Assembly (NCBI RefSeq): GCF_007992835.1 | Contig: NZ_BKBA01000003.1 | Span: forward strand, 806,001-870,000 | DNA length: 64,000 nt | Reading direction: 5' to 3' | Source of the DNA: Knoellia locipacati | GTDB lineage: Bacteria; Actinomycetota; Actinomycetes; Actinomycetales; Dermatophilaceae | Part shown: positions 1 through 64,000 of the stretch, in pieces | Layout: every line of letters starts with the position of its first letter | Position numbering within the stretch: the first letter of the stretch is position 1 | The notes under the pieces: model-generated | What the model saw: only the letters and a program-made list of their open reading frames with translations | Told to the model about the DNA's origin: nothing | The model's database searches: none | Program-made: the position numbers and the translations under genes

Positions 1-351
1 AGGGTCGTCGTGGACCCGCGGCCGGTCGAGGGGTCTTCGATGGCGTTCGACGTCTCGCTCGACGTCGTCGTCACCTCCGACGGGGTGGACCTGCGCGGTC
101 CGTGGGTGCAGGGGCGGCGCGGCGACCGGTTCCTCTATCTCTGCTGGGGGCACGCGGGCCGCGACCCGGGCGACGTCGACACGGTCCGACGGGCCAAGCT
201 CATGCTCGGCGTGCTCGACCCGGCGGACCTGCTCGATGCGGCTGAGGACGACGTGCTCGTCGGACGGCTGTCGCTCGTCGACCCCCGGGGCGGGCCGGTG
301 TGCGCCGCGGTCCGGCCGCCCGCCATCCGGTGGACGCTCGAACGCCCCTGA
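1..351 (+). CDS. DUF5990-like protein, 5' end outside window
   Basis: The frame is open from base 1; a GTG at 10 and an ATG at 40 are possible internal starts, but the conserved part begins before either, so the gene is probably truncated by the window edge. The middle (LRGPWVQGRRGDRFLYLCWG followed by RRAKLML) resembles the DUF5990 family, for which no function is established. The stop at 349-351 lies one base from the end of the convergent fumarase gene. The family assignment is from memory of its motif, so moderate confidence. Confidence 0.6.
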   Translation, partial: RVVVDPRPVEGSSMAFDVSLDVVVTSDGVDLRGPWVQGRRGDRFLYLCWGHAGRDPGDVDTVRRAKLMLGVLDPADLLDAAEDDVLVGRLSLVDPRGGPVCAAVRPPAIRWTLERP

Positions 352-352
352 C

Positions 353-1756
353 TCAGCTGTGGGTCATGTCCTCGGGGACGACCCACTCGTCGAACTGCTC
401 GCCGGTGACGTGCCCCGACGCCAGCGCGGCCTCGCGCAGCGACAGCCCCTGCTTGTGGGCGCTCTTGGCGATGGCTGCCGCCTTGTCGTAGCCGATGTGG
501 CGGTTGAGGGCGGTGACGAGCATGAGGTTGCTCTCGAGGTTGGCCTCGATCCGCTCGGTGTTGGGCTCGATCCCGCGGGCACAGTGCTCGGTGAACGACC
601 GGCACCCGTCGGCGAGCAGCCGGGTCGACTCGAGCACCGCGTGCGCCATGACGGGCTTGTAGACGTTGAGCTGGAAGTTGCCCTGCGACCCGGCGAACGC
701 CACCGTCGCGTCGTTGCCGAAGACGCGGGTCGCGACCATGGTGAGCGCCTCGGCCTGGGTCGGGTTGACCTTGCCCGGCATGATCGAGCTGCCCGGCTCG
801 TTCTCGGGGATCCGCAGCTCGCCGAGGCCGTTGCGCGGCCCCGACGCGTACCAGCGGACGTCGTTGGCGAGCTTCATGAGCACCCCGCCGAGGGTGCGCA
901 GCCCGGCGCTCACCCCGACGAGCGCGTCGTGCGCCGACAGCGCCGCGAAGAGGTCGGGCGCCTGCCGGAACGCCTGACCCGTCTCGGCCGCGATCTTCTC
1001 GGCCGCGAGGGCACCGAACCTCGGGTGCGCGTTGAGCCCGGTCCCGACGGCGGTGCCACCGATGGCGAGCGCCCGGGTGGCCTCCACGGCATACGACAGG
1101 GCGAGCATCGCGTCGTCGAGCTGCGCGACCCAGCCACCGAAGACCTGGCCGAGCGTCACCGGGGTCGCGTCCTGCAGGTGGGTGCGGCCCACCATGACGA
1201 CGTCCTTGTATGCCGTCCGCTTGCCGTCGAGGACCTCGCGCAGCTCCGCGACGGCCGGCTCGAGACGCTCGACGACCTCGAGGACGACGGCGATGTGCAT
1301 GGCCGTCGGGAAGGTGTCGTTGCTCGACTGGCCGCGGTTGACGTGGTCGTTGGGGTGGACCGGGGTCTTGGACCCGCGCTCGCCGCCGGCCAGCTCGATG
1401 GCGCGGTTCGACACGACCTCGTTGGCGTTCATGTTGGACTGCGTGCCCGAGCCGGTCTGGAAGACGACGAGCGGGAAGTGCGCGTCGAGCGAGCCCGAGA
1501 TGACGTCGTCGGCCGCCCGCACGACGAGGTCCGCGACGTCGGCGGGGAGCTCACCGAGCTCGCCGTTGGCCTGCGCCGCAGCCTTCTTGAGGATGCCGAG
1601 GGCCCGGATCATCGGACGACCCCACACGAACGTGTCGCGCCCGATGTCGAAGTTCTCGATGCTGCGCTGCGTCTGCGCTCCCCAGTACGCGTCGGCCGGT
1701 ACCTCGACCGAGCCCATCGTGTCGGATTCGGTCCTCGATGCCTGTGCTTCCGCCAT
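353..1756 (-). CDS. fumC: Class II fumarate hydratase
   Basis: Fumarase interconverts fumarate and L-malate in the TCA cycle in the cytoplasm. The 467-aa product has the usual class II length and the superfamily signature [15 protein letters not shown] near residue 315, with the [11 protein letters not shown] and HPNDHVN substrate-site segments earlier. The ATG at 1756 gives the normal N-terminus ([24 protein letters not shown]); a longer reading frame upstream has no family similarity. On the minus strand TACGGT (1763-1768) lies 6 bp before this ATG, so the mRNA may be leaderless. It is divergent from the HAD phosphatase gene. Confidence 0.95.
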
Positions 1757-1802
1757 GGCTCCACCGTAGGCACCACAATGGCGGAATGACAGAGGACCCC
1801 CG

Positions 1803-2603
1803 ATGAGCGAGCACCAGCCGATCGAGACGTGGCTGACCGACATGGACGGCGTCCTCGTCCACGAGGAGCACGCCATCCCCGGCGCCACCGAGTTCATCGA
1901 GGCGCTCAAGTCCGCCGGCCGCCCCTTCCTCGTGCTCACCAACAACTCGATCTACACCGCACGCGACCTGCGGGCCCGCCTGCTCGCCAGCGGCATCGAC
2001 GTGCCCGAGGAGTCGATCTGGACCTCGGCGATGGCGACGGCGCAGTTCCTCGCCGACCAACGACCGCAGGGCACGGCATACGTCGTCGGCGAAGCCGGAC
2101 TCACCACGGCGCTGCACGACGTCGGCTACATCCTCACGAGCCGCAAGCCCGACTACGTCGTGCTCGGCGAGACCCGCACCTACTCGTTCGAGCAGATCAC
2201 CCAGGCGATCCGGCTCATCGAGAAGGGCGCCCGGTTCATCGCGACCAACCCCGACGTCTCCGGGCCGTCGACCGAGGGCACGCTGCCCGCCACCGGGTCG
2301 GTCGCCGCGCTCATCTCGGCTGCGACCGGTCGTCAGCCCTACTACGTCGGCAAGCCCAACCCGCTCATGATGCGCAGCGCCCTCAACCGGCTCGAGGCGC
2401 ACTCCGAGACCACGGTGATGATCGGCGACCGGATGGACACCGACGTCGTCTCCGGTCTCGAGGCGGGCCTGCGCACCGTGCTCGTCCTCACCGGGTCAAC
2501 CAGGCCCGCCGACGTCGAGCTGTTTCCCTATCGCCCCACCGCCGTGATGGACTCGATCGCCGACCTTGTCCAGATCGTGGAGTCCGGAGGACCCATCGCA
2601 TGA
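1803..2603 (+). CDS. HAD-IIA family sugar-phosphatase (NagD-like)
   Basis: A 266-aa cytoplasmic hydrolase of the HAD-IIA subfamily (NagD, pNPPase and AraL relatives). Motif I is DMDGVLV near residue 13 (the usual second Asp is the M-D-G aspartate), motif II is LTNNS near 46, and motif III/IV is GDRMDTDV near 208. The cap between them has the C2 type length. Natural substrate cannot be told from sequence. It overlaps the following GNAT gene by ATGA, so the two are probably translationally coupled. Confidence 0.88.
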
Positions 2604-3685
2604 CGTCGCAGACGCCAGATCCGTTGTCCGAGACCGGGATCCCGCCACACCAGTCCGGTCTCCCGGATCTGGAGGGTATGCCGTCCGGCTGGGTCGCGCG
2701 CGTCCCCGCGCGTGAGGACGTCACGGCCCTGGTGTCACTGGCGGAGGCACACCAGCGGATGGCCAAGGGCTCGGGCTCGGTGGACGTCGACACGGTGGAG
2801 AGCACCGTCGCCGGCACCGGGTCGTGGACCCGTCACCAGGCCCTCGTCACCGACGCCACCGGGACGGTCATCGGCTGGGCGTCGATCCACGACCGTGCGG
2901 GCGGCCGGACCCTCGTCGAGGTCACCGTCGCCGTGGAGGGGCTGACCGAGGACGAGGCCGACGCGCTGGCCACCTCGCTGTTCGCCTGGAGCGAGGAGGC
3001 GGGGCGGGTCATCGCCTCCGGCCGTGAGCTCGACGGCACCCAGCTCGACTCGGGCGCCTATGCCGACGACGAGCGCCAGCGCCGCTGGCTGGCGGCAGCG
3101 GGCTACCGCCAGACCCGGACCTGGCTGCAGATGTCCCGTCCCGTCACCGCTGCCGAGGGCGAGGAGGGCGTCCTGCCCGGTCCGCGCGAGGGCGTGACGA
3201 TCCGGCGCGTGGCCAAGCACGACAACGGGCTGCCCGTCGCAGCCGACCTGCAGACGGTGCACCGGATGCTCGAGGAGTCCTTCGCCGACCACTTCAACAG
3301 CTATCGGGAGTCCTTCCCCGAGTTCCTCTCGCGGCTGCGCGAGGACCCGGGCCACCGGTGGGACCACTGGTGGATCGCCGAGCTCGACGTCGACGGCGAG
3401 ACCGTCCCCGGTGGCGCGCTCGTCGCGACGATCCTCCCGCCGGACTCGTCCGGTGCCTACGGCAGCTACGTCGACTACATCGGCGTCCACCGGCTCTCGC
3501 GTGGTCGCGGTGTCGCGAAGGCGCTGCTGCACACCGTCATCGCCGATGCGGCCACGCGTGGCCACAACCGTGTCGGGCTCGAGGTCGACGCCGACTCCCC
3601 GACGGGCGCGGACGGTCTGTACGACTCGATGGGGTGGGTCACGGCATACAAGACGGAGTCCTGGCACCGCGACATCACGACCTGA
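2600..3685 (+). CDS. Tandem-domain GNAT N-acetyltransferase
   Basis: The 361-aa protein has two GNAT-like halves; the second keeps the acetyl-CoA pyrophosphate loop [11 protein letters not shown] near residue 305, while the first looks degenerate. Tandem GNAT architecture is also found in mycothiol synthase (MshD), but this protein is longer and I see no specific reason to equate them, so the acceptor is unknown. The ATG at 2600 overlaps the HAD stop and follows GGAGG at 2586-2590, which supports this start over the longer open frame reaching back to 1829. Confidence 0.8.
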
Positions 3686-3740
3686 GGGAGTGCCCCCGAT
3701 GGGCCTGTTGCGGCTGTCGTCGCAGGCCTAGCGTGGAGGC

Positions 3741-4133
3741 ATGATCACCGCGGTCCACACCCTGGTCTACTCGGACGACGCCGTGGCGACACGGGCCTTC
3801 TTCCGCGACGTCCTGCGGTGGCCGTCGGCTGCCGACGAGGTCGCGGACGGCGAGCAGGAGTGGCCGATCTTCCGCTCCGGACCGAGCGAGCTCGGTGTGC
3901 ACCCGACGACCGGCGAGGGCGGCGACCACGCCCCGAGGCACCACTCCATCTCGCTGCTGTGCGACGACCTCGTGGCGACGATGGACGAGCTGCAGTCGCG
4001 GGGTGCGGTGTTCACGACCGACCCCGTCGACCGGGGTTTCGGTATCGTCGTGTTCATGGCCGTGCCCGGCGCCGACGACATGATGCTCTACGAGCCGCAC
4101 CACGCGACGGCCCACGACCTCCCGAGCGCCTGA
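3741..4133 (+). CDS. VOC (glyoxalase/bleomycin-resistance-like) protein
   Basis: A 130-aa single-copy vicinal-oxygen-chelate fold protein: N-terminal VHTLVYSDDAVATRAFFRDVLRW and C-terminal FMAVPGADDMMLYEPHH are typical of the beta-alpha-beta-beta-beta units, with His6 and Glu near 118 as candidate metal ligands. Substrate unknown. TAGCGT at 3729-3734 sits exactly 6 bp before the ATG, suggesting a leaderless transcript. The gene is convergent with the CbiX-like gene, with a long hairpin between. Confidence 0.85.
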   Translation: MITAVHTLVYSDDAVATRAFFRDVLRWPSAADEVADGEQEWPIFRSGPSELGVHPTTGEGGDHAPRHHSISLLCDDLVATMDELQSRGAVFTTDPVDRGFGIVVFMAVPGADDMMLYEPHHATAHDLPSA

Positions 4134-4173
4134 GCCCGCTGAGAGGCAGTAATGCAGTGGGGGGTCGAGGTAC

Positions 4174-4220
4174 GTCGGACACCTATAAGTGTCCGACATG
4201 GACACCTATAGGTGTCCGAC
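4174..4220. repeat. Long hairpin repeat, copy 1 (likely bidirectional terminator)
   Basis: Two tandem palindromes of the type GTCGGACACCTATA/TATAGGTGTCCGAC form one hairpin: a 21-bp stem (4174-4194 with 4200-4220) with a single A.C mismatch and a 5-nt loop GACAT. It lies between the convergent VOC and CbiX-like genes and so is placed as a terminator for both. No T-tract follows. A close relative is at 26441-26489, with the same core but another loop. Confidence 0.85.
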
Positions 4221-4241
4221 GCCCGACGAGGACCTGAGGTG

Positions 4242-4931
4242 TCAGCCGGCGGAGAGGCGGGTGAGCACGACCGCGAGGACGGCGTCCTCGCCCGCGGGGC
4301 TCGCCGCGAGCGGTGCCGTGACGACGTCGGCGCCCGCGTCGGACAGGCGGTCGTGGAAGAAGCCCTCGGCGAGCAGGTAGGACGCCACAGCCACCGACGT
4401 GGCGCCGTCCGCGCGGGCCGCGGCGACCGCATCCGGCACCGACGGCTCGGTCCCGGTGGCGTAGGCGACGCTCACGGGCCCGGCCCACTCCTGGTCGAGC
4501 TGCTCGGCGGCGACCTCGACGTCCTCGGCCGCCTCGGCCCGGCTCGAGCCGGCGGCCGCGAGGACGACGTGGGCCTGCTCCGGGATCCCGGCCGACCGGA
4601 GGCGCTCGACGAGCAGGGCGGCGAGCAGAGGGTCCGGGCCGAGCTGGGCCACGGCGTGCGATCCCGGGTGGGCGGCGACCGCGTCGGCGATGTCGACGTC
4701 GACGTGGAACCCGCGGCTCAGCAGCATCGGGACGACGGCCACCGACGCGTGCCGGGTCATGACGTCGTCGAGCACCTCACCGACGAGGGGCGACTGGACG
4801 TCGACGTAGGCCAGCGCCACCTCGCGGCTCGGCAGCGCCTCGGCGACCCGGCCGGCCAGGCGCCGCACGGTCTCTGCTCCCCGGGCGTCGCGGGTGCCGT
4901 GGGCGACGAGGACGACTGCGGTGGACTCCAT
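4242..4931 (-). CDS. Sirohydrochlorin chelatase-like (CbiX family) protein
   Basis: A 229-aa CbiX/SirB-type protein with two repeated halves, each opening with a beta strand: VVLVAHGTRDARGAETV at the N-terminus, carrying the HGT motif that supplies the metal-binding histidine, and HVVLAAAGSSRAEAAEDVE in the second half. FHVDVDI near residue 95 matches the second metal-site His region. CbiX proteins insert Co2+ or Fe2+ into sirohydrochlorin. No cobalamin or siroheme gene is adjacent, so the metal and pathway are open. Start ATG at 4931; the gene is 22 bp downstream of the ABC exporter on the same strand. Confidence 0.8.
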   Translation of the reverse strand: MESTAVVLVAHGTRDARGAETVRRLAGRVAEALPSREVALAYVDVQSPLVGEVLDDVMTRHASVAVVPMLLSRGFHVDVDIADAVAAHPGSHAVAQLGPDPLLAALLVERLRSAGIPEQAHVVLAAAGSSRAEAAEDVEVAAEQLDQEWAGPVSVAYATGTEPSVPDAVAAARADGATSVAVASYLLAEGFFHDRLSDAGADVVTAPLAASPAGEDAVLAVVLTRLSAG

Positions 4932-4953
4932 GCCCGAAGTCCAGCACATCCGC

Positions 4954-6732
4954 TCACAGCTCGCCGGTCTGCACCTTCCACAGCGCGGCATAGGTGCCAC
5001 CCGCGCCCAGGAGCTCGTCGTGCGTCCCGGCCTCGGCCACCCGGCCGGCGTCGAGGACCCAGATGCGGTGCGCGTGCCGGACGGTCGAGAGCCGGTGGGC
5101 GACGACGATCGCCGTGCGGTCGACCGTGGCCCGGCGCAGCGACGCCTGGATGGCCGCCTCGGTCTCGTTGTCGACCGCGCTCGTCGCCTCGTCGAGCACG
5201 AGCACGGCGGGGTCACGCAGCAGGGCCCGGGCGAGGGCGATGCGCTGCCGCTGCCCGCCGGAGAGGTTGACGCCGCGCTCGCCCAGCAGGGAGTCGAACC
5301 CGTCGGGCAGGGCCTCGATGAAGTCGACGGCCGCAGCGGCGACCGCCGCCTCGCGGACCTCCGCGCGGCTCGCCTCCGGGCGCCCGTAGGCGATGTTGTC
5401 GGCGATCGAGCCCGAGAAGATGTAGACGTCCTGGGCGACGTAGCCCATCGAGCCGCGCAGCGAGTCCCAGTCGAGCTCGCGCACGTCGCGCCCATCGAGG
5501 AGCACCGCGCCCTCGCGCGGGTCGTCGAAGCGGAGCACGAGGCGCAACAGGGTGGACTTGCCCGAGCCGGTCGAGCCGACGATCGCGTGGGTCTCGCCGG
5601 CGGGGATGACCATGTCGAGCCCGTGCAGGACCGTCGGCCCCTCGCCGTAGCCCGCGCGCACCCCACGCAGCTCGACCACACCGCGCACGGGTCGCCGCAG
5701 GGCGTCGGTCCCTGCAGGGACGGTGACCGGCTCGTCGAGCAGGCGCAGGATCCGGCCGGCGGAGGCGCGACCGCGTTGGTAGAGGTCGAGCACGGTCGCC
5801 ACCTCGGTGAGCGGCCAGAGCAGCCGCTGCGTCATGAAGACGAGGACCGAGTACAGCCCGACCTCGAGGTCACCGCGCAGCGTCGCCCACCCGCCGAAGA
5901 GGAGGGTGCAGGTGAACCCGGCGAGGATCGCCATCCGGACGAGCGGGACGAACGCCGCGCTCGAGCGGATCGCGTCGACGTTGGCCTGCCGGTATGCCGT
6001 GGACAGCGCCGCGATCCGGTCCCGCTCGCGCGCCTCGGCGGTGAACGCCTTGATCGTCGAGATGCCGGCGAGGTTGGCGCTGAGGGCACCCGAGAGGTCC
6101 GCGACCGTCTCACGCACCCTGGCATAGAGCGGCTCGAGTCGCCGCTGGAAGACGAGCGAGCCGGCGATGACCACCGGGATGGGCAGGAACGCGAGGACGA
6201 AGAGCTGGACACTCGACGCCGCGAAGACGGCACCGACGAGCACGACGTTGAGCGCCGTCTGGAGGATGGCCGCGGCCCCGACGTCGAGGAACCTCTCGAG
6301 CTGGTTGACGTCGTCGTTGAGCGTGGCCAGGGTCGTGCCGCTGGCCCGGCCCTCGTGCCACGACATGTCGAGGTGCTGGGCGTGGTCGTACGCCTCGACC
6401 CGCAGGTCGTGCTCGACGCCCTGGGCCAGACCTCGCCAGAGGACGTCGGCGACGTACTGCGAGACCGACTCGATGACCCAGACGACGACGTTGATGACCG
6501 CCAGCCACGCCAGCTGGGAGTAGCGCGACTCGACGCCGAGCACCGCGCCGACGAAGGAGTCCTGACCCCGCACGACGACGTCGACGGCGGCACCGATGAG
6601 CAGCTCGGGCACGACGTCGGCGACCTTGTTGACCGTCGACATCGCCACGGCGGCGACGAGGCGGCCCCGGTAGCGGCGGTGCCGCTGCCACAGGGCGGCG
6701 AGCGGACGGTCGGGGCTGGCGGTGCGGGTCAC
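4954..6732 (-). CDS. ABC-type exporter, fused membrane and ATPase domains
   Basis: A 592-aa half-transporter: six membrane segments in residues ~20-300, then an ATPase domain with Walker A GSTGSGKST, Q-loop YVAQDVYIF, signature NLSGGQRQR, Walker B VLVLDEATS and H-loop VVAHRLSTV. This is the type I exporter layout (MsbA/LmrA/multidrug family). With no partner next to it, it probably works as a homodimer. Substrate unknown. The GTG at 6732 is preceded at 6 bp by TAGGGT (minus strand, 6739-6744), predicting a leaderless mRNA. Divergent from the thiolase gene. Confidence 0.92.
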   Translation of the reverse strand: MTRTASPDRPLAALWQRHRRYRGRLVAAVAMSTVNKVADVVPELLIGAAVDVVVRGQDSFVGAVLGVESRYSQLAWLAVINVVVWVIESVSQYVADVLWRGLAQGVEHDLRVEAYDHAQHLDMSWHEGRASGTTLATLNDDVNQLERFLDVGAAAILQTALNVVLVGAVFAASSVQLFVLAFLPIPVVIAGSLVFQRRLEPLYARVRETVADLSGALSANLAGISTIKAFTAEARERDRIAALSTAYRQANVDAIRSSAAFVPLVRMAILAGFTCTLLFGGWATLRGDLEVGLYSVLVFMTQRLLWPLTEVATVLDLYQRGRASAGRILRLLDEPVTVPAGTDALRRPVRGVVELRGVRAGYGEGPTVLHGLDMVIPAGETHAIVGSTGSGKSTLLRLVLRFDDPREGAVLLDGRDVRELDWDSLRGSMGYVAQDVYIFSGSIADNIAYGRPEASRAEVREAAVAAAAVDFIEALPDGFDSLLGERGVNLSGGQRQRIALARALLRDPAVLVLDEATSAVDNETEAAIQASLRRATVDRTAIVVAHRLSTVRHAHRIWVLDAGRVAEAGTHDELLGAGGTYAALWKVQTGEL

Positions 6733-6808
6733 CGGGCAACCCTAGGTCCCGCCCACGTCACACCCCACAGCCCTGTCCCCCACCGGGACGCCTTCCTACG
6801 ATGGCCCC

Positions 6809-7996
6809 ATGACCGACTCCACCGCAGAGAAGATCGTCCTCGTCGACGGCGCCCGCACCCCCGTCGGCAGCTTCGGCGGGATGTTCAAGGACGTCCCCGC
6901 CCACGAGCTGGGAGCGACGGCCGCGCGCGAGGCCCTGGTCCGCGCGGGTGTGGCCGCCGAGGACATCGACGAGGTCGTCATGGGCTGCATCGGCCAGGTC
7001 GGTCCCGACGCCTACAACGCGCGACGCGTGGCCCTGGCGGCCGGGCTCCCGAGGTCGGCACCGGCATACACGGTCAACCGGCTCTGCGGATCGGGACTCC
7101 AGGCGATCTGGTCGGCAGCGATGCAGATGCGCTGGGGAGGCGTCGACCTCGCGCTCGCGGGCGGCGACGAGTCGATGAGCCGTATGCCGTTCTACGACTT
7201 CGGTGCCCGCGCGGGCTACCGCCTCGGCAACCGTGAGCTCGTCGACGGCACGGTCATGATGCTCACCGATCCGTTCCACGGCATCCACATGGGGGTCACC
7301 GCCGAGAACGTCGCCGCGAAGTACGGCGTGAGCCGTGAGGAGCAGGACGAGTTCGCCCTGCGCAGCCAGCAGCGGGCCACGAGCGAGGCCGGCCGGGCCG
7401 CGTTCGCCGAGGAGATCACCGCGGTCGAGGTCGGCGGTCGCAAGCCGTTCACCGCCACCGAGGACGAGCACCCCAAGCCGGGCACGACGCTCGAGGCCCT
7501 CGCCGGGCTGCGTGCCGTCTTCGCCAAGGACGGCACGGTCACCGCCGGCAACGCCTCCGGCATCAACGACGGCGCCGCCGCCGTGGTGCTCGCCCGTGAG
7601 TCGGTCGCGGCGGAGCGCGGTCTCAGCGGTCTCGTGACGCTCGAGGCCGTGACGACGGGTGCGATGGAGCCCGAGCTCATGGGCTACGCCCCGGTCATCG
7701 CCCTCGAGAAGCTCTTCGAGCAGACCGGGCTGGCACCCGACGACGTCGACACCTACGAGGTCAACGAGGCGTTCGCGGCGCAGGCCGTCGCCGTCGTGCG
7801 CGACGCCAAGCTCGACCCCGAGCGGGTCAACCCCTACGGCGGGGCGATCGCCCTGGGCCACCCCGTCGGCGCCACGGGCGCGATCCTCTCGCTGCGCGTC
7901 GCCAAGGACCTCCACCGGCGCGACCTCGAGACCGGCGTCGTGACGATGTGCATCGGCGGCGGCCAGGCCCTCGCCGCCCTCTTCCGCCGCATCTGA
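6809..7996 (+). CDS. Acetyl-CoA C-acyltransferase (thiolase)
   Basis: A 395-aa thiolase. The acylated cysteine is in [10 protein letters not shown] near residue 92, the catalytic His is in [15 protein letters not shown] near 350 and the second Cys in MCIGGGQA near 380; NEAFAAQ is also present. It either condenses two acetyl-CoA or cleaves 3-ketoacyl-CoA; sequence alone does not separate biosynthetic from degradative use, and no beta-oxidation partner is adjacent. TACGAT at 6797-6802 lies 6 bp before the ATG, suggesting leaderless transcription. Confidence 0.93.
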
Positions 7997-8027
7997 GGAC
8001 CCTGCCGCGGGCTCTAGGGTGAGCGGC

Positions 8028-8897
8028 ATGAGCGAGACCTCCGCGGGCAACACCCGGCCGATCGAGTCGGGCATCCACACCGACTTCAGCCGCGAGATGA
8101 GCTACGGCTCCTACCTCTCGCTCGACGAGCTGCTCAGCGCCCAGCACCCGGTGAGCGACCCCGAGCACCACGACGAGCTGCTCTTCATCATCCAGCACCA
8201 GACGTCGGAGCTCTGGCTCAAGCTCGTCCTGCACGAGCTGCGTTCTGCCGCAGCGCTGCTCGCACAGGACGAGATGCGGATCGCGCTCAAGCGGATCGCC
8301 CGCGTCAAGCACATCCAGCGCACCCTCACCGACCAGTGGTCCGTCCTGGCGACGCTCACCCCGACGGAGTACAGCCAGTTCCGCGGCTACCTCGGCCACG
8401 CCTCGGGCTTCCAGTCGTGGCAGTACCGCGCCGTGGAGTTCATGCTCGGCAACAAGCACCGCGGCATGCTCAAGGTCCACGAGGCCGACCCCGCCGCCCA
8501 CGCGATCCTCGAGGAGCTGCTCGAGGCGCCGAGCATCTACGACGAGTTCCTGCGCTACCTCTCCCGACGCGGGTATGCCGTGCCGCAGTCGATCCTCGAG
8601 CGCGACGTGAGCGTCGCCCACGTCCCGAACGACGAGCTCGTCGCCGTGCTCACCGAGATCTACGAGGACGCCGAGCAGCACTGGGACCTCTACGAGGCGT
8701 GCGAGGAGCTCGTCGACCTCGAGGACAACTTCCAGCTGTGGCGCTTCCGCCACCTCAAGACCGTCCAGCGGGTCATCGGGATGAAGACCGGGACCGGCGG
8801 CTCGAGCGGGGTCGGCTTCCTCCAGCGGGCCCTGGACCTCACCTTCTTCCCCGAGCTGTTCTCGGTGCGGACCTCGATCCGCGAGCCACGCCACTGA
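8028..8897 (+). CDS. kynA: Tryptophan 2,3-dioxygenase
   Basis: Haem enzyme that opens the indole ring of L-tryptophan to N-formylkynurenine, the first step of the kynurenine pathway. The 289-aa length fits; diagnostic segments are [14 protein letters not shown] (substrate pocket), [18 protein letters not shown], the haem-ligand region [13 protein letters not shown] and the GTGGSSG loop. An in-frame GTG at 8019 would add three residues, but TAGGGT at 8015-8020 is a -10 hexamer 7 bp before ATG 8028, so the ATG is preferred. No kynurenine formamidase or kynureninase gene is in the window. Confidence 0.95.
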
Positions 8898-8909
8898 CCA
8901 GCGCCTCCC

Positions 8910-8951
8910 GGAGCGGAATCGCAGCGGTTTCGCAGCGCCGACGAGCACCGT
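8910..8951 (+). promoter_or_regulatory. SARP-type direct repeats and -10, site A
   Basis: Three units with an 11-bp period, GGAGCGGAATC, GCAGCGGTTTC and GCAGCGCCGAC (8910-8942), then a hexamer CACCGT at 8946-8951 exactly 8 bp after the last GCAGCG. It is 46 bp before the CHAP-protein ATG. The same layout occurs at sites B, C and D. Known SARPs (ActII-ORF4, AfsR) bind heptamer repeats at 11-bp spacing with the last repeat 8 bp from the -10; assignment to the neighbouring SARP is inference. Confidence 0.75.
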
Positions 8952-8997
8952 GCCTGTCGTGGGCACCGCGCCCGCACCCACGACAGGGAGGGCTGAC

Positions 8998-9705
8998 ATG
9001 AAGGCACGCACCATCGCCGCACTCGCCGCCGCGGCCACGACCGCCGGGCTCGTCGCCGCGGTCCCCACCGCGCAGGCGCAGCAGAACGCCGCCGACGGCA
9101 CCGCGAGCACCACCGTCCAGGGCGCCGCCTCGGCCCTGTCGACGCTGCGGCAGGACACGGTCGACCGGGCGAACTCCCTGCTCGCCGCCGACCTGAAGTT
9201 CAAGGACGCTGCGGGCACGGTGCGCACGAGCACCCAGCCCAGCAGCAACCGCAACCTCCTGTCGTGGGGCGGCAGCAACACCAACAGCAACGTCCTCAAC
9301 GGCTACAACGGGCTCGACTGGTGCGGCTACTTCGTCGCGCGGACCTGGACGGGCGCCAACACCCCGGCACCCACGGCATACCCGCGGATCCCCACCTACT
9401 ACATGCGCTCCCAGGCGTGGCGCACGGAGTCCAGGACGCCCTACCACCGATTCTCGGTGAGCCTGCTGCCCAAGCCCGGCGACGTCCTCGTCTGGCAGAA
9501 CGGCGCGGGCACCGCTGGGGTCGACAACGGCACGGCCACGGGCCACGTCGGCGTCGTCACCGCCGTCAACACCACGACCAAGGTCGTCACGAGCGTCGAG
9601 GGCAACGTCGAGGGCGACGAGATCCGCCGCTACACCTACGCGTGGGACAGCGACGGCCCCACCAAGGACGGCAAGCACTTCATGGGACACACCTCGCGCG
9701 AGTGA
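8998..9705 (+). CDS. Secreted CHAP-like cell-wall amidase/endopeptidase
   Basis: A 235-aa exported protein. Residues 1-28 are a signal peptide (MKARTIAALAAAATTAGLVA..AQA, Ala-x-Ala site). Residues ~95-190 look like a CHAP domain: candidate nucleophile Cys in DWCGYFVARTW and catalytic His in GHVGVVTAVN. CHAP enzymes cut peptidoglycan peptides or amide bonds. ATG 8998 follows GGGAGGG at a normal distance and begins the signal peptide, so the longer frame from 8950 is rejected. The promoter has SARP repeats (site A). It is convergent, 10 bp apart, with the M15-like gene. Confidence 0.82.
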   Translation: MKARTIAALAAAATTAGLVAAVPTAQAQQNAADGTASTTVQGAASALSTLRQDTVDRANSLLAADLKFKDAAGTVRTSTQPSSNRNLLSWGGSNTNSNVLNGYNGLDWCGYFVARTWTGANTPAPTAYPRIPTYYMRSQAWRTESRTPYHRFSVSLLPKPGDVLVWQNGAGTAGVDNGTATGHVGVVTAVNTTTKVVTSVEGNVEGDEIRRYTYAWDSDGPTKDGKHFMGHTSRE

Positions 9706-9715
9706 GGCGGACGCG

Positions 9716-10597
9716 TCAGAGGGAGCGCTGGTACTGCTCCCACCACACGAGCGGGCGGTCGGCGCCGGCGGTCGAGTCGCTGCACGAGCCGCCCTCACCT
9801 CCGAAGCGGAACTGGTAGATCTGGCAGAGGCTGCGGTGCGAGCCGTAGGCCACCCACGGGTCGCCGACGGCGATCGCGTGGATGTGCTCGTTGCCGCTCC
9901 AGTTGCGGAACCAGGCCGCGAACCCGACCTTGCGCAGCGCCGCCAGCCGCGCGCTCGTCTGCGACGGTGCGTCATTGACCCGGATGTCGATGACCCCGCC
10001 ACCCATGTGGGTGCCCACGGACGCGTCCGCTCCGCCGCGCCCCTGGGTGATCGTCATGTTGCTGCTCAGCGCCTCGGCCCTGCGGAACATCGCCCTCGTC
10101 CGTTCGTTGACGGCCTCACCGTCCTCGGTGACCCACGAGCCCTGGTCGACCTCGTTCGAGAGGGTGAACCTGTTGGGGGCGAGCTTGCCGAGCTCGAACA
10201 GGCTCGGCAGCCCGTTGGTCGACCACGGGTTCGCCGTCGTGTGCACACTGTTCTCCCAGGCGCGCCAGGCGTCCATGGTGGCGCGGCCGAAGTGGCCGTC
10301 GGTGTCGCTCGACGCGAGCAGCCCCTTGGCCCGCAGCGCCGCCTTGACCGTCTTCACCGACGCCTCCGCGCCCGAGGTCAGCCCGCGGTCGGGCTTGCTC
10401 GGGTCGAGCTGGGCGGCGAGCAGGAGACGCTCGTGGTCGACGACCGGCAGCGCCGTGACCCCGGCGGCTGCACCGGCAGGCGCACCGGCGGGCGCACCAG
10501 CGGGTGCGCCGGCGGCAGGGCCGCCGGCCAGGCCGACGGACACCGCGGCGGCCACAGTGGCGACGGCCACGGCCGCGCCACGTCGAAGGGTGCTCAT
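9716..10597 (-). CDS. Secreted M15-like metallopeptidase
   Basis: A 293-aa exported protein. An Ala-rich signal peptide (residues 1-~30) runs into a GAPAGAPAGAPAG repeat linker; residues ~60-120 may be a peptidoglycan-binding-like helical region (KTVKAALRAKGLLASSDTDGHFGRATMDAW); residues ~190-250 hold THMGGGVIDIRV and NEHIHAIAV, which match the His/Asp and His ligands of M15 D,D-carboxypeptidases and endolysins. A role in peptidoglycan trimming is therefore likely. SARP repeats (site B) lie 50-95 bp upstream. ATG 10597 starts the signal peptide; the open frame upstream to 10735 reads through the promoter. Confidence 0.75.
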   Translation of the reverse strand: MSTLRRGAAVAVATVAAAVSVGLAGGPAAGAPAGAPAGAPAGAAAGVTALPVVDHERLLLAAQLDPSKPDRGLTSGAEASVKTVKAALRAKGLLASSDTDGHFGRATMDAWRAWENSVHTTANPWSTNGLPSLFELGKLAPNRFTLSNEVDQGSWVTEDGEAVNERTRAMFRRAEALSSNMTITQGRGGADASVGTHMGGGVIDIRVNDAPSQTSARLAALRKVGFAAWFRNWSGNEHIHAIAVGDPWVAYGSHRSLCQIYQFRFGGEGGSCSDSTAGADRPLVWWEQYQRSL

Positions 10598-10645
10598 GGG
10601 GGTTGTCCTCTCCCTGGGGGTGGGGCCGCATCGGCCTCTGGCCGG

Positions 10646-10691
10646 AGGCTTCCAACGCGTGCTGCGAACCCGCTGCGGATCGGCTGCGGTT
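10646..10691 (-). promoter_or_regulatory. SARP-type direct repeats and -10, site B
   Basis: Read on the minus strand, the units GCAGCCGATCC, GCAGCGGGTTC and GCAGCACGCG keep an 11-bp period (plus-strand GCTGCG at 10661, 10672 and 10683). AAGCCT (plus-strand 10646-10651) follows exactly 8 bp after the last hexamer GCAGCA. It drives toward the M15-like gene, ATG 49 bp further on. AAGCCT is shared with site C. Confidence 0.75.
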
Positions 10692-10706
10692 CGGCGCCCG
10701 TGGGCG

Positions 10707-13700
10707 TCAGGCGACGCCGGATCCCCCGCGGCCATCGTGCACGTCCCGTGGGGCGTACCCGCCCTGCGCCCTCACCTTCGCGTCGAGACGGGCGAGGATG
10801 CCGTCGAGCTCGGCGTTGTCGGTGAGCCCGGATCGCAGGAGGCAGTCGCGCTCGGACTCGAGCACCTCGATGGCCTCACCGAGCCGGCCCTGGAGCTGGA
10901 GCACCCGCCCGAGGTCTCGCAGGCTGGCCGCCCGGCTCAACGGTCGGTCGAGCCTCTCGAACCCGGCGATGCTGTCGCGCAGCACCGCCTCGCTCTCGAC
11001 GAGCCGGCCGAGGGCGGCGTGGGCCCGGCCGAGGGTGCGCTGCGCGCGGTGCAGCATGAAGTCGTCGTGACGGATCGCCGCCTGCTCGACGGCCTGGACG
11101 GCGCCCGGCAGCGCCTGCATCGGCTCGCCCATCTGCACGAGGATGTCGGCCCGGGTGTCGATGACCGCGGTGAGGCCGTTGACGTCGCCGAGCCGGGTGA
11201 AGAGGTCCATCGCCGCGTCGCAGAGCGGGAGGCCGGCGGCGTACTCGCCGAGCCGACGGTGGATGCGGGCGAGCGCGAAGAGCGCGGTGGCCGACCCCGA
11301 CCAGTCCTCCACCTCACCGAAGAGCCGCGTCGCCTCGAAGAGGTGCTCGCGCCCGGCCTCGAGGACGTCGTAGTCGTCGAGCAGGCTGCCCCAGGCGAGG
11401 GCGACGTAGGCGCGGACGACGCCGTCGAGGTCCTCGCCGCTGCTCCGGGTCGCCCACTCGAGCGCCTCCTCGGCGGCGGCCCGCTCGCCGTTGGCGCGGT
11501 GCGCCCGACCGAGCACCACCGCGGCGACGACCGCCCCGTCGACGTCACCGTCGAGGAGCATCGTGCGCCGGGCGTGGGTCGCGAGGGTGGCCGCGAGCCG
11601 TGAGTGGGCCGACTCGTGACGCAGGTGGGCCTCGACGAGGTCGAGGTGGGCCAGGCCCCGCCGGTCGTCGACGAGGTCGGCGTCGAGGTGCTCGCGGACC
11701 GTCTCGACGACGGCGAACCAGCGCTCGAGCTCGAGGCCGTTCTGGGCGTGCTGGCCGAGGACGACCATGAGGCGCCAGGCCGTCGCGGCGTCGGTGGCGG
11801 CCACCGCCCGTGCGCACAGCAGGAAGGTGTCCTGCTCGGTGCGGAGGAACGCGAGCGCCTCCTCGGGGTCGACCCGACCGCTCGAGCGCGGCAGGCGCCT
11901 GCCGTCGGGGCAGGGCGGGAGCGGGAGGAACTGCACGGGGTAGCCCTGCGCCTGCGGGAGCGCCGTGCGCAGCAGCGTCCTCGCGACGCGACCGACGTCG
12001 TCGGTGACGTCGGCCGGCGTCTCGGACTGCACGGCATACAGGCGGACGAGGTCGTGCAGGACGAACTGCGTCGAGAGGCCCTCGCGGGACTCCGTCTCGA
12101 GCAGGTATGCCGCGTGGAGCTCGTCGACGGCAGCGTCACCGTCGCGGGGGCTGCCCTCACCCGTGCCGTGGACGAGGGACGCGAGCAGCCAGCGGCTCGC
12201 GGCGCGGAACGGCAGCCCGGCGAAGCGCCCGAGCACCTCGCGCGCGGCGTCGCTCAGGGGCGCCTCGGCCAGGCCGAGACCGGCATAGATCGCCCGGTCC
12301 GACTGCTCGCCGTCGGACTGCCCACGGATCTCGCTGCTCAGCGACGACGCCGCCCGGCGCAGCGTGAGGTCGGGACGGGAGGCGACCCGCTGAGCCGTGA
12401 TGCGCAGCAGGAGCGGCAGGCCCAGGCACGCCTGCGCGAGCTGGCGCAGACCGTCGGCCTCACCCTCGACCCGGTCGTCGCCGACGAGACCGCCGAGCAG
12501 CTGGGCGCTCTCGCGGTCACCCAGTGCGGTGACGACGATTCGGAGGGTGGGCTCGCACTCGGTGAGCGGCAGCCGGCTCGTGAGGATCGCCGCCGACGGT
12601 GCGCGCGTGGGCAGGAGGTCGCGGACGTCGACCCCCGGGCCGATGTCGTCGAGGACGACGAGGAGGCGCTTGGTGTCGAGGATCGAGCGGTACATCGCCA
12701 CCCGGGCGTCGTGGCTCGTCGGCAGGACGTCGGCCGGCACACCGAGCAGCTGGAGGAAGTGGGCGAGGACGCTCGACACCCCGGCCCGGCCGGTCTCGCT
12801 GTCGAGGTGGAGATAGAGGGTGCCGTCGGGGAAGTCGTCGCGCAGCCGGTGGGCGGCCTCGACCGCGAGGGTCGTCTTGCCCATGCCGCCGAGCCCGGTG
12901 ACGGCGACGACGGGGGCGGTGCCGGTCGGTCGCGTGGCGGCGGCGACGAGGCGTTCGAGCTCGGACTCGCGCCCGACGAGGTGGGCCACGCTACGAGGAG
13001 CGGTGCGGGGGGCGGGGATCTGTCGCAGGGCCACCGGCGCGGACGAGGTCGCCGGGGCAGGGTCCGGTGAGGAGGTCGTGGGCGCGGCCGGGTCGGTGAC
13101 GCGCGCGGCGTCGTCGGTCGGTCCGGCGGGCGAGGTCGAGGGGGGGGACGACCTCGTGGGCGTGGAGGCGACCGGCTTGTCGAAGGTGAGGACCTCGTGG
13201 TGGGCGGCCGCGAGGATCGGGCCGGGTCGCACGCCGAGGTCCTCGTCGAGCCGGGTGTGGACGTCGCGGTAGACGCTCAGCGCCTCGGCCTGGCGGCCGA
13301 CCCGGACGAGGGCGCGCATGAGGAGCGCGTGCACCTGCTCGTGGAACGGGTGGCTCTCGCTGAGGTGAGCCAGTGCGCTGGCCACCCCGTCGAGGTGACC
13401 GGTCTCGAGGTCGGCCTCGATCCGCTGGAGGGTGACCTCGAGGCTCTCCTCGTCGATCCTGCGACGACGCGCCTCGACGTCGGGGCTGTCGGTGACCCCG
13501 CCGAGGGCGGCACCGAGGTTGAGCGACTCGGCCTCGTGGAGCAGGGCGTGCTTCTCGGCACTGGCCGGGTCGAGGCTGAGCGCGCGCCGCGTGAGGGAGG
13601 CGCGGTGACCGAGGTCGGTCCAGACGGCGTCGTCGAGGCGGTAGCCGGCCTCGTGGGTGACGATGAGCGGTGCCGGGACCACCTTGCGGCGCAGACCGGA

Positions 13701-13958
13701 CACGACCGCCTGCACCCGGTTGCGGGGCGAGGCGTGCGACCGGCCGCCCCAGATCCACTCGGCGAGGGCGTCGACCGTGACCACCCGGTGCTCCGCGACG
13801 GCCAGACCGGCGACGAGCGCGCGCTCCGACGGGGTGAGCGGGACGTCCTGCGTGCCCCGGACGAGGCGCACCATCCCGAGCACGCACGCACCCAGCTCGG
13901 GCCGCGAGCCCGTGTCGGGGCCGCGCTCCTGGATGTCCTGTGCCGGTGGTGTGACCAC
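10707..13958 (-). CDS. AfsR-type SARP regulator (wHTH-BTAD-NB-ARC-TPR)
   Basis: A 1083-aa transcription factor. Residues ~24-108 are an OmpR-like winged helix (VLGMVRLVRGTQDVPLTPSERALVAGLAV...), ~112-260 the bacterial transcriptional activation domain ending VRPGPILAAAHHEVL, ~330-640 an NB-ARC ATPase with Walker A GLGGMGKTT, Walker B LLVVLDD and GLPLLL, and ~700-1060 a TPR array. This is the AfsR layout. SARPs bind 11-bp-spaced direct repeats; four such sites are in the window, including one upstream of this gene (site C), so autoregulation and control of secreted proteins are likely. GTG 13958 is the first start before the wHTH. Confidence 0.9.
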   Translation of the reverse strand: MVTPPAQDIQERGPDTGSRPELGACVLGMVRLVRGTQDVPLTPSERALVAGLAVAEHRVVTVDALAEWIWGGRSHASPRNRVQAVVSGLRRKVVPAPLIVTHEAGYRLDDAVWTDLGHRASLTRRALSLDPASAEKHALLHEAESLNLGAALGGVTDSPDVEARRRRIDEESLEVTLQRIEADLETGHLDGVASALAHLSESHPFHEQVHALLMRALVRVGRQAEALSVYRDVHTRLDEDLGVRPGPILAAAHHEVLTFDKPVASTPTRSSPPSTSPAGPTDDAARVTDPAAPTTSSPDPAPATSSAPVALRQIPAPRTAPRSVAHLVGRESELERLVAAATRPTGTAPVVAVTGLGGMGKTTLAVEAAHRLRDDFPDGTLYLHLDSETGRAGVSSVLAHFLQLLGVPADVLPTSHDARVAMYRSILDTKRLLVVLDDIGPGVDVRDLLPTRAPSAAILTSRLPLTECEPTLRIVVTALGDRESAQLLGGLVGDDRVEGEADGLRQLAQACLGLPLLLRITAQRVASRPDLTLRRAASSLSSEIRGQSDGEQSDRAIYAGLGLAEAPLSDAAREVLGRFAGLPFRAASRWLLASLVHGTGEGSPRDGDAAVDELHAAYLLETESREGLSTQFVLHDLVRLYAVQSETPADVTDDVGRVARTLLRTALPQAQGYPVQFLPLPPCPDGRRLPRSSGRVDPEEALAFLRTEQDTFLLCARAVAATDAATAWRLMVVLGQHAQNGLELERWFAVVETVREHLDADLVDDRRGLAHLDLVEAHLRHESAHSRLAATLATHARRTMLLDGDVDGAVVAAVVLGRAHRANGERAAAEEALEWATRSSGEDLDGVVRAYVALAWGSLLDDYDVLEAGREHLFEATRLFGEVEDWSGSATALFALARIHRRLGEYAAGLPLCDAAMDLFTRLGDVNGLTAVIDTRADILVQMGEPMQALPGAVQAVEQAAIRHDDFMLHRAQRTLGRAHAALGRLVESEAVLRDSIAGFERLDRPLSRAASLRDLGRVLQLQGRLGEAIEVLESERDCLLRSGLTDNAELDGILARLDAKVRAQGGYAPRDVHDGRGGSGVA

Positions 13959-14128
13959 ACCGCGAGGCTATCCATGGAGGGCATGGCTGTCATCAGGAGG
14001 AGCCGGGGAGGCCTCCCCCTGTGGGGGGTGTCGGCCCTGACCCGTGAGGGCCAGGCGTCAGGACGTCGTCGCCGCGGTGGTCACCACCTTCTCGTCGGAC
14101 CGGTCCCAGCGGCCGGTGCTCTCCACTC

Positions 14129-14172
14129 AGGCTTCCCGGCCGCGCTGCGAAGTCGCTGCGGTTTCGCTGCGG
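14129..14172 (-). promoter_or_regulatory. SARP-type direct repeats and -10, site C
   Basis: On the minus strand GCAGCGAAACC, GCAGCGACTTC and GCAGCGCGGCC lie in tandem (plus-strand GCTGCG at 14144, 14155, 14166), then 8 bp, then AAGCCT (14129-14134). It points to the SARP gene with a leader of about 165 nt. That leader contains two possible hairpins: a 6-bp stem GGCCCT/AGGGCC at 14034-14053, and the palindrome GGGGAGGCCTCCCC at 14006-14019. Autoregulation through a structured leader is inference. Confidence 0.7.
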
Positions 14173-14205
14173 CGCCCCCGCCAGACCGCCACCGCCACAA
14201 CCCGC

Positions 14206-14253
14206 TTGCGAAACGAAACCGTTTCGTTCTATCGTTTGGAACGACATCGTTCC
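14206..14253 (+). promoter_or_regulatory. TetR promoter with two palindromic operators
   Basis: A promoter TTGCGA (14206-14211), 18-bp spacer, TATCGT (14230-14235) precedes the TetR-MFS operon. The spacer is filled by AACGAAAC-C-GTTTCGTT (14212-14228); a second palindrome GGAACGA-CA-TCGTTCC (14238-14253) covers the expected transcription start. Both are suited to repression by the adjacent TetR protein. Confidence 0.75.
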
Positions 14254-14279
14254 ATCACCGCCGGAGGTCGACCCACCAC

Positions 14280-14900
14280 ATGACGCCCGAGACCCATCCC
14301 CGCCCCCGCGTCGAGGGCGAGCGCGAGCAGGAGATCCTGCACGCGACGCTCGACGTCCTCGCCGAGGTGGGCTACGACAGGTTGACCATGGACGCGGTCG
14401 CTGCCGCGGCCAAGGCGTCCAAGGCCACGCTCTACCGGCGGTGGAGCAGCAAGTCCGCACTCGTCATCGACGCCGTGCTCGCCCAGAAGGGCCCGACGAC
14501 GGCGCCCGACACGGGCAGCCTGCGCGAGGACCTGCTGCAGATGCACTGCGGGGCCGGTGGCGTGACCGATGAGCGCGCGATGAGCGTGCTCGCCTCGGTC
14601 ATCACCGCGGTCAACATCGACCCCGAGTTCGCCACCGCGTTCCGGCGCGACTTCATCGGCCCCAAGGTCGCAGCCGGCCGTGCCGTCTTCGAGCGGGCCC
14701 GCGAGCGCGGCGAGATCGGCGACGACGTCGACCTCGACCTCATCGCCCCCGCCCTGGCCGGGATGGTGCTGCACCGCACCCACCTGCTCGGCGAACCCCC
14801 CAGCAAGGCGACCATCGCCGCGCTCATCGACCAGGTCGTCCTCCCGGCCTGTCACGCCACCCACACGTCAGCCCAGCCCCAGGACAAGGACCACGCATGA
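14280..14900 (+). CDS. TetR/AcrR family repressor
   Basis: A 206-aa TetR protein: the N-terminal helix-turn-helix covers residues ~17-62 (REQEILHATLDVLAEVGYDRLTMDAVAAAAKASKATLYRRWSSK, read in parts), and the C-terminal helical domain is the TetR_C type (LAGMVLHRTHLLGEPP). ATG 14280 follows GGAGG at 14263-14267. The gene overlaps the MFS gene by ATGA and carries two palindromes in its own promoter, so it most likely represses itself and the pump; the inducer is unknown. Confidence 0.9.
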   Translation: MTPETHPRPRVEGEREQEILHATLDVLAEVGYDRLTMDAVAAAAKASKATLYRRWSSKSALVIDAVLAQKGPTTAPDTGSLREDLLQMHCGAGGVTDERAMSVLASVITAVNIDPEFATAFRRDFIGPKVAAGRAVFERARERGEIGDDVDLDLIAPALAGMVLHRTHLLGEPPSKATIAALIDQVVLPACHATHTSAQPQDKDHA

Positions 14901-16504
14901 CCGACGTACGACCCCTCGACGAACCCGCGGCAGACGTCGCGAAGCCACCACGCGAGCTCAACCTCACCTGGGCACTCGTGCTCATCTCGATCGCCCAGCT
15001 CATGATCGTCCTCGACGGGACCATCGCCAACATCGCCCTGCCCTACATCCAGCACGACCTCGAGATCAGCCAGGCCAACCTCACGTGGGTCGTCACCGGC
15101 TACGCGCTGGCGTTCGGCAGCCTGCTGCTCCTCGGTGGCCGCCTCGGTGACCTCTACGGTCGTCGCCGGGTCTTCATGGTCGGGCTCGTCGTGTTCGGCG
15201 TCGCCTCGCTGCTCGGCGGGTTCGCGACGAGCGAGCCGCTGCTCCTCGCCTCCCGTGGCCTGCAGGGTCTGGGTGCCGCCCTCGCGTCACCGGCCGCCCT
15301 CGCGCTCATCACGACGACCTTCCCGGCCGGGCCGGCGCGCAACCGTGCCTTCGCCGTGTATGCCGCGATGTCGGGTGCCGGCGCAGCCGTCGGCCTCATC
15401 CTCGGGGGCTGGCTCACCGGCACCTCCCCCGAGATCCTCGGCACCGCGATCGACGGATGGCGCCTCACCTTCCTCATCAACTTCCCGATCGGGCTCGCCG
15501 CGGCGTTCCTCGCCCCGCGCTTCCTCAACGAGTCCGAGTCCCACCCCGGTGAGCTCGACCTGCCGGGCGCCCTCACCGGCACCCTTGGCCTGCTCGGTGT
15601 CGTCTACGGCCTCTCCCGCGCCGGCACCGAGGGGTGGACCGACGGCCTGACCCTCGCCAGCCTCGCCGCCGGCGTCGCGATGCTCGTCGTCTTCGGGCTC
15701 ATCGAGCGACGGGTCGCGCACCCGCTGCTGCCCTTCCGGATCTTCACCAGCCGGACCCGGGCCGCGAGCTTCGTGGCGATGTTCTTCGCCCCGGCCGCGA
15801 TGTTCGCGATGTTCTACTTCCTCAGCCAGTACATCCAGAACGTCATGGGCTACAGCCCGCTCAAGGCCGGTGTCGCCTTCCTGCCGTTCACCGTCGGCAT
15901 CGTCGTCGGCGCCGGGCTCGCGTCGAACCTGCTCAACCGGGTCAACCCGCGCTTCATCTCCGGCACGGGCACGCTCATCGCGGCGGGCGCGCTCTACGGC
16001 TTCTCGACGCTGCCCTACGACACGACGTTCCCGGTCCAGGCCGTGACGGGCACCTACGTCGCCGACATCCTGCCGTTCGTCGTCATGATGGCCTTCGGCA
16101 TGGGGCTCACCTTCGTCCCGGTCACCCTGACCGCCGTGCACCACCTCCGCCCCGAGGAGTCGGGCATCGGCTCCGGCGTCCTCAACACGGCGCAGCAGGT
16201 CGGTGGCGCGCTCGGTCTCGCCGTGCTGGCGACGGTGGCGACCCAGACCTTCACCGACCGTGGCGCGGAGCTGGCCAGTGCCGGCGCGGCGGCCGCGGCG
16301 GCCGGTGGGCCCACGCCCTCACCCGAGCAGGTGCAGGCGATGGAGGCGGTCGCCCGCCTCCAGGTCTTCACCGAGGGCTCGACGCAGGCCTTCCTCGTCG
16401 GCTCGCTCCTCATGCTCGCGGCCTCCGCGGTCATCTGGATCTTCCTCGGCGTCAAGCACGAGGAGCTGGCCACCGACGGCCCGGAGCCCGTGCACATGGG
16501 CTGA
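14897..16504 (+). CDS. DHA2 (14-TMS) MFS drug-efflux permease
   Basis: A 535-aa inner-membrane H+ antiporter of the EmrB/QacA type. The first helices carry LDGTIANIALPYI (motif D1 type) and the loop 2-3 motif A GRLGDLYGRRRVF; motif C appears around GAGAAVGLILGGWL. Fourteen hydrophobic segments can be counted. Likely to export a toxic organic compound that also releases the co-transcribed TetR. The start overlaps the TetR stop. Confidence 0.9.
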   Translation: MTDVRPLDEPAADVAKPPRELNLTWALVLISIAQLMIVLDGTIANIALPYIQHDLEISQANLTWVVTGYALAFGSLLLLGGRLGDLYGRRRVFMVGLVVFGVASLLGGFATSEPLLLASRGLQGLGAALASPAALALITTTFPAGPARNRAFAVYAAMSGAGAAVGLILGGWLTGTSPEILGTAIDGWRLTFLINFPIGLAAAFLAPRFLNESESHPGELDLPGALTGTLGLLGVVYGLSRAGTEGWTDGLTLASLAAGVAMLVVFGLIERRVAHPLLPFRIFTSRTRAASFVAMFFAPAAMFAMFYFLSQYIQNVMGYSPLKAGVAFLPFTVGIVVGAGLASNLLNRVNPRFISGTGTLIAAGALYGFSTLPYDTTFPVQAVTGTYVADILPFVVMMAFGMGLTFVPVTLTAVHHLRPEESGIGSGVLNTAQQVGGALGLAVLATVATQTFTDRGAELASAGAAAAAAGGPTPSPEQVQAMEAVARLQVFTEGSTQAFLVGSLLMLAASAVIWIFLGVKHEELATDGPEPVHMG

Positions 16505-16522
16505 GCGTCCGGCACGACCACG

Positions 16523-16554
16523 GGGCGGGGCTGCGCATCACGCGCACCCCGCCC
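16523..16554. terminator. GC-rich hairpin between convergent genes
   Basis: GGGCGGGG (16523-16530) pairs with CCCCGCCC (16547-16554), with an inner TGCG/CGCA extension. It lies 19 bp after the MFS stop and 29 bp from the TfoX-like stop, so it can end both transcripts; no T-tract is present. Confidence 0.6.
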
Positions 16555-16582
16555 TCTGGCGTCTCCGGGGAGCCTTGAGCGG

Positions 16583-16942
16583 CTACGTCTTCGGTGTGCG
16601 CCCCTTGCGGACCTTGGGCGGCAGGGTCGCGATGTGCGCGCGGGCCCGCTCGAACCAGTCGGCGGCGTCGGCGTCGGACATGTCGGCGGGCAGCGACAGC
16701 CAGCCGTTCATCGGGCGCTCCGCCGGTCCGAAGGGACCGCTGCCGGGCAGGGCACGCAGCTCCACGAGCCCCTCCTCGTCGAGCTTGACCCCGAGCGACT
16801 CGGCGAACAGGCCGGCGAACATGTTGCCACCCACGAAGGCTCCCACCGAACCGAACATCGGCCTGACCTCGACGTCGGGCGCGTCGGGCACGAGGGTGCG
16901 GAAGTGCGCCTTCGCCTCGTCGGTGTGCTTCGGCATCTGCAT
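16583..16942 (-). CDS. TfoX N-terminal domain protein
   Basis: A 119-aa protein consisting of a single TfoX-N domain (RPMFGSVGAFVGGNMFAGLFAESLGVKLDE and PMNGWLSLPADM). TfoX in gammaproteobacteria promotes competence, but stand-alone TfoX-N proteins in actinobacteria have no established role. It is the last gene of a five-gene minus-strand run, 16 bp after its neighbour. The ATG at 16942 is chosen; an ATG two codons later is possible. Confidence 0.8.
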   Translation of the reverse strand: MQMPKHTDEAKAHFRTLVPDAPDVEVRPMFGSVGAFVGGNMFAGLFAESLGVKLDEEGLVELRALPGSGPFGPAERPMNGWLSLPADMSDADAADWFERARAHIATLPPKVRKGRTPKT

Positions 16943-16958
16943 GACGGACCGTCCCGGC

Positions 16959-17363
16959 TCAGAGCGCGCGGGCGCGGTTGTTGCGGGGGTGGTGCTCGAG
17001 CTCGACGAGCCCGAGCTCCTCGAGCAGCGGCGGGAGGTACATCCCGAACCGCCCGCGGTAGCCCTTGCGCAGGCCGTACCAGCCACCGACCGGGTTGTCG
17101 TCCGCGCGACCCCACGCCTCGATGGTGCCGTCCTTGGCGTCCTTCTTCTCGTCGGCGGCGCCGAGGTCGACCCAGTCTCCCTGCTCGACGAGCCAGGCGT
17201 GGAGGTCCTCGACGGCACCGAGGTGGTACCTCAGCGTCGTGGACCCGACCTGGCAGACGAGCGCGGGCGGGTCGCCGGCCTCGTCGCGCCACATCGTGTA
17301 GGCCGACGTCCCGGGGGCCGTGGTGAGCTCCCAGGGCGACTCCTCGGTGCCGTCGCCGCTCAT
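16959..17363 (-). CDS. Conserved small protein (possibly DUF6855)
   Basis: A 134-aa soluble protein without signal peptide or membrane segment. PWELTTAPGTSAYTMWRDE and ALVCQVGSTTLRYHLGAVEDLHAWL resemble a conserved actinobacterial family that I believe is DUF6855, but I cannot confirm it. Function unknown. It overlaps the MmcQ/YjbR gene by ATGA and is followed by the TfoX-N gene. Confidence 0.65.
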   Translation of the reverse strand: MSGDGTEESPWELTTAPGTSAYTMWRDEAGDPPALVCQVGSTTLRYHLGAVEDLHAWLVEQGDWVDLGAADEKKDAKDGTIEAWGRADDNPVGGWYGLRKGYRGRFGMYLPPLLEELGLVELEHHPRNNRARAL

Positions 17364-17773
17364 GGGGCCAGTGTCTCAGGACCGAGGTGCTCGCGGACGA
17401 GCTTTGCCGGAGCCCGGGCCGCCCACGCCTCCACGATGACCTCCTCGAGCTCGTCGCGGTCGATCTCGCCGAGGCGCGAGAGCCGGACGAGGACGCCCGT
17501 GTGGTTGCGGAAGTGCGGGATGTCGAAGAACGGGTTGTCGGCCTCGACGATCGCCTGCTTGGCGCCCATGTCGGGCATCGTCACGACGAGCAGGTCGTCC
17601 CACATCTCCCCGGTCTCGGGGTCGACCGCCGTCCTGTGCGGCATCCGGTAGAGAAGGAACCCCTTGCCGCGCACCTTCCAGGTCGGCCGGTCCCCCCACG
17701 AGATCCCGAGCTCGGTCTCGGGCAGCGACCCCGCGATCTCGTCGACGTCGCTCGCTCTCGCCCGCCGGACCAT
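17360..17773 (-). CDS. MmcQ/YjbR family protein
   Basis: A 137-aa protein of the MmcQ/YjbR fold (CyaY-like DNA-binding superfamily): GISWGDRPTWKVRGKGFLLYRMP and the C-terminal IDRDELEEVIVEAWAARAPAKLV are typical. Role unknown; related proteins often sit beside small DUF genes as here. ATG 17773 shares its last base with the DUF2461 stop. Confidence 0.82.
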   Translation of the reverse strand: MVRRARASDVDEIAGSLPETELGISWGDRPTWKVRGKGFLLYRMPHRTAVDPETGEMWDDLLVVTMPDMGAKQAIVEADNPFFDIPHFRNHTGVLVRLSRLGEIDRDELEEVIVEAWAARAPAKLVREHLGPETLAP

Positions 17774-18462
17774 CAGCGACGTCCGGGCTTCTCGGTGGCT
17801 CCGACGTACTGGTCGCACCACTCGACCAGGGGTCGCATCGCCACCCAGTCGGCGCGGACCCGTTCGGCGACGTCGTCGGACTCCAGCCAGTCGGGGATGC
17901 CGTGGTCCCGTGTCGCGGTGAGGGTCCGGTGGCGCAGCAGCTCCAGTCGCGGATGGTCAGCCGGTATGCCGCGTGGTCGCGTCGCGAGCACGTCGCCGCC
18001 GATCTCGAAACCGCTGTCGGACAACGCCTCGAGGATGGCCAGCAGCCGCGCGCCCGCGACGTCGTCGGTGACGCTGGCGCGGTAGCGGGCGACCTGGTCG
18101 GACTCGGAGGCATAGAACCCGCCGGCGGTGCGGAGGCCGTCGGCGCCGACCTGGACGTACCAGCCCATGCGGGCCGAGGTCGGGACGAAGAGGCCCTGGT
18201 GGTCCTTGTACGGCCTCTTGTCCTTGCTGAAGCGGACGTCCCGGTGGGGCCGGAAGAGCCTGGGCTCGCCGAACTCCTCGGTGAGCACGTCGCCGAGGTG
18301 AGCCATCGGCTCACGGACGCTCACGGCATACCGCTCCTTGTGGGCGGCCCACCACTCGCGCGAGTTCGAGGTCTCGAGCGCTCGGTAGAACTCGACCGCG
18401 TCGAGCGGGATGCCGGGGACGTCGGCGGGCTCAGCCGAAGCCGTGGGTGGCGAGGGCGTCAT
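17773..18462 (-). CDS. DUF2461 domain protein
   Basis: A 229-aa protein: FYRALETSNSREWWAAHKERY, RPHRDVRFSKDKRPYKDHQGLF and GGFYASESDQVARYR are hallmarks of DUF2461 (TIGR02453-type), function unknown. The ATG at 18462 overlaps the preceding gene by 32 bp; a later start would cut into the conserved N-terminus, so the overlap is probably real. Part of the operon starting at 19918. Confidence 0.83.
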   Translation of the reverse strand: MTPSPPTASAEPADVPGIPLDAVEFYRALETSNSREWWAAHKERYAVSVREPMAHLGDVLTEEFGEPRLFRPHRDVRFSKDKRPYKDHQGLFVPTSARMGWYVQVGADGLRTAGGFYASESDQVARYRASVTDDVAGARLLAILEALSDSGFEIGGDVLATRPRGIPADHPRLELLRHRTLTATRDHGIPDWLESDDVAERVRADWVAMRPLVEWCDQYVGATEKPGRR

Positions 18463-19918
18463 GGAGCGCCTCCTCCTCGTAGGACAGGTGCGTGAGCAGC
18501 GACTCGGTGAGCTCGTCGACGGCATCGGAGAGGGCGTCGAGGGCGCGTGAGCCGTCGCTGCCGTAGCCGGGGTCACCGACGAGGGCCACGAGCGCGCGGT
18601 CGAGCGCGTCGAGCAGGCCGGCGATGACCTCGTGGTCGTCGTGCAGGCGGGTGATGACCGGCGCGAGGTCCGGGTCGGAGCGCAGCAGGTGGGGGAACAT
18701 GCCACGGTCCTCGTTAGTGTGGTGGCCGGTGACGATCCGGCAGTAGGACTCGCAGTAGGCGCCGAGGGTCCAGTTGTTCTGGCGCATCGTCATCGTGTTG
18801 ATGACCGACCGGGCCGAGCCGACGCTCGTGTGGCCCGCACGGACCTGCCGGACGATGTCGCGGACCTGGTCGAGCTCGGCCCGCAGGTAGTCGTGGACCT
18901 CGACGAGGTGTGCGGGGATGGCGAGCTGCTGCGCGGTGAAGCCCGAGTCGGCCTGTGCCGCAACGGTTGCGGTCCGCTGCGACTGCGAGGCACCGCCCGC
19001 CTCAGGCGCCGCGTCCACGGGTGCGGGCGCACTCTCCCCACCCTCGCGCTCGGCCGCGACGAGCTCGCGGGCCAGCGGGACGACCTCCTCGGCGAACCGC
19101 CGCAGGAAGTCGGGGTCGTCGGTCCCGACGATGAAGGTGCTCATCCCGGCACCCACGGCGAGGTCGGTGAGCTGCTCGGCCCAGTCGGTCGGGGTGCCGC
19201 GCAGGAGCCCCGAGCCGGTGCCGAACTGCCCGAAGACGTTGTAGATGCGCCGGATGTCCTGTGGCGCACGGCCGGCGGCGACGGCGGCCTCGTCGAGCCG
19301 CGCGTTGAGGTCGGGCAGGTCGGCCGGGTCGGCGTAGCCCATGCTCGGCACCCAGCCGTCGGCGAGCTGACCGGTGAGCCGAACCATCCGAGGCTTGTAG
19401 GCGCCGAGCCAGATGGGGATGTCGTGCGCCGGTCGCGGGCCGGGCCGCAGCCCGTGGTCGGAGTAGTGCTCACCCCGGAGCCGTCCGGGCTCCCCCGCCC
19501 AGAAGCCACGCAGGATGGTGATCGCCTCGACGAGGGCGTCGACCGACTCCTTGGGTGACTTGCGTCCGCCACCGGCCGCCTCGATGGCGTCCCAGAACGC
19601 ACCGGCCCCGAGGCCGAGCTCCGCCCGGCCCCCGGTGAGCACGTCGAGGCTCGCGGCCGCCTTGGCGAGCACGACGGGCGGTCGCAGCGGCAGGTTGGCG
19701 ACGTTCGTCGAGAGCCGTACCTGGCTGGTGCGGGCCCCGATGGCCGACAGCAGCGTCCACGTGTCGAGGTGCTTGGCCTGGTAGGGGTGGTCCTGGATGC
19801 TCACGTGCTCGAGGCCGAGGACGTCGGCGAGCTGGGCGAGCTCGAGCACCTCGTGGTGGCGCGCCGCTTCCGGGCTCGGGAAGACGCCGAACTCGAGGTC
19901 GAGACCGTAGTCGGGCAT
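18431..19918 (-). CDS. F420-dependent LLM oxidoreductase fused to hemerythrin-like domain
   Basis: A 495-aa two-domain protein. Residues 1-~295 form a luciferase-like (LLM) F420/flavin oxidoreductase (GLEHVSIQDHPYQ, LSTNVANLPLRPPVVLAKAAASLDVLTGGRAELGLGAG, IPIWLGAYKPRM, each read in parts). A low-complexity linker (~296-335) leads to a hemerythrin-like HHE domain ~345-490, with VEVHDYLRAEL, GHHTNEDRGMFPHL, LHDDHEVIAGLL and HLSYEEEALHDAL supplying the His/Glu ligands of a di-iron site. The combination suggests a redox or oxygen-linked reaction; substrate unknown. First gene of a five-gene operon; GAGGAT lies 6 bp before the ATG. Confidence 0.85.
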   Translation of the reverse strand: MPDYGLDLEFGVFPSPEAARHHEVLELAQLADVLGLEHVSIQDHPYQAKHLDTWTLLSAIGARTSQVRLSTNVANLPLRPPVVLAKAAASLDVLTGGRAELGLGAGAFWDAIEAAGGGRKSPKESVDALVEAITILRGFWAGEPGRLRGEHYSDHGLRPGPRPAHDIPIWLGAYKPRMVRLTGQLADGWVPSMGYADPADLPDLNARLDEAAVAAGRAPQDIRRIYNVFGQFGTGSGLLRGTPTDWAEQLTDLAVGAGMSTFIVGTDDPDFLRRFAEEVVPLARELVAAEREGGESAPAPVDAAPEAGGASQSQRTATVAAQADSGFTAQQLAIPAHLVEVHDYLRAELDQVRDIVRQVRAGHTSVGSARSVINTMTMRQNNWTLGAYCESYCRIVTGHHTNEDRGMFPHLLRSDPDLAPVITRLHDDHEVIAGLLDALDRALVALVGDPGYGSDGSRALDALSDAVDELTESLLTHLSYEEEALHDALATHGFG

Positions 19919-20135
19919 GCACGCATCCTCGCAGGCGGGGACCCGCGTCCTGAAACGTCGTGACCCCCCGAGATCTGACACGTCTGGGCCGTTGACCCGG
20001 CATGGGGGCCGGGCCAGTGTCGAGGCATGGGTCGCCGGGTCGCGGGACCGTGCGGGCCCATCTCACAGCACGGAGGCAGGTAGTCCTCCCACGGCCTCGT
20101 GGCCCTCGCCCGCGCCCTCACACGATGGAGCTCCC

Positions 20136-21242
20136 ATGTCCCTGAGACTGCGCCGGGCAGCGACCGCTGTCGCCGCCCTCACCCTGCCCACCCTCGTCGT
20201 CCTTGCACCGCCGGCCTCGGCCCACGGCAGCCACCACGGCAGCCACAGCACCGTCATCGCGACCGGCCTCAACAACCCACGGCAGCTCTCCTTCTCACCC
20301 GACGGCGACCTCTACATCGCCGAGGCAGGCACCGGCGGCGCCGGGCCGTGCATGGCCGGGCCCGAGGGCGAGACCTGCTTCGGCCTCAGCGGCTCGGTGA
20401 CCAAGGTCCACCGGGGGACGCAGAGCCGGGTGCTCACCGGCCTGCCCTCCCTGGCCTCCAAGGAGGGCGGCGGCGCCATCGGTCCCGCCGACATCCTCGT
20501 CATGGGTTCGAAGAAGTTCGCGCTGAGCATGGGTCTGGGCGCCGACCCGGCCGTCCGCGCGAGCCTGCCCGCCGGCGGACAGAAGCTCGACACCATCCAG
20601 ATCGGCAAGTTCGGCCGCGGCATGCTCACGCTCTCCGACCTCGGGGACTACGAGACGACGGCCAACCCCGACAAGGGCGAGGTCGACTCCAACCCCGTGG
20701 GCCTCGCGGCATACAAGGGCGGGTTCCTCGTGGCGGACGCGGGAGCGAACGCCGTGAACCGCGTGCGTGCCTGGGGAGCCACCTCGACGGTGGCGGTCTT
20801 CCCCGACACGATGGTCGCCGCCCCCGGTGGCGGGATGATGCCCATGCAGGCGGTGCCGACCTCGGTCGCCATCGGTCCTGACGGGGCGATCTACGTCAGC
20901 CAGCTCACCGGCTTCCCGTTCCCCGTCGGCGGTTCGACGATCTGGCGGATCGCTCGCCACTCCTCGACGCCGACGGTCTATGCGACCGGCCTGACCAACG
21001 TCACCGACCTCGCGTTCAAGGGCAACCAGCTGTATGCCGTGCAGATCGCCACGACCGGTCTCCTCACCCCGGGTCTCCCGATGGGGTCGCTGGTCAAGGT
21101 GCCTCGCGGCTCCATGTCGCCGACGGTCGTCGCCGGCAACCTGCCGGCGCCCTACGGACTCGCGATCCGCTCGGGCAAGGCGTACGTCACGACGTGCGCG
21201 GTCTGCCCCGCCGGCGGGTCGGTGGTGACCTTCGGGCTCTGA
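20136..21242 (+). CDS. Exported ScyD/ScyE-like beta-propeller protein
   Basis: A 368-aa secreted protein with a signal peptide (residues 1-~33, ending PPASAHG) and NHL/SMP30-like propeller blades: VIATGLNNPRQLSFSPDGDLYIAE, VPTSVAIGPDGAIYVSQLTGFPFPVGGS and YATGLTNVTDLAF recur at intervals. It resembles the ScyD/ScyE family named from cyanobacterial scytonemin clusters; no scytonemin genes are here. ATG 20136 follows GGAG at 20127-20130. The 217-bp upstream region has AGGTAGTCCTCC at 20079-20090, similar to sites before other genes here. Confidence 0.78.
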   Translation: MSLRLRRAATAVAALTLPTLVVLAPPASAHGSHHGSHSTVIATGLNNPRQLSFSPDGDLYIAEAGTGGAGPCMAGPEGETCFGLSGSVTKVHRGTQSRVLTGLPSLASKEGGGAIGPADILVMGSKKFALSMGLGADPAVRASLPAGGQKLDTIQIGKFGRGMLTLSDLGDYETTANPDKGEVDSNPVGLAAYKGGFLVADAGANAVNRVRAWGATSTVAVFPDTMVAAPGGGMMPMQAVPTSVAIGPDGAIYVSQLTGFPFPVGGSTIWRIARHSSTPTVYATGLTNVTDLAFKGNQLYAVQIATTGLLTPGLPMGSLVKVPRGSMSPTVVAGNLPAPYGLAIRSGKAYVTTCAVCPAGGSVVTFGL

Positions 21243-21275
21243 CCCTCGCGCTGCGACGCAGCGTCACGGAGTGAC

Positions 21276-21312
21276 GACGTCACGGCGGCTCCTCGAGTCG
21301 TCGTGACGTCGC
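21276..21312. terminator. Inverted repeat between convergent genes
   Basis: CGACGTCACG (21276-21285) pairs with CGTGACGTCG (21303-21312) across a 17-nt loop, in the gap between the ScyD/ScyE-like gene and the sortase gene. A smaller GCTGCG/CGCAGC hairpin lies just before it. Probably a bidirectional terminator. Confidence 0.55.
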
Positions 21313-21328
21313 CGTCGTGCTGGTGGGA

Positions 21329-22072
21329 CTACCCGATGAGGTCGGCGTAGACGACGACGTTGTCGACGTGGCTGCCGGTCTCGCCGTCGAGGACGCCACC
21401 ACAGGTGATGAGGCGCAGGGCCGCGCGGTCGACCGGCCCGTAGACCTCCTCGGTGGGGAACTTCGCCTTGGGGTACTGCCCCACGCTCGTCACGCCGAAC
21501 GTCGCGGTCGTGCCGTCCTCGCGCGCCACCTGGATCTTGTCGCCCTTGCGCATGCCGCTCAGCTTGAAGAAGACCGCGGGCTTGCTGCGGTGGGTGACGT
21601 GGGCCGCGATGACGGCCGGCCCGAGCTCGCCGGGGGTGGGACTGCTCGTGAACCATCCGGCGTCGGTCCCGTTGCCGGGGACCTCCATCCGCCGGTCGGC
21701 CTTGAGATCGAGGTCGATGATCGGCGCGCTCACGCCCAGGCCGGGCAGGGTCACCCGGGTGGGACGGGACCGTTCGAGGACCGGGCCCTTCGGAGTCTCG
21801 TATGCCGCACCCGCCGGCGCAGCGCCGTGTCCCGCGTGGGGACTCGCGGCAGCACCGGAGGGGGAGGTCGTGCTCGAGGGGGACGGGGTCGTCGAGGGCG
21901 CCATGCCGCCGTGGCCCTCGTGGCCACCCTGGCCGGCGGCGATCTTGGGAGGCGGCCCGGACTGCTGGGACAGCGCGTAGCCGGTGGCGCCGACCCCGAG
22001 CAGCCCGAAGGCCATGACGGCCGCAGCCGACACCGTGAGGCGCCGGCTGCGGCCCGTGCTGTCGTCAGTCAT
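21329..22072 (-). CDS. Class F sortase
   Basis: A 247-aa membrane-anchored transpeptidase: one N-terminal transmembrane helix (VSAAAVMAFGLLGVGATGYAL), a Ser/Pro/His/Gly-rich linker to residue ~95, then the sortase barrel with catalytic His in AAHVTHRSK and Cys in LITCGG; the expected arginine would be in the final strand region. Short proteins of this kind are class F sortases, common and poorly described in actinobacteria. The gene is 12 bp downstream of a protein with a sorting-like C-terminus, its probable substrate. Confidence 0.85.
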   Translation of the reverse strand: MTDDSTGRSRRLTVSAAAVMAFGLLGVGATGYALSQQSGPPPKIAAGQGGHEGHGGMAPSTTPSPSSTTSPSGAAASPHAGHGAAPAGAAYETPKGPVLERSRPTRVTLPGLGVSAPIIDLDLKADRRMEVPGNGTDAGWFTSSPTPGELGPAVIAAHVTHRSKPAVFFKLSGMRKGDKIQVAREDGTTATFGVTSVGQYPKAKFPTEEVYGPVDRAALRLITCGGVLDGETGSHVDNVVVYADLIG

Positions 22073-22084
22073 GGGAAGGACCGA

Positions 22085-22879
22085 TCAGACCTTGGCCGCC
22101 GCGAGCCGACGACGGTAGAGGAGTGCACCACCGGCAGCGGCGAACGCGGCACCGGCGAGACCGAAGGCTCCACCGGCCTCGACGCCGTCGGTCGTGCCGT
22201 CACCGGTGTCGACACCACCCGAGGGCATCTCGCCCGCGGACGCGCTGGAGACCGTGCCGCAGGTGGCCGGGTTCGTGGCCTCCTCCGGGATGCCGTTGAC
22301 GCCGAGCGACTTCGCGAACGTCGACTCGCCGAGGGCGTCGAGGTCGTACTTGTCGTTGCCGTTGGCGTCGAGACCGTGCTGGACGATGTGGAGGTTCTTG
22401 AGCTTGGCCCCCGCGCCGGCGGGCAGCGCGATCGTGCGGTCGTAGGACAGGTTGCCCTTGGCGTCGGCCTTGGGCATCCGTTCGATGGCCAGACCGCTCT
22501 TGGGGCTGGTGTCGCCGGAGGTGGTGAGCGAGAGGATGACGTCGCCGTACATCGGCAGACCCTCCTCGACGTTGACCTGGCCGTCTCCGTCCTTGTCGGC
22601 CGAGGAGTCGGGGCAGGTGAACTTCTTGTCTCCGCTGAAGGAGCCGTGGAAGTGCTGCGCGTGCGGGGAGTTGGGGGTGAAGCCCGTGCCCTTGATCGAG
22701 ACCTTGAGGTTGTCACCGTCCAGCGTGAGCTTGGCGGTCGAGCTGGACCCGCTGTCGTTGCCCATGGTGTCGGTGAGCTTCATGTTCCAGGAGTCCGCGG
22801 CGTTGGCGCCGGTCGCACCCGCCAGGATGAGGAGGGCCGTACCCGGGAGGGCCAGGGCTGCCTTCGTGGTCATTCGCAT
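22085..22879 (-). CDS. Exported CHRD-like protein with C-terminal sorting-like tail
   Basis: A 264-aa surface protein: signal peptide (residues 1-28, ANAADS), a region with SPHAQHFHGSFSGDKKFTCPD and LKNLHIVQHGLDANGNDKYD resembling CHRD-type beta domains, then MPSGGVDTGDGTTDG, a hydrophobic helix (AFGLAGAAFAAAGGALLY) and a basic end (RRRLAAAKV). This is the layout of a sortase substrate, but a canonical LPxTG is absent; PSGGVDTG is the likely recognition element for the adjacent class F sortase. A second ATG lies two codons later. Confidence 0.75.
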   Translation of the reverse strand: MRMTTKAALALPGTALLILAGATGANAADSWNMKLTDTMGNDSGSSSTAKLTLDGDNLKVSIKGTGFTPNSPHAQHFHGSFSGDKKFTCPDSSADKDGDGQVNVEEGLPMYGDVILSLTTSGDTSPKSGLAIERMPKADAKGNLSYDRTIALPAGAGAKLKNLHIVQHGLDANGNDKYDLDALGESTFAKSLGVNGIPEEATNPATCGTVSSASAGEMPSGGVDTGDGTTDGVEAGGAFGLAGAAFAAAGGALLYRRRLAAAKV

Positions 22880-23248
22880 CGTTGCGCTCCTTCGTCGGTC
22901 CGGACCGGAGGTCGGCCCGGCGAGTTGCTGCATGTGGGGGTTCGCCACCGTGGGGTCGGACGGATTGGTCCGGCCTCGGGCACGGCTGTCCTGGAGAGGC
23001 CCCACCACCGGACGCCACCACACCCTCGTGCTCGAGCTGCCGCACCGACGCCACCACCCGGACCCGTCGACAGCCGACCCCGAGGCGATCCCCTTCTGAG
23101 CACACGGCATACGGGCTCCTGAGGTAGGAGACGGGACCCGACTGAGGTAGGTGCCACGCACGAAATACGGCACCTGACCGATGTGGGCGGCTACCTCACC
23201 CGACGACTGTTGAGGAGTCAGCAACAGCACAGGTCGGAAGGACCAGCC
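22880..23248. promoter_or_regulatory. 369-bp intergenic region with palindromes and AGGTAG repeats
   Basis: This gap separates the divergent sortase-substrate and 50-aa genes. It holds a 12-bp palindrome CGGTCCGGACCG (22896-22907) just upstream of the minus-strand gene, one GTATGCCG-family word (23103-23110), two direct copies of TGAGGTAGG (23120-23128, 23143-23151) with an inverted CTACCTCA (23191-23198), and the inverted repeat AGGTGCC/GGCACCT (23149-23175). Operators for one or more regulators are likely; no gene was recognised in it. Confidence 0.5.
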
Positions 23249-23401
23249 ATGAACACCTCGTTCCTCACCCCCGAAGCCGTCCGGGCCGAGATGCACGCCC
23301 GCTACGGCCAGTTCCCCGAGACGCAGGAGCGTCCCGGGTCCTCGCTCCACGTGATCCGCCGGGTGCGGGCTCGCGTCGACGCCGCCCGCCGCTCTCGCTG
23401 A
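23249..23401 (+). CDS. Small hypothetical protein, 50 aa
   Basis: A 50-aa ORF (MNTSFLTPEAVRAEMHARYG... ending RVDAARRSR), acidic at the front and basic at the C-terminus, with no signal peptide or membrane helix. It has ATG 23249 preceded by GGAAGG, normal codon use and an elaborate upstream region, so it is probably real. It ends 65 bp before the LAL regulator on the same strand, which may be linked to it. Function unknown. Confidence 0.6.
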   Translation: MNTSFLTPEAVRAEMHARYGQFPETQERPGSSLHVIRRVRARVDAARRSR

Positions 23402-23466
23402 GCCGGGTGGCCACCGCAGCGCTGCTCGCCAGCGGGGAGTCGGTGCAGTCGTCGATACTTCGACTC

Positions 23467-26379
23467 ATGACTCCCCCCGTGCGCGAGCTTGTCGGACGCG
23501 ACGCCGACCTCGTCAGGTTCGCCGAGATCCTCGGACTCGACGCGCCCCACGGGGTCGGCGTCGTCGTGTCCGGTGACGCCGGCATCGGCAAGTCCAGCCT
23601 GCTGGCGCGCGTGTCCGCCGACGCCGAGACCGCCGGCTGGGGCGTCGCGTGGGGGCACTGCGTCGGCCAGTCCGGCAGCGGCGTCGCCTACCTCCCCTTC
23701 ACCGAGCTCGTCGGCCGTCTCGAGCTGCTCGAGCCCGAGGCCGTCGAGCAGGTCGTCGCCACCCGCCCCGCCCTCGCCGTGCTCCTGCCCGGACGCCGGG
23801 AGGCCGCGGCCCCCACCTCCTCCCCCGGCCAGGTCGCCGAGGCCGTCCACGCCCTGCTGACCGCCGTCGGCGAGCGCTCGCCACTGCTCGTCGTGCTCGA
23901 GGACGCCCACTGGGCCGACCCCTCATCGCGCGACCTCATGACGCTGCTGCTGACCCGGGGGTTCGCCTCGCCGGTCGCCCTCGTCGTGACCTACCGCTCC
24001 GACGACCTGCACCGACGCCACCCGCTGCACGAGACGCTCGCCGTCTGGGCACGCATCGCCGGCGTCGAGCACGTCGACCTGCAACCGCTGGGCGACAGCG
24101 CCATTCGCGACATCGTCGTGGCCGCGGGCTCGCTCGCACCCGATGACCGCACCACCCGCGAGATCACCCGGCGCGCCGAGGGCAACCCGTTCTTCGCCGA
24201 GGAGCTCGCGGCCAGCACCGTGTCCGGCCAGCCCATCTCGGGGGGCCTGAGCCGCGTCCTCTGGGCCCGCGTCGACCAGCTCTCCGCGCCGACCCAGGAG
24301 GTCGTGCGGACCATGGCCATCGGTGGGCGGACGATCAGCCACGACCTCCTCGTGCGGCTGCTCGACCTCACCGAGCCCGAGCTCGAGGCCGCAGTCGCCG
24401 AGGCCGTCGAGCGGCACGTCATCGAGACCCGCTGGCCGCCCGCCTACGCCTTCCGCCACGCCCTCCTCGCCGAGACGACGACGAGCGACCTCCTCCCGGG
24501 ACAGCGGATCAGGCTGCACCGCGCGTATGCCGGTGCGCTGGCTGCCGATCCGACGCTCGGTCCACCGTCCGAGCTGGCCCGGCACGCGGCCGCCTCGGGA
24601 GACCTGGCGACGGCAGTGCGCGCGGCCCGTGAGGCGGCTCGCTCAGACCTCGCCGTCGGCGGCCCCGCCAACGCGCTGCAGCACCTCGAGGACGCCCTCG
24701 GGTGGCTGCCCGAGGAGAGCGAGGAGCGTGACGAGGTGAGCCTCGAGGCCTCCGATGCCGCCCTCACCGCAGGCGACATCGTCCGCTCGGTGCAGCTGCT
24801 GCGCGACCGCATCGAGCACCCGGGGCCGGCCCAGTCCCCCGTGACCCGCGCCCGCCTGCTCGCGACCTGCGCCAACCGGTGCCGGCTCGTCGACCTCGTC
24901 TTCGCAGAGACCGCGCTCGACATGACCACCGAGGCGATGGCGATCGTCCCGGCCGGGGACAGCGCGGACCGGCTCTTCGTCGTCACGGCCCACATGCAGC
25001 AGCTCGTCGACACCCGCCAGTACACCGAGGCCGCCGCCCTCGGCGAGGAGGCGAGCGCCCTCGCCGCGCGCCTGGACCTGCCCGGGGCGCTGACCGAGAT
25101 CCGCACGGTGATGTCGCGCGTCATCGAGGTCCACGACGACCTCGACGCCCTCGAGCGCCACATCGACGCCCTGCTCGCCGACCTCGGCGACCGCCCTGAC
25201 CCGCTGCGCGTCCGCATCCACCACCAGGCCGCGACGATGCACCACCGGCGGGGCCGCCTCCGGCAGGCCCTCGAGGCCTACGACAAGGGTGCCGCCCTCG
25301 CCGCCGAGCTGCACATCGACTGGGCCCCGTTCGGACTCGACTCGCGTCTCCTCGGTGGGCTCACGGCATACGAGATCGGTGACTGGGACGGCGCAGCCCG
25401 ACGGCTCGACGTCAGCGACCCGCTGCTGCCCCAGCCGGGCCGGTCGTTCTTCGACGCCGCCCTCATGGCGGTGCGGGTCGGACGCGGCGAGACCCTGAAC
25501 GACCACGAGATCGCGGCGGTGCGCGACTGGTGGCACGTCGACGGCTTCGGGATCGTGCAGCTCGTCATGCCCGCAGTGGAGCACTACGGCAACGCCGGCG
25601 ACCTCGCCCGCGCCCTCGACATCGCCGAGGACGCCGTCGGCGAGCTCGAGCGCACGTGGGGGCGCTTCCACGCCGTCGTCCGTCTCGCCGCCCTCGTGGC
25701 CGGGCAGGCCGCCGGCAACGCCCCCCACCTCGACGCGACCCTGCTCCGCCGCGCCGACGCCGACCTCGAGTCGATGACGGCCAAGGTCGACGCCATCGTC
25801 GCCGAGCCGCAGCGAGGCGTACGCGAGCCGACGAGCGAGGTCATCGAGGAGACCAACACCGAGACGTGGGCCTGGGACCGGCGGCTGCGAGCCGAGCTGC
25901 TGCGGCTGCAGTGGCGGGCCGGCCAGGGGTCCCCGCCGCACCCGGAGGCGATGGTCGCCGCCTGGCGCGAGTCGGTCGAGGCGTTCGAGCGCTACGGCCA
26001 CCCCTACGAGACGGCACGCTCGCGCGCCCGGCTGGCCGCGGCGCTCAGGGCTGCCGGCGACACCGCCGCCGCCCGTGACGAGGCCGGACTGGCCCGTGAG
26101 GTCGCGACCCGGCTCGGGGCGGCGCCCCTGCTGCGTGAGCTCGACGAGCTCTCGGCACCGGCCGCCACCACGCCGGACTCACCCGATGCCCTGACCCCGC
26201 GCGAGCAGGAGGTCCTCGAGCTCGTCGCCCGCGGGCTGAGCAACGGCCAGGTCGGTGCGCAGCTGTTCATCTCGACCAAGACGGCGAGCGTCCACGTGTC
26301 CCGGATCCTCGCCAAGCTCGGCGCGTCCTCGCGGACCGAGGCGGCGGCCATCGCCCACGAGCGTCGCCTCATCCGCTGA
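23467..26379 (+). CDS. Large ATP-binding LuxR (LAL) transcriptional regulator
   Basis: A 970-aa LAL regulator. Residues ~5-300 form an AAA-type ATPase (ELVGRDADL; Walker A GDAGIGKSSLL; Walker B LLVVLEDAHWAD), the middle is helical/TPR-like, and the last ~65 residues are a LuxR helix-turn-helix (LTPREQEVLELVARGLSNGQVGAQLFISTKTASVHVSRILAKLG, read in parts). LAL proteins respond to unknown small molecules; targets are not known. ATG 23467 is at the conserved N-terminus; GATACT lies 7 bp before it, so the mRNA may be leaderless. A GTG 60 bp upstream is in frame but unsupported. Confidence 0.88.
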   Translation: MTPPVRELVGRDADLVRFAEILGLDAPHGVGVVVSGDAGIGKSSLLARVSADAETAGWGVAWGHCVGQSGSGVAYLPFTELVGRLELLEPEAVEQVVATRPALAVLLPGRREAAAPTSSPGQVAEAVHALLTAVGERSPLLVVLEDAHWADPSSRDLMTLLLTRGFASPVALVVTYRSDDLHRRHPLHETLAVWARIAGVEHVDLQPLGDSAIRDIVVAAGSLAPDDRTTREITRRAEGNPFFAEELAASTVSGQPISGGLSRVLWARVDQLSAPTQEVVRTMAIGGRTISHDLLVRLLDLTEPELEAAVAEAVERHVIETRWPPAYAFRHALLAETTTSDLLPGQRIRLHRAYAGALAADPTLGPPSELARHAAASGDLATAVRAAREAARSDLAVGGPANALQHLEDALGWLPEESEERDEVSLEASDAALTAGDIVRSVQLLRDRIEHPGPAQSPVTRARLLATCANRCRLVDLVFAETALDMTTEAMAIVPAGDSADRLFVVTAHMQQLVDTRQYTEAAALGEEASALAARLDLPGALTEIRTVMSRVIEVHDDLDALERHIDALLADLGDRPDPLRVRIHHQAATMHHRRGRLRQALEAYDKGAALAAELHIDWAPFGLDSRLLGGLTAYEIGDWDGAARRLDVSDPLLPQPGRSFFDAALMAVRVGRGETLNDHEIAAVRDWWHVDGFGIVQLVMPAVEHYGNAGDLARALDIAEDAVGELERTWGRFHAVVRLAALVAGQAAGNAPHLDATLLRRADADLESMTAKVDAIVAEPQRGVREPTSEVIEETNTETWAWDRRLRAELLRLQWRAGQGSPPHPEAMVAAWRESVEAFERYGHPYETARSRARLAAALRAAGDTAAARDEAGLAREVATRLGAAPLLRELDELSAPAATTPDSPDALTPREQEVLELVARGLSNGQVGAQLFISTKTASVHVSRILAKLGASSRTEAAAIAHERRLIR

Positions 26380-26440
26380 CATCGCCCGTGGAGCAGTCCC
26401 GCGTCGTTCCTCCCTGGCACCCAGCATGTGCCCTCGTGCG

Positions 26441-26489
26441 GGTCGGTCACCTATAGGTGTCCAGGCTGGACACCTATAGGTGACCGACC
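26441..26489. repeat. Long hairpin repeat, copy 2 (likely bidirectional terminator)
   Basis: A perfect 22-bp stem (26441-26462 with 26468-26489) around loop AGGCT, built from two copies of the palindrome GGACACCTATAGGTGTCC/GTCACCTATAGGTG. The stem is nearly the same as that of 4174-4220 while the loop is different. It lies between the convergent LAL regulator and APC permease genes. Confidence 0.85.
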
Positions 26490-26526
26490 CGATCACGCAC
26501 ATGGACGAGGCTCCTCCCGACCCGCC

Positions 26527-28476
26527 TCAGCCGCCGACGTGGACCCGCGGGCGGCGCGGTTCGTCCGGCTCGGCGCGGCGCAGGATCTCGTGGGTCAGCG
26601 GCGGGACGTCCCCCTCACCGGCGAGCAGGAAGCGGAGCACGTTGGCCCCCGGCGCCCGCTCGCTCCACTCGAAGTAGGCGTGCGGTGGGATGCCGGTCCG
26701 GTCACGGATGTCGAGGAGCACGGCGGCGAGCACGTTGGGCACCGACGTCCCCGTGGCGCGCAGGATCTCGTGGCGGCCGACCCGGACGGCTCGCACCGTC
26801 ACGGGTGAGTCGAAGTCGCTCGCGTCGGTGATCTCGACCTCGATGAACAGGGCCTTCTGCCAGCCCTTGAGGTGGTTGTCGACGCGGACCTCGAGGTCCT
26901 TGCCGTCGTACTCGGCGTCGTCGCCGGCGTTGAGCTTGTTCGCGATGAACCGCAGCGGGTTGCGGCCGTCGCTCGTGCGCTCGATGAGCGCGCTCGCCCC
27001 GTCGTCGTACTCGACCTCGCGCACCCGCAGCTCGGTGCTGCGCGAGATCCGCGAGGCGACCGAGACGGCGAGGATCATCGCGATGAAGAGCAGCGCGATG
27101 ATGAGACCCTCGGGGCGCTTGACCACGGTGACGACGAACGTGTAGACGAAGATCGCGCTGACGACCGCGAAGAACGCCGCCGCCCCGCGGTGCCGTCGCC
27201 GGAGCTCGGTGAGGAAGACCGCGATCGCCGCCGAGGTCATGAGGGCGAGGACACCGGTGGCGTAGGCGCCGGCCTGCTCGTCGACGTCGGCCTTGAAGAG
27301 GATCGTGACGACGGCCGCGATGAACGCGAGGACGAGGACGAGGGGACGCGTCGAGCTCGCCCAGTCCGGCGCCATGCCGTAGCGGGGCAGGTAGCGGGGG
27401 ACGATGTTGAGCAGGCCCGCCATCGCGCTGGCGCCCGCGAACCACAGGATGCCGATCGTCGCGGCGTCGTATGCCGTGCCGAACCCGTCGCCGAACATCT
27501 GGTGCGCGAGGTAGGCCAGGGCACGACCGTTGGCCTCACCCCCGGTCTGGAACGCCTCCGACGGGATGAGCATCGTCGTGACGAGCGAGGACCCGACGAG
27601 GAGCACGCTCATGATGAGGGCGGCGGTGGTGAGCAGCTTCTTGGCGTTGCGGATCCGCCCGGCGGGGTCCTCGGCGGTGTCGGTCGGGTCGCCCTTGACG
27701 AGCGGCATGACGACGACACCGGTCTCGAACCCGGACAGGCCGAGCGCGAGGGCGGGGAAGACGAGCAGCGACGCGGCGATGATCCCGAACGGCATCGAGT
27801 GGGTCGCCGTCATGTGGTCGGTCCAGTCCCCGACGACGGTGGGGTGGGTGTAGACCTCGTAGACGCCACGCACGAGCACCACGGCGCTCAGCCCCAAGTA
27901 GGCGACGACGAGCACCACGGCGACCCCGATGGCCTCGCTGAACCCCTTGAGGAAGACGCCGGCGAGCAGCGCGATGAGCCCGAGCGTGATGAGCACCTCC
28001 TTGCCGTGGAGGGCATCACGCAGGAACGGGTTCTCGGTGAGGTGCGCCGCGGCGTCGGCGCCGGACAGCGTGATCGTCACGATGAACCCGGTCGCCACGA
28101 AGCCGAGGAGCGAGAGCACGAGCAGCTTGCTCGGCCAGTACGACAGCAGGCGCTGGAGCATCGAGAGGCTGCCGTCGCCGTGCGGGCTCTCGACGGCCAC
28201 CCGGCGGTACATCGGCAGCGCGGCGAAGAGGGTGACGAGGACGAGGACGAGCGTCGCGACGGGGGCCAGGGCGCCGGCGGCGAGCGCCGCGATGCCCGGC
28301 TGGTAGCCCAGCGTCGAGAAGTAGTCGACACCCGTGAGGCACATGACCCGCCACCACGGCTGGACGTGGTCCTTCTCGAGGGCCTCGCGCTCGCCCTCGT
28401 AGTAGCCGCCCGGGTCGGAGTCCTCCACCTCGAGCAGCCAGTTCCTCACGGATCGCCGCTGCGAGTTCGTCGTCAC
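26527..28476 (-). CDS. APC-superfamily permease with C-terminal soluble domain
   Basis: A 649-aa inner-membrane transporter. After a soluble N-terminus, about 12 hydrophobic segments cover residues ~45-490 ([20 protein letters not shown] at the first, [20 protein letters not shown] in the middle); the last ~150 residues are soluble ([33 protein letters not shown]). The family is amino acid/polyamine/organocation, with KUP/KimA-like relatives also possible, so the substrate is open. GTG 28476 is chosen because TAGCGT (minus strand, 28484-28489) lies 7 bp upstream. Confidence 0.85.
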
Positions 28477-28605
28477 TGCCAGCACGCTAGCGGCACCGCG
28501 CCGCATCGCGGACATCTTGACGCGATCTTGACGCCCCGCCGGCACACCTCACGGTTGAGTGGCGATACTCGGGCAGAACGCGGGCCCGGATGGAAGGGTG
28601 TGGGC

Positions 28606-29388
28606 GTGATCACCCGCCTCGGCCCGGTCCCGGCCCACGAGCTGTTCGTGGCGCTCGGTGTGGTGGCGGCCGCCGCGGTCTTCGTCCTCGAGGCACGCCG
28701 CCGCGGGCACCGCGACGAACGCCTGCTCCACGTCGTCCTCGGCGCGGTCGTCGGGGGTGCGGTCTTCATGCGGATGGGGACCTGGCTCCAGCACGTCGAC
28801 CTGCGCGAGAACGCGTCCGTCGCCGAGCAGTGGCTCTATGGCAACCGGTCGATCCTCGGCGGCCTCGTCGGCGCCTGGCTCGGGGTGCACGTCGCCAAAC
28901 GCCTCACCGGCTACCGGCTGCGCACCGGCGACCTCTTCGCCCCCGCGGTCGCGCTCGGCATGGCCGTGGGCCGGGTCGGCTGCCTGCTCACCGAAAAGCC
29001 CGGCACCCCCACCGGGCACGGCTGGGGCATCACCCTCGACACCGTGCAGGCCTCCCGCACCGACAGCGTCGCCGGCGTGCCGCTGCACCCGTCGTTCGTC
29101 TACGAGATCGCCTTCCACACCGCCGCGTTCGCCGTCCTGTGGCTCTGGTTGCGACACCGCGACACCCCTCCGGGAGAGACGTTCGTCTGGTACGTCGCGG
29201 CATACGGGATCTTCCGGTTCCTCGTCGAGACGGTGCGCGGCAACGAGGTCGTCTGGATGGGCCTCACCCGGCCCCAGCTCTTCCTCGCGGTGACCGTCCC
29301 GGTCGTCCTCGCCCGCATCGCGTGGCGCTGGCGGTCCGGCGCCTACGCACCCGCCCGTCCCGACCAGCCCGTGGAGGTGAGCGCGTGA
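28606..29388 (+). CDS. Prolipoprotein diacylglyceryl transferase-like (Lgt) membrane protein
   Basis: A 260-aa protein with about seven membrane helices. GMAVGRVGCLLTEKPGTPTG matches the Lgt signature region (GRxGCxxxx), followed by VPLHPSFVYEIAFH and AYGIFRFLVETVRGNE. Lgt moves diacylglycerol from phosphatidylglycerol to a lipobox cysteine. The usual HGG-type element is not obvious (SILGGLVGAWLG in its place), so this may be a paralogue acting on another acceptor. It overlaps the radical SAM gene by GTGA. GTG 28606 follows GGAAGG; a GTG at 28600 is also in frame. Confidence 0.78.
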   Translation: MITRLGPVPAHELFVALGVVAAAAVFVLEARRRGHRDERLLHVVLGAVVGGAVFMRMGTWLQHVDLRENASVAEQWLYGNRSILGGLVGAWLGVHVAKRLTGYRLRTGDLFAPAVALGMAVGRVGCLLTEKPGTPTGHGWGITLDTVQASRTDSVAGVPLHPSFVYEIAFHTAAFAVLWLWLRHRDTPPGETFVWYVAAYGIFRFLVETVRGNEVVWMGLTRPQLFLAVTVPVVLARIAWRWRSGAYAPARPDQPVEVSA

Positions 29389-30956
29389 GCGCACCCCGAG
29401 GACCCGGTATGCCGTTGCGCGACTACCGCGTGCACCGCTACGTCAACGCGTTCTGCCCGCTGTGCCACGAGGAGGCCCCGGACCGGCCGCTCGCCGAGGT
29501 GCGCCGGCTCAGCGGGTGGCTCGCCGTGCGCGACGACCGCGTGTGGCTCGAGCGGGGCTGCCCCGACCACGGGCTCGTGCGCACGCTCTACGACGAGTCG
29601 CCGGAGATCCTCACCTACCTCGAGCAGTGGACCGCGCCGACCAAGGTCCACCAGCCCGACGCCACGGGCAACTTCAAGCCGGTCCCCAGCGCCTACGAGG
29701 ACGGGCTGCCGCAGATGCAGACGCAGCACACCTGCATCCTGCTCGAGGACCTGCTCGACCACTGCAACCTCAAGTGCCCGACGTGCTTCGCCGAGTCCTC
29801 GCCGGCGCTGGCCTCGGTCGCTCCCCTGGAGCAGGTGCTCGCGTCGATCGACACCCGGCTCTCCCGCGAGAACGGCCGGATCGACGTCCTCATGCTCTCG
29901 GGTGGCGAACCGACGCTTTACCCGCAGCTCGAGGAGCTGCTCGACGCGGTCATCGCAAGGCCCATCGTCCGGATCCTCGTCAACACCAACGGGCTGCGGA
30001 TCGCCCAGGACGACGAGCTCGTCGCCCTGCTGCGCCGTCACCGTGAGCGGGTCGAGGTCTACCTGCAGTACGACGGCGAGTCGGCGCAGGCGTCGATCAC
30101 CCACCGCGGCGCCGACATCCGCAGGTTCAAGGACCGGGCGATCGAGCGGCTCTCCGCCGCAGGGGTGTTCACCACGCTGACGATGACGGCGGCCCTCGGC
30201 GTCAACGACGACGAGATCGGTCACGTCGTCAAGCGTGCGCTCGACACGCCCTACGTCGGCGGCGTGACGATCCAGCCCGTCTTCGGCAGTGGCCGCGGCA
30301 GCGGCGTGGACCCGCTCGACCGGCTCACCCACACCGGCGTGCTCGCCAGGCTCGAGGGCCAGACCGGCGGCCACGTCACGTGGCGCGACCTCACCGCCCT
30401 GCCGTGCAGCCACCCGCACTGCTGCTCGGTCGGCTACCTCCTGCGCGACGACGCGGGCGAGTGGCGCTCCCTCACGAGCCTCATCGGGCACGACCGGCTC
30501 AAGGAGTGGCTCGACCTCGAGCCCGACCTGCTCGCCAACCGCATCGCCGACGACACCATCCCCGACGCGATGAAGGCCGTCGTCAAGGGTTCGCTCCTCG
30601 ACCTGCTCAGCGAGCAGTCGTCGCTGTCGCACCCGTCGATGTCGACGATCTGGAAGGACATCTGCACGAACTGCGACATCGGGATCGGGACCCTCGCCAC
30701 GCTCGCCTCCTCCCGCCTGCCCGGCCGGCACGAGAGGCTGCGCGCCATGCTCGGCGAGCGCGTGCTGCGGGTGACGGTCAAGCCGTTCATGGACATGAAC
30801 ACGATGATCGAGGAGCGGCTCACGCAGTGCTGCGTGCACGTCGCCACGGTCAACGCCGAGACCGACGCCCACCAGTGCGCGCCGTTCTGCGCCGTGCAGG
30901 CGTGGGCACCGTTGTCGCGCACCCGGATCTCGACGGCGACGGGTGGCCGGACATGA
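29385..30956 (+). CDS. Radical SAM enzyme of the MJ0619/tetraether-synthase-like type
   Basis: A 523-aa radical SAM protein. An N-terminal zinc/rubredoxin-like site (FCPLC near residue 26, RGCPDHG near 64) precedes the SAM-cluster motif CNLKCPTC (~126-133), SGGEPTLYPQL, and a C-terminal part with many cysteines (LPCSHPHCCSVGYL, ICTNCDIGIG, TQCCVHVA, QCAPFCAVQ) able to hold extra Fe-S clusters. This pattern is shared by MJ0619 (methanopterin methylation) and tetraether lipid synthase (Tes). Coupling to an Lgt-like gene favours a lipid substrate, which is inference. GTG 29385 follows GGAGG at 29373-29377. Confidence 0.82.
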   Translation: MSAPRGPGMPLRDYRVHRYVNAFCPLCHEEAPDRPLAEVRRLSGWLAVRDDRVWLERGCPDHGLVRTLYDESPEILTYLEQWTAPTKVHQPDATGNFKPVPSAYEDGLPQMQTQHTCILLEDLLDHCNLKCPTCFAESSPALASVAPLEQVLASIDTRLSRENGRIDVLMLSGGEPTLYPQLEELLDAVIARPIVRILVNTNGLRIAQDDELVALLRRHRERVEVYLQYDGESAQASITHRGADIRRFKDRAIERLSAAGVFTTLTMTAALGVNDDEIGHVVKRALDTPYVGGVTIQPVFGSGRGSGVDPLDRLTHTGVLARLEGQTGGHVTWRDLTALPCSHPHCCSVGYLLRDDAGEWRSLTSLIGHDRLKEWLDLEPDLLANRIADDTIPDAMKAVVKGSLLDLLSEQSSLSHPSMSTIWKDICTNCDIGIGTLATLASSRLPGRHERLRAMLGERVLRVTVKPFMDMNTMIEERLTQCCVHVATVNAETDAHQCAPFCAVQAWAPLSRTRISTATGGRT

Positions 30957-31273
30957 CCGACCCGAGGATCGTCCCCACCGACGTCCCGGCCATGGACACG
31001 GCCGGGGGCGGCACCGCCGACCAGGCGCCGGACCCGTTGCGGCTGTGCATCTTCGCCACCGTCGCCCTGCTGGGGTGGCTGCTCGGCCCCCTCGCGCTGG
31101 CGTTCTTCGCAGGGCTCGGAGCCGTGGGCTACGCCAGGGCCCGCCGTGCGGGACTGCTGAGGTCCAAGTGCCTGCTCGGCGACACCCGGCTCGTGCTGGG
31201 CTACCTCGCGCTGCTCGTCGTCGTCGCCATCGCCGCGCTCGTCGTCGGCTTCGGACCCTGGCGGCTCTGGTGA
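30953..31273 (+). CDS. Small two-helix membrane protein
   Basis: A 106-aa protein with a polar N-terminus and two hydrophobic segments (CIFATVALLGWLLGPLALAFFAGLGAVGY and LVLGYLALLVVVAIAALVVGF, approximate) separated by a basic loop RARRAGLLRSK. It overlaps the radical SAM stop by ATGA and so belongs to that operon; it may be an accessory subunit. No family recognised. Confidence 0.75.
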   Translation: MTDPRIVPTDVPAMDTAGGGTADQAPDPLRLCIFATVALLGWLLGPLALAFFAGLGAVGYARARRAGLLRSKCLLGDTRLVLGYLALLVVVAIAALVVGFGPWRLW

Positions 31274-31301
31274 CCGCCGCGACCGACCCTCGGGAGGAAC
31301 C

Positions 31302-31721
31302 ATGACCCAGCCACCGCCCGGCCCACCTCCGGGTGCACCGCCCCCTCCACCGGGAGGGCCCTACGGACCCCCCGGACCCCCCGGCCCCCACGGACCAACC
31401 GGTCCCTACGGACGCCCCGGCCCCCACCCCCCGGCGCCCGGACTGCCGAACTGGGCCAAGACCCTCTTCGGCGCCCTCATCGGGCTCGTCGCCTCGGTCG
31501 CCTCACCGATCCTCGCCTTCGCCATCGTGGGGCTGGGTACGCCGGGCCCCACGGAGCTCAAGGTCTTCCTCGTCACGGTCATCCCCATGCTGCTCGGTGT
31601 CCCGTTCCTCATCGCCCGCAGCACCCGTCCCTGGGGCGTCGGGCTGATGATCGGTCTGGCCGTCGGCAGCCTCGTCCTCGGCGGCGCCTGCGTCTCGATC
31701 ATCGACTCCAGCGGCTACTAG
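31302..31721 (+). CDS. Proline/glycine-rich membrane protein
   Basis: A 139-aa protein: residues 1-48 are almost only Pro, Gly and a few polar residues (PPPGPPPGAPPPPPGGPYG...), followed by three hydrophobic segments. Pro-rich heads on small membrane proteins are common in actinobacteria and act as flexible cytoplasmic or protein-binding arms. ATG 31302 follows GGGAGGAACC. It is 28 bp after the previous gene, on the same strand, so co-transcription is likely. Function unknown. Confidence 0.75.
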   Translation: MTQPPPGPPPGAPPPPPGGPYGPPGPPGPHGPTGPYGRPGPHPPAPGLPNWAKTLFGALIGLVASVASPILAFAIVGLGTPGPTELKVFLVTVIPMLLGVPFLIARSTRPWGVGLMIGLAVGSLVLGGACVSIIDSSGY

Positions 31722-31729
31722 GAGCTCTT

Positions 31730-32203
31730 GTGGCGACCTTCTCGGCAACGAAGACCTCCGAGGCGACCGTGGCCCACCCACGCGCCCTCGTGTGGGACGT
31801 CCTCACCGACCCGACCGCGGTCGCCCGCCTCACCCCGATGGTCCGGTCGATCACGGCCACGGGTGACCGGTGGCACTGGCAGCTCGTGCGGATCCCAGTC
31901 CTCGGGCAGTCCTTCGAGCTCGGGTTCACGGAGCGGATGAGCCACGAGCCGAAGACCCGGATCACCTTCAGCCACGACCCCGACGGCCACGAACGGGCCG
32001 GCACCGACGGCCGCTACGACCTCGCGGACGCGGACGGCGGGTCGTCGACCCACCTGCGGATCGAGCTCAAGGTCACCGTCGAGCTCCCGTTCCCAGGAAT
32101 CACTCGACCCGCCGTGCAGGCCTCGATGCACGGGGTCCTCGAGGTCATGGGTGCGGGCTTCGCACGCTCGATCGAGAAGGAGCTCAGGGCTCGAGCCGGG
32201 TGA
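31730..32203 (+). CDS. SRPBCC (polyketide cyclase/START-like) protein
   Basis: A 157-aa SRPBCC-fold protein: TSEATVAHPRALVWDVLTDPTAVARLTPMV at the N-terminus and the C-terminal helix VLEVMGAGFARSIEKELRARAG are typical of the lipid/aromatic-binding helix-grip fold. Ligand unknown. GTG 31730 follows GGAG at 31721-31724. Its last 20 bp overlap the convergent PPOX gene. Confidence 0.78.
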   Translation: MATFSATKTSEATVAHPRALVWDVLTDPTAVARLTPMVRSITATGDRWHWQLVRIPVLGQSFELGFTERMSHEPKTRITFSHDPDGHERAGTDGRYDLADADGGSSTHLRIELKVTVELPFPGITRPAVQASMHGVLEVMGAGFARSIEKELRARAG

Positions 32204-32597
32204 CGCCGGTGACGACGATCGAGGCGCGCGGCTTGCGACCGGGCAGCCGGTCCATCACCGGCTCGACGAGGGTGAGCGCGCGGTACCACCAGCCGTACTT
32301 CGCGCCGATCGCCCGCTTGACCCGAGCGACGGCCGCGGCGTCACGGTGCACGCTCGCGCGGCCGGCATACCGGGGTGCGTCGGGAGCGACCTCGCCGCGG
32401 ACGCTGCACGGGCGCAGCTCGACGCGCGCGGTGTGCGCGAGGCGCTTGGTCTTGCCGGTGTCGTCGACGGTGACGACGAGGAGGTCCTCGCCGTCGGGCG
32501 CGATCCACACCGGCGTCGAGACGCCCTTGCCGTTGCGGCGGAAGGTGGTCAGCTCGACGTACTGCTGTGCGCCGAGGAACCGGGTCGCGTCGTCCAT
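32184..32597 (-). CDS. PPOX-class F420-dependent oxidoreductase
   Basis: A 137-aa split-barrel protein: QYVELTTFRRNGKGVSTPVWI, DDTGKTKRLAHTARVELRPCSVRGE and YGWWYRALTLVEPVM match the short F420-dependent PPOX enzymes of actinobacteria. A second, related copy is at 33987-34439. Probable redox enzyme using F420; substrate unknown. A GTATGCCG-family word lies in the 18-bp gap before it. Confidence 0.83.
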   Translation of the reverse strand: MDDATRFLGAQQYVELTTFRRNGKGVSTPVWIAPDGEDLLVVTVDDTGKTKRLAHTARVELRPCSVRGEVAPDAPRYAGRASVHRDAAAVARVKRAIGAKYGWWYRALTLVEPVMDRLPGRKPRASIVVTGVTRLEP

Positions 32598-32615
32598 GAC
32601 AGGTATGCCGTCCGC

Positions 32616-32984
32616 TCAGGTGTGGATGAGGTCGCGCCAGTTGTCGGGCACACGACCCTGTGGCCCCGGCACCGGCTGGTCGTCGGGGCGGGCTGAGGGC
32701 TCGGCGAGGGCCGGACCCCGACCGGTCTGCTCGGTCTCGTAGTTCCAGAACCAGGACTCACCGGGTTCGTAGCTCGCCACGACCGGGTGCCCGGTCTCGC
32801 GGAAGTGCGCCGTGGCGTGCTGCTCGGGAGAGGTGTCGCAGCACCCGACGTGGCCGCAGGCGGCGCAGCGCCGCAGGTGGACCCACCACCCTTGTGCCGC
32901 AGTGCACTCGGCGCAACCGGGCCCCGAGGGCGGCACGCTCGGGTCGACGTCGGCGGACTCGGGGAACTGCGCTGGTGCGGGCAT
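32616..32984 (-). CDS. UBP-type zinc-finger protein
   Basis: A 122-aa protein with a ZnF-UBP fold: CAECTAAQGWWVHLRRCAACGHVGCCD supplies the cysteine ligands and HATAHFRETGHPVV the histidines. In eukaryotes the fold binds ubiquitin tails; bacterial stand-alone copies have no known role. TAGCGT on the minus strand lies 6 bp before ATG 32984, suggesting a leaderless mRNA. Confidence 0.85.
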   Translation of the reverse strand: MPAPAQFPESADVDPSVPPSGPGCAECTAAQGWWVHLRRCAACGHVGCCDTSPEQHATAHFRETGHPVVASYEPGESWFWNYETEQTGRGPALAEPSARPDDQPVPGPQGRVPDNWRDLIHT

Positions 32985-33002
32985 GGGTCGACGCTACGCC
33001 GG

Positions 33003-33380
33003 TCAGGCAAGCAGCAGCGCGACGACGGCGAGGGCCGGAGCTACGCCCTGGATGAGAGCGGCCCGGAGCTTGCTCCCGTCGCTCGTCACGAGGACGAGGG
33101 CGGCGGCAAGCATCGAGCCACAGGCGGCATAGATGAGCGCAGCGCCCACGTCGTCCGGTCCGGCGGCGGAGACGACGATGCCGATGACCGCGATGACCGC
33201 CAGGAAGAGGTTGTAGAAACCCTGGTTGTAAGCAAGGCCCTTGGTCACCTCCGCGGTCTCGGGGGTGGTGCCGAAGACCTTCTGGGTCGCCGGGTCGGTC
33301 CACGCAAGTGACTCGAGCCGGAAGATGTAGACGTGGATGAGGGCGGCGACGGCGGCGAACACGTACGCGAGGGTGAGCAT
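33003..33380 (-). CDS. DUF1304 membrane protein
   Basis: A 125-aa protein with four hydrophobic segments; HVYIFRLESLAW and AYNQGFYNLFLA are the DUF1304 hallmarks. Function unknown. ATG 33380 has TACGCT 6 bp upstream on the minus strand and starts at the family's usual MLTLAYVFAA; the longer open frame to 33449 is not needed. Confidence 0.85.
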   Translation of the reverse strand: MLTLAYVFAAVAALIHVYIFRLESLAWTDPATQKVFGTTPETAEVTKGLAYNQGFYNLFLAVIAVIGIVVSAAGPDDVGAALIYAACGSMLAAALVLVTSDGSKLRAALIQGVAPALAVVALLLA

Positions 33381-33505
33381 GGCCGAAGCGTAGGCCCGGG
33401 CGGCAGGGTGACGCGGGTCAAGCGCTGCGGAGGCGCGAACCGGCCACACCGATGACGGCGACCGTCATGGCGCGGAGGATGCCAGGTGCTCCCGATGGTG
33501 GTGCG

Positions 33506-33994
33506 TCAGAGCTGGACGACCCCGCTGCTGTCGTCGTCCTCGTCGGCCGCCTTGTCCTTGGACGCCAGCCCCTTGACGAGCTGGACGAGCAGGGCCGCCT
33601 TGCCCGGGGACTCCCAGTACTCCGCGGTCTCGGCCGTGATCTCGAGCAGACCGTTGTTGGGGTCCTTCGCGTCGCCCTTCATCCACGCCGACACCGACGG
33701 GTCCCACAGCTCCTCGAGCTTGGCGTCATCGGTGTTGACGACCGCACGGCCCGAGAGCGAGACCCAGCCCTTGTCGCTGGCATAGGCGACGTTGACCTCG
33801 GGGCGCTGGCGGATGGCCGCGACCTTGTCGGTGTCGAGCTCGGTGATGAACCACACCGTGCCCGGGTCCTCGAAGTCCTGGGTGCCCATCGGGGTCGAGA
33901 CCAGACGGCCCTCGCCGTCGACGTAGGTCAGCGTCGCGATCCGCGTGTCCTTCATGATCTCGGCGGTGAGCTCTCGGGGGTCCGTGTCAGGCAT
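33506..33994 (-). CDS. Pyridoxamine 5'-phosphate oxidase-family (general stress type) protein
   Basis: A 162-aa flavin split-barrel protein: IMKDTRIATLTYVDGEGRLVSTPMGTQ, VNVAYASDKGWVSLSGRAVV and DPSVSAWMKGDAKDPNNGLLEITAETAEYWESPGK (read in parts) place it in the general-stress FMN-binding subgroup. Its C-terminus is acidic (KDKAADEDDDSSG). It overlaps the preceding PPOX gene by 8 bp and ends the three-gene operon 34882-33506. Confidence 0.85.
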   Translation of the reverse strand: MPDTDPRELTAEIMKDTRIATLTYVDGEGRLVSTPMGTQDFEDPGTVWFITELDTDKVAAIRQRPEVNVAYASDKGWVSLSGRAVVNTDDAKLEELWDPSVSAWMKGDAKDPNNGLLEITAETAEYWESPGKAALLVQLVKGLASKDKAADEDDDSSGVVQL

Positions 33995-34439
33995 GGGGAG
34001 TGTCCTCTCGGTCGGAACTGCGGGGTTCGGGGCTGATGAGCACGACGGTGTCGCGGTAGGTGAGGCCCTTGCGGCGGGTGGCCAGGCCGGCGACGACGGC
34101 GAAGAGCGTGGTCTGCCAGCCGTACTTCGCGCGGATGGCTGCCTGCACCTCGTCGAACTCGGGACCGGACTGCACCATCTCGGCGGTGGCCTCGATCGGC
34201 TCCGTGCCCGGGGTCGGGGTGCCCCTGCGGCTGCACGGCTGCACGGTGACCCGCGGGGTGCGCCGCAGGCGCTTGGTCTTGCCGGTGCCCATGGTCGTGT
34301 AGAAGCCGACCCGACGGCCGTCCGCCAGGCCGGTGACCCAGACCGGGGTCGGCACGCCCTCGCCGCTGCGGCGGAAGGTCGTGAGCAGCACGAAGTCCTC
34401 GGCGCCGAGCGTGGCGGCGGTGTGGGCGGTGGCGGTCAC
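33987..34439 (-). CDS. PPOX-class F420-dependent oxidoreductase, second copy
   Basis: A 150-aa relative of the protein at 32184-32597, sharing FVLLTTFRRSGEGVPTPVWV, TGKTKRLRRTPRVTVQPCSRRG and AKYGWQTTLFAVV. F420 or flavin use is predicted from the family. The GTG at 34439 overlaps the SRPBCC stop, and the 3' end overlaps the next gene by 8 bp, so translation is probably coupled. Confidence 0.83.
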   Translation of the reverse strand: MTATAHTAATLGAEDFVLLTTFRRSGEGVPTPVWVTGLADGRRVGFYTTMGTGKTKRLRRTPRVTVQPCSRRGTPTPGTEPIEATAEMVQSGPEFDEVQAAIRAKYGWQTTLFAVVAGLATRRKGLTYRDTVVLISPEPRSSDREDTPHA

Positions 34440-34882
34440 GAGCCGACGCGGGTGAGGGCAGCGGTCATGTCGTCGACCGTCTCGTCGGCGATGCCCTTGA
34501 AGACGAGCGCCATGAGCGGGTCGGTGAGCTTCGCCAGCCCCTTGAACGTGATGGTCGCCTCGTAGCGGATCCGGCTGGTGCCCGCGTCGACTGCTGTGAC
34601 GGTGAGGTCGTCCGTGGAGTCGGCGGTTTTGTTGCTCCCCCGCAGAATGACGTGGTCGTCCTCGAGGGTCGCGAGCCTGTAGGTCAGCGTCGTCTCACGA
34701 CCGAGCACCTTGCTGACGTTGGTCCAGGTCGCACCGGGGGTGACAGGAGCGGCGGGGTCGCCGTCGCGCACGCAGGACACGGTGCCCGGGTCCCACTCGA
34801 CGGCGTTGGCGAAGTCGGCCAGGTAGGCGACGGCGGCGTCCTGCGGGCAGGGCACCTCGAACTCTCGAACGATGTGGACCAT
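34436..34882 (-). CDS. SRPBCC family protein
   Basis: A 148-aa helix-grip protein: VREFEVPCPQDAAVAYLADFANAVEWDPGTVSCVRDG is a typical N-terminus (READ as membrane/lipid-type polyketide cyclase), with ATITFKGLAKLTDPLMALVFKGIADE before the C-terminal helix. First gene of an operon with two PPOX proteins. ATG 34882 follows GGAGGAGG; upstream TAGGGT (minus strand) near 34913-34918 is a probable -10 facing away from katE. Confidence 0.8.
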   Translation of the reverse strand: MVHIVREFEVPCPQDAAVAYLADFANAVEWDPGTVSCVRDGDPAAPVTPGATWTNVSKVLGRETTLTYRLATLEDDHVILRGSNKTADSTDDLTVTAVDAGTSRIRYEATITFKGLAKLTDPLMALVFKGIADETVDDMTAALTRVGS

Positions 34883-34984
34883 GGCGGTCCTCCTCCAGTT
34901 GTGGGCTTTCACCCTAGGTCACGACATCAGGGCGGTGACCTGCGAGAACGCTGCCAATCAGCGGCTCGTCGCGCTACACCCCCA

Positions 34985-35019
34985 GGGAGGTGACGGGACC
35001 TCGGGGCGCCGCCTAGCGT
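34985..35019 (+). promoter_or_regulatory. katE promoter with GGGAGGT element
   Basis: TAGCGT at 35014-35019 is a good -10 for katE. GGGAGGTGACGGGACC (34985-35000) lies 29 bp upstream of it; GGGAGGTAGTGGCTCC before the YcgG gene has nearly the same distance (30 bp) to TACCGT at 58906-58911, and the bases just before both -10s also agree (GCCGC.GCC). A shared regulator is possible. Confidence 0.45.
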
Positions 35020-35088
35020 CGTGAAGACGTCCGCATGCTCGCGGAGCGGTCGCTCCCGGGCACACACCCGCGAGAGGGAGCACCACGC

Positions 35089-37199
<2,111 letters not shown>

Positions 37200-37203
<4 letters not shown>

Positions 37204-38375
37204 AGGCGCTGACCTGGCACGGCAAGCGCGACGTGCGCGTCGAGGACGTCCCCGACCCCCGCATCCAGGAGTCGACCGACGCCGTCATCAAGGTCACGTC
37301 GACGGCGATCTGCGGCTCGGACCTGCACCTGTACGACCCGCTGGGGCCGTTCCTGTCCAAGGGTGACGTCCTCGGACACGAGACGATGGGGATCGTCGAG
37401 GAGGTCGGTGCCGACGTCACGAACATCAGGCCCGGCGACCGCGTCGTCATCCCCTTCAACATCTCGTGCGGGCACTGCTGGATGTGCGAGCGCGGTCTCA
37501 TGTCGCAGTGCGAGACGACGCAGGTGCGGTCGCAGGGCAAGGGAGCGGCGCTGTTCGGCTACACCGAGCTCTACGGTTCGGTGCCGGGTGGCCAGGCGGA
37601 GTACCTCCGGGTGCCGCAGGCGCAGTTCGGGCCGATCCCCGTGCCCGAGGGGGTGCCCGACGAGCGGTTCCTCTACCTCTCCGACATCCTGCCGACCGCC
37701 TGGCAGGGCGTGGAGTACGCAGCGGTGCCCGAGGGTGGCAGCCTCGCGGTGTTCGGGCTCGGCCCGGTGGGACTGCTCGCCGTCGCGATCGGGGTCCACC
37801 GCGGGCTGCGCGTCATCGGCGTCGACAACGTGCCCGAGCGGATGGCCAGGGCCGAGGCCTACGGCGCCACCGTGGTGAGCTCCGACGGTGACCCGGCCGC
37901 GGAGATCATCCAGCTCACCGCCGGTCGAGGTGTCGACGGCACCCTCGACGCCGTCGGCATGGAGGCCCACGGCAGCCCGGTCGCCGAGGCCGCGATCAAG
38001 GGCGTCGGCTTCGTGCCCGACGCCCTCGCGAAGCCGCTCATGGAGCGGGCCGGCATCGACCGGCTCGCGGCCCTGAGGTCGTCCATCGCCGCGGTCCGCC
38101 GCGGGGGCACCGTGTCGGTCAGCGGCGTCTACGGCGGCATGGCCGACCCGATGCCGATGATGGAGATCTTCGACAAGCAGCTCTCGCTGCGGTTCGGGCA
38201 GTGCAACGTCAAGCGCTGGATCGACGACATCGTGCCCGTGGTCATGGAGGACGGCGACCCGCTGGGTCTGGAGTCGCTCGCGACCCACCGCCTGCCGCTC
38301 GCCGACGCGCCCTCGGCCTACTCGATGTTCCAGAAGAAGGAGGACGGCTGCATCAAGGTCGTCCTCACGCCATGA
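37200..38375 (+). CDS. Zinc-dependent alcohol dehydrogenase (MDR family)
   Basis: A 391-aa medium-chain dehydrogenase. Catalytic Zn ligands are in CGSDLHLY (Cys38 region) and GHETMG (His), structural Zn cysteines in [15 protein letters not shown], and the NAD(P) site is [14 protein letters not shown]. The 391-aa length and insert ([29 protein letters not shown]) fit the threonine/glutathione-independent formaldehyde dehydrogenase-like subgroup. It is coupled by overlaps to katE upstream and an SDR downstream, suggesting a role in oxidative or aldehyde stress (inference). Confidence 0.88.
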
Positions 38376-39391
38376 CCCGGCCGGTCGCGCTCGTCGCCGG
38401 CGCCTCCCGGGGCCTCGGCCTGCTCATCAGTGCAGAGCTCGTCGCCCGGGGGCACACGGTGCACGGCTGCGCGCGCGACCGGGCCGAGCTGGACCGGGCC
38501 GCAGACCTCATCGCACGGGGTGAGGTCGGTGCGGTGCGCGGGACCGGGGGGCGTCCCGCGGCCGGCGCCGTCACGCGCGGCGGCTTCGTCGGTCACGTCT
38601 GTGACGTCACCGATGCCGAGGCCGTCTCGACGTGGGTGGAGGAGGTGGTGGCGAGCGAGGGGTCGCTCGACGTCGCGATCCACGTCGCCGGGATCATCCA
38701 GGTGGGACCGGTGGAGTCGACGACGCTCGGGCACTTCCGGGCCGCCATCGACACGATGCTGCTCGGACCCGTCCATCTCTGCCTCGCCGTCCTGCCCACG
38801 ATGCTCGACGCGGGCGCCGGGCGGATCGGTGTGGTCAGCTCGGTCGGCGGGGTCGTCTCCGTGCCCCACCTCCTGCCCTACTCGGTCGCCAAGTTCGGCG
38901 CCGTCGGCCTGACCGAAGGGCTGCACGCCGAGCTCAGCGGCACGGGTGTCACCGCGACGACCATCGTGCCGGGACTCATGCGCACGGGCGGTCACCTGCA
39001 CGCGCAGTTCGTCGGTGACGCACCCAAGGACTACGCATGGTTCGCGCCCGGTGCGTCGCTGCCACTGCTGTCGGTGTCGGCGGAGCGCGCTGCCCGGCGG
39101 ATCGTCGACGGCGTGCTCGCCGGGCGCTCGCAGGTGGAGCTCACCCCGGTGACGTGGGTCGGACGCTGGGTGCACGGGCTCTTCCCGGGCACGACCTCCC
39201 GCCTGCTCGGGCTCGTGGCCCGGGCCCTGCCACGCGGTGACGACCGCGCACCCTCGATGAGTGCCACCGCGGGCCACGTCGACGGAGCGCAGGCGCGCCG
39301 GATGCTCGGGTCCCGCGTGGTCGACGGCGTCAGCGTGCTGGGTGACCGGGCCGCCCGACGGCTCAACGGGACGGGGTCGCGCGACCTCTAG
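38372..39391 (+). CDS. Short-chain dehydrogenase/reductase
   Basis: A 339-aa SDR: cofactor loop GASRGLG near residue 10 (NADP type), IHVAGI in the NNAG place, catalytic Ser in VVSSVGG and YSVAK as YxxxK. About 90 residues follow the usual SDR core, with GLFPGTTSRLLGLVARALP possibly membrane-associated. Substrate unknown. Third gene of the katE operon. Its stop shares CTAG with the stop of the convergent LuxR gene. Confidence 0.87.
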   Translation: MTRPVALVAGASRGLGLLISAELVARGHTVHGCARDRAELDRAADLIARGEVGAVRGTGGRPAAGAVTRGGFVGHVCDVTDAEAVSTWVEEVVASEGSLDVAIHVAGIIQVGPVESTTLGHFRAAIDTMLLGPVHLCLAVLPTMLDAGAGRIGVVSSVGGVVSVPHLLPYSVAKFGAVGLTEGLHAELSGTGVTATTIVPGLMRTGGHLHAQFVGDAPKDYAWFAPGASLPLLSVSAERAARRIVDGVLAGRSQVELTPVTWVGRWVHGLFPGTTSRLLGLVARALPRGDDRAPSMSATAGHVDGAQARRMLGSRVVDGVSVLGDRAARRLNGTGSRDL

Positions 39392-40095
39392 CCCTCGGCG
39401 GGGGTCGGCGTCGATCCGACCGACAACGACTCGGTCCCCGCCGCCGGCAGCAGGACCCGCATGCGCGTCGGCGCCATGCCGTGGTCGATCCCCCAGAGGA
39501 CGGCCTGGCTTCGGCTCGTGACGCCCATGGTGCGGTAGGCCGAGCGGATGTAGGACTTCACCGAGTTGATGCTGAGGTAGGTCCGCTCGGCGATCTCGTT
39601 GTTGCTCAGACCCGAGGTGACGAGGGCGATGATCTCGGACTCTCGTGGGGTGAGGCCGTGGTCGCGCCCCGGCCAGGACTGGCTGGGGATCACCGGCTCC
39701 TCGTTGACCGTGACGAGGTCGAGCTCGCCCTGGTGCACCTTGACGAGGGCCGCGGCCAGGCCCGCACCGTCGAGGGACTTGGGCAGGGCGGCGTGCACAC
39801 CACGGGCGCGCGCGGTCGCGATGAGCTCCTCGGTGAGCACCCACGTGAACAGGACGAGCCGGCCGACCCGGGGGCTCGCGGCGAGGTCGTCGAGGTCGGG
39901 CTCGTCGAGGCTCGTGTGGGTGAAGGTGTCGTAGAGCGCGACGTCGACCGGCGTGACCGGCATGAGGTCGGAGTCCAGCTCGACCACGCGGACCAGGTCC
40001 GGGTACGGCAGCAGCATCGAGGCGACGCCCCGCACGATGAGCTCGTGGTCGTTGATCACCGCCACGTTCACGGGACGGTCGGGCACAGGGGTCAT
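39388..40095 (-). CDS. LuxR/NarL-type response-regulator-like transcription factor
   Basis: A 235-aa protein with a receiver-like N-terminal domain (VAVINDHELIVRGVASML, VDVALYDTFTHTS with Asp near 55 as possible phosphosite) and a LuxR helix-turn-helix at residues ~145-205 (LTPRESEIIALVTSGLSNNEIAERTYLSINSVKSYIRSAYRTMG, in parts). No histidine kinase is adjacent. It is the last of nine overlapping genes, but TAGCGT (minus strand, 40102-40107) is 6 bp before its ATG, so it may also be made alone as a leaderless mRNA. Confidence 0.85.
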   Translation of the reverse strand: MTPVPDRPVNVAVINDHELIVRGVASMLLPYPDLVRVVELDSDLMPVTPVDVALYDTFTHTSLDEPDLDDLAASPRVGRLVLFTWVLTEELIATARARGVHAALPKSLDGAGLAAALVKVHQGELDLVTVNEEPVIPSQSWPGRDHGLTPRESEIIALVTSGLSNNEIAERTYLSINSVKSYIRSAYRTMGVTSRSQAVLWGIDHGMAPTRMRVLLPAAGTESLSVGSTPTPAEG

Positions 40096-40952
40096 GGGTG
40101 AACGCTACCTCCGTCCCCGGCCGACACCTGCCCGTCAGCCGTGGCCGTGATGCGCCCAGCACTCCGCAGCAGCAGCCCGCGGCGCTCGAACTCGACGAGC
40201 CACCCCTCCATCGGCCAGTCCCCCCACCGCGCGTGGAAGGTCGTGGCGTTGCGCACGATGTCGTCGAGGTGCTCCACCGGGGGGTGCGAGACGGGGTGGA
40301 ACTGGTGGAAGGCATCCGCCCCGCCGACCCAGACCAGCTCGACCCCGCGCGAGCGCGCCACCCGGCCCAGGTCGGTGTCCTCGGCGCCGTAGCCGACGTA
40401 GCCCTCGTGGAACCCGCCGAGGGTGACCCACGTGCTCGCCGACACGGCACAGCTGAGCGACCAGAAGAGGTCGTGGTTGCCCGCACGCTCGAGCGACCCG
40501 GGGCGTGGGTCGGGTCGAGCCGGGTGCGGGGCGCGCAGCGCGGTGAGGTCTCGGGGGTCCTGCGGGACCTCCACGCCCTCGGGCAGGTAGGTCACCGGGC
40601 CCGCGAGCAGGGCCCCCGGCGCGAGCCGGGCAGCCCGCCGGTAGGACTCCACGAGGTCGGGCCCGGGGACGCAGTCGACGTCGAGCAGGACGACCAGCTC
40701 GGCGCCGGCCGCGAGCGCGGTGGACACGCCGGTGTTGCGCGCCCTCGCCAGCGGAAGCCCGCACGGGTCGACGTCGACGTGCACCACGGTGGTCAGGTCG
40801 TCCTCGCCCACCACGTCGTCTATGGCCGGGTCACCCATCGCGACGACGACGTGCGGGGTCCGCGGAGCGACCGCGCGCAGCACCCGGCGCTGCTCACGGA
40901 GGTGCTCGTGACGTCCCTTGACGATCGTCACCACGGTCACCGGCTCAGACAC
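40092..40952 (-). CDS. Family 2-type glycosyltransferase (galactosyltransferase-like C-terminus)
   Basis: A 286-aa cytoplasmic transferase: VTVVTIVKGRHEHLREQ opens a GT-A fold, VVLLDVDCVPGPDLV is the DxD-type metal/nucleotide-sugar site, and WVTLGGFHEGYVGYGAEDTDLGRVARSRG is the GGFxxxYxGxGxEDxD acceptor-side motif. Donor and acceptor unknown. The GTG at 40952 overlaps the previous gene by 8 bp; the 3' end overlaps the LuxR gene. Confidence 0.85.
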   Translation of the reverse strand: MSEPVTVVTIVKGRHEHLREQRRVLRAVAPRTPHVVVAMGDPAIDDVVGEDDLTTVVHVDVDPCGLPLARARNTGVSTALAAGAELVVLLDVDCVPGPDLVESYRRAARLAPGALLAGPVTYLPEGVEVPQDPRDLTALRAPHPARPDPRPGSLERAGNHDLFWSLSCAVSASTWVTLGGFHEGYVGYGAEDTDLGRVARSRGVELVWVGGADAFHQFHPVSHPPVEHLDDIVRNATTFHARWGDWPMEGWLVEFERRGLLLRSAGRITATADGQVSAGDGGSVHP

Positions 40953-41991
40953 CCGCCACCACCTCGACGAGCGAGGCCGCCCGTGAGGCTGCGCCGTCGC
41001 AGCCCCACGTCGACCAGCCGTGCCCGCCGTGGTTGCGTGCCTGCTGCACGAGCTCGCCCCAGGGCGCCCCCTCGACCCGGTCCCGCTGGACGACCTGGGC
41101 GATCCCCGAGCGTGCGAGGACGGCACCCATGTGGTGCTGCTCCTCGAAGGGACGGCTCTGCGGGAGGACGACGGCCGGGAGCCCCCAGCCGGCGACGTCG
41201 GCGATGGCGTTCTGTCCCGCGTGCGTCACGACGACGTCCGAGCTCGCGAGATGGCCCTGGACGTCGGGCACCCAGGCCCGTCCTCCGACGACGGTCCAGT
41301 CGATGTCGGGCACGGCAGCGGTGATGAGGCCGGCCAGGCCGGGGTCGTCGAAGCCGTCGGAGCCGGCGAGCACAAGTCCTCGCGGGCGGCCGGTCGGGGT
41401 GGCCGTCGACACCGACGACCCGGTGTCGGGCCGTCGCGCGATCCCACCGACGGCGACCACGCGCGGGTCCGGTCCGGTCGTCCAGGTCGAGTCCCGGGAC
41501 GTGTGCCAGATGTCGTCGGTGGCCCACGCGGGCCAGGGCGCGAGGACCGCGGTGGCGGCGTCGTATGCCGCGGCGTGGGCCGAGTCGGTGCGTTCTCCGG
41601 GTTGCGCGACGACGACCACGGGGACGCCGAGCAGCCGCACCATGACCGCCACCTCGCAGGAGACGTCGACCACGACCACGTCGGGCTCCTCGACCTGGAC
41701 CCATCGGGCAATGGTCGTCATCCGCTCGCGGAATCCGCTGTGCCACAGGGGAGCCCAGTGCATCGACCCGTGCACCGTGACGTCCGCCGAGCTTTCGGAG
41801 ACCGGCTGCGGCAGCGGGGCGTCCAGCGCGAGCCGGACCGACGTCACGGGTCCTGGCCGGGCCGCATCCCCCTCGAGAGCCGACCCGAGCAGCGTGACGT
41901 CGGCGCCTCGGCCCATGAGCTCGCGCCCCACGACCGTCGCACGGGTGCGGTGACCTGCGCCGTGGTGGTGGACGTACCAACCGACCTTCAT
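40945..41991 (-). CDS. GT-B glycosyltransferase (UGT/GT28-like)
   Basis: A 348-aa transferase with two Rossmann-like halves: YVHHHGAGHRTRATVVGRELMGRGADVTLLG at the N-terminus (GxGHxxR as in MurG/UGT-like enzymes) and SSDVVVTHAGQNAIADVAGWGLPAVVLPQSRPFEEQ (in parts) forming the donor site. Member of a block of four glycosyltransferases; the product is unknown. Confidence 0.82.
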   Translation of the reverse strand: MKVGWYVHHHGAGHRTRATVVGRELMGRGADVTLLGSALEGDAARPGPVTSVRLALDAPLPQPVSESSADVTVHGSMHWAPLWHSGFRERMTTIARWVQVEEPDVVVVDVSCEVAVMVRLLGVPVVVVAQPGERTDSAHAAAYDAATAVLAPWPAWATDDIWHTSRDSTWTTGPDPRVVAVGGIARRPDTGSSVSTATPTGRPRGLVLAGSDGFDDPGLAGLITAAVPDIDWTVVGGRAWVPDVQGHLASSDVVVTHAGQNAIADVAGWGLPAVVLPQSRPFEEQHHMGAVLARSGIAQVVQRDRVEGAPWGELVQQARNHGGHGWSTWGCDGAASRAASLVEVVAGV

Positions 41992-43073
41992 GTCAGGGCC
42001 CCCTGCCGGATGACGAGGTCGCGGTAGACCCCGACGTAGTCCTCGACCATGCGGTCCGAGCCCAGTGCGGCACGAGCCGCGGCATGGACCTGCGCCCGTG
42101 GCAACGCGGCCGCCACGGGCACCGCGTCCGCGAGCGCTCCGACGACCGCCTCGTCGTCACCCTCCGGGCCCACGAGCACGCCGATGTCGGGCGTGACGAA
42201 CTCGCCGAGGCCACCCCGGTCGAGCGCGACCACGGGGGTGCCCCACATGGCCGACTCCGCCGCGACGAGGCCGAACGGCTCGTCCCACCTCGGGGTGACC
42301 AGCGTGACGGCGCTCTCGCGCACGAGGTCGGCGAGCTCGGCGTGGGAGAGGTGCCCGACGTGCTCGACGTCGCGTCCCAGCTCGGGGGCGACGACGTCGT
42401 CGAACCAGGCGGGGTCGCTCACCGGCCCGGCGAGGCGCAGCGGGAGGCCGGCGCGCCGGGCAGTGCGGATCGCGAGGTCGGCACCCTTCTCCGGAGTGAG
42501 GCGGCCCGTCCACACGAGGGAGCGACCACCGGGGCCGGGGCCGCGCCCGTCGTCGTCTACACCGTTGTGGATGATCCTGGGCGCCTTCGGGAGCGAGGTC
42601 CACAGACCCGCGTTCGCCCGCGAGACGCAGACATAGCTCGACCCGGGACCGGCCAGGGCCACCCCCACCTCCATCCACGGGAAGGGCGGCGTGTGCAGCG
42701 TCGTCACGACCGGCACCGTCAGTGCCGCGCTGAACGCGAGCGGGAGGAAGTGCAGGCTCTGGTTGTGGACGACGTCGACATCCCCGCGGGTGAGCAGGTC
42801 GGCGACGGCGCCCGTGAATGCCGCGTGGTCCCTGAGGAAGTCCGGCTCGGGCAGCTGGTGGTCCATCGCCGCGACCTCGCTGAGTGCGGGGAGGTCGACG
42901 TAGGGCACGAGCTCGTCGCACAGCTCCGGGTCGGTCCCGGCCCGCGCATAGAGACGGACGTGGTGACCGAGGCGACGGAGCCCACGCGCGAGCATGGCGG
43001 TGTGCGACTCCTGACCCCCGGCATACGGCTCGACGATCGGGTTGCGCGAGGTCGCGAGCATGGCGATGCGCAT
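41988..43073 (-). CDS. Family 4 glycosyltransferase
   Basis: A 361-aa GT-B enzyme: EPYAGGQESHTAMLARGLRRLGHHV is the typical Gly-rich start, LVWTGRLTPEKGADLAIRTARRAGLPLRLAG the inter-domain region and PRWDEPFGLVAAESAMWGTPVVAL the retaining EPFGLxxxEA-like motif (here EPFGLVAAESAM). Likely uses an activated sugar to extend a glycan or glycolipid. Shares one base with the preceding GT2 stop. Confidence 0.88.
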   Translation of the reverse strand: MRIAMLATSRNPIVEPYAGGQESHTAMLARGLRRLGHHVRLYARAGTDPELCDELVPYVDLPALSEVAAMDHQLPEPDFLRDHAAFTGAVADLLTRGDVDVVHNQSLHFLPLAFSAALTVPVVTTLHTPPFPWMEVGVALAGPGSSYVCVSRANAGLWTSLPKAPRIIHNGVDDDGRGPGPGGRSLVWTGRLTPEKGADLAIRTARRAGLPLRLAGPVSDPAWFDDVVAPELGRDVEHVGHLSHAELADLVRESAVTLVTPRWDEPFGLVAAESAMWGTPVVALDRGGLGEFVTPDIGVLVGPEGDDEAVVGALADAVPVAAALPRAQVHAAARAALGSDRMVEDYVGVYRDLVIRQGALT

Positions 43074-43771
43074 CAGCCCACCTCGTCGGCGAGGGTCGCG
43101 AGGAAGCCCGCGAAGCCGCCCGGGGTGCGGCCCTGGCCACGGGCCGAGCTGCCCACCCGGGTCGAGTCCGTGGCGACCCAGCGTGTGGTGTGGGCACGGA
43201 TCCGGCGGACGAGGTCGACGTCCTCGTGCAGGGCCGTGGCCCTGAAGCCGCCCACGGCGAGGTAGGTGCTGGCGCGGAACCCGAGGTTGGCGCCGTGAAC
43301 GTGCGCATGCCCCTCGGCCAGCTCGTGGCGCTCACGCCAGGCCTCGAGGAGGGCGGTGTCGGCGAGCCCGATCGGCTCGACGGTGCCGATGACGAGGTCG
43401 CGCGTCGTGGCCAGACCGACCTGCGCGACCAGCCAGTGGGGTGGGACGACGGAGTCGGCGTCCGTGCAGGCGACCCAGAGGTCGTCGGCGGCGACGCCGG
43501 ACTCGGCAGCGGCGTCGACGGCCCGGCTCACCCCGGCGTGCCGGGCGGCTCCGACCAGACCGTGGTCGACGACGAGGCTGCCGATCCTGGCGGCCTCGAC
43601 GACGTCGGCCGAGCCGTCGGCGCAGCCGTCGAGGACGACGGTGACGTCGATGAGCAGGTCGGGGCGGCAGGCCCGCAGCACCCGTCGCGCACGGTCCACG
43701 CTGAGCAGGCACCTCGGCAGCAGCGCCTCCTCGTCGCGGGCGGGGATGACGACATGGACCGCGCGGATCAC
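43073..43771 (-). CDS. Family 2 glycosyltransferase
   Basis: A 232-aa GT-A enzyme: VHVVIPARDEEALLPRCLLSVDRA start, VVLDGCADGSADVVEAA, the metal-binding CTDADSVVPPHWL, and GANLGFRASTYLAVGGF plus HEDVDLVRRIRA near the end. Resembles short GT2 proteins found beside PIG-L deacetylases. GTG 43771 overlaps the PIG-L gene by 4 bp. Confidence 0.87.
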   Translation of the reverse strand: MIRAVHVVIPARDEEALLPRCLLSVDRARRVLRACRPDLLIDVTVVLDGCADGSADVVEAARIGSLVVDHGLVGAARHAGVSRAVDAAAESGVAADDLWVACTDADSVVPPHWLVAQVGLATTRDLVIGTVEPIGLADTALLEAWRERHELAEGHAHVHGANLGFRASTYLAVGGFRATALHEDVDLVRRIRAHTTRWVATDSTRVGSSARGQGRTPGGFAGFLATLADEVG

Positions 43772-45126
43772 GTCGCCACCTCGTAGCAGTCGAGGAGCAC
43801 GTCTGGCTCGACATGGGTCACGGTGGCCTGCTCGTGGCAGACCGAGCGGACCAGGGCGTGGACGGCCGGTCCGTCGAGCGGGATGTGCTCGGTGGGGTGG
43901 CGCCAGTCGACGAGCACCAGCTCGCCCCCCGGGGCGAGCCGTGCGAGCACCGCGGCCAGCGTGAGCCACAGCTCGAACGGTGTGAGGAAGTAGCCCACCT
44001 CCGACAGGACGACGAGGTCGAAGGGGCCCTCGAGGCCCTCCACGACACCCGGGGCCCGGCCACGGACCCAGTCGACGGTCGTCGGGCCGTCACGCCGGGC
44101 GACCTCCAGCGCCTGCGCGCTCACGTCGGCACCGACGACGTGGTCGGCGCGCTCGGCCAGCGACCGGGTGAGGACGCCGGTCGAGCACCCGAGGTCCAGG
44201 ACCCGGGCGTAGCGCTCGCGCCGGAGCAGGGCGAGGGTGAGGGCGCGCTTGCGGCGTTCGTACCAGCTCGCGCTCGACCACGGGTCGTCACCGTCGGCGA
44301 ACATCGCGTCGAAGGAGGCCTCCCGGCGCTCGTCGTCGCCACGCGCAGCGGGAAGGACCGTGCCCTCGGCGAGGACCAGGGTCGTGAACCCCCGTCGTGC
44401 GGGCGCGAGCACTCCGTCGGTGAGCATGAGCTCGTCCCCGGGGGCGGACGAGAGCGGCGCGACCTGGGTGCGGTGCTCGCCGAGGGCCTCGGCCGCGCGG
44501 TTCATGGCGGTCAGTGAGACGTCGAGGACGACGGCACGGTCCCACGGCAGGTCGTCGGGTTCGCTCCAGTGCCACAGCCAGACGAGGTAGTGCGCCAGCC
44601 CGGCCGAGGCGACGGCCTGCACCGCCTCGGCTGACGCGCGACCGGCGGCGTCGTGGTCGGGGTGGCCGTCGGCGCTCCACGGTGCGAGGACGAGGGTTCG
44701 CGGCCCTAGGAGGGCGCGCACGTGCTCGACCACCAGGTCGTGGCGGGCGGCGAGTCCGCCGTCGGGCAGTCCCGCGTGGACCACCCGCGCCGCGGGGGCG
44801 AGCACCGCGACGGCCCGGTCGGCCTCGAGGGCGCGGCGTTCCCGCATCCGCGCGGGCGCCACCGTCGGCGACCCCGGGTGCGAGCTCTCGCCGTCGGTGA
44901 GGACGAGCACGACCACCTCGACGCCCCGGTCACAGGCGTCGGCGATGAGCCCGCCGGCCCCGAGGCACTCGTCGTCGGGGTGGGCGGCGACGACGAGCAG
45001 GCGGTCGTATGCCGTGCGCACGGTCTCGATGTCGGTCCGCGTCACCGCGGACCACCGTGGGTCCCTCACCCACCGGCGTTCACCGTCCGGGTGGTCGAGC
45101 CGGGGTGCCGACGCGCCGGCGTTCAC
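43768..45126 (-). CDS. Fused PIG-L deacetylase and SAM-dependent methyltransferase
   Basis: A 452-aa bifunctional protein. Residues ~38-245 are a PIG-L/LmbE domain with zinc ligands in VVAAHPDDECLGAGG and DGHPDHDAAG; residues ~275-450 are a class I methyltransferase of the NodS-like type with SAM loop VLDLGCSTGVLT and GADVSAQAL. PIG-L enzymes remove N-acetyl groups from sugars (GlcNAc-PI, GlcNAc-inositol), and NodS N-methylates a deacetylated sugar amine. The fusion therefore suggests deacetylation followed by methylation of one sugar (inference). Confidence 0.88.
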   Translation of the reverse strand: MNAGASAPRLDHPDGERRWVRDPRWSAVTRTDIETVRTAYDRLLVVAAHPDDECLGAGGLIADACDRGVEVVVLVLTDGESSHPGSPTVAPARMRERRALEADRAVAVLAPAARVVHAGLPDGGLAARHDLVVEHVRALLGPRTLVLAPWSADGHPDHDAAGRASAEAVQAVASAGLAHYLVWLWHWSEPDDLPWDRAVVLDVSLTAMNRAAEALGEHRTQVAPLSSAPGDELMLTDGVLAPARRGFTTLVLAEGTVLPAARGDDERREASFDAMFADGDDPWSSASWYERRKRALTLALLRRERYARVLDLGCSTGVLTRSLAERADHVVGADVSAQALEVARRDGPTTVDWVRGRAPGVVEGLEGPFDLVVLSEVGYFLTPFELWLTLAAVLARLAPGGELVLVDWRHPTEHIPLDGPAVHALVRSVCHEQATVTHVEPDVLLDCYEVAT

Positions 45127-46226
45127 CGTTGCTCCCTGACGCGCTGGGCGCCGATCCGGGCGAGGTCGCGCTCCCCGTGGTGCTGCCGGACGTAGACCGT
45201 GAGGTCGGCGACCCGACGGGCGTGCTCCTCGTCGGAGGTGAGGGGACCGGGCCCGAGGGCACGACCCGTCTCGGCGAGGACGAGCTCGGCCGTCGCTGCG
45301 GACGTCGCCCGCACCCTGGCGGCAAGCAGCTCACCCACGGATCCACGGGCCTCCCCGGCGTCGATCCGTTCGGCGGCGTCCCGCAGCGAGAGCAGCGTGG
45401 TGTGCAGGGCCGTGTCGAGGCGGCCGAGGTGAGTCAGGGCCAGCTGGTCCGGGTCGCGCCTGTGGGCGCTGTCGAGCACCGACTGCGCCAGGGCGCAGGC
45501 GGCCCCGAACCACACGGCGGCGACACCGATGCCGCCCCAGGCGAACCCGGGACGCTCGAGGTACCACTGCGGTGGCCCGACCGGCGTGGCCGGGACGTCG
45601 GTCAGCGTGATCGACGTGCTCCGGACGTGGGCGAGCCCTCTCGCCACCCACGGGTCCTCGCTGACCCGCACGCCGGCGTGCCCCAGGTCGACCGCGAAGG
45701 CCTGTCGCCGGTGCTCGTCCACGTGGGCGGTGATGACGGCGTGGCTGACCCGGTCGGCGAGCGAGCACCACGGCTTGCTCCCGGTGAGTGCCCACTCACC
45801 CCCGCACGCGACGGCCTGCAGGTGCTGCCCGGGGGCGTGGGCGGCATAGACGCCCCAGGTGCTGCCACGCGTGGGGACCGGGCTCGGCCAGCTGTCGTCC
45901 GTGGCGCGGTCGTGCTGCGCCGCCTGGTCGAGGATGGCCAAGGCGTCGAGGTGGGGCTCGACGACCCGCGCGACGGTGAGGTCGCCCGCGCCGAGCGAGG
46001 CGAGGGTCCGCACCCAGGACCAGGTCGCCCCGCCGAGGGCGCCGGCGACCGGGCTCAGCGACCGGGCGACCTCGAGGGCGGCGTCGAGGTCGGTGCCGAC
46101 CGACCGCGCCAGGGCCACCAGCGTCGGATCGGACCACCCGAGGAAGCCCGAGGGCTCCTGGGGCTCCACCGGTGCGCTCTGCCTGGGCTCGTTGGGGAAC
46201 TCCGCCACGACGCCCCCCTCAGCCAT
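45123..46226 (-). CDS. Acyl-CoA dehydrogenase-like flavoprotein
   Basis: A 367-aa protein of the acyl-CoA dehydrogenase fold: ACGGEWALTGSKPWCSLADRVSHAVITAH corresponds to the middle beta-domain FAD region, and the C-terminal helices end RQHHGERDLARIG as in the family. The usual YEGT-type catalytic loop is not visible, so activity on normal acyl-CoA is doubtful. It overlaps the PIG-L gene by 4 bp and the upstream gene by 8 bp; in this setting it may act on a carrier-bound or lipid acyl chain. Confidence 0.75.
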   Translation of the reverse strand: MAEGGVVAEFPNEPRQSAPVEPQEPSGFLGWSDPTLVALARSVGTDLDAALEVARSLSPVAGALGGATWSWVRTLASLGAGDLTVARVVEPHLDALAILDQAAQHDRATDDSWPSPVPTRGSTWGVYAAHAPGQHLQAVACGGEWALTGSKPWCSLADRVSHAVITAHVDEHRRQAFAVDLGHAGVRVSEDPWVARGLAHVRSTSITLTDVPATPVGPPQWYLERPGFAWGGIGVAAVWFGAACALAQSVLDSAHRRDPDQLALTHLGRLDTALHTTLLSLRDAAERIDAGEARGSVGELLAARVRATSAATAELVLAETGRALGPGPLTSDEEHARRVADLTVYVRQHHGERDLARIGAQRVREQR

Positions 46227-46647
46227 TCGTCGGCGACGTCGTGCCCGCGGCTGATCCGCCGGTGAGGTCGGTGAGGACGTCGCGCAGCAGGTCGGGTCGG
46301 ACGACGGTGAGGGTGGCCCCGGGGTGCTTGATGGTGCGCGTGGGGTCGATGCCGGGGACCGGGTCGCGGAACGTCACGCACAGGGCCCGGTCACCGTTGG
46401 TCGCGAACGTCACCCCGCGGTCGGTCAGGGACAGGTGGGGTGGCCCGGCGGTCTTGATCCAGGCGAAGCCACCGCTCTCCTCGCACCCCGTGATGTTCTC
46501 GAGCGCGGTCGTGAGGCGCCACGGACCGAACCGGACCCGGAGCTCGTCGTCGCCGACGTCGACCCAGGCGGTCTCGGGCCGGATCCCGAAGAGCATCGCG
46601 GGAAGCCGGTATGCCGGCGCGAACGCGAAGTCGAAGCGGCGTCTCAT
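46219..46647 (-). CDS. Conserved hypothetical protein
   Basis: A 142-aa soluble protein: FDFAFAPAYRLPAMLFGIRPETAWVDVGDDELRVRFGPWRLTTALENI (in parts) followed by mostly beta-strand sequence, perhaps a PH-like barrel. I recognise it only as a recurring actinobacterial hypothetical protein. It lies inside the nine-gene operon, overlapping both neighbours by 4 and 8 bp. Confidence 0.7.
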   Translation of the reverse strand: MRRRFDFAFAPAYRLPAMLFGIRPETAWVDVGDDELRVRFGPWRLTTALENITGCEESGGFAWIKTAGPPHLSLTDRGVTFATNGDRALCVTFRDPVPGIDPTRTIKHPGATLTVVRPDLLRDVLTDLTGGSAAGTTSPTNG

Positions 46648-47186
46648 CGGCGCCGCAGCAGGGACATCGGGCGGTCGAGCAGCCCGGCCGGGCCGCGCTG
46701 CTGCTCACCGAGGTAGGCATCGAGAACGAGCAGCCCAGCCGTCGTGGCGGGTGTCGCCCACTGCAGCCACCGCATGCGCTGGACCAGCGCGTCCTTGCGG
46801 GCCGAGGCAGCCGGGTCCTTCGCGGCCGCCTCCTGGGCCTGTCCCAGTCGGGCGCCGTTGAGGTAGGCCGCGGCGCTGGCCGCGAGCGCGGCGCCGGTCA
46901 GCGCGGTCTTGAGGACCACGGCGGCCGTGGTCGGTGGGTGGGCCAGGGTGCGGCGACGGTTGTCGGCGACGATGGCGAGCCCGCTGAGGACGTGCAGCCC
47001 GATGGCCCCACCCTGCACGGGCCCCCAGGCCGTCCAGCCACGGTCGGAGATCTGCGCCCTCTCCCTGTCGTCGTCGCCCTCTCGGGCCGCGGGGTTGAGC
47101 CCCACCGCACCCATGAGGGAGCCACCGAACCACGCAGCGTTGGTGACGAGGTGGGTCGCCCGGACGGCAGTGCTGAAGACGGTCAT
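46644..47186 (-). CDS. Four-helix membrane protein, first gene of the glycosyltransferase operon
   Basis: A 180-aa protein with about four hydrophobic segments (ATHLVTNAAWFGGSLMGAVGL, GGAIGLHVLSGLAIV, TAAVVLKTALTGAALAASAAAYL, WATPATTAGLLVLDAYL). No family named with confidence. TAGCGT (minus strand, 47194-47199) is 7 bp before ATG 47186 and is the best promoter for the whole operon 47186-39388. Confidence 0.72.
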   Translation of the reverse strand: MTVFSTAVRATHLVTNAAWFGGSLMGAVGLNPAAREGDDDRERAQISDRGWTAWGPVQGGAIGLHVLSGLAIVADNRRRTLAHPPTTAAVVLKTALTGAALAASAAAYLNGARLGQAQEAAAKDPAASARKDALVQRMRWLQWATPATTAGLLVLDAYLGEQQRGPAGLLDRPMSLLRRR

Positions 47187-47259
47187 GCCTGTGACGCTAT
47201 GGACGAACCGGCGCCACCGGCTCACCCCAATGGGCGGAAGGCCCGGACGGCCGGTGTCG

Positions 47260-48195
47260 TCAGGTCCGCGGCGAGCGCCCGGGGGTGGTCGCGTCGTCGA
47301 GGTCGAACAACCGCCGTGCGTTCTCACGCAGCACGTTGCGCGACCACTGCTCCCCCAGGCCGAGGTCGAGCACCGAGTCGACGGCCTCGAGGTAGGGATA
47401 GGGGATGTTGGGGAAGTCGCTGCCGAAGAGGACGCGCTCCCCCATCTCGCCGAGCAGGTCGCGCAGCTCGGCCGGGAACGGGTGCATCGCCTCGGTGAAC
47501 CGCGTGAACACCATGGTCGTGTCGAGGTGGACCCGCGGGTGCGCCACGCACAGCTCGAGGAACTCGCGGTACTCCGGCATCCCCGCGTGTGCGACGACGA
47601 GCGTGAGCCCCGGGAAGCGACGCAGGAGCACCCGGACCCCGTCGACGCCGGTGTGCTCGCCGGGTGCCGGGCCGTTGCCGGCGTGGATGACGACCGGCGT
47701 CCCGCTGCGTTCGAGGGCGGTCCACACGTCGTCGAGGAGCGGGTCGTTCGGGTCGAAGGCGCCCACCTGCACGTGCACCTTGAACACCCGGGCGCCGGAC
47801 GAGATCGCCTCTCGCACATAGGCGCCCGCGCCGGGCTCGGGGAAGAACGTCGCCGACCTCAGGCAGTCGGGGTGGGTGTCGGCGAATGCCCCGGCCCACC
47901 CGTTGAGCCACTGCGCCATGCCAGGCCGGTGCGGATAGCTCAGCGCCGTGAACGCCTCGACCCCGAACGCCCGCAGCGTCGCGACCCGCTCGTCGTCGCC
48001 GGTCCGGTAGGCGATCGGCCACGGGCGGCCGAACGCCTCCTCCGCACGGTCGAAGTACGCCCAGACCTTGTCGAGCACCCGGGCCGGCATGAAGTGGGTG
48101 TGGACGTCGACCATCCCGGGCAGCCCGAGGGCGTCGAGCCGGGAGCGCACCAGCGCGGCCTCGTGGGCGGGCAGCAGGACGGGGGCGGACGGCAT
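47260..48195 (-). CDS. Amidohydrolase family protein (amidohydrolase 2)
   Basis: A 311-aa TIM-barrel metalloenzyme: MVDVHTHFMPARVLDKVW carries the HxH metal site, VVIHAG and LVVAHAGMPEY further histidines, and VLFGSDFPNIPYP the catalytic Asp. The amidohydrolase 2 group includes decarboxylases such as ACMSD-like enzymes. Substrate unknown; no kyn pathway partner is adjacent. ATG 48195 is inside a GGCATAC word. Divergent from the small secreted protein gene. Confidence 0.85.
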   Translation of the reverse strand: MPSAPVLLPAHEAALVRSRLDALGLPGMVDVHTHFMPARVLDKVWAYFDRAEEAFGRPWPIAYRTGDDERVATLRAFGVEAFTALSYPHRPGMAQWLNGWAGAFADTHPDCLRSATFFPEPGAGAYVREAISSGARVFKVHVQVGAFDPNDPLLDDVWTALERSGTPVVIHAGNGPAPGEHTGVDGVRVLLRRFPGLTLVVAHAGMPEYREFLELCVAHPRVHLDTTMVFTRFTEAMHPFPAELRDLLGEMGERVLFGSDFPNIPYPYLEAVDSVLDLGLGEQWSRNVLRENARRLFDLDDATTPGRSPRT

Positions 48196-48222
48196 ACCGG
48201 CATCGTCCCCGAGCCCCGCGGC

Positions 48223-48265
48223 CGCAGCGAAATCGCAGCCGATCCGCAGCGCGCCCCGGCACCGT
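48223..48265 (+). promoter_or_regulatory. SARP-type direct repeats and -10, site D
   Basis: CGCAGCGAAAT, CGCAGCCGATC and CGCAGCGCGCC (48223-48255) keep an 11-bp period; CACCGT at 48260-48265 is exactly 8 bp after the last GCAGCG, as in site A. The match to site A continues downstream (GCACCGT, then GTCG). It is 35 bp before the ATG of the small secreted protein and about 35 kb from the SARP gene. Confidence 0.75.
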
Positions 48266-48299
48266 TCACGTCGACCCACCCCGCGCGAGAGGACCTCCC

Positions 48300-48782
48300 A
48301 TGAAGCGCTTCGCCACCACCCTCCTGGCCAGCACGGCCGCGATCGGCGCCATCCTCGCCTCGGCACCTTCGGCGAGCGCCGAGAGCAACACCACGACCTA
48401 CTCCGGCTGCCGCGGCACCCTCAGCCGGTCGGTGCCGATCACGAGCGCCGGCGGCACGGTCCTCAGCCGCGTCCAGATCTGGGAGTACGGCAGCGCCCGC
48501 CTGTCCGAGGTCTGCGTCAAGAACGTCCACGTCGGCAGCACGGTCGGCAAGTCCCTCTGGACGATGGTCTCGATCGGCAGCCTCTACGACCGCGGCGACT
48601 ACTCGCAGTACGCCGGCGCCATCCGCACCTCCGGCGACTGGAACGGCTCCTACGACATCCACGTGGGCGGCGCGAACCCCGCCAACCCCGACCGCGACTA
48701 CTACTGCCGCAAGGTCGACGGCCGGATCGGCGACCGTTGGGCGCCGAACATCTGGCTCTGCTACGTCTTCAACTCCCGCTGA
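48300..48782 (+). CDS. Small secreted protein under SARP-type promoter
   Basis: A 160-aa exported protein with a clear signal peptide (MKRFATTLLASTAAIGAILA..SASAES, cleavage near residue 28). The mature part has four or more Cys (CRGTL, VCVKN, YYCRK, LCYVF) that may form disulfides, and is rich in Ser, Gly and Tyr. No enzymatic motif recognised. ATG 48300 follows GAGAGGA at 48287-48293. Its promoter (site D) matches those of the CHAP and M15 genes, so it may act with them at the cell surface. Confidence 0.82.
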   Translation: MKRFATTLLASTAAIGAILASAPSASAESNTTTYSGCRGTLSRSVPITSAGGTVLSRVQIWEYGSARLSEVCVKNVHVGSTVGKSLWTMVSIGSLYDRGDYSQYAGAIRTSGDWNGSYDIHVGGANPANPDRDYYCRKVDGRIGDRWAPNIWLCYVFNSR

Positions 48783-48831
48783 CCCCGCTGCACCGACGGG
48801 TCCGCCGTCCCTGAGGCGGCCCGCTCCCGGG

Positions 48832-48873
48832 GAGAGCCGGTATGCCGTGTCGAGACACGGCATACCGGCTCTC
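48832..48873. terminator. 20-bp perfect hairpin made of inverted GTATGCCG words
   Basis: GAGAGCCGGTATGCCGTGTC (48832-48851) pairs perfectly with 48854-48873 around a 2-nt centre (a 4-nt loop if the closing pair opens). Each arm contains one copy of the dispersed word GTATGCCG. It lies between the convergent small secreted protein and MFS genes and probably terminates both; no T-tract. Confidence 0.8.
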
Positions 48874-48901
48874 GGAAGGTGCCCGGCCGGAAGGTCCTGG
48901 C

Positions 48902-50338
48902 TCAGGCGACCTGTCGGCGTGGGATGAGCAGGACGATCACGGCGGCGAGCACGGAGGCGCCGGCGCAGAGCGCGAAGAGCTCGCGGTAGGCGTCGATCGA
49001 GGGGACAGCGAAGTCCCCGAGGATGACCGTGTTGGCGGCGAGCATGCTGCCGCCGATGGCGCTGGCGAGTGAGCTGCCCAGGCTGCGGAACAGCGCGTTG
49101 AGGCCGTTGGCCGCGGAGATCTCGGACGCCGGTGAGTGCTCGTTGATGAGCGACGGGATGGCGGCGTAGCCCACGCCCGTGCCGATGCCGACGACGGTCG
49201 CGCCGATGATGACCTCGGTGAGGTTGCCGGACCAGACGATGCGCATGAGCCAGCCGAGGGCCACGACGACCGCACCCAGGGCGAGCGTGAACGGCGCACC
49301 CCGCACGGCGATGAGCTTGGCGGCCAGCGGCGAGAGCAGCAGCATCGCGATACCGCTGGGCAGCATGGCGAGACCACCGACGAGCAGGCTGGAGCCGAAG
49401 CCGTAGCCGCTCACCTCCGGCGCCTCGACGTAGGCGGCGGTGCCGATGAACGACGCGAAGAGGGCGAACCCGAAGAGGACCGACGCGAGGTTGGTGAGCA
49501 CGATGGGCTTGCGGCGCAGCGCGTTGAGGTCGACCAGCGGGTCGGTGATGCGCAGCTGCGACCACACGAAGACGCAGAGGATGACGACCGACGCGGCGAG
49601 CAGACCGAGCACCTTCGCCGAGGCCAAGCCCCAGCTCGATGCCTGGGCGAGCGGGAGCATGAGAGAGACCAGACCGGCTGCGAGCAGCACGGAGCCGACG
49701 AGGTCGACCCGCCCGCCGGTGCGCACGGTGGACTCGGGGACGATCGTCAGGATCCCGACGAACGCGACGAGCCCGGCGACCGCGTTGACCCAGAAGAGCA
49801 TGTGGAAGTCGGCGTGCTCGGCCACGAAGCCCGCAAAGGGCAGGCCGAGGGCGCCGCCGACGCCGAGCATGGCGCTGATGAGGGCGACCGACGAGCCGAC
49901 CCTCTCCTTGGGCATGAGACCGGCGAGCAGGCTGATGCCGAGCGGGACGGCGGCCGCCGCGGCGCCCTGGATGGCGCGACCGGCGATGAGCAGCCCGATG
50001 TTGTCGGTCACGGCCGTGAGGAGCGAGCCGACGGTGAGTGCCCCCATGGCGACGAGCAGCATGAGGCGCTTGCCGAACATGTCACCGAGACGGCCCATGA
50101 TCGGCACCGAGACGGCGGCCACGAGCAGGGTCGAGGTGAGCAGCCAGCTGACGTTGCCGGCCGACGTGTCGAGTGCGGCGGGGAGGGTGCCGAGGACGGG
50201 GACGAGCACCGACTGCGACAGCGACACGACGAGGGCGCCGAGGCCGACGACGAACAGCTCAAGGTTGGCCCGACTGCGTGAGGGCGCGACCGCGGCCTCG
50301 GTCGGGTGCGGCGCGTCGGTGAGAACGCTTTCGGACAT
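48902..50338 (-). CDS. MFS transporter (DHA2-like efflux)
   Basis: A 478-aa permease with about 14 hydrophobic segments; motif A GRLGDMFGKRLML follows the second helix, and GAMLGVGG-like motif C (SAMLGVGGALGLPFAGF) lies in helix 5. Likely drug or metabolite export. Divergent TetR gene upstream; TACAGT (minus strand, 50413-50418) is a probable -10 and a palindrome overlaps its -35 region. Confidence 0.88.
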   Translation of the reverse strand: MSESVLTDAPHPTEAAVAPSRSRANLELFVVGLGALVVSLSQSVLVPVLGTLPAALDTSAGNVSWLLTSTLLVAAVSVPIMGRLGDMFGKRLMLLVAMGALTVGSLLTAVTDNIGLLIAGRAIQGAAAAAVPLGISLLAGLMPKERVGSSVALISAMLGVGGALGLPFAGFVAEHADFHMLFWVNAVAGLVAFVGILTIVPESTVRTGGRVDLVGSVLLAAGLVSLMLPLAQASSWGLASAKVLGLLAASVVILCVFVWSQLRITDPLVDLNALRRKPIVLTNLASVLFGFALFASFIGTAAYVEAPEVSGYGFGSSLLVGGLAMLPSGIAMLLLSPLAAKLIAVRGAPFTLALGAVVVALGWLMRIVWSGNLTEVIIGATVVGIGTGVGYAAIPSLINEHSPASEISAANGLNALFRSLGSSLASAIGGSMLAANTVILGDFAVPSIDAYRELFALCAGASVLAAVIVLLIPRRQVA

Positions 50339-50426
50339 GACGAGGTCCTTCCGGGGACGAACGAAGGGGGGTGGTGGCGTGCGACGGCTCTGGCGACGAC
50401 CGACCGACAGGCACTGTACGCCTTTT

Positions 50427-50443
50427 GTGGCACTGAGTGCCAC
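50427..50443. promoter_or_regulatory. Palindromic operator between MFS and TetR genes
   Basis: GTGGCAC-TGA-GTGCCAC is a perfect 7-3-7 inverted repeat flanked by T/A runs. It sits just upstream of the MFS -10 (TACAGT, minus strand) and about 27 bp upstream of the TetR -10 TAGGAT (50470-50475), so one repressor dimer could control both genes. Confidence 0.7.
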
Positions 50444-50481
50444 TTTTGGCTTCGAGCGTCAGCCGCGCCTAGGATGCGCAC

Positions 50482-51075
50482 ATGGGTGAGGTCATGTCGT
50501 TGAGGGAGCGGACGCGCGGCGCCGTGCGCGACGAGGTGATGCGTCAGGCCTGGGCGCTCTTCGCGAGCCAGGGCTTCGAGGCGACGACCATCGACCAGAT
50601 CGCCGAGGCGGCGGGGATGTCGCGCCGCTCGTTCTTCCGCTACTTCGAGAGCAAGGACGAGCTCGTCCTCGAGCAGCTCGCGGAGTCGGGGCGCGCCGTC
50701 GCCGCGGCCCTGGCCGCCCGCCCCGCCGAGGAGTCGCCCTGGGTCGCACTGCGTGCGGCGTTCGACGAGTCGGTGACCCGGATGGAGGCCAACGCCGAGA
50801 AGTCGCACCCGCTCCAGGTGATGCTCCACCACGAGCCGGCGCTGCGCAGCACCGTCGTCGAGTGGCGCCGGCGGCTCGTCGGCCTGCTGTCCCCGCTCGT
50901 GGCCGAGCGGCTCGAGCCCCGACGCGGACGGGGCGCCGACGTGCGCGCGGCCGCGGTGACGGCCAGTGCGCTGGCCTGCCTCGATGCCGCCCAGGGCGCG
51001 TGGGCCCTCGACGACGACCTCCGGCTGAGCACCCTGCTCGACCAGGCCATGGGAGCGGTCGCACCGCTCGACTGA
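50482..51075 (+). CDS. TetR family repressor
   Basis: A 197-aa TetR protein with helix-turn-helix at residues ~12-60 (ALFASQGFEATTIDQIAEAAGMSRRSFFRYFESKDEL, in parts). The C-terminal helices resemble the MftR/SCO-type ligand domain. TAGGAT lies 6 bp before ATG 50482, so a leaderless mRNA is likely. Divergent from the MFS gene, which it probably represses through the palindrome at 50427. Confidence 0.88.
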   Translation: MGEVMSLRERTRGAVRDEVMRQAWALFASQGFEATTIDQIAEAAGMSRRSFFRYFESKDELVLEQLAESGRAVAAALAARPAEESPWVALRAAFDESVTRMEANAEKSHPLQVMLHHEPALRSTVVEWRRRLVGLLSPLVAERLEPRRGRGADVRAAAVTASALACLDAAQGAWALDDDLRLSTLLDQAMGAVAPLD

Positions 51076-51115
51076 GGCCGGTCCGTCACCCCGGCGCCGG
51101 CCGCCGGTCAGTCGG

Positions 51116-51661
51116 TCAGTCGGTCGGGTCCCCGGTCGTGAGCGAGACGTCGACCATGATCTCGGTGGCCAGCTCCTCGAGGTCGGCCTGCAGTGCCTCG
51201 AGGTCGGTGCCGGCGGGCACCGTCGCCACCGCGGTGCACTCGAACAGCCGGCCACCGGCCATCGGGGCGTCGCGGGTGCCGCTCTCGAGCTCGGCGACGC
51301 TGAGCCCGTGCCTGGCGAGCACGCCCGAGACGGCACCCACGATGCCGGGGCGGTCGTTGCCGAGCAGCTCGACCCGGACCTCGCGGCGCGCACCGGCGGT
51401 GTCGACTCCGGTCTCGTCGCCGCTCGCACCGTCGTGCACCGACACGTCGAGCAGACCCTGGAGCGGCGCGAGGGCAGCGCGCAGCTCGTCGGCGCGGCTC
51501 TCTGGCACGGTGACGACGACGATGCCGGCGAACTTGCCCGCCAGCTCGCTGAGGTGGCTGCGCTCCCAGTTGCCGCCGCTGGCCTCGATAACGTCGGCGA
51601 GCGACTTGACGAGGCCCGCGCGGTCGTTGCCGATGACGGAGAGGACGAGTGTCGTGGTCAC
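51116..51661 (-). CDS. Two-ACT-domain protein (GcvR-like)
   Basis: A 181-aa protein of two ACT domains: VLSVIGNDRAGLVKSLADVIEASGGNWERS and VELLGNDRPGIVGAVSGVLARHGLSVAELES both have the ND(R)xGxV ligand turn. GcvR, a regulator of glycine cleavage, has this layout; amino acid sensing is likely but the target is unknown. GTG 51661 has TACGCT 6 bp upstream (51668-51673, minus strand). It lies downstream of ppsA on the same strand. Confidence 0.83.
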   Translation of the reverse strand: MTTTLVLSVIGNDRAGLVKSLADVIEASGGNWERSHLSELAGKFAGIVVVTVPESRADELRAALAPLQGLLDVSVHDGASGDETGVDTAGARREVRVELLGNDRPGIVGAVSGVLARHGLSVAELESGTRDAPMAGGRLFECTAVATVPAGTDLEALQADLEELATEIMVDVSLTTGDPTD

Positions 51662-51766
51662 GCTCGCAGCGTAGCCCTCACCCTCGCCGCCGCAGTGTCT
51701 GCGCAAATGGCTGCTAGAGCGACCGGATCCGCAGACGCTGGGGGACGTGAGGCGGCGGGAGAGCGG

Positions 51767-54175
<2,409 letters not shown>

Positions 54176-54213
54176 GATGGTCCTTTCGTCGGGGCGTCGT
54201 CGCCCTCGTGAGC

Positions 54214-55074
54214 TCAAGCGAGGTCGGGCAGCCGGCTGCTCTGCATGATGACGGCAGCCATCTCCTCGACGGACATCTTGGCGGAGTTGATCGCCGGGAT
54301 CCGATGGGCCCGGTACATCGTCTCTGCCCTGCGCAGCTCGAAGCTGCACTGGGCGAGCGTGGCATAGGTCGAGCCGGGCCTGCGCTCCCCTCTCACCTGG
54401 CTGAGACGGGCGGGCGTGGAGAGCAGGCCGAAGCACTTGTCGCCGAGGTCGCGCAGCGGTCGGGGCAGGTCGCCGGTGTCGAAGTCCTCGGGCACGAGCG
54501 GGTAGTTCGCGACCTTGAGCCCGTGCTGGAGAGCGAGGTACATCGAGGTCGGCGTCTTCCCGCACCGCGAGGGCGCCACGAGGATGAGGTCGGACTGCGC
54601 GAGGTTGCGCAGGCTGGCCCCGTCGTCGTGCTCCATCGCGAACTCGATCGCCTTCATCCGGCGGTCGTAGCGCAGGGTGTCGCCGACCCCGTGGAGGGCG
54701 GCGGCGCTGTGGGTGGCGTTGACGTGGAGGACGCGCTCGACGGTGTCGAGGTGCGAGCCGAAGAGGTCGATGAACGCGGCCTGCGTACGCTGTAGCTCCT
54801 GGCGGATCTCGTCGTCGGAGACCGTGGAGAACGCCAGCGGGGTCACCGAGTCGGTCATGGCGCCGTCGATCTGCGCCACGACCTCGCTCGCCTTCTCGAC
54901 GGTGGTGATGAAGGGGATCTTGCGGCGGGTGAAGGCGAGCCCGGGGAACTGGGCCAGCAGCAGGTTGCCGAGCGTCTCGGCCGAGATGCCGGTGCCGCCG
55001 GCGAGGAAGAAGACCGGCGTCGCCGGTTGGTCCGGCGTGCTGTGAGGGGTCGTCGGGACCGTCGGGGTCGTCAT
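54214..55074 (-). CDS. ppsR: PEP synthase regulatory protein (PSRP kinase/pyrophosphorylase)
   Basis: A 286-aa DUF299 protein: [25 protein letters not shown] at the N-terminus and the P-loop-like [32 protein letters not shown] are diagnostic. PSRP uses ADP to phosphorylate and inactivate PEP synthase and Pi to restore it. Adjacency to ppsA supports this pairing. A 38-aa membrane-protein ORF starts the transcript 4 bp upstream. Confidence 0.93.
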
Positions 55075-55078
55075 GGTC

Positions 55079-55195
55079 TCAGCGGACGAGCAGGTTGAGG
55101 ACGACGGTGAGGACCACCGACAGGACGACGGAGACGAGAATCATGACGAGGCAGCCGGAGGCGCCACCGACCGGACGGATCTGCACAGGGCTCAT
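55079..55195 (-). CDS. Small membrane protein (38 aa) upstream of ppsR-ppsA
   Basis: A 38-aa ORF: MSPVQIRPVGGASGCLVMIL, then a continuous hydrophobic helix rich in Val and Leu, ending LLVR. ATG 55195 is preceded by AGGA. The stop is 4 bp from the ppsR start on the same strand, and the normal high-GC codon pattern supports a real gene. It could anchor or modulate PSRP or PEP synthase, but no family is known to me. Confidence 0.6.
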   Translation of the reverse strand: MSPVQIRPVGGASGCLVMILVSVVLSVVLTVVLNLLVR

Positions 55196-55481
55196 GGGTC
55201 CTGATCGTGGCACAGCCGAGCGAGGCGAAGCCTTTGGGCGGAGCCCACCGCACTGTCGTTGCCCGAGACTCCCTGCCTCGAAACGTCGGTATTCGCGGTA
55301 GTCCGGCGCAAGACAGCTATCCCACGTAATCTGACCGCGCATTCATGGGCGGCGTGCTGGGGGACGGAGATGCATCGCCTCTGCTTTTCTCGTGTCGCGT
55401 CACCACCACGCATGCGGGCCCATCAGTGCCAGCTCCGGGTCCCCGGGCCAGACCCTGCCCGCCTCACCAAAGGAAGAGAAC

Positions 55482-55856
55482 ATGGAAGCCAGCGTCATTG
55501 CGGCATGGACGTTCATGAACGAAGTTCCCGTCCCCGAGGACGTGCAGGAGATCCTCACTGATGGCGAGCAGGCGGTGACGGCCTTCAAGACGTTCCGCGA
55601 CAGCGCCATCTTCACCACGAAGCGGCTCATCGTGCGCGATGCGCAGGGGTTGACCGGCAAGAAGGTGGAGATTTACTCGCTCCCCTACAACGCCATCAAC
55701 ATGTGGTCGTCCGAGAACGCCGGCAAGATCTTCGACATCAACGCGGAAATCGAGCTGTGGACTCGCGCCGGTCACATCAAGATCAAACTCGGCAAGGGGG
55801 CCGATGTGCGGCGAATCGACCAGCTCATCGCATGGGCAGTCCTCAAGTCACACTGA
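55482..55856 (+). CDS. Bacterial PH-domain protein, atypical composition
   Basis: A 124-aa protein matching the bPH (PF08000-like) fold: TDGEQAVTAFKTFRDSAIFTTKRLIVRDAQGLTGKKVEIYSLPYNAIN (in parts), then an IELWTRAGHIKIKLGKG strand and a C-terminal helix. Role unknown. Both the gene and its 286-bp upstream region have clearly lower GC and more A/T-ending codons (ATT, AAA, GAA) than neighbours, suggesting transfer. ATG 55482 follows AAAGGAAG. Nothing else recognised in 55196-55481. Confidence 0.82.
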   Translation: MEASVIAAWTFMNEVPVPEDVQEILTDGEQAVTAFKTFRDSAIFTTKRLIVRDAQGLTGKKVEIYSLPYNAINMWSSENAGKIFDINAEIELWTRAGHIKIKLGKGADVRRIDQLIAWAVLKSH

Positions 55857-55874
55857 TGTCGCCGATCGGGCCCC

Positions 55875-56531
55875 TCAAGGAATTGCCCCGGCGATGACGA
55901 CGACGAGGGTGCGTGGTCCGTGGACACCCTCGACCCGCTCGAGCTCGATGTCGCTCGTCGCGCTCGGTCCGCTGACCCAGGTGAGCGGTCGGCCCCGGTG
56001 GGGCGGGGCGCCGAGCCGGGTGAGGGCCTCCGGCACGTCGTGGACGACCTGGTCGGCCCGGATGACGCAGACATGCGTGTCCGGGACGAGGGAGAGCTCG
56101 CGCCTGCCCTGGTCCGGCCCGTGGTCGAGGACGATCGTGCCGGTCCTCGCGATGCCGACGGCGCACGCGGTGACGACCGCGTCGACCCGGTCGAGCTCGG
56201 CGGCCGAGCCGGCCTCGCCCTCGGTGACGACGGTGGAGACCTCCGCGAGCGCCGTCCGCCACCCGGTGTCGAGACCGGTCGGCACGACGACCGACCCGAG
56301 GCCGCGGGCCCGCAGGACCTCGGCCACGGTCGCGGCCACCTCGCCGGCCGGCACGCGCAGCACCTCCGCGCGGTAGTCGGCGACGTTCTCGGCGAACAGG
56401 TCCAGCGTCCGCGTCCTCCCCGGCGACACTTCGTGACCAGTTGGTCGATTGTTGGCGCGGGCGCCCACGGGGGTCGTGACGTCGGCGGTCGCGGCGCGGA
56501 CCCGGGCCAGGATCTCGTCGCGCGCGCTCAC
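55875..56531 (-). CDS. lutC: Lactate utilisation protein C (LUD domain)
   Basis: A 218-aa LUD/YkgG protein: VSARDEILARVRAAT start, LGSVVVPTGLDTGWRTAL, ACAVGIARTGTIVLDHGPDQGRRELSLVPDTHVCVI (in parts) and LTWVSGPSATSDIELERVEGVHGPRTLVVV are family hallmarks. Part of the LutABC complex that oxidises L-lactate to pyruvate. GTG 56531 overlaps lutB by 4 bp. Confidence 0.9.
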   Translation of the reverse strand: MSARDEILARVRAATADVTTPVGARANNRPTGHEVSPGRTRTLDLFAENVADYRAEVLRVPAGEVAATVAEVLRARGLGSVVVPTGLDTGWRTALAEVSTVVTEGEAGSAAELDRVDAVVTACAVGIARTGTIVLDHGPDQGRRELSLVPDTHVCVIRADQVVHDVPEALTRLGAPPHRGRPLTWVSGPSATSDIELERVEGVHGPRTLVVVIAGAIP

Positions 56532-58042
56532 GGCTCGCCTCCCGCTCGGTCCGGTCGGTCCCCGGTATGCCGTCCGCCCACCTGCGTGGCCGCGTCGCCC
56601 CTCTCGCGGGCCCACCACTGCCGGAAGGTCTCCTTCGGCGGGTTCGGCACGTCGCGGGCGTCGGTCCAGGCACCCAGTCCGGGCACCCGTCGCACGGTCC
56701 GGTCGCCGAGGAGGCGCCCCGCCGTCGTGGCGCCGCGCTGCGCGAGCGCCAGCCGACGGGGGTCCGACAGCACCCACGCGGCGGCCTTCATCGCGGCGGA
56801 CTCGGCCCGGTGTCCTCCCTGCTCGGCCACCGTGCCGCGCAGCTCGACGAGCAGCTCCGGGATGTTGATCCGCACCGGGCAGGCGTCGAAGCACGCGCCA
56901 CACAGCGACGACGCATAGGGCAGCGACTGGTCGACCTCGCTCGCCGTCCCGCGCAGCTGCGGGTTGAGCACGGCACCGATCGGCCCCGGGTAGACCGAGC
57001 CGTAGGCGTGCCCGCCCGTGCGCTCGTAGACCGGGCACACGTTGAGGCAGGCCGAGCACCGGATGCACCGCAGCGCCTGCCGGCCCATGGTGTCGGCGAG
57101 GACGTGGCTGCGCCCGTTGTCGAGCAGGACGACGTGGACCTCCTGCGGGCCGTCGCCGTCATGCACCCCGGACCACATCGTCGTGTAGGGGTTCATCCGC
57201 TCCCCCGTGCTCGACCTCGGCAGCAGCTGGAGCATCGGCGCGAGGTCGTCCCACGTCGGCAGGACCTTCTCGATGCCGACGACCGAGATGAGCGTCTCAG
57301 GCAGCGTGAGGCACATCCGCCCGTTGCCCTCGGACTCGACGACGACGAGGGTCCCGGTGTCGGCGACCGCGAAGTTGGCCCCGCTCACGGCGACGCGTGC
57401 CCGCAGGAACTTCTCGCGCAGGTGCAGCCGTGCGGCCTCCGCGAGCCGGGCCGGGTCGTCGGTGAGGTCGTCCGGCGCGGGACGGCCGACCTTGCCCATC
57501 TCGCGCACGAAGACCTCACGGATCTCGCTGCGGTTGCGGTGGATGGCGGGCACGAGGATGTGGCTCGGCCGGTCGCCGAACAGCTGGACGATGAGCTCGG
57601 CGAGGTCGGTCTCCCACGCCGCGATGCCCGCCGCCTCGAGGGCCTCGTTGAGCTCGATCTCCTGGGTCGCCATCGACTTGACCTTGACGACCTCGTCGAC
57701 GCCCTTGGCGCGCGCGATGTCGACGACGATCCGGTTGGCCTCGTCGGCGTCACGCGCCCAGTGCACGGTCGCGCCGTTCGCGGTGAGGCTGGCCTCGAGC
57801 TTCTCGAGGTAGTCGCCGAGGTGGGTCAGTGCCTCGTCCTTGGCGTCGGCGCCCGCCACCCGCAGCGCCTCCCACTCGGGGACCTCGGCGACGACGGCGG
57901 CCCGCTTCGCCCGGATCGTCGACGTGGCGCGGTGCAGGTTCTCGCGCTGCTGCGTGTTCGCGAGCGCCTCGCGCGCGGCCTCGGGGAAGGACGGCATACC
58001 GACGAAGGTCGGTGACGTGCGCTGGACCGGAGGGGCGCTCAT
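56528..58042 (-). CDS. lutB: Lactate utilisation iron-sulfur protein B
   Basis: A 504-aa Fe-S protein: LUD-like N-terminal part (VKVKSMATQEIELNEALE, ANFAVADTGTLVVVESEGNGRM), then two cluster motifs CIRCSACLNVCPVYE and CGACFDACPVRINIPEL. It passes electrons in the LutABC lactate-oxidising complex. ATG 58042 is the family start and overlaps lutA by 4 bp. Confidence 0.93.
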   Translation of the reverse strand: MSAPPVQRTSPTFVGMPSFPEAAREALANTQQRENLHRATSTIRAKRAAVVAEVPEWEALRVAGADAKDEALTHLGDYLEKLEASLTANGATVHWARDADEANRIVVDIARAKGVDEVVKVKSMATQEIELNEALEAAGIAAWETDLAELIVQLFGDRPSHILVPAIHRNRSEIREVFVREMGKVGRPAPDDLTDDPARLAEAARLHLREKFLRARVAVSGANFAVADTGTLVVVESEGNGRMCLTLPETLISVVGIEKVLPTWDDLAPMLQLLPRSSTGERMNPYTTMWSGVHDGDGPQEVHVVLLDNGRSHVLADTMGRQALRCIRCSACLNVCPVYERTGGHAYGSVYPGPIGAVLNPQLRGTASEVDQSLPYASSLCGACFDACPVRINIPELLVELRGTVAEQGGHRAESAAMKAAAWVLSDPRRLALAQRGATTAGRLLGDRTVRRVPGLGAWTDARDVPNPPKETFRQWWARERGDAATQVGGRHTGDRPDRAGGEP

Positions 58043-58812
58043 GCCGGACTCTCCTTCGTCGACGCGAGGATCTCGGCGAGGTGCATGCTCCGTATGCCGG
58101 CCCGCTGCCTCCCGAGGATCCCTCCGATGTGCGCCAAGCAGGAGTTGTCGCCGGCGACGACGACCTCGGCGCCGGTCTCGACGACGTGCGTGGCCTTGTC
58201 GGTGCCCATGGCGACGGACACGTCGGAGTTCTTCATCGCGAAGGTGCCACCGAAGCCGCAGCACTCGTCCGCCCCGGGGAGCTCGACGAGGTCGATGCCC
58301 TCGACGGCTCGCAACAGCTGCAGCGGCCGGTCCCCCACCCGCAGCAGCCGGAGCGAGTGGCAGGTCGGGTGGTAGGTCACGCGGTGCGGGAACCACGCGC
58401 CCACGTCGGTGACGCCGAGGACGTCGACGAGGAACTCGGACAGCTCGTGCACCCGTGGCGCGACCCGCTCGACCTCGCTCGCCAGGCCCTCGTCGCCTGC
58501 GCGCCGGGCGACCATCGCGTGCTGCTCCCGGACCGAGCCGACGCACGACCCCGACGGCGCGACCACCACGTCGTAGTCCCCGAACACGTCGACGAAGCGA
58601 CGGACGAGCGGGACGGCCTCGCCGGCATACCCCGTGTTCGTGAGCATCTGGCCGCAACAGGTCTGCGCGGCAGGGAACTCGACCCGGCACCCGAGCCGCT
58701 CGAGGAGGCGCACCGTCGCCTTCGGCGTCTCCGGCCACATCGTGTCGTTGAAGCACGTCGCGAAGAGCGCAACCCGCAGGTCGGTGCGAGGAGGTGGTGC
58801 GGGCGCATCCAT
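58039..58812 (-). CDS. lutA: Lactate utilisation protein A (CCG-domain)
   Basis: A 257-aa protein with two cysteine-rich CCG domains: AAQTCCGQMLTNTGY and ADECCGFGGTFAMKNSDVS, typical of LutA/GlpC-type subunits that bind an unusual cluster. First gene of lutABC. ATG 58812 has TAGGGT 7 bp upstream (minus strand, 58820-58825), predicting a leaderless operon mRNA. No lactate permease or GntR-type regulator is adjacent. Confidence 0.93.
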   Translation of the reverse strand: MDAPAPPPRTDLRVALFATCFNDTMWPETPKATVRLLERLGCRVEFPAAQTCCGQMLTNTGYAGEAVPLVRRFVDVFGDYDVVVAPSGSCVGSVREQHAMVARRAGDEGLASEVERVAPRVHELSEFLVDVLGVTDVGAWFPHRVTYHPTCHSLRLLRVGDRPLQLLRAVEGIDLVELPGADECCGFGGTFAMKNSDVSVAMGTDKATHVVETGAEVVVAGDNSCLAHIGGILGRQRAGIRSMHLAEILASTKESPA

Positions 58813-58937
58813 GGCTCCGACCCTAGGACGTGGAGTCGCCGGGTGTGAGGTGCGTCGCACGGCCGAGCACCCGTAGGGAGGTAGTGGCTCCTTCTCGCCG
58901 CTGCCTACCGTCGAGGCAACGTGCCTAGGAGGCCCAC

Positions 58938-59648
58938 ATGAGCACCACCCTCACCCCTGCCAGCACCGCGGCGCCCACCCCTGCGCCCGAGCCCACCGTC
59001 GACGCGGTCCACGACCACCTCGCCCAGTGGGTGCTCGACCCCGAGTACCCCTGCCTCGGCGCCCGCGCCGTCTTCAACCGCGACCGCGCCACCGTCGTCA
59101 CCACCGGCCGTCTCGGCAGCGCGAGCAGCAGCCTCGACGTCTACCAGGCGCTGCGCGACTTCGGCGACGACGCCAACCCGGACGAGGGGTTCACCTCGCT
59201 CGTCGCGGCGTTCGGTGGACAGGCGCCGGCCACCGAGCGCGCGTTCGAGGACCGCCTCTGGACGACGCTGCAGCACCTCCACGACTTCGACGACACCCCG
59301 TGGAACCCGGAGGTGTCGAGCGACCCGGCCGACGTCGACTTCTCGTTCAGCATCGGCGGCGTCGCCTACTTCGTCGTCGGGCTGCACCCGCAGGCCTCGC
59401 GCGACGCCCGCCGCACCCCGTGGCCGGTCCTCGTGTTCAACCTGCACTCGCAGTTCGAGGAGCTCAAGGCCTCGGGGCGCTACGAGCACATGCGCGACCT
59501 CATCCGCAGCCGCGACTTCGACCTCCAGGGCTCGGTCAACCCGATGGTGGCCGACCACGGCGAGCAGTCCGAGGCCCTCCAGTACTCCGGCCGCAAGGTC
59601 GACTCCTCGTGGCAGGCGCCGCTCGACCGCGAGGGCATGGCACCGTGA
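58938..59648 (+). CDS. YqcI/YcgG family protein
   Basis: A 236-aa protein: YPCLGARAVFNRDRATVV, SSDPADVDFSFSIGGVAYFVVGLHPQASRDARR (in parts) and PVLVFNLHSQFEELKASGRYEHMRDLIRSRD are YqcI/YcgG hallmarks. Function not established; family members are often beside DUF1989 or efflux genes. Promoter TACCGT at 58906-58911 with GGGAGGTAGTGGCTCC 30 bp before it; RBS AGGAGG at 58927-58932. Coupled to the next gene by a GTGA overlap. Confidence 0.85.
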   Translation: MSTTLTPASTAAPTPAPEPTVDAVHDHLAQWVLDPEYPCLGARAVFNRDRATVVTTGRLGSASSSLDVYQALRDFGDDANPDEGFTSLVAAFGGQAPATERAFEDRLWTTLQHLHDFDDTPWNPEVSSDPADVDFSFSIGGVAYFVVGLHPQASRDARRTPWPVLVFNLHSQFEELKASGRYEHMRDLIRSRDFDLQGSVNPMVADHGEQSEALQYSGRKVDSSWQAPLDREGMAP

Positions 59649-60271
59649 CGTCGGTGACCACCGACCCCGCCGACGGCTTCTCCCGACTCGCCCCGCAGAC
59701 CGGCACCCACGTCCGGCTCGCCCCGGGTGACGTCCTCACCCTGCTCGACCCCACGGGCGTTCAGGTGAGCGACCTCTACTGCGTCAGCGCCGACGACGTC
59801 GCCGAACGGCTCTCGTCGGGCCGGTCGATCGACTTCGAGAACACCATCTCGTTCACCACCGGCTCCCGGCTGTGGAGCAACCGGAGCCGCCCGATGATGA
59901 CGGTCGTCGAGGACACGTGCGGCAGCCACGACTTCCTCCTCACCCCGTGCAGCCAGCAGACCTTCGACATCCTCTACCCGGACCTCGAGGGCGCCGAGCA
60001 CCCGAGCTGCTTCGCGAACCTCGTCGGCGCGCTCGAGCCGCACGGCGTGCGTCGGGACGACATCGGCACCACGCTCAACGTCTTCATGAACGTCTGGCCC
60101 GACGAGTCCGGCGAGCTGCACATCGACCCGCCCAAGAGCGTGGCGGGAGACCGCTTCTCGGTGCGGGCCGAGATGGACCTGCACGTCGGCATCACGGCGT
60201 GCTCCGCCGAGAAGTCCAACGGCGGGGTCTGCAAGCCGATCGACTGGCAGGTCACCCGAGCCGGCTCCTGA
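59645..60271 (+). CDS. DUF1989 (urea carboxylase-associated) protein
   Basis: A 208-aa protein: LDPTGVQVSDLYCVSADD, SFTTGSRLWSNRSRPMMTVVEDTCGSHDFLLTPCS (in parts) and GITACSAEKSNGGVCKPIDWQV identify DUF1989. Cys and His residues (CGSHDFLLTPC) could bind metal. In other bacteria DUF1989 proteins accompany urea carboxylase in guanidine/carboxyguanidine breakdown; no such enzyme is near here. Start GTG 59645. Confidence 0.88.
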   Translation: MTSVTTDPADGFSRLAPQTGTHVRLAPGDVLTLLDPTGVQVSDLYCVSADDVAERLSSGRSIDFENTISFTTGSRLWSNRSRPMMTVVEDTCGSHDFLLTPCSQQTFDILYPDLEGAEHPSCFANLVGALEPHGVRRDDIGTTLNVFMNVWPDESGELHIDPPKSVAGDRFSVRAEMDLHVGITACSAEKSNGGVCKPIDWQVTRAGS

Positions 60272-60339
60272 CCGAAACGGTGCGGCGCCGACCCGCGTGG
60301 CGTGGTGCCGCGCCCCTGCCCAGGTCCTAGCGTCGAGTC

Positions 60340-60861
60340 GTGGCTCGCACGGACTCGACGACCGAGGACCTGGTCGAGGCGCCTCGCGGCTTCCGTGGCC
60401 AGCTGGCGCACCGGACCGGGCTGGGCATCGTCGTCCTCATCCTCGTCGCGGGGCTCGCGGGGTTCCTCGGTCCGCGCACGAGCACCGAGACGGCGAGCGC
60501 CGGTGGCTGGCGGCTCACCGTCGAGCACGCCTCGGTGACGCGCGCCGGGCAGCCGGCGCCGCTCCACCTCAGGGTCGAGCACCCCGACGGCTTCACCACG
60601 CCGGTGCAGATCGACCTGTGCGACAACCTCTTCGACCACCTCGACTTCCAGAACTGGTACCCCAACCCCTCGGCAGAGACGAGCTCGCCGGGCCGGCTGC
60701 TCTACGAGTTCGACCCGCCCTCGGGGCCTGTCCTCGAGGTCAGCCTCGACGCCCGCGCGGCGCCGGGCCAGTGGGGCGGCTACGAGCACTGCCGGGCGAC
60801 GGTCCTCGTTGACGACGCGCCCGTCGTGGGCGTGGAGTTCGGCGTACGGGTGGTGCCCTGA
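60340..60861 (+). CDS. Membrane-anchored hypothetical protein
   Basis: A 173-aa protein with one N-terminal transmembrane helix (TGLGIVVLILVAGLAGFLG, residues ~27-45) and an exported beta-rich domain (WRLTVEHASVTRAGQPAPLHLRVEHPDGF..., CDNLFDHLDFQNWYPNPSAE). No family recognised. TAGCGT at 60328-60333 is 6 bp before the GTG, so leaderless. Its stop overlaps the DUF421 start (TGATG), linking the two. Confidence 0.78.
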   Translation: MARTDSTTEDLVEAPRGFRGQLAHRTGLGIVVLILVAGLAGFLGPRTSTETASAGGWRLTVEHASVTRAGQPAPLHLRVEHPDGFTTPVQIDLCDNLFDHLDFQNWYPNPSAETSSPGRLLYEFDPPSGPVLEVSLDARAAPGQWGGYEHCRATVLVDDAPVVGVEFGVRVVP

Positions 60862-61346
60862 TGGACATCGTGCTGCGGGCCACCGTCGTCTTCTTCCTGC
60901 TGTGGCTCGTCATCCGGGTCACCGGCAAGCGCGAGGTCGCGCAGCTGTCGGCCTTCGACATGATCATGGTCGTCACGCTCGGCGACCTCGTCGCGCAGGG
61001 GGTCGTGCAGGAGGACTACTCGCTCAGTGCCGCCGCGCTGGCGGTCACGACGTTCTGCGTCCTCAGCCTGGTCCTCGCGTGGACCCACTTCCGCTTCCCC
61101 GTGACCCGGCCGCTGCTGTCGGGCCGGGCGCGGGTGGTCGTCCGCAACGGCGAGCCCATCCTCGAGGTGCTGTCGTCCGAGCACCTCACGATCGAGGACG
61201 TGGAGGAGGCCGCTCGCGAGAAGGGGATCCGCCGGCTTCGTGAGATCGAGCTGTGTGTCCTCGAGGTCGACGGCGGCTTCTCGTTCTTCACGGTCGACGA
61301 GCCCGACGAGCGCGAGGGCGCGACCGAGGACCACACACTGCAGTGA
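60861..61346 (+). CDS. DUF421 (YetF-like) membrane protein
   Basis: A 161-aa protein with three hydrophobic segments in residues 1-85 and a soluble DUF421 domain: VTGKREVAQLSAFDMIMVVTLGDLV and LTIEDVEEAAREKGIRRLREIELCVLEVDGGFSFF (in parts). Family function is unclear. Shorter than YetF but complete in its two parts. Paired by overlap with the preceding anchored protein, which may be its partner. Confidence 0.87.
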   Translation: MDIVLRATVVFFLLWLVIRVTGKREVAQLSAFDMIMVVTLGDLVAQGVVQEDYSLSAAALAVTTFCVLSLVLAWTHFRFPVTRPLLSGRARVVVRNGEPILEVLSSEHLTIEDVEEAAREKGIRRLREIELCVLEVDGGFSFFTVDEPDEREGATEDHTLQ

Positions 61347-61472
61347 CCCGCGGAGGGTACGTCCGCTCCGGCAAAGCCCCACGGACCGCGACCTCGTTGT
61401 CGCGACCCGCGGGACCATGTCACGGCACACCCCTGCGTATGCCGTCCGCCCGCCTACCGTGGCGGGCTCGCC

Positions 61473-62144
61473 TCAGCCGGTCGGCTGGCGCAGCGCCGCG
61501 GCCTCGGCGGCGAGGGCCTCGATGCGAGCCCAGTCCCCCTGTGCCACCGCGTCCTTGGGCGTCAGCCACGACCCGCCGACGCAGCCGACGTTGTCGAGCG
61601 CGAGCCACTGCGGCGCCGTCTGCGGCGTGATGCCGCCTGTCGGGCAGAAACGCAGCTGGGGGCACGGCCCGGCGACGGCCGAAAGATAGGGTCGTCCGCC
61701 GCTGGCCTCGGCGGGGAAGAACTTCATCGCCTCGAGACCGGCCTCGGCCAGGGTGAGCATCTCGGTGAGCGTCGAGGCGCCGGCGAGCAGCGGCAGCCCG
61801 CTGTCGAGCGCCGCCTCGAGCAGCCGCGGCGGCGAACCGGGGGTGACGATGAACTGCGCACCGGCGTCCTTGACCTGCTGGACCTGCTCGGGCGTGACCA
61901 CGGTCCCGGCCCCGACGACCATGCCCTCGACCTCGGTGGCGACGGCCTCGATGGCACCGAGGCCCGCCTCGCTGCGCAGGGTGATCTCGATGACGGGGAT
62001 CCCGCCACGCACGAGCGCCCGGGCGAGCGGGACGGCCTGCTCGACCGTGTCGACGACGACGACGGGGATGACCGGCGCGAGGTCCAGCACGTCGGCACCG
62101 CTGCGGACGGGCGCGGTCGTCTCGGTGGTCAGCAGGGGGCTCAT
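61473..62144 (-). CDS. eda: 2-keto-3-deoxy-6-phosphogluconate aldolase
   Basis: A 223-aa KDPG/KHG aldolase: EITLRSEAGLGAIEA with the catalytic Glu, VGAGTVVTPEQV, and the Schiff-base Lys in AMKFFPAEASGG, followed by CPTGGIT. Splits KDPG to pyruvate and glyceraldehyde 3-phosphate in the Entner-Doudoroff pathway. It overlaps edd by 4 bp. A weak CGCGAC/GTCGCG hairpin at 61387-61404 may terminate it. Confidence 0.94.
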   Translation of the reverse strand: MSPLLTTETTAPVRSGADVLDLAPVIPVVVVDTVEQAVPLARALVRGGIPVIEITLRSEAGLGAIEAVATEVEGMVVGAGTVVTPEQVQQVKDAGAQFIVTPGSPPRLLEAALDSGLPLLAGASTLTEMLTLAEAGLEAMKFFPAEASGGRPYLSAVAGPCPQLRFCPTGGITPQTAPQWLALDNVGCVGGSWLTPKDAVAQGDWARIEALAAEAAALRQPTG

Positions 62145-64000
62145 CGGGTCTCCTCGGACGTCAGGGTGTGGCTGGTGGTGAGGTCGGCGTTGCCGCCGAG
62201 GTCCTCGAGGTCAGGCACGAGCGCCATCGCTCCGAAGACGTGGGCGCCCTCGTCGGCGCGGCCCACCGCCGCCCGCAGGGGCGCGAACAGCTCGCGCCCG
62301 GTGCCGGGCTCGTCCCTCGTGACGCGCGGCGCCGAGGGCCTGGCGGCGAGCTCGTCGGCGTCGACGAGCAGGTCGAGCCGCCCGGTGACCGAGTCGAGGC
62401 GGATGACGTCACCGTCGCGCACCTTGGCGATCGGGCCGGCGTGCACGGACTCCGGGGTGACGTGGATCGCCGCCGGGATGGCCCCCGAAGCGCCGCTCAT
62501 GCGCCCGTCGGTGACGAGCGCCACGGCATACCCGCGCTTCTGGAGGACACCGAGCGAGGGAGTGAGGGCGTGCAGCTCGGGCATGCCGTTCGCGCTCGGG
62601 CCCTGCTCGCGGATGACGATGACGACGTCGCGGTCGAGCTCGCGCCGCGAGAAGGCCTGGAGGAAGCCGACCTGGTCGGTGAAGACGCGCGCCGGCGCCT
62701 CGATGACGCGGTGCTCGTCGGCCACGGCGGACACCTTGATGACCGCGTGCCCGAGCGACCCGCGGAGCACCCGCAGCCCGCCGTCGACGGCGAACGGGTC
62801 GTCGGCGCCGCGCAGCACGGTGGGGTCACCGGACGTGGGCCCGACGTCGACGAACTCGAGCCGGCCGTCGACGAGGACGGGACGCTGGGTGTAGTGACGC
62901 AGCCCCTCGCCGGCCAGGGTGAGGACGTCGTCGTGGAGCAGACCCGCGTCGAGGAGCGTCGCCACGGTGTATGCCGTGCCTCCGGCCGCGTGGAAGTGGT
63001 TCACGTCCGCGGTGCCGTTGGGATACATCCGGGCGATCGACGGGACGACCGCCGAGAGCTCGTCGAAGTCGTCCCAGGTGAGGTCGATCCCCGCCGCGGC
63101 CGCCATCGAGATGAGGTGCATCGTGTGGTTGGTCGAGCCGCCGGTCGCGAGCAGGGCGACGACTCCGTTGAGCACCGACCTCTCCGAGACGACCTGACCG
63201 ATGCCGTAGGGCGAGTCGGACGCGGCGATCTCGGCGACGCGCGCGGTGGCGGCGGTGGTGAGCGCGTCACGCAGCGGGTCGTCGGGGTGGACGAAGGCGG
63301 CGCCCGGCAGGTGCAGGCCCATGACGTCCATGAGGAGCTGGTTGGAGTTCGCGGTGCCGTAGAACGTGCACGTGCCGGGCGAGTGGTACGACGCGACCTC
63401 GCTGCCGAGCAGCTCGTCGCGGCCCACGTCACCGGCGGCGAAGGCGCGGCGCGTCTCGGCCTTGTCGGCGTTGGACCGGCCCGACGCCATCGGCCCGGCG
63501 GGCACCAGGGCCATCGGCAGGTGGCCGAAGGCGAGGGCGCCGGCGACGAGCCCGGGCACGATCTTGTCGCAGACGCCGAGCAGCAGGACGCCGTCGAACA
63601 CGTCGTGCGAGAGGGCGATGGCCGTCGACATCGCGATGACGTCGCGGCTGAACAGGCTGAGCTCCATGCCGGCCCGGCCCTGGGTGATGCCGTCGCACAT
63701 GGCGGGCACCCCGCCGGCGACGCGGGCGACGGCACCGAGGTCGCGCGCGGTCTGCTTGATCCGCTCGGGGTAGTGCTCGAAGGGCGCGTGGGCCGAGAGC
63801 ATGTCGTTGTAGGACGTGACGACGCCGAGGCTGACCCCGGTCGTCGCGGACATCACCGCCCGGTCGCTGCCACCACAGGCCGCGACGGCGTGGGCGAGGT
63901 TCGAGCAGCCGAGGTCGGTGCGGGCGGGGCGAAGGCTGAGCTCGGACGCGGCCCGGGCCGTGCGCTGCAGGTATGCCGTGCGGCTGGCGCGGCTGCGCTC
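62141..64000 (-). CDS. edd: 6-phosphogluconate dehydratase, 5' end outside window
   Basis: An Fe-S dehydratase of the IlvD/Edd family that turns 6-phosphogluconate into KDPG. The visible 619 codons include [15 protein letters not shown] before the in-frame ATG at 63853, so that ATG is internal and the gene runs past base 64000. Cluster ligands appear in [22 protein letters not shown] and [15 protein letters not shown]-terminal [19 protein letters not shown] is typical. Coupled to eda, so the pathway is probably used. Confidence 0.94.

What the first reader, a model, noticed from the sequence alone, without database searches (positions are those of the whole stretch)
8910..48265. A SARP regulon of secreted proteins read from four matching promoters
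Seen: at 8910, 10646, 14129 and 48223 there are three GCAGCG-type units with an 11-bp period, and each time the last unit is exactly 8 bp from a hexamer with A at position 2 and T at position 6 (CACCGT twice, AAGCCT twice). Known: SARPs such as ActII-ORF4 and AfsR bind 11-bp-spaced repeats with the last repeat 8 bp from the -10. The AfsR-type gene at 10707-13958 lies among three of the sites. Targets are a CHAP protein, an M15-like peptidase, a small Cys-containing secreted protein and the regulator itself. SARPs are mostly known for antibiotic clusters; a regulon of exported cell-wall-type proteins would be new to me.
Basis: partly seen in the sequence, partly recalled or inferred. Interest (0 to 1): 0.88.

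Follow-up and report, generated by a model that had tools for sequence, protein, structure and literature searches.

The report
SARP regulon of secreted wall-lytic enzymes
A regulator of the type that normally switches on antibiotic genes appears, in a group of actinobacteria, to switch on a set of exported enzymes that cut bacterial cell walls, through a promoter signature shared across several genera.

Summary
The window has four triple 11-bp GCAGCG-type repeats, each 8 bp from a NANNNT hexamer (chance 0.00). The window's genome (a Knoellia species by inference) holds five more; 7 of the 9 precede secreted proteins. Across 149 family genomes, 14 of 15 with an ortholog of the window's AfsR-type SARP have such a promoter, against 4 of 134 others. 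The 15 orthologs share a recognition helix that 15 other SARP loci lack. Of 40 sites in 14 ortholog genomes, 28 precede a secreted ORF by a crude test (random positions 6.1%), plus one by hand: CHAP, M23, GH25, GH43, NlpC-like, M15-like, nuclease-like and small unknown proteins. Knoellia flava lacks the regulator block and keeps stray sites. In Phycicoccus the promoter also precedes a covarying three-hairpin element in 7 of 7 ortholog genomes, a candidate SARP-driven RNA. Binding and activation are inferred, not shown. The likeliest role is an accessory bacteriolytic or scavenging secretome. New variant of a known kind.

The parts
8910..8951 (+). SARP-type promoter site 1 (units at 8910, 8921, 8932; -10 CACCGT at 8946-8951)
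   Evidence: counterpart with the same GGAGCG first unit and CACCGT upstream of CHAP in G121
8998..9705 (+). Secreted CHAP-domain protein (P0002, 235 aa)
   Evidence: PF05257 9.8e-10; relatives at E<=1e-10 in 5 of 149 family genomes, all five with the SARP ortholog and a site upstream
10646..10687 (-). SARP-type promoter site 2 (-10 AAGCCT at 10646-10651)
   Evidence: the counterpart in G121 has TCTGCT at the -10 place, without A at position 2
9716..10597 (-). Secreted protein with a weak peptidoglycan-binding match and M15-like H-x6-D and HxH residues (P0004, 293 aa)
   Evidence: PG_binding_1 E 0.039, below cut-off; H197, D204, H238, H240 invariant in 4 sequences; no Pfam, NCBIfam or PDB peptidase match and a poor AF2 model
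14129..14170 (-). SARP-type promoter site 3 (-10 AAGCCT at 14129-14134), upstream of the regulator: possible autoregulation
10707..13958 (-). AfsR-type large SARP (P0003, 1083 aa): winged helix, BTAD, NB-ARC, TPR
   Evidence: closest solved structures AfsR 8k60/8jke/8hvr, then EmbR 2fez; recognition helix PRNRVQAVVSGLRRK at residues 78-92
48224..48265 (+). SARP-type promoter site 4 (-10 CACCGT at 48260-48265)
48300..48782 (+). Small secreted Cys-containing protein (P0005, 160 aa), no Pfam or NCBIfam family
   Evidence: in K. flava a site precedes an ORF 84% identical over residues 30-156 that lacks an ordinary start codon

Best explanation
The AfsR-type SARP at 10707-13958 belongs to a distinct SARP subfamily. 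It binds three head-to-tail TCGCAGCG-type repeats, one per helical turn, ending 8 bp before the -10 element of weak housekeeping-type promoters, and switches on a dispersed regulon of exported proteins, in this Knoellia probably together with its own gene. Shown by sequence: the sites, their spacing, their targets and their tie to the regulator subfamily. Inferred from AfsR: direct binding, recruitment of RNA polymerase, control by ATP through the NB-ARC/TPR half. Inferred from target content and patchy distribution: the regulon is an accessory exo-enzyme set that attacks peptidoglycan and debris of other bacteria (bacteriolysis or scavenging); I put that role at about 0.5.
For: Window chance 0.00. 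28 of 31 sites chosen without a -10 requirement have NANNNT at spacing 8; the other spacings from 2 to 16 have 0-2 each. 14 of 15 ortholog genomes versus 4 of 134 others have a site, Fisher p 2.7e-15, kinship not corrected. Perfect matches in 0 of 362 genomes of the order outside the family; reversed control 1 place in all 396. Recognition-helix signature in 15 of 15 orthologs and 0 of 15 other SARP loci taken from the same search. 28 of 40 sites precede a secreted ORF versus 122 of 2000 random positions in fetched stretches. CHAP relatives in 5 of 149 genomes, all five with ortholog and site. K. flava lacks the regulator block at the corresponding place. SARP site rules (repeats 11 or 22 bp apart, last repeat 8 bp from the -10) are stated in PMC10936776 (passages).
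Against: No binding, transcript or phenotype data. G123 has an ortholog but no site within 1 mismatch, and four genomes (G065, G034, G113, G118) have a match without an ortholog; three of these look like chance, G065 is K. flava. Two of the 40 sites precede no sensible ORF, and 8 precede hairpins, not a secreted gene. In G121 the counterpart of site 2 lacks A at -10 position 2, and a nuclease-like gene lies between the site and the SARP gene, so direct autoregulation is not conserved in form. The secretion test is a crude heuristic of mine and its random positions come from stretches that I had fetched, not whole genomes. The role rests on target content alone.
Confidence: 0.86

Rival explanations
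1. The repeats are bound by another SARP or an unrelated activator, and the window's SARP only happens to lie nearby.
For: K. flava keeps sites without an ortholog; other SARPs exist in these genomes; binding was not tested.
Against: Site presence tracks this ortholog group in five genera; the group has its own recognition helix; a site lies in front of the regulator itself. The K. flava sites look like leftovers: the regulator block is missing and the one target counterpart found there lacks an ordinary start codon.
Confidence: 0.08
2. The regulon serves the producer's own wall (cell separation, autolysis, dormancy exit) and not other bacteria.
For: Peptidoglycan hydrolases are commonly self-directed, and the SARP-fold protein EmbR of mycobacteria is tied to own-wall genes (both recalled; for EmbR I saw only a search listing).
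Against: The ortholog is in only 15 of 149 family genomes and its block is missing in K. flava, so it is dispensable; targets also include a nuclease-like protein, a GH43 and I36-inhibitor domains, which fit exo-digestion better.
Confidence: 0.35
3. The repeats are a compositional artefact of a 72% G+C genome.
For: GCAGC is common in G+C-rich coding DNA; with 2 mismatches and no -10 the three-unit pattern gives 66 places against 171 for the reversed control.
Against: With the -10 and at most 1 mismatch there are 46 places in 149 genomes against 10 for the reversed control, and 40 of the 46 are in ortholog genomes; spacing and target class are non-random.
Confidence: 0.02

Closest known systems
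AfsR of Streptomyces coelicolor (large SARP; afs box of afsS)
   Same: Same domain order (winged helix, BTAD, NB-ARC/NOD, TPR); 11-bp direct repeats ending 8 bp before a suboptimal -10, CACTGT in afsS (PMC10936776, passages); best PDB match, E 1.3e-55.
   Different: NCBIfam AfsR equivalog scored 289.6 bits against a cut-off of 1430; the base-contacting T88 and R92 of AfsR align with A/S and G/A; three repeats of another sequence where the afs box has two; targets are secreted enzymes.
EmbR of Mycobacterium tuberculosis
   Same: SARP fold (2fez, E 5.3e-18); tied to cell-wall genes (recalled; search listing).
   Different: EmbR carries a C-terminal FHA domain (PMC10936776 passage), which P0003 lacks; its known wall target embCAB is for synthesis, not exported hydrolases (recalled).
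Cluster-situated SARPs (ActII-ORF4, RedD, PimR)
   Same: Direct-repeat sites with 11- or 22-bp phasing.
   Different: They drive antibiotic clusters (recalled; review PMC10972967 seen in passages); none of the ORFs that I identified downstream of the 40 sites is a recognisable biosynthetic gene.

Membership tests
SARP family, AfsR-type large SARP | N-terminal OmpR-type winged helix plus BTAD | tested here: met
   Trans_reg_C 31.6 bits (cut-off 26.2) and BTAD 101.9 bits (cut-off 22.1)
SARP family, AfsR-type large SARP | C-terminal NB-ARC/NOD and TPR | tested here: met
   NB-ARC 44.6 bits (cut-off 23.5), TPR_12 57.4 bits (cut-off 30.1); residues 299-1005 aligned to AfsR 8k60
SARP family, AfsR-type large SARP | Direct repeats 11 or 22 bp apart, last repeat 8 bp from the -10 | tested here: met
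   28 of 31 sites; rule from PMC10936776. That this protein binds them is inferred from co-occurrence
SARP family, AfsR-type large SARP | Binds the repeats and activates with RNA polymerase | not testable with these tools
   Needs protein work
AfsR equivalog | NCBIfam NF053617 above its cut-off | tested here: not met
   289.6 versus 1430 bits
EmbR | C-terminal FHA domain | tested here: not met
   No FHA match in P0003 at E<=0.001
SARP controlling a biosynthetic cluster | Targets are antibiotic biosynthesis genes | tested here: not met
   40 sites surveyed: 29 secreted ORFs, 1 regulator, 6 hairpin element then fgd, 2 orphan, 2 without a sensible ORF. Clusters further from the sites were not looked for
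Rfam RNA families (Phycicoccus hairpin element) | Match to a described family | tested here: not met
   No match at E<=0.1 in 9 loci, 4 of them Phycicoccus
Peptidase M15 (P0004) | Family profile match | tested here: not met
   None in Pfam, NCBIfam or PDB; only the H-x6-D and HxH residues

The most novel reading that the evidence does not exclude
Besides secreted wall-lytic enzymes, the SARP drives a small non-coding RNA. In Phycicoccus a SARP-type promoter is followed at once by three stable hairpins with G-run loops, and then by fgd with a leaderless-looking promoter of its own (CAGGAT-N6-ATG in 7 of 7). The element is in 7 of 7 ortholog-bearing genomes of the genus sampled and 0 of 2 without; one of the seven, G120, was not used for the model. 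Its base pairs covary (13 cells with both sides changed versus 3.7 shuffled). Orphan Knoellia sites are also followed by strong hairpins and no secreted gene. A SARP would then run an RNA arm beside its exo-enzymes, perhaps acting through the G-rich loops.
Probability: 0.5. Interest if true: 0.82.

Novelty: new variant of a known kind. Interest (0 to 1): 0.74.

Why it matters
SARPs are known mainly as activators of antibiotic clusters, although AfsR also touches primary metabolism and development (PMC10972967, passages). A SARP subfamily with its own recognition helix, its own motif and a conserved regulon of exported wall-cutting enzymes would widen the family's role. It gives a ready pair (helix and motif) for working out how SARPs choose DNA, and ties unknown small secreted proteins to lytic enzymes. 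The linked hairpin element would, if transcribed, be a SARP-controlled RNA. I saw no paper on such a regulon: two searches returned nothing, and the capped listings showed none (open-licence PMC only).

Tried and rejected
Protein search of the named genome collection with P0003 found no relative. The pattern scan that followed (a stricter pattern, exact matches) gave 8 places: 5 in Knoellia, Phycicoccus (3) and Flexivirga, 3 elsewhere (Azohydromonas and Streptomyces without a fitting gene, Saccharothrix before a reductase-like gene).

AF2 models of P0004 and P0005 from single sequences were poor (pLDDT 36.9 and 43.1) and were not used. P0004 as M15 could not be confirmed.

Idea that the hairpin element sponges 6C RNA: 6C matches in all 9 Phycicoccus genomes tested, 6 of them over the Rfam cut-off, and 8-10 nt of the element pair perfectly with it, but shuffled sequences reach the observed length in 63 to 171 of 200 trials; not supported by length. 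The element matched no Rfam family. Model R1 finds no match at E<=0.001 in Knoellia genomes (weak ones only), so the Knoellia hairpins are not shown to be homologous.

Considered and set aside: an ECF-sigma promoter (three phased repeats do not fit; recalled knowledge, not tested); the TetR/MFS pair at 14280-16504 as a target (the nearby site 3 points the other way).
Full report
Observation. One-mismatch matches in the window: exactly these four; shuffles: mean 0.00. In the whole genome (G000, 3.59 Mb) the three-unit pattern with -10 gives 8 places against 1 for the reversed control. Without the -10 and at 2 mismatches there is no enrichment (66 against 171), so the signal lies in strict units plus the C before units 2 and 3 and the -10. 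With that refined pattern and at most 1 mismatch, G000 has 9 sites and no control match. The refinement was made on G000 sites; the other 148 genomes are the independent test.

Regulator. P0003 carries a winged helix, BTAD, NB-ARC and TPR. Its closest solved relatives are AfsR and EmbR. It is no AfsR equivalog by NCBIfam. PMC10936776 (abstract and passages seen) states that SARP sites are direct repeats 11 or 22 bp apart with the last 8 bp from the -10, and that T88 and R92 of AfsR touch bases; these align with A/S and G/A in this group.

Co-occurrence. Searching 149 family genomes with residues 1-262 gave 15 genomes at 112 bits or more, then 98.8 bits (G021) and 85.1 or less. All 15 carry RNR(V/I)Q(A/S)(L/V)VS(G/A)(L/I/V)RRK. 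The other 15 loci that the search returned, G021 among them, do not; the further, weaker matches were not examined. The 15 genomes lie in five genera. Sites at 1 mismatch or fewer: 46 places in 18 genomes, reversed control 10 places. 14 of 15 ortholog genomes and 4 of 134 others have one (Fisher p 2.7e-15; kinship not corrected; G000 itself is included). The exception is G123. The four others are G065 (K. flava) and G034, G113 and G118, whose matches look like chance. In the order, perfect matches occur in 4 of 396 genomes, in none of the 362 outside the family; reversed control 1 place.

Spacing. I took 31 sites, which did not ask for a -10. Dropped beforehand: 8 places in genomes without the ortholog, and another 8 such places and 2 overlapping registers; the 4 K. 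flava sites were kept. NANNNT stands at spacing 8 in 28 of 31 (25 of 27 without K. flava); at other spacings from 2 to 16 in 0-2. The commonest hexamers are CACCGT, GACGGT and CAGGCT, 3 each.

Targets. For the 40 sites in the 14 ortholog genomes, 28 are followed, 46-168 nt from the site start, by an ORF with a Sec/Tat-like signal by my crude test; 122 of 2000 random positions in the window and fetched stretches pass the same test. By hand a 29th is a Tat-type protein that precedes the SARP gene in G121 and matches the endonuclease/exonuclease/phosphatase family below its cut-off. The remaining 11: the SARP itself in G000; six Phycicoccus sites before the hairpin element and fgd; two Knoellia orphan sites (G000, G121); two without a sensible ORF. 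Families: CHAP; M23; M23 with RTX repeats, GH43, GH25 with I36; NlpC/P60 below cut-off; I36 with a weak VanY match; a paralog of the M15-like protein with peptidoglycan-binding matches below cut-off; and several small secreted proteins without a family. CHAP relatives exist in 5 of 149 genomes, all five with ortholog and site.

Natural loss. K. flava (G065) aligns with the window up to 8910 and again from 16610, so the block with CHAP, M15-like, SARP, TetR and MFS is absent at that place; P0003 (E<=1e-20) and CHAP (E<=1e-10) relatives were not found elsewhere in that genome. Between the two aligned parts lie one good site and one degraded repeat, the latter about 40 bp beyond the end of the alignment at site 1. 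The counterpart of the 48300 gene keeps a site and its reading frame but lacks an ordinary start codon. This fits targets left without their activator, but it is one case, and a gain in the other lineages is not excluded.

RNA lead. In six Phycicoccus genomes the site is followed at once by three hairpins with G-run loops, then by fgd with a leaderless-looking promoter; the G120 copy of fgd is an F420-dependent glucose-6-phosphate dehydrogenase by NCBIfam (554.4 bits, cut-off 420). A model of the six found seven places in 149 genomes: the six and G120, which was not used, carries the ortholog, and has directly upstream a repeat that departs from the refined pattern at three positions but scores 24.3 with the weight matrix (next best in the locus 7.6) and ends in GACAGT. 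The two sampled Phycicoccus genomes without ortholog have none. On seven sequences 98.4% of cells pair; 13 cells change on both sides (shuffled 3.7, 0 of 500 as high); pairs with such a change 6 (shuffled 3.2, 15 of 500); covariation 0.205 (shuffled 0.089; slid versions at most 0.054). The alignment was fitted to the structure. G-U pairs occur on the strand that the promoter would transcribe. The orphan sites of G000 and K. flava lie between the same conserved flanks but beside different genes; each is followed by a hairpin of about 16 bp of different sequence, and an ATPase (G000) or membrane-protein (K. flava) ORF starts some 180-200 nt downstream, so a leader of these genes is not excluded. 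The -10 place of this K. flava site (ATGCTC) does not fit. The G121 orphan lies elsewhere and runs into a long inverted repeat.

Mechanism and role. By analogy with AfsR, SARP protomers occupy the repeats, bridge to sigma and RNA polymerase over a weak promoter, and the NB-ARC/TPR half gates this with ATP and an unknown signal; all of this is inference. A regulon that cuts glycan, peptide and amide bonds of peptidoglycan, also holds a nuclease-like protein and inhibitor domains, and is present in 15 of 149 genomes reads best as an accessory bacteriolytic or scavenging secretome; own-wall remodelling is the main rival.

Literature. Searches returned no paper. The listings (12 of 13 shown; 15 of 15; 10 of 1,139; 2 of 2; 6 of 20; 8 of 50) showed none on a SARP regulon of wall hydrolases, judged by titles and starts of abstracts. 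I saw passages of PMC10936776 and PMC10972967 only; EmbR is cited from a listing and recall. The library lacks most subscription papers.

Noticed in passing
L185-L191 (match from 1501 in each; e.g. L189:1459-1628): Three-hairpin element with G-run loops directly after a SARP-type promoter and before fgd in seven Phycicoccus genomes; no Rfam match in the four loci scanned.
   Followed up: partly
L041:5031-5125 and L163:8429-8520: Orphan SARP-type sites of two Knoellia species between the same conserved flanks, each followed by a hairpin of about 16 bp of different sequence and no secreted ORF.
   Followed up: partly
window 14205-14265: Palindrome-like stretch (GAAACGAAACCGTTTCGTTC and GGAACGACATCGTTCC) before a TetR/MFS pair at 14280-16504, a likely TetR operator by eye.
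   Followed up: no
L147:12844-13737 (-): In G121 a Tat-type nuclease-like gene lies between the SARP-type site and the SARP gene, suggesting an operon.
   Followed up: partly
L045:1669-2697, L067:1607-2461: Peptidase-inhibitor I36 domain fused to a GH25 muramidase (L045) or to a weakly VanY-like part (L067) under the same promoter type.
   Followed up: no
L171:1813-1854: Saccharothrix record with a strict match 69 nt upstream of a reductase-like gene; chance or another SARP.
   Followed up: no
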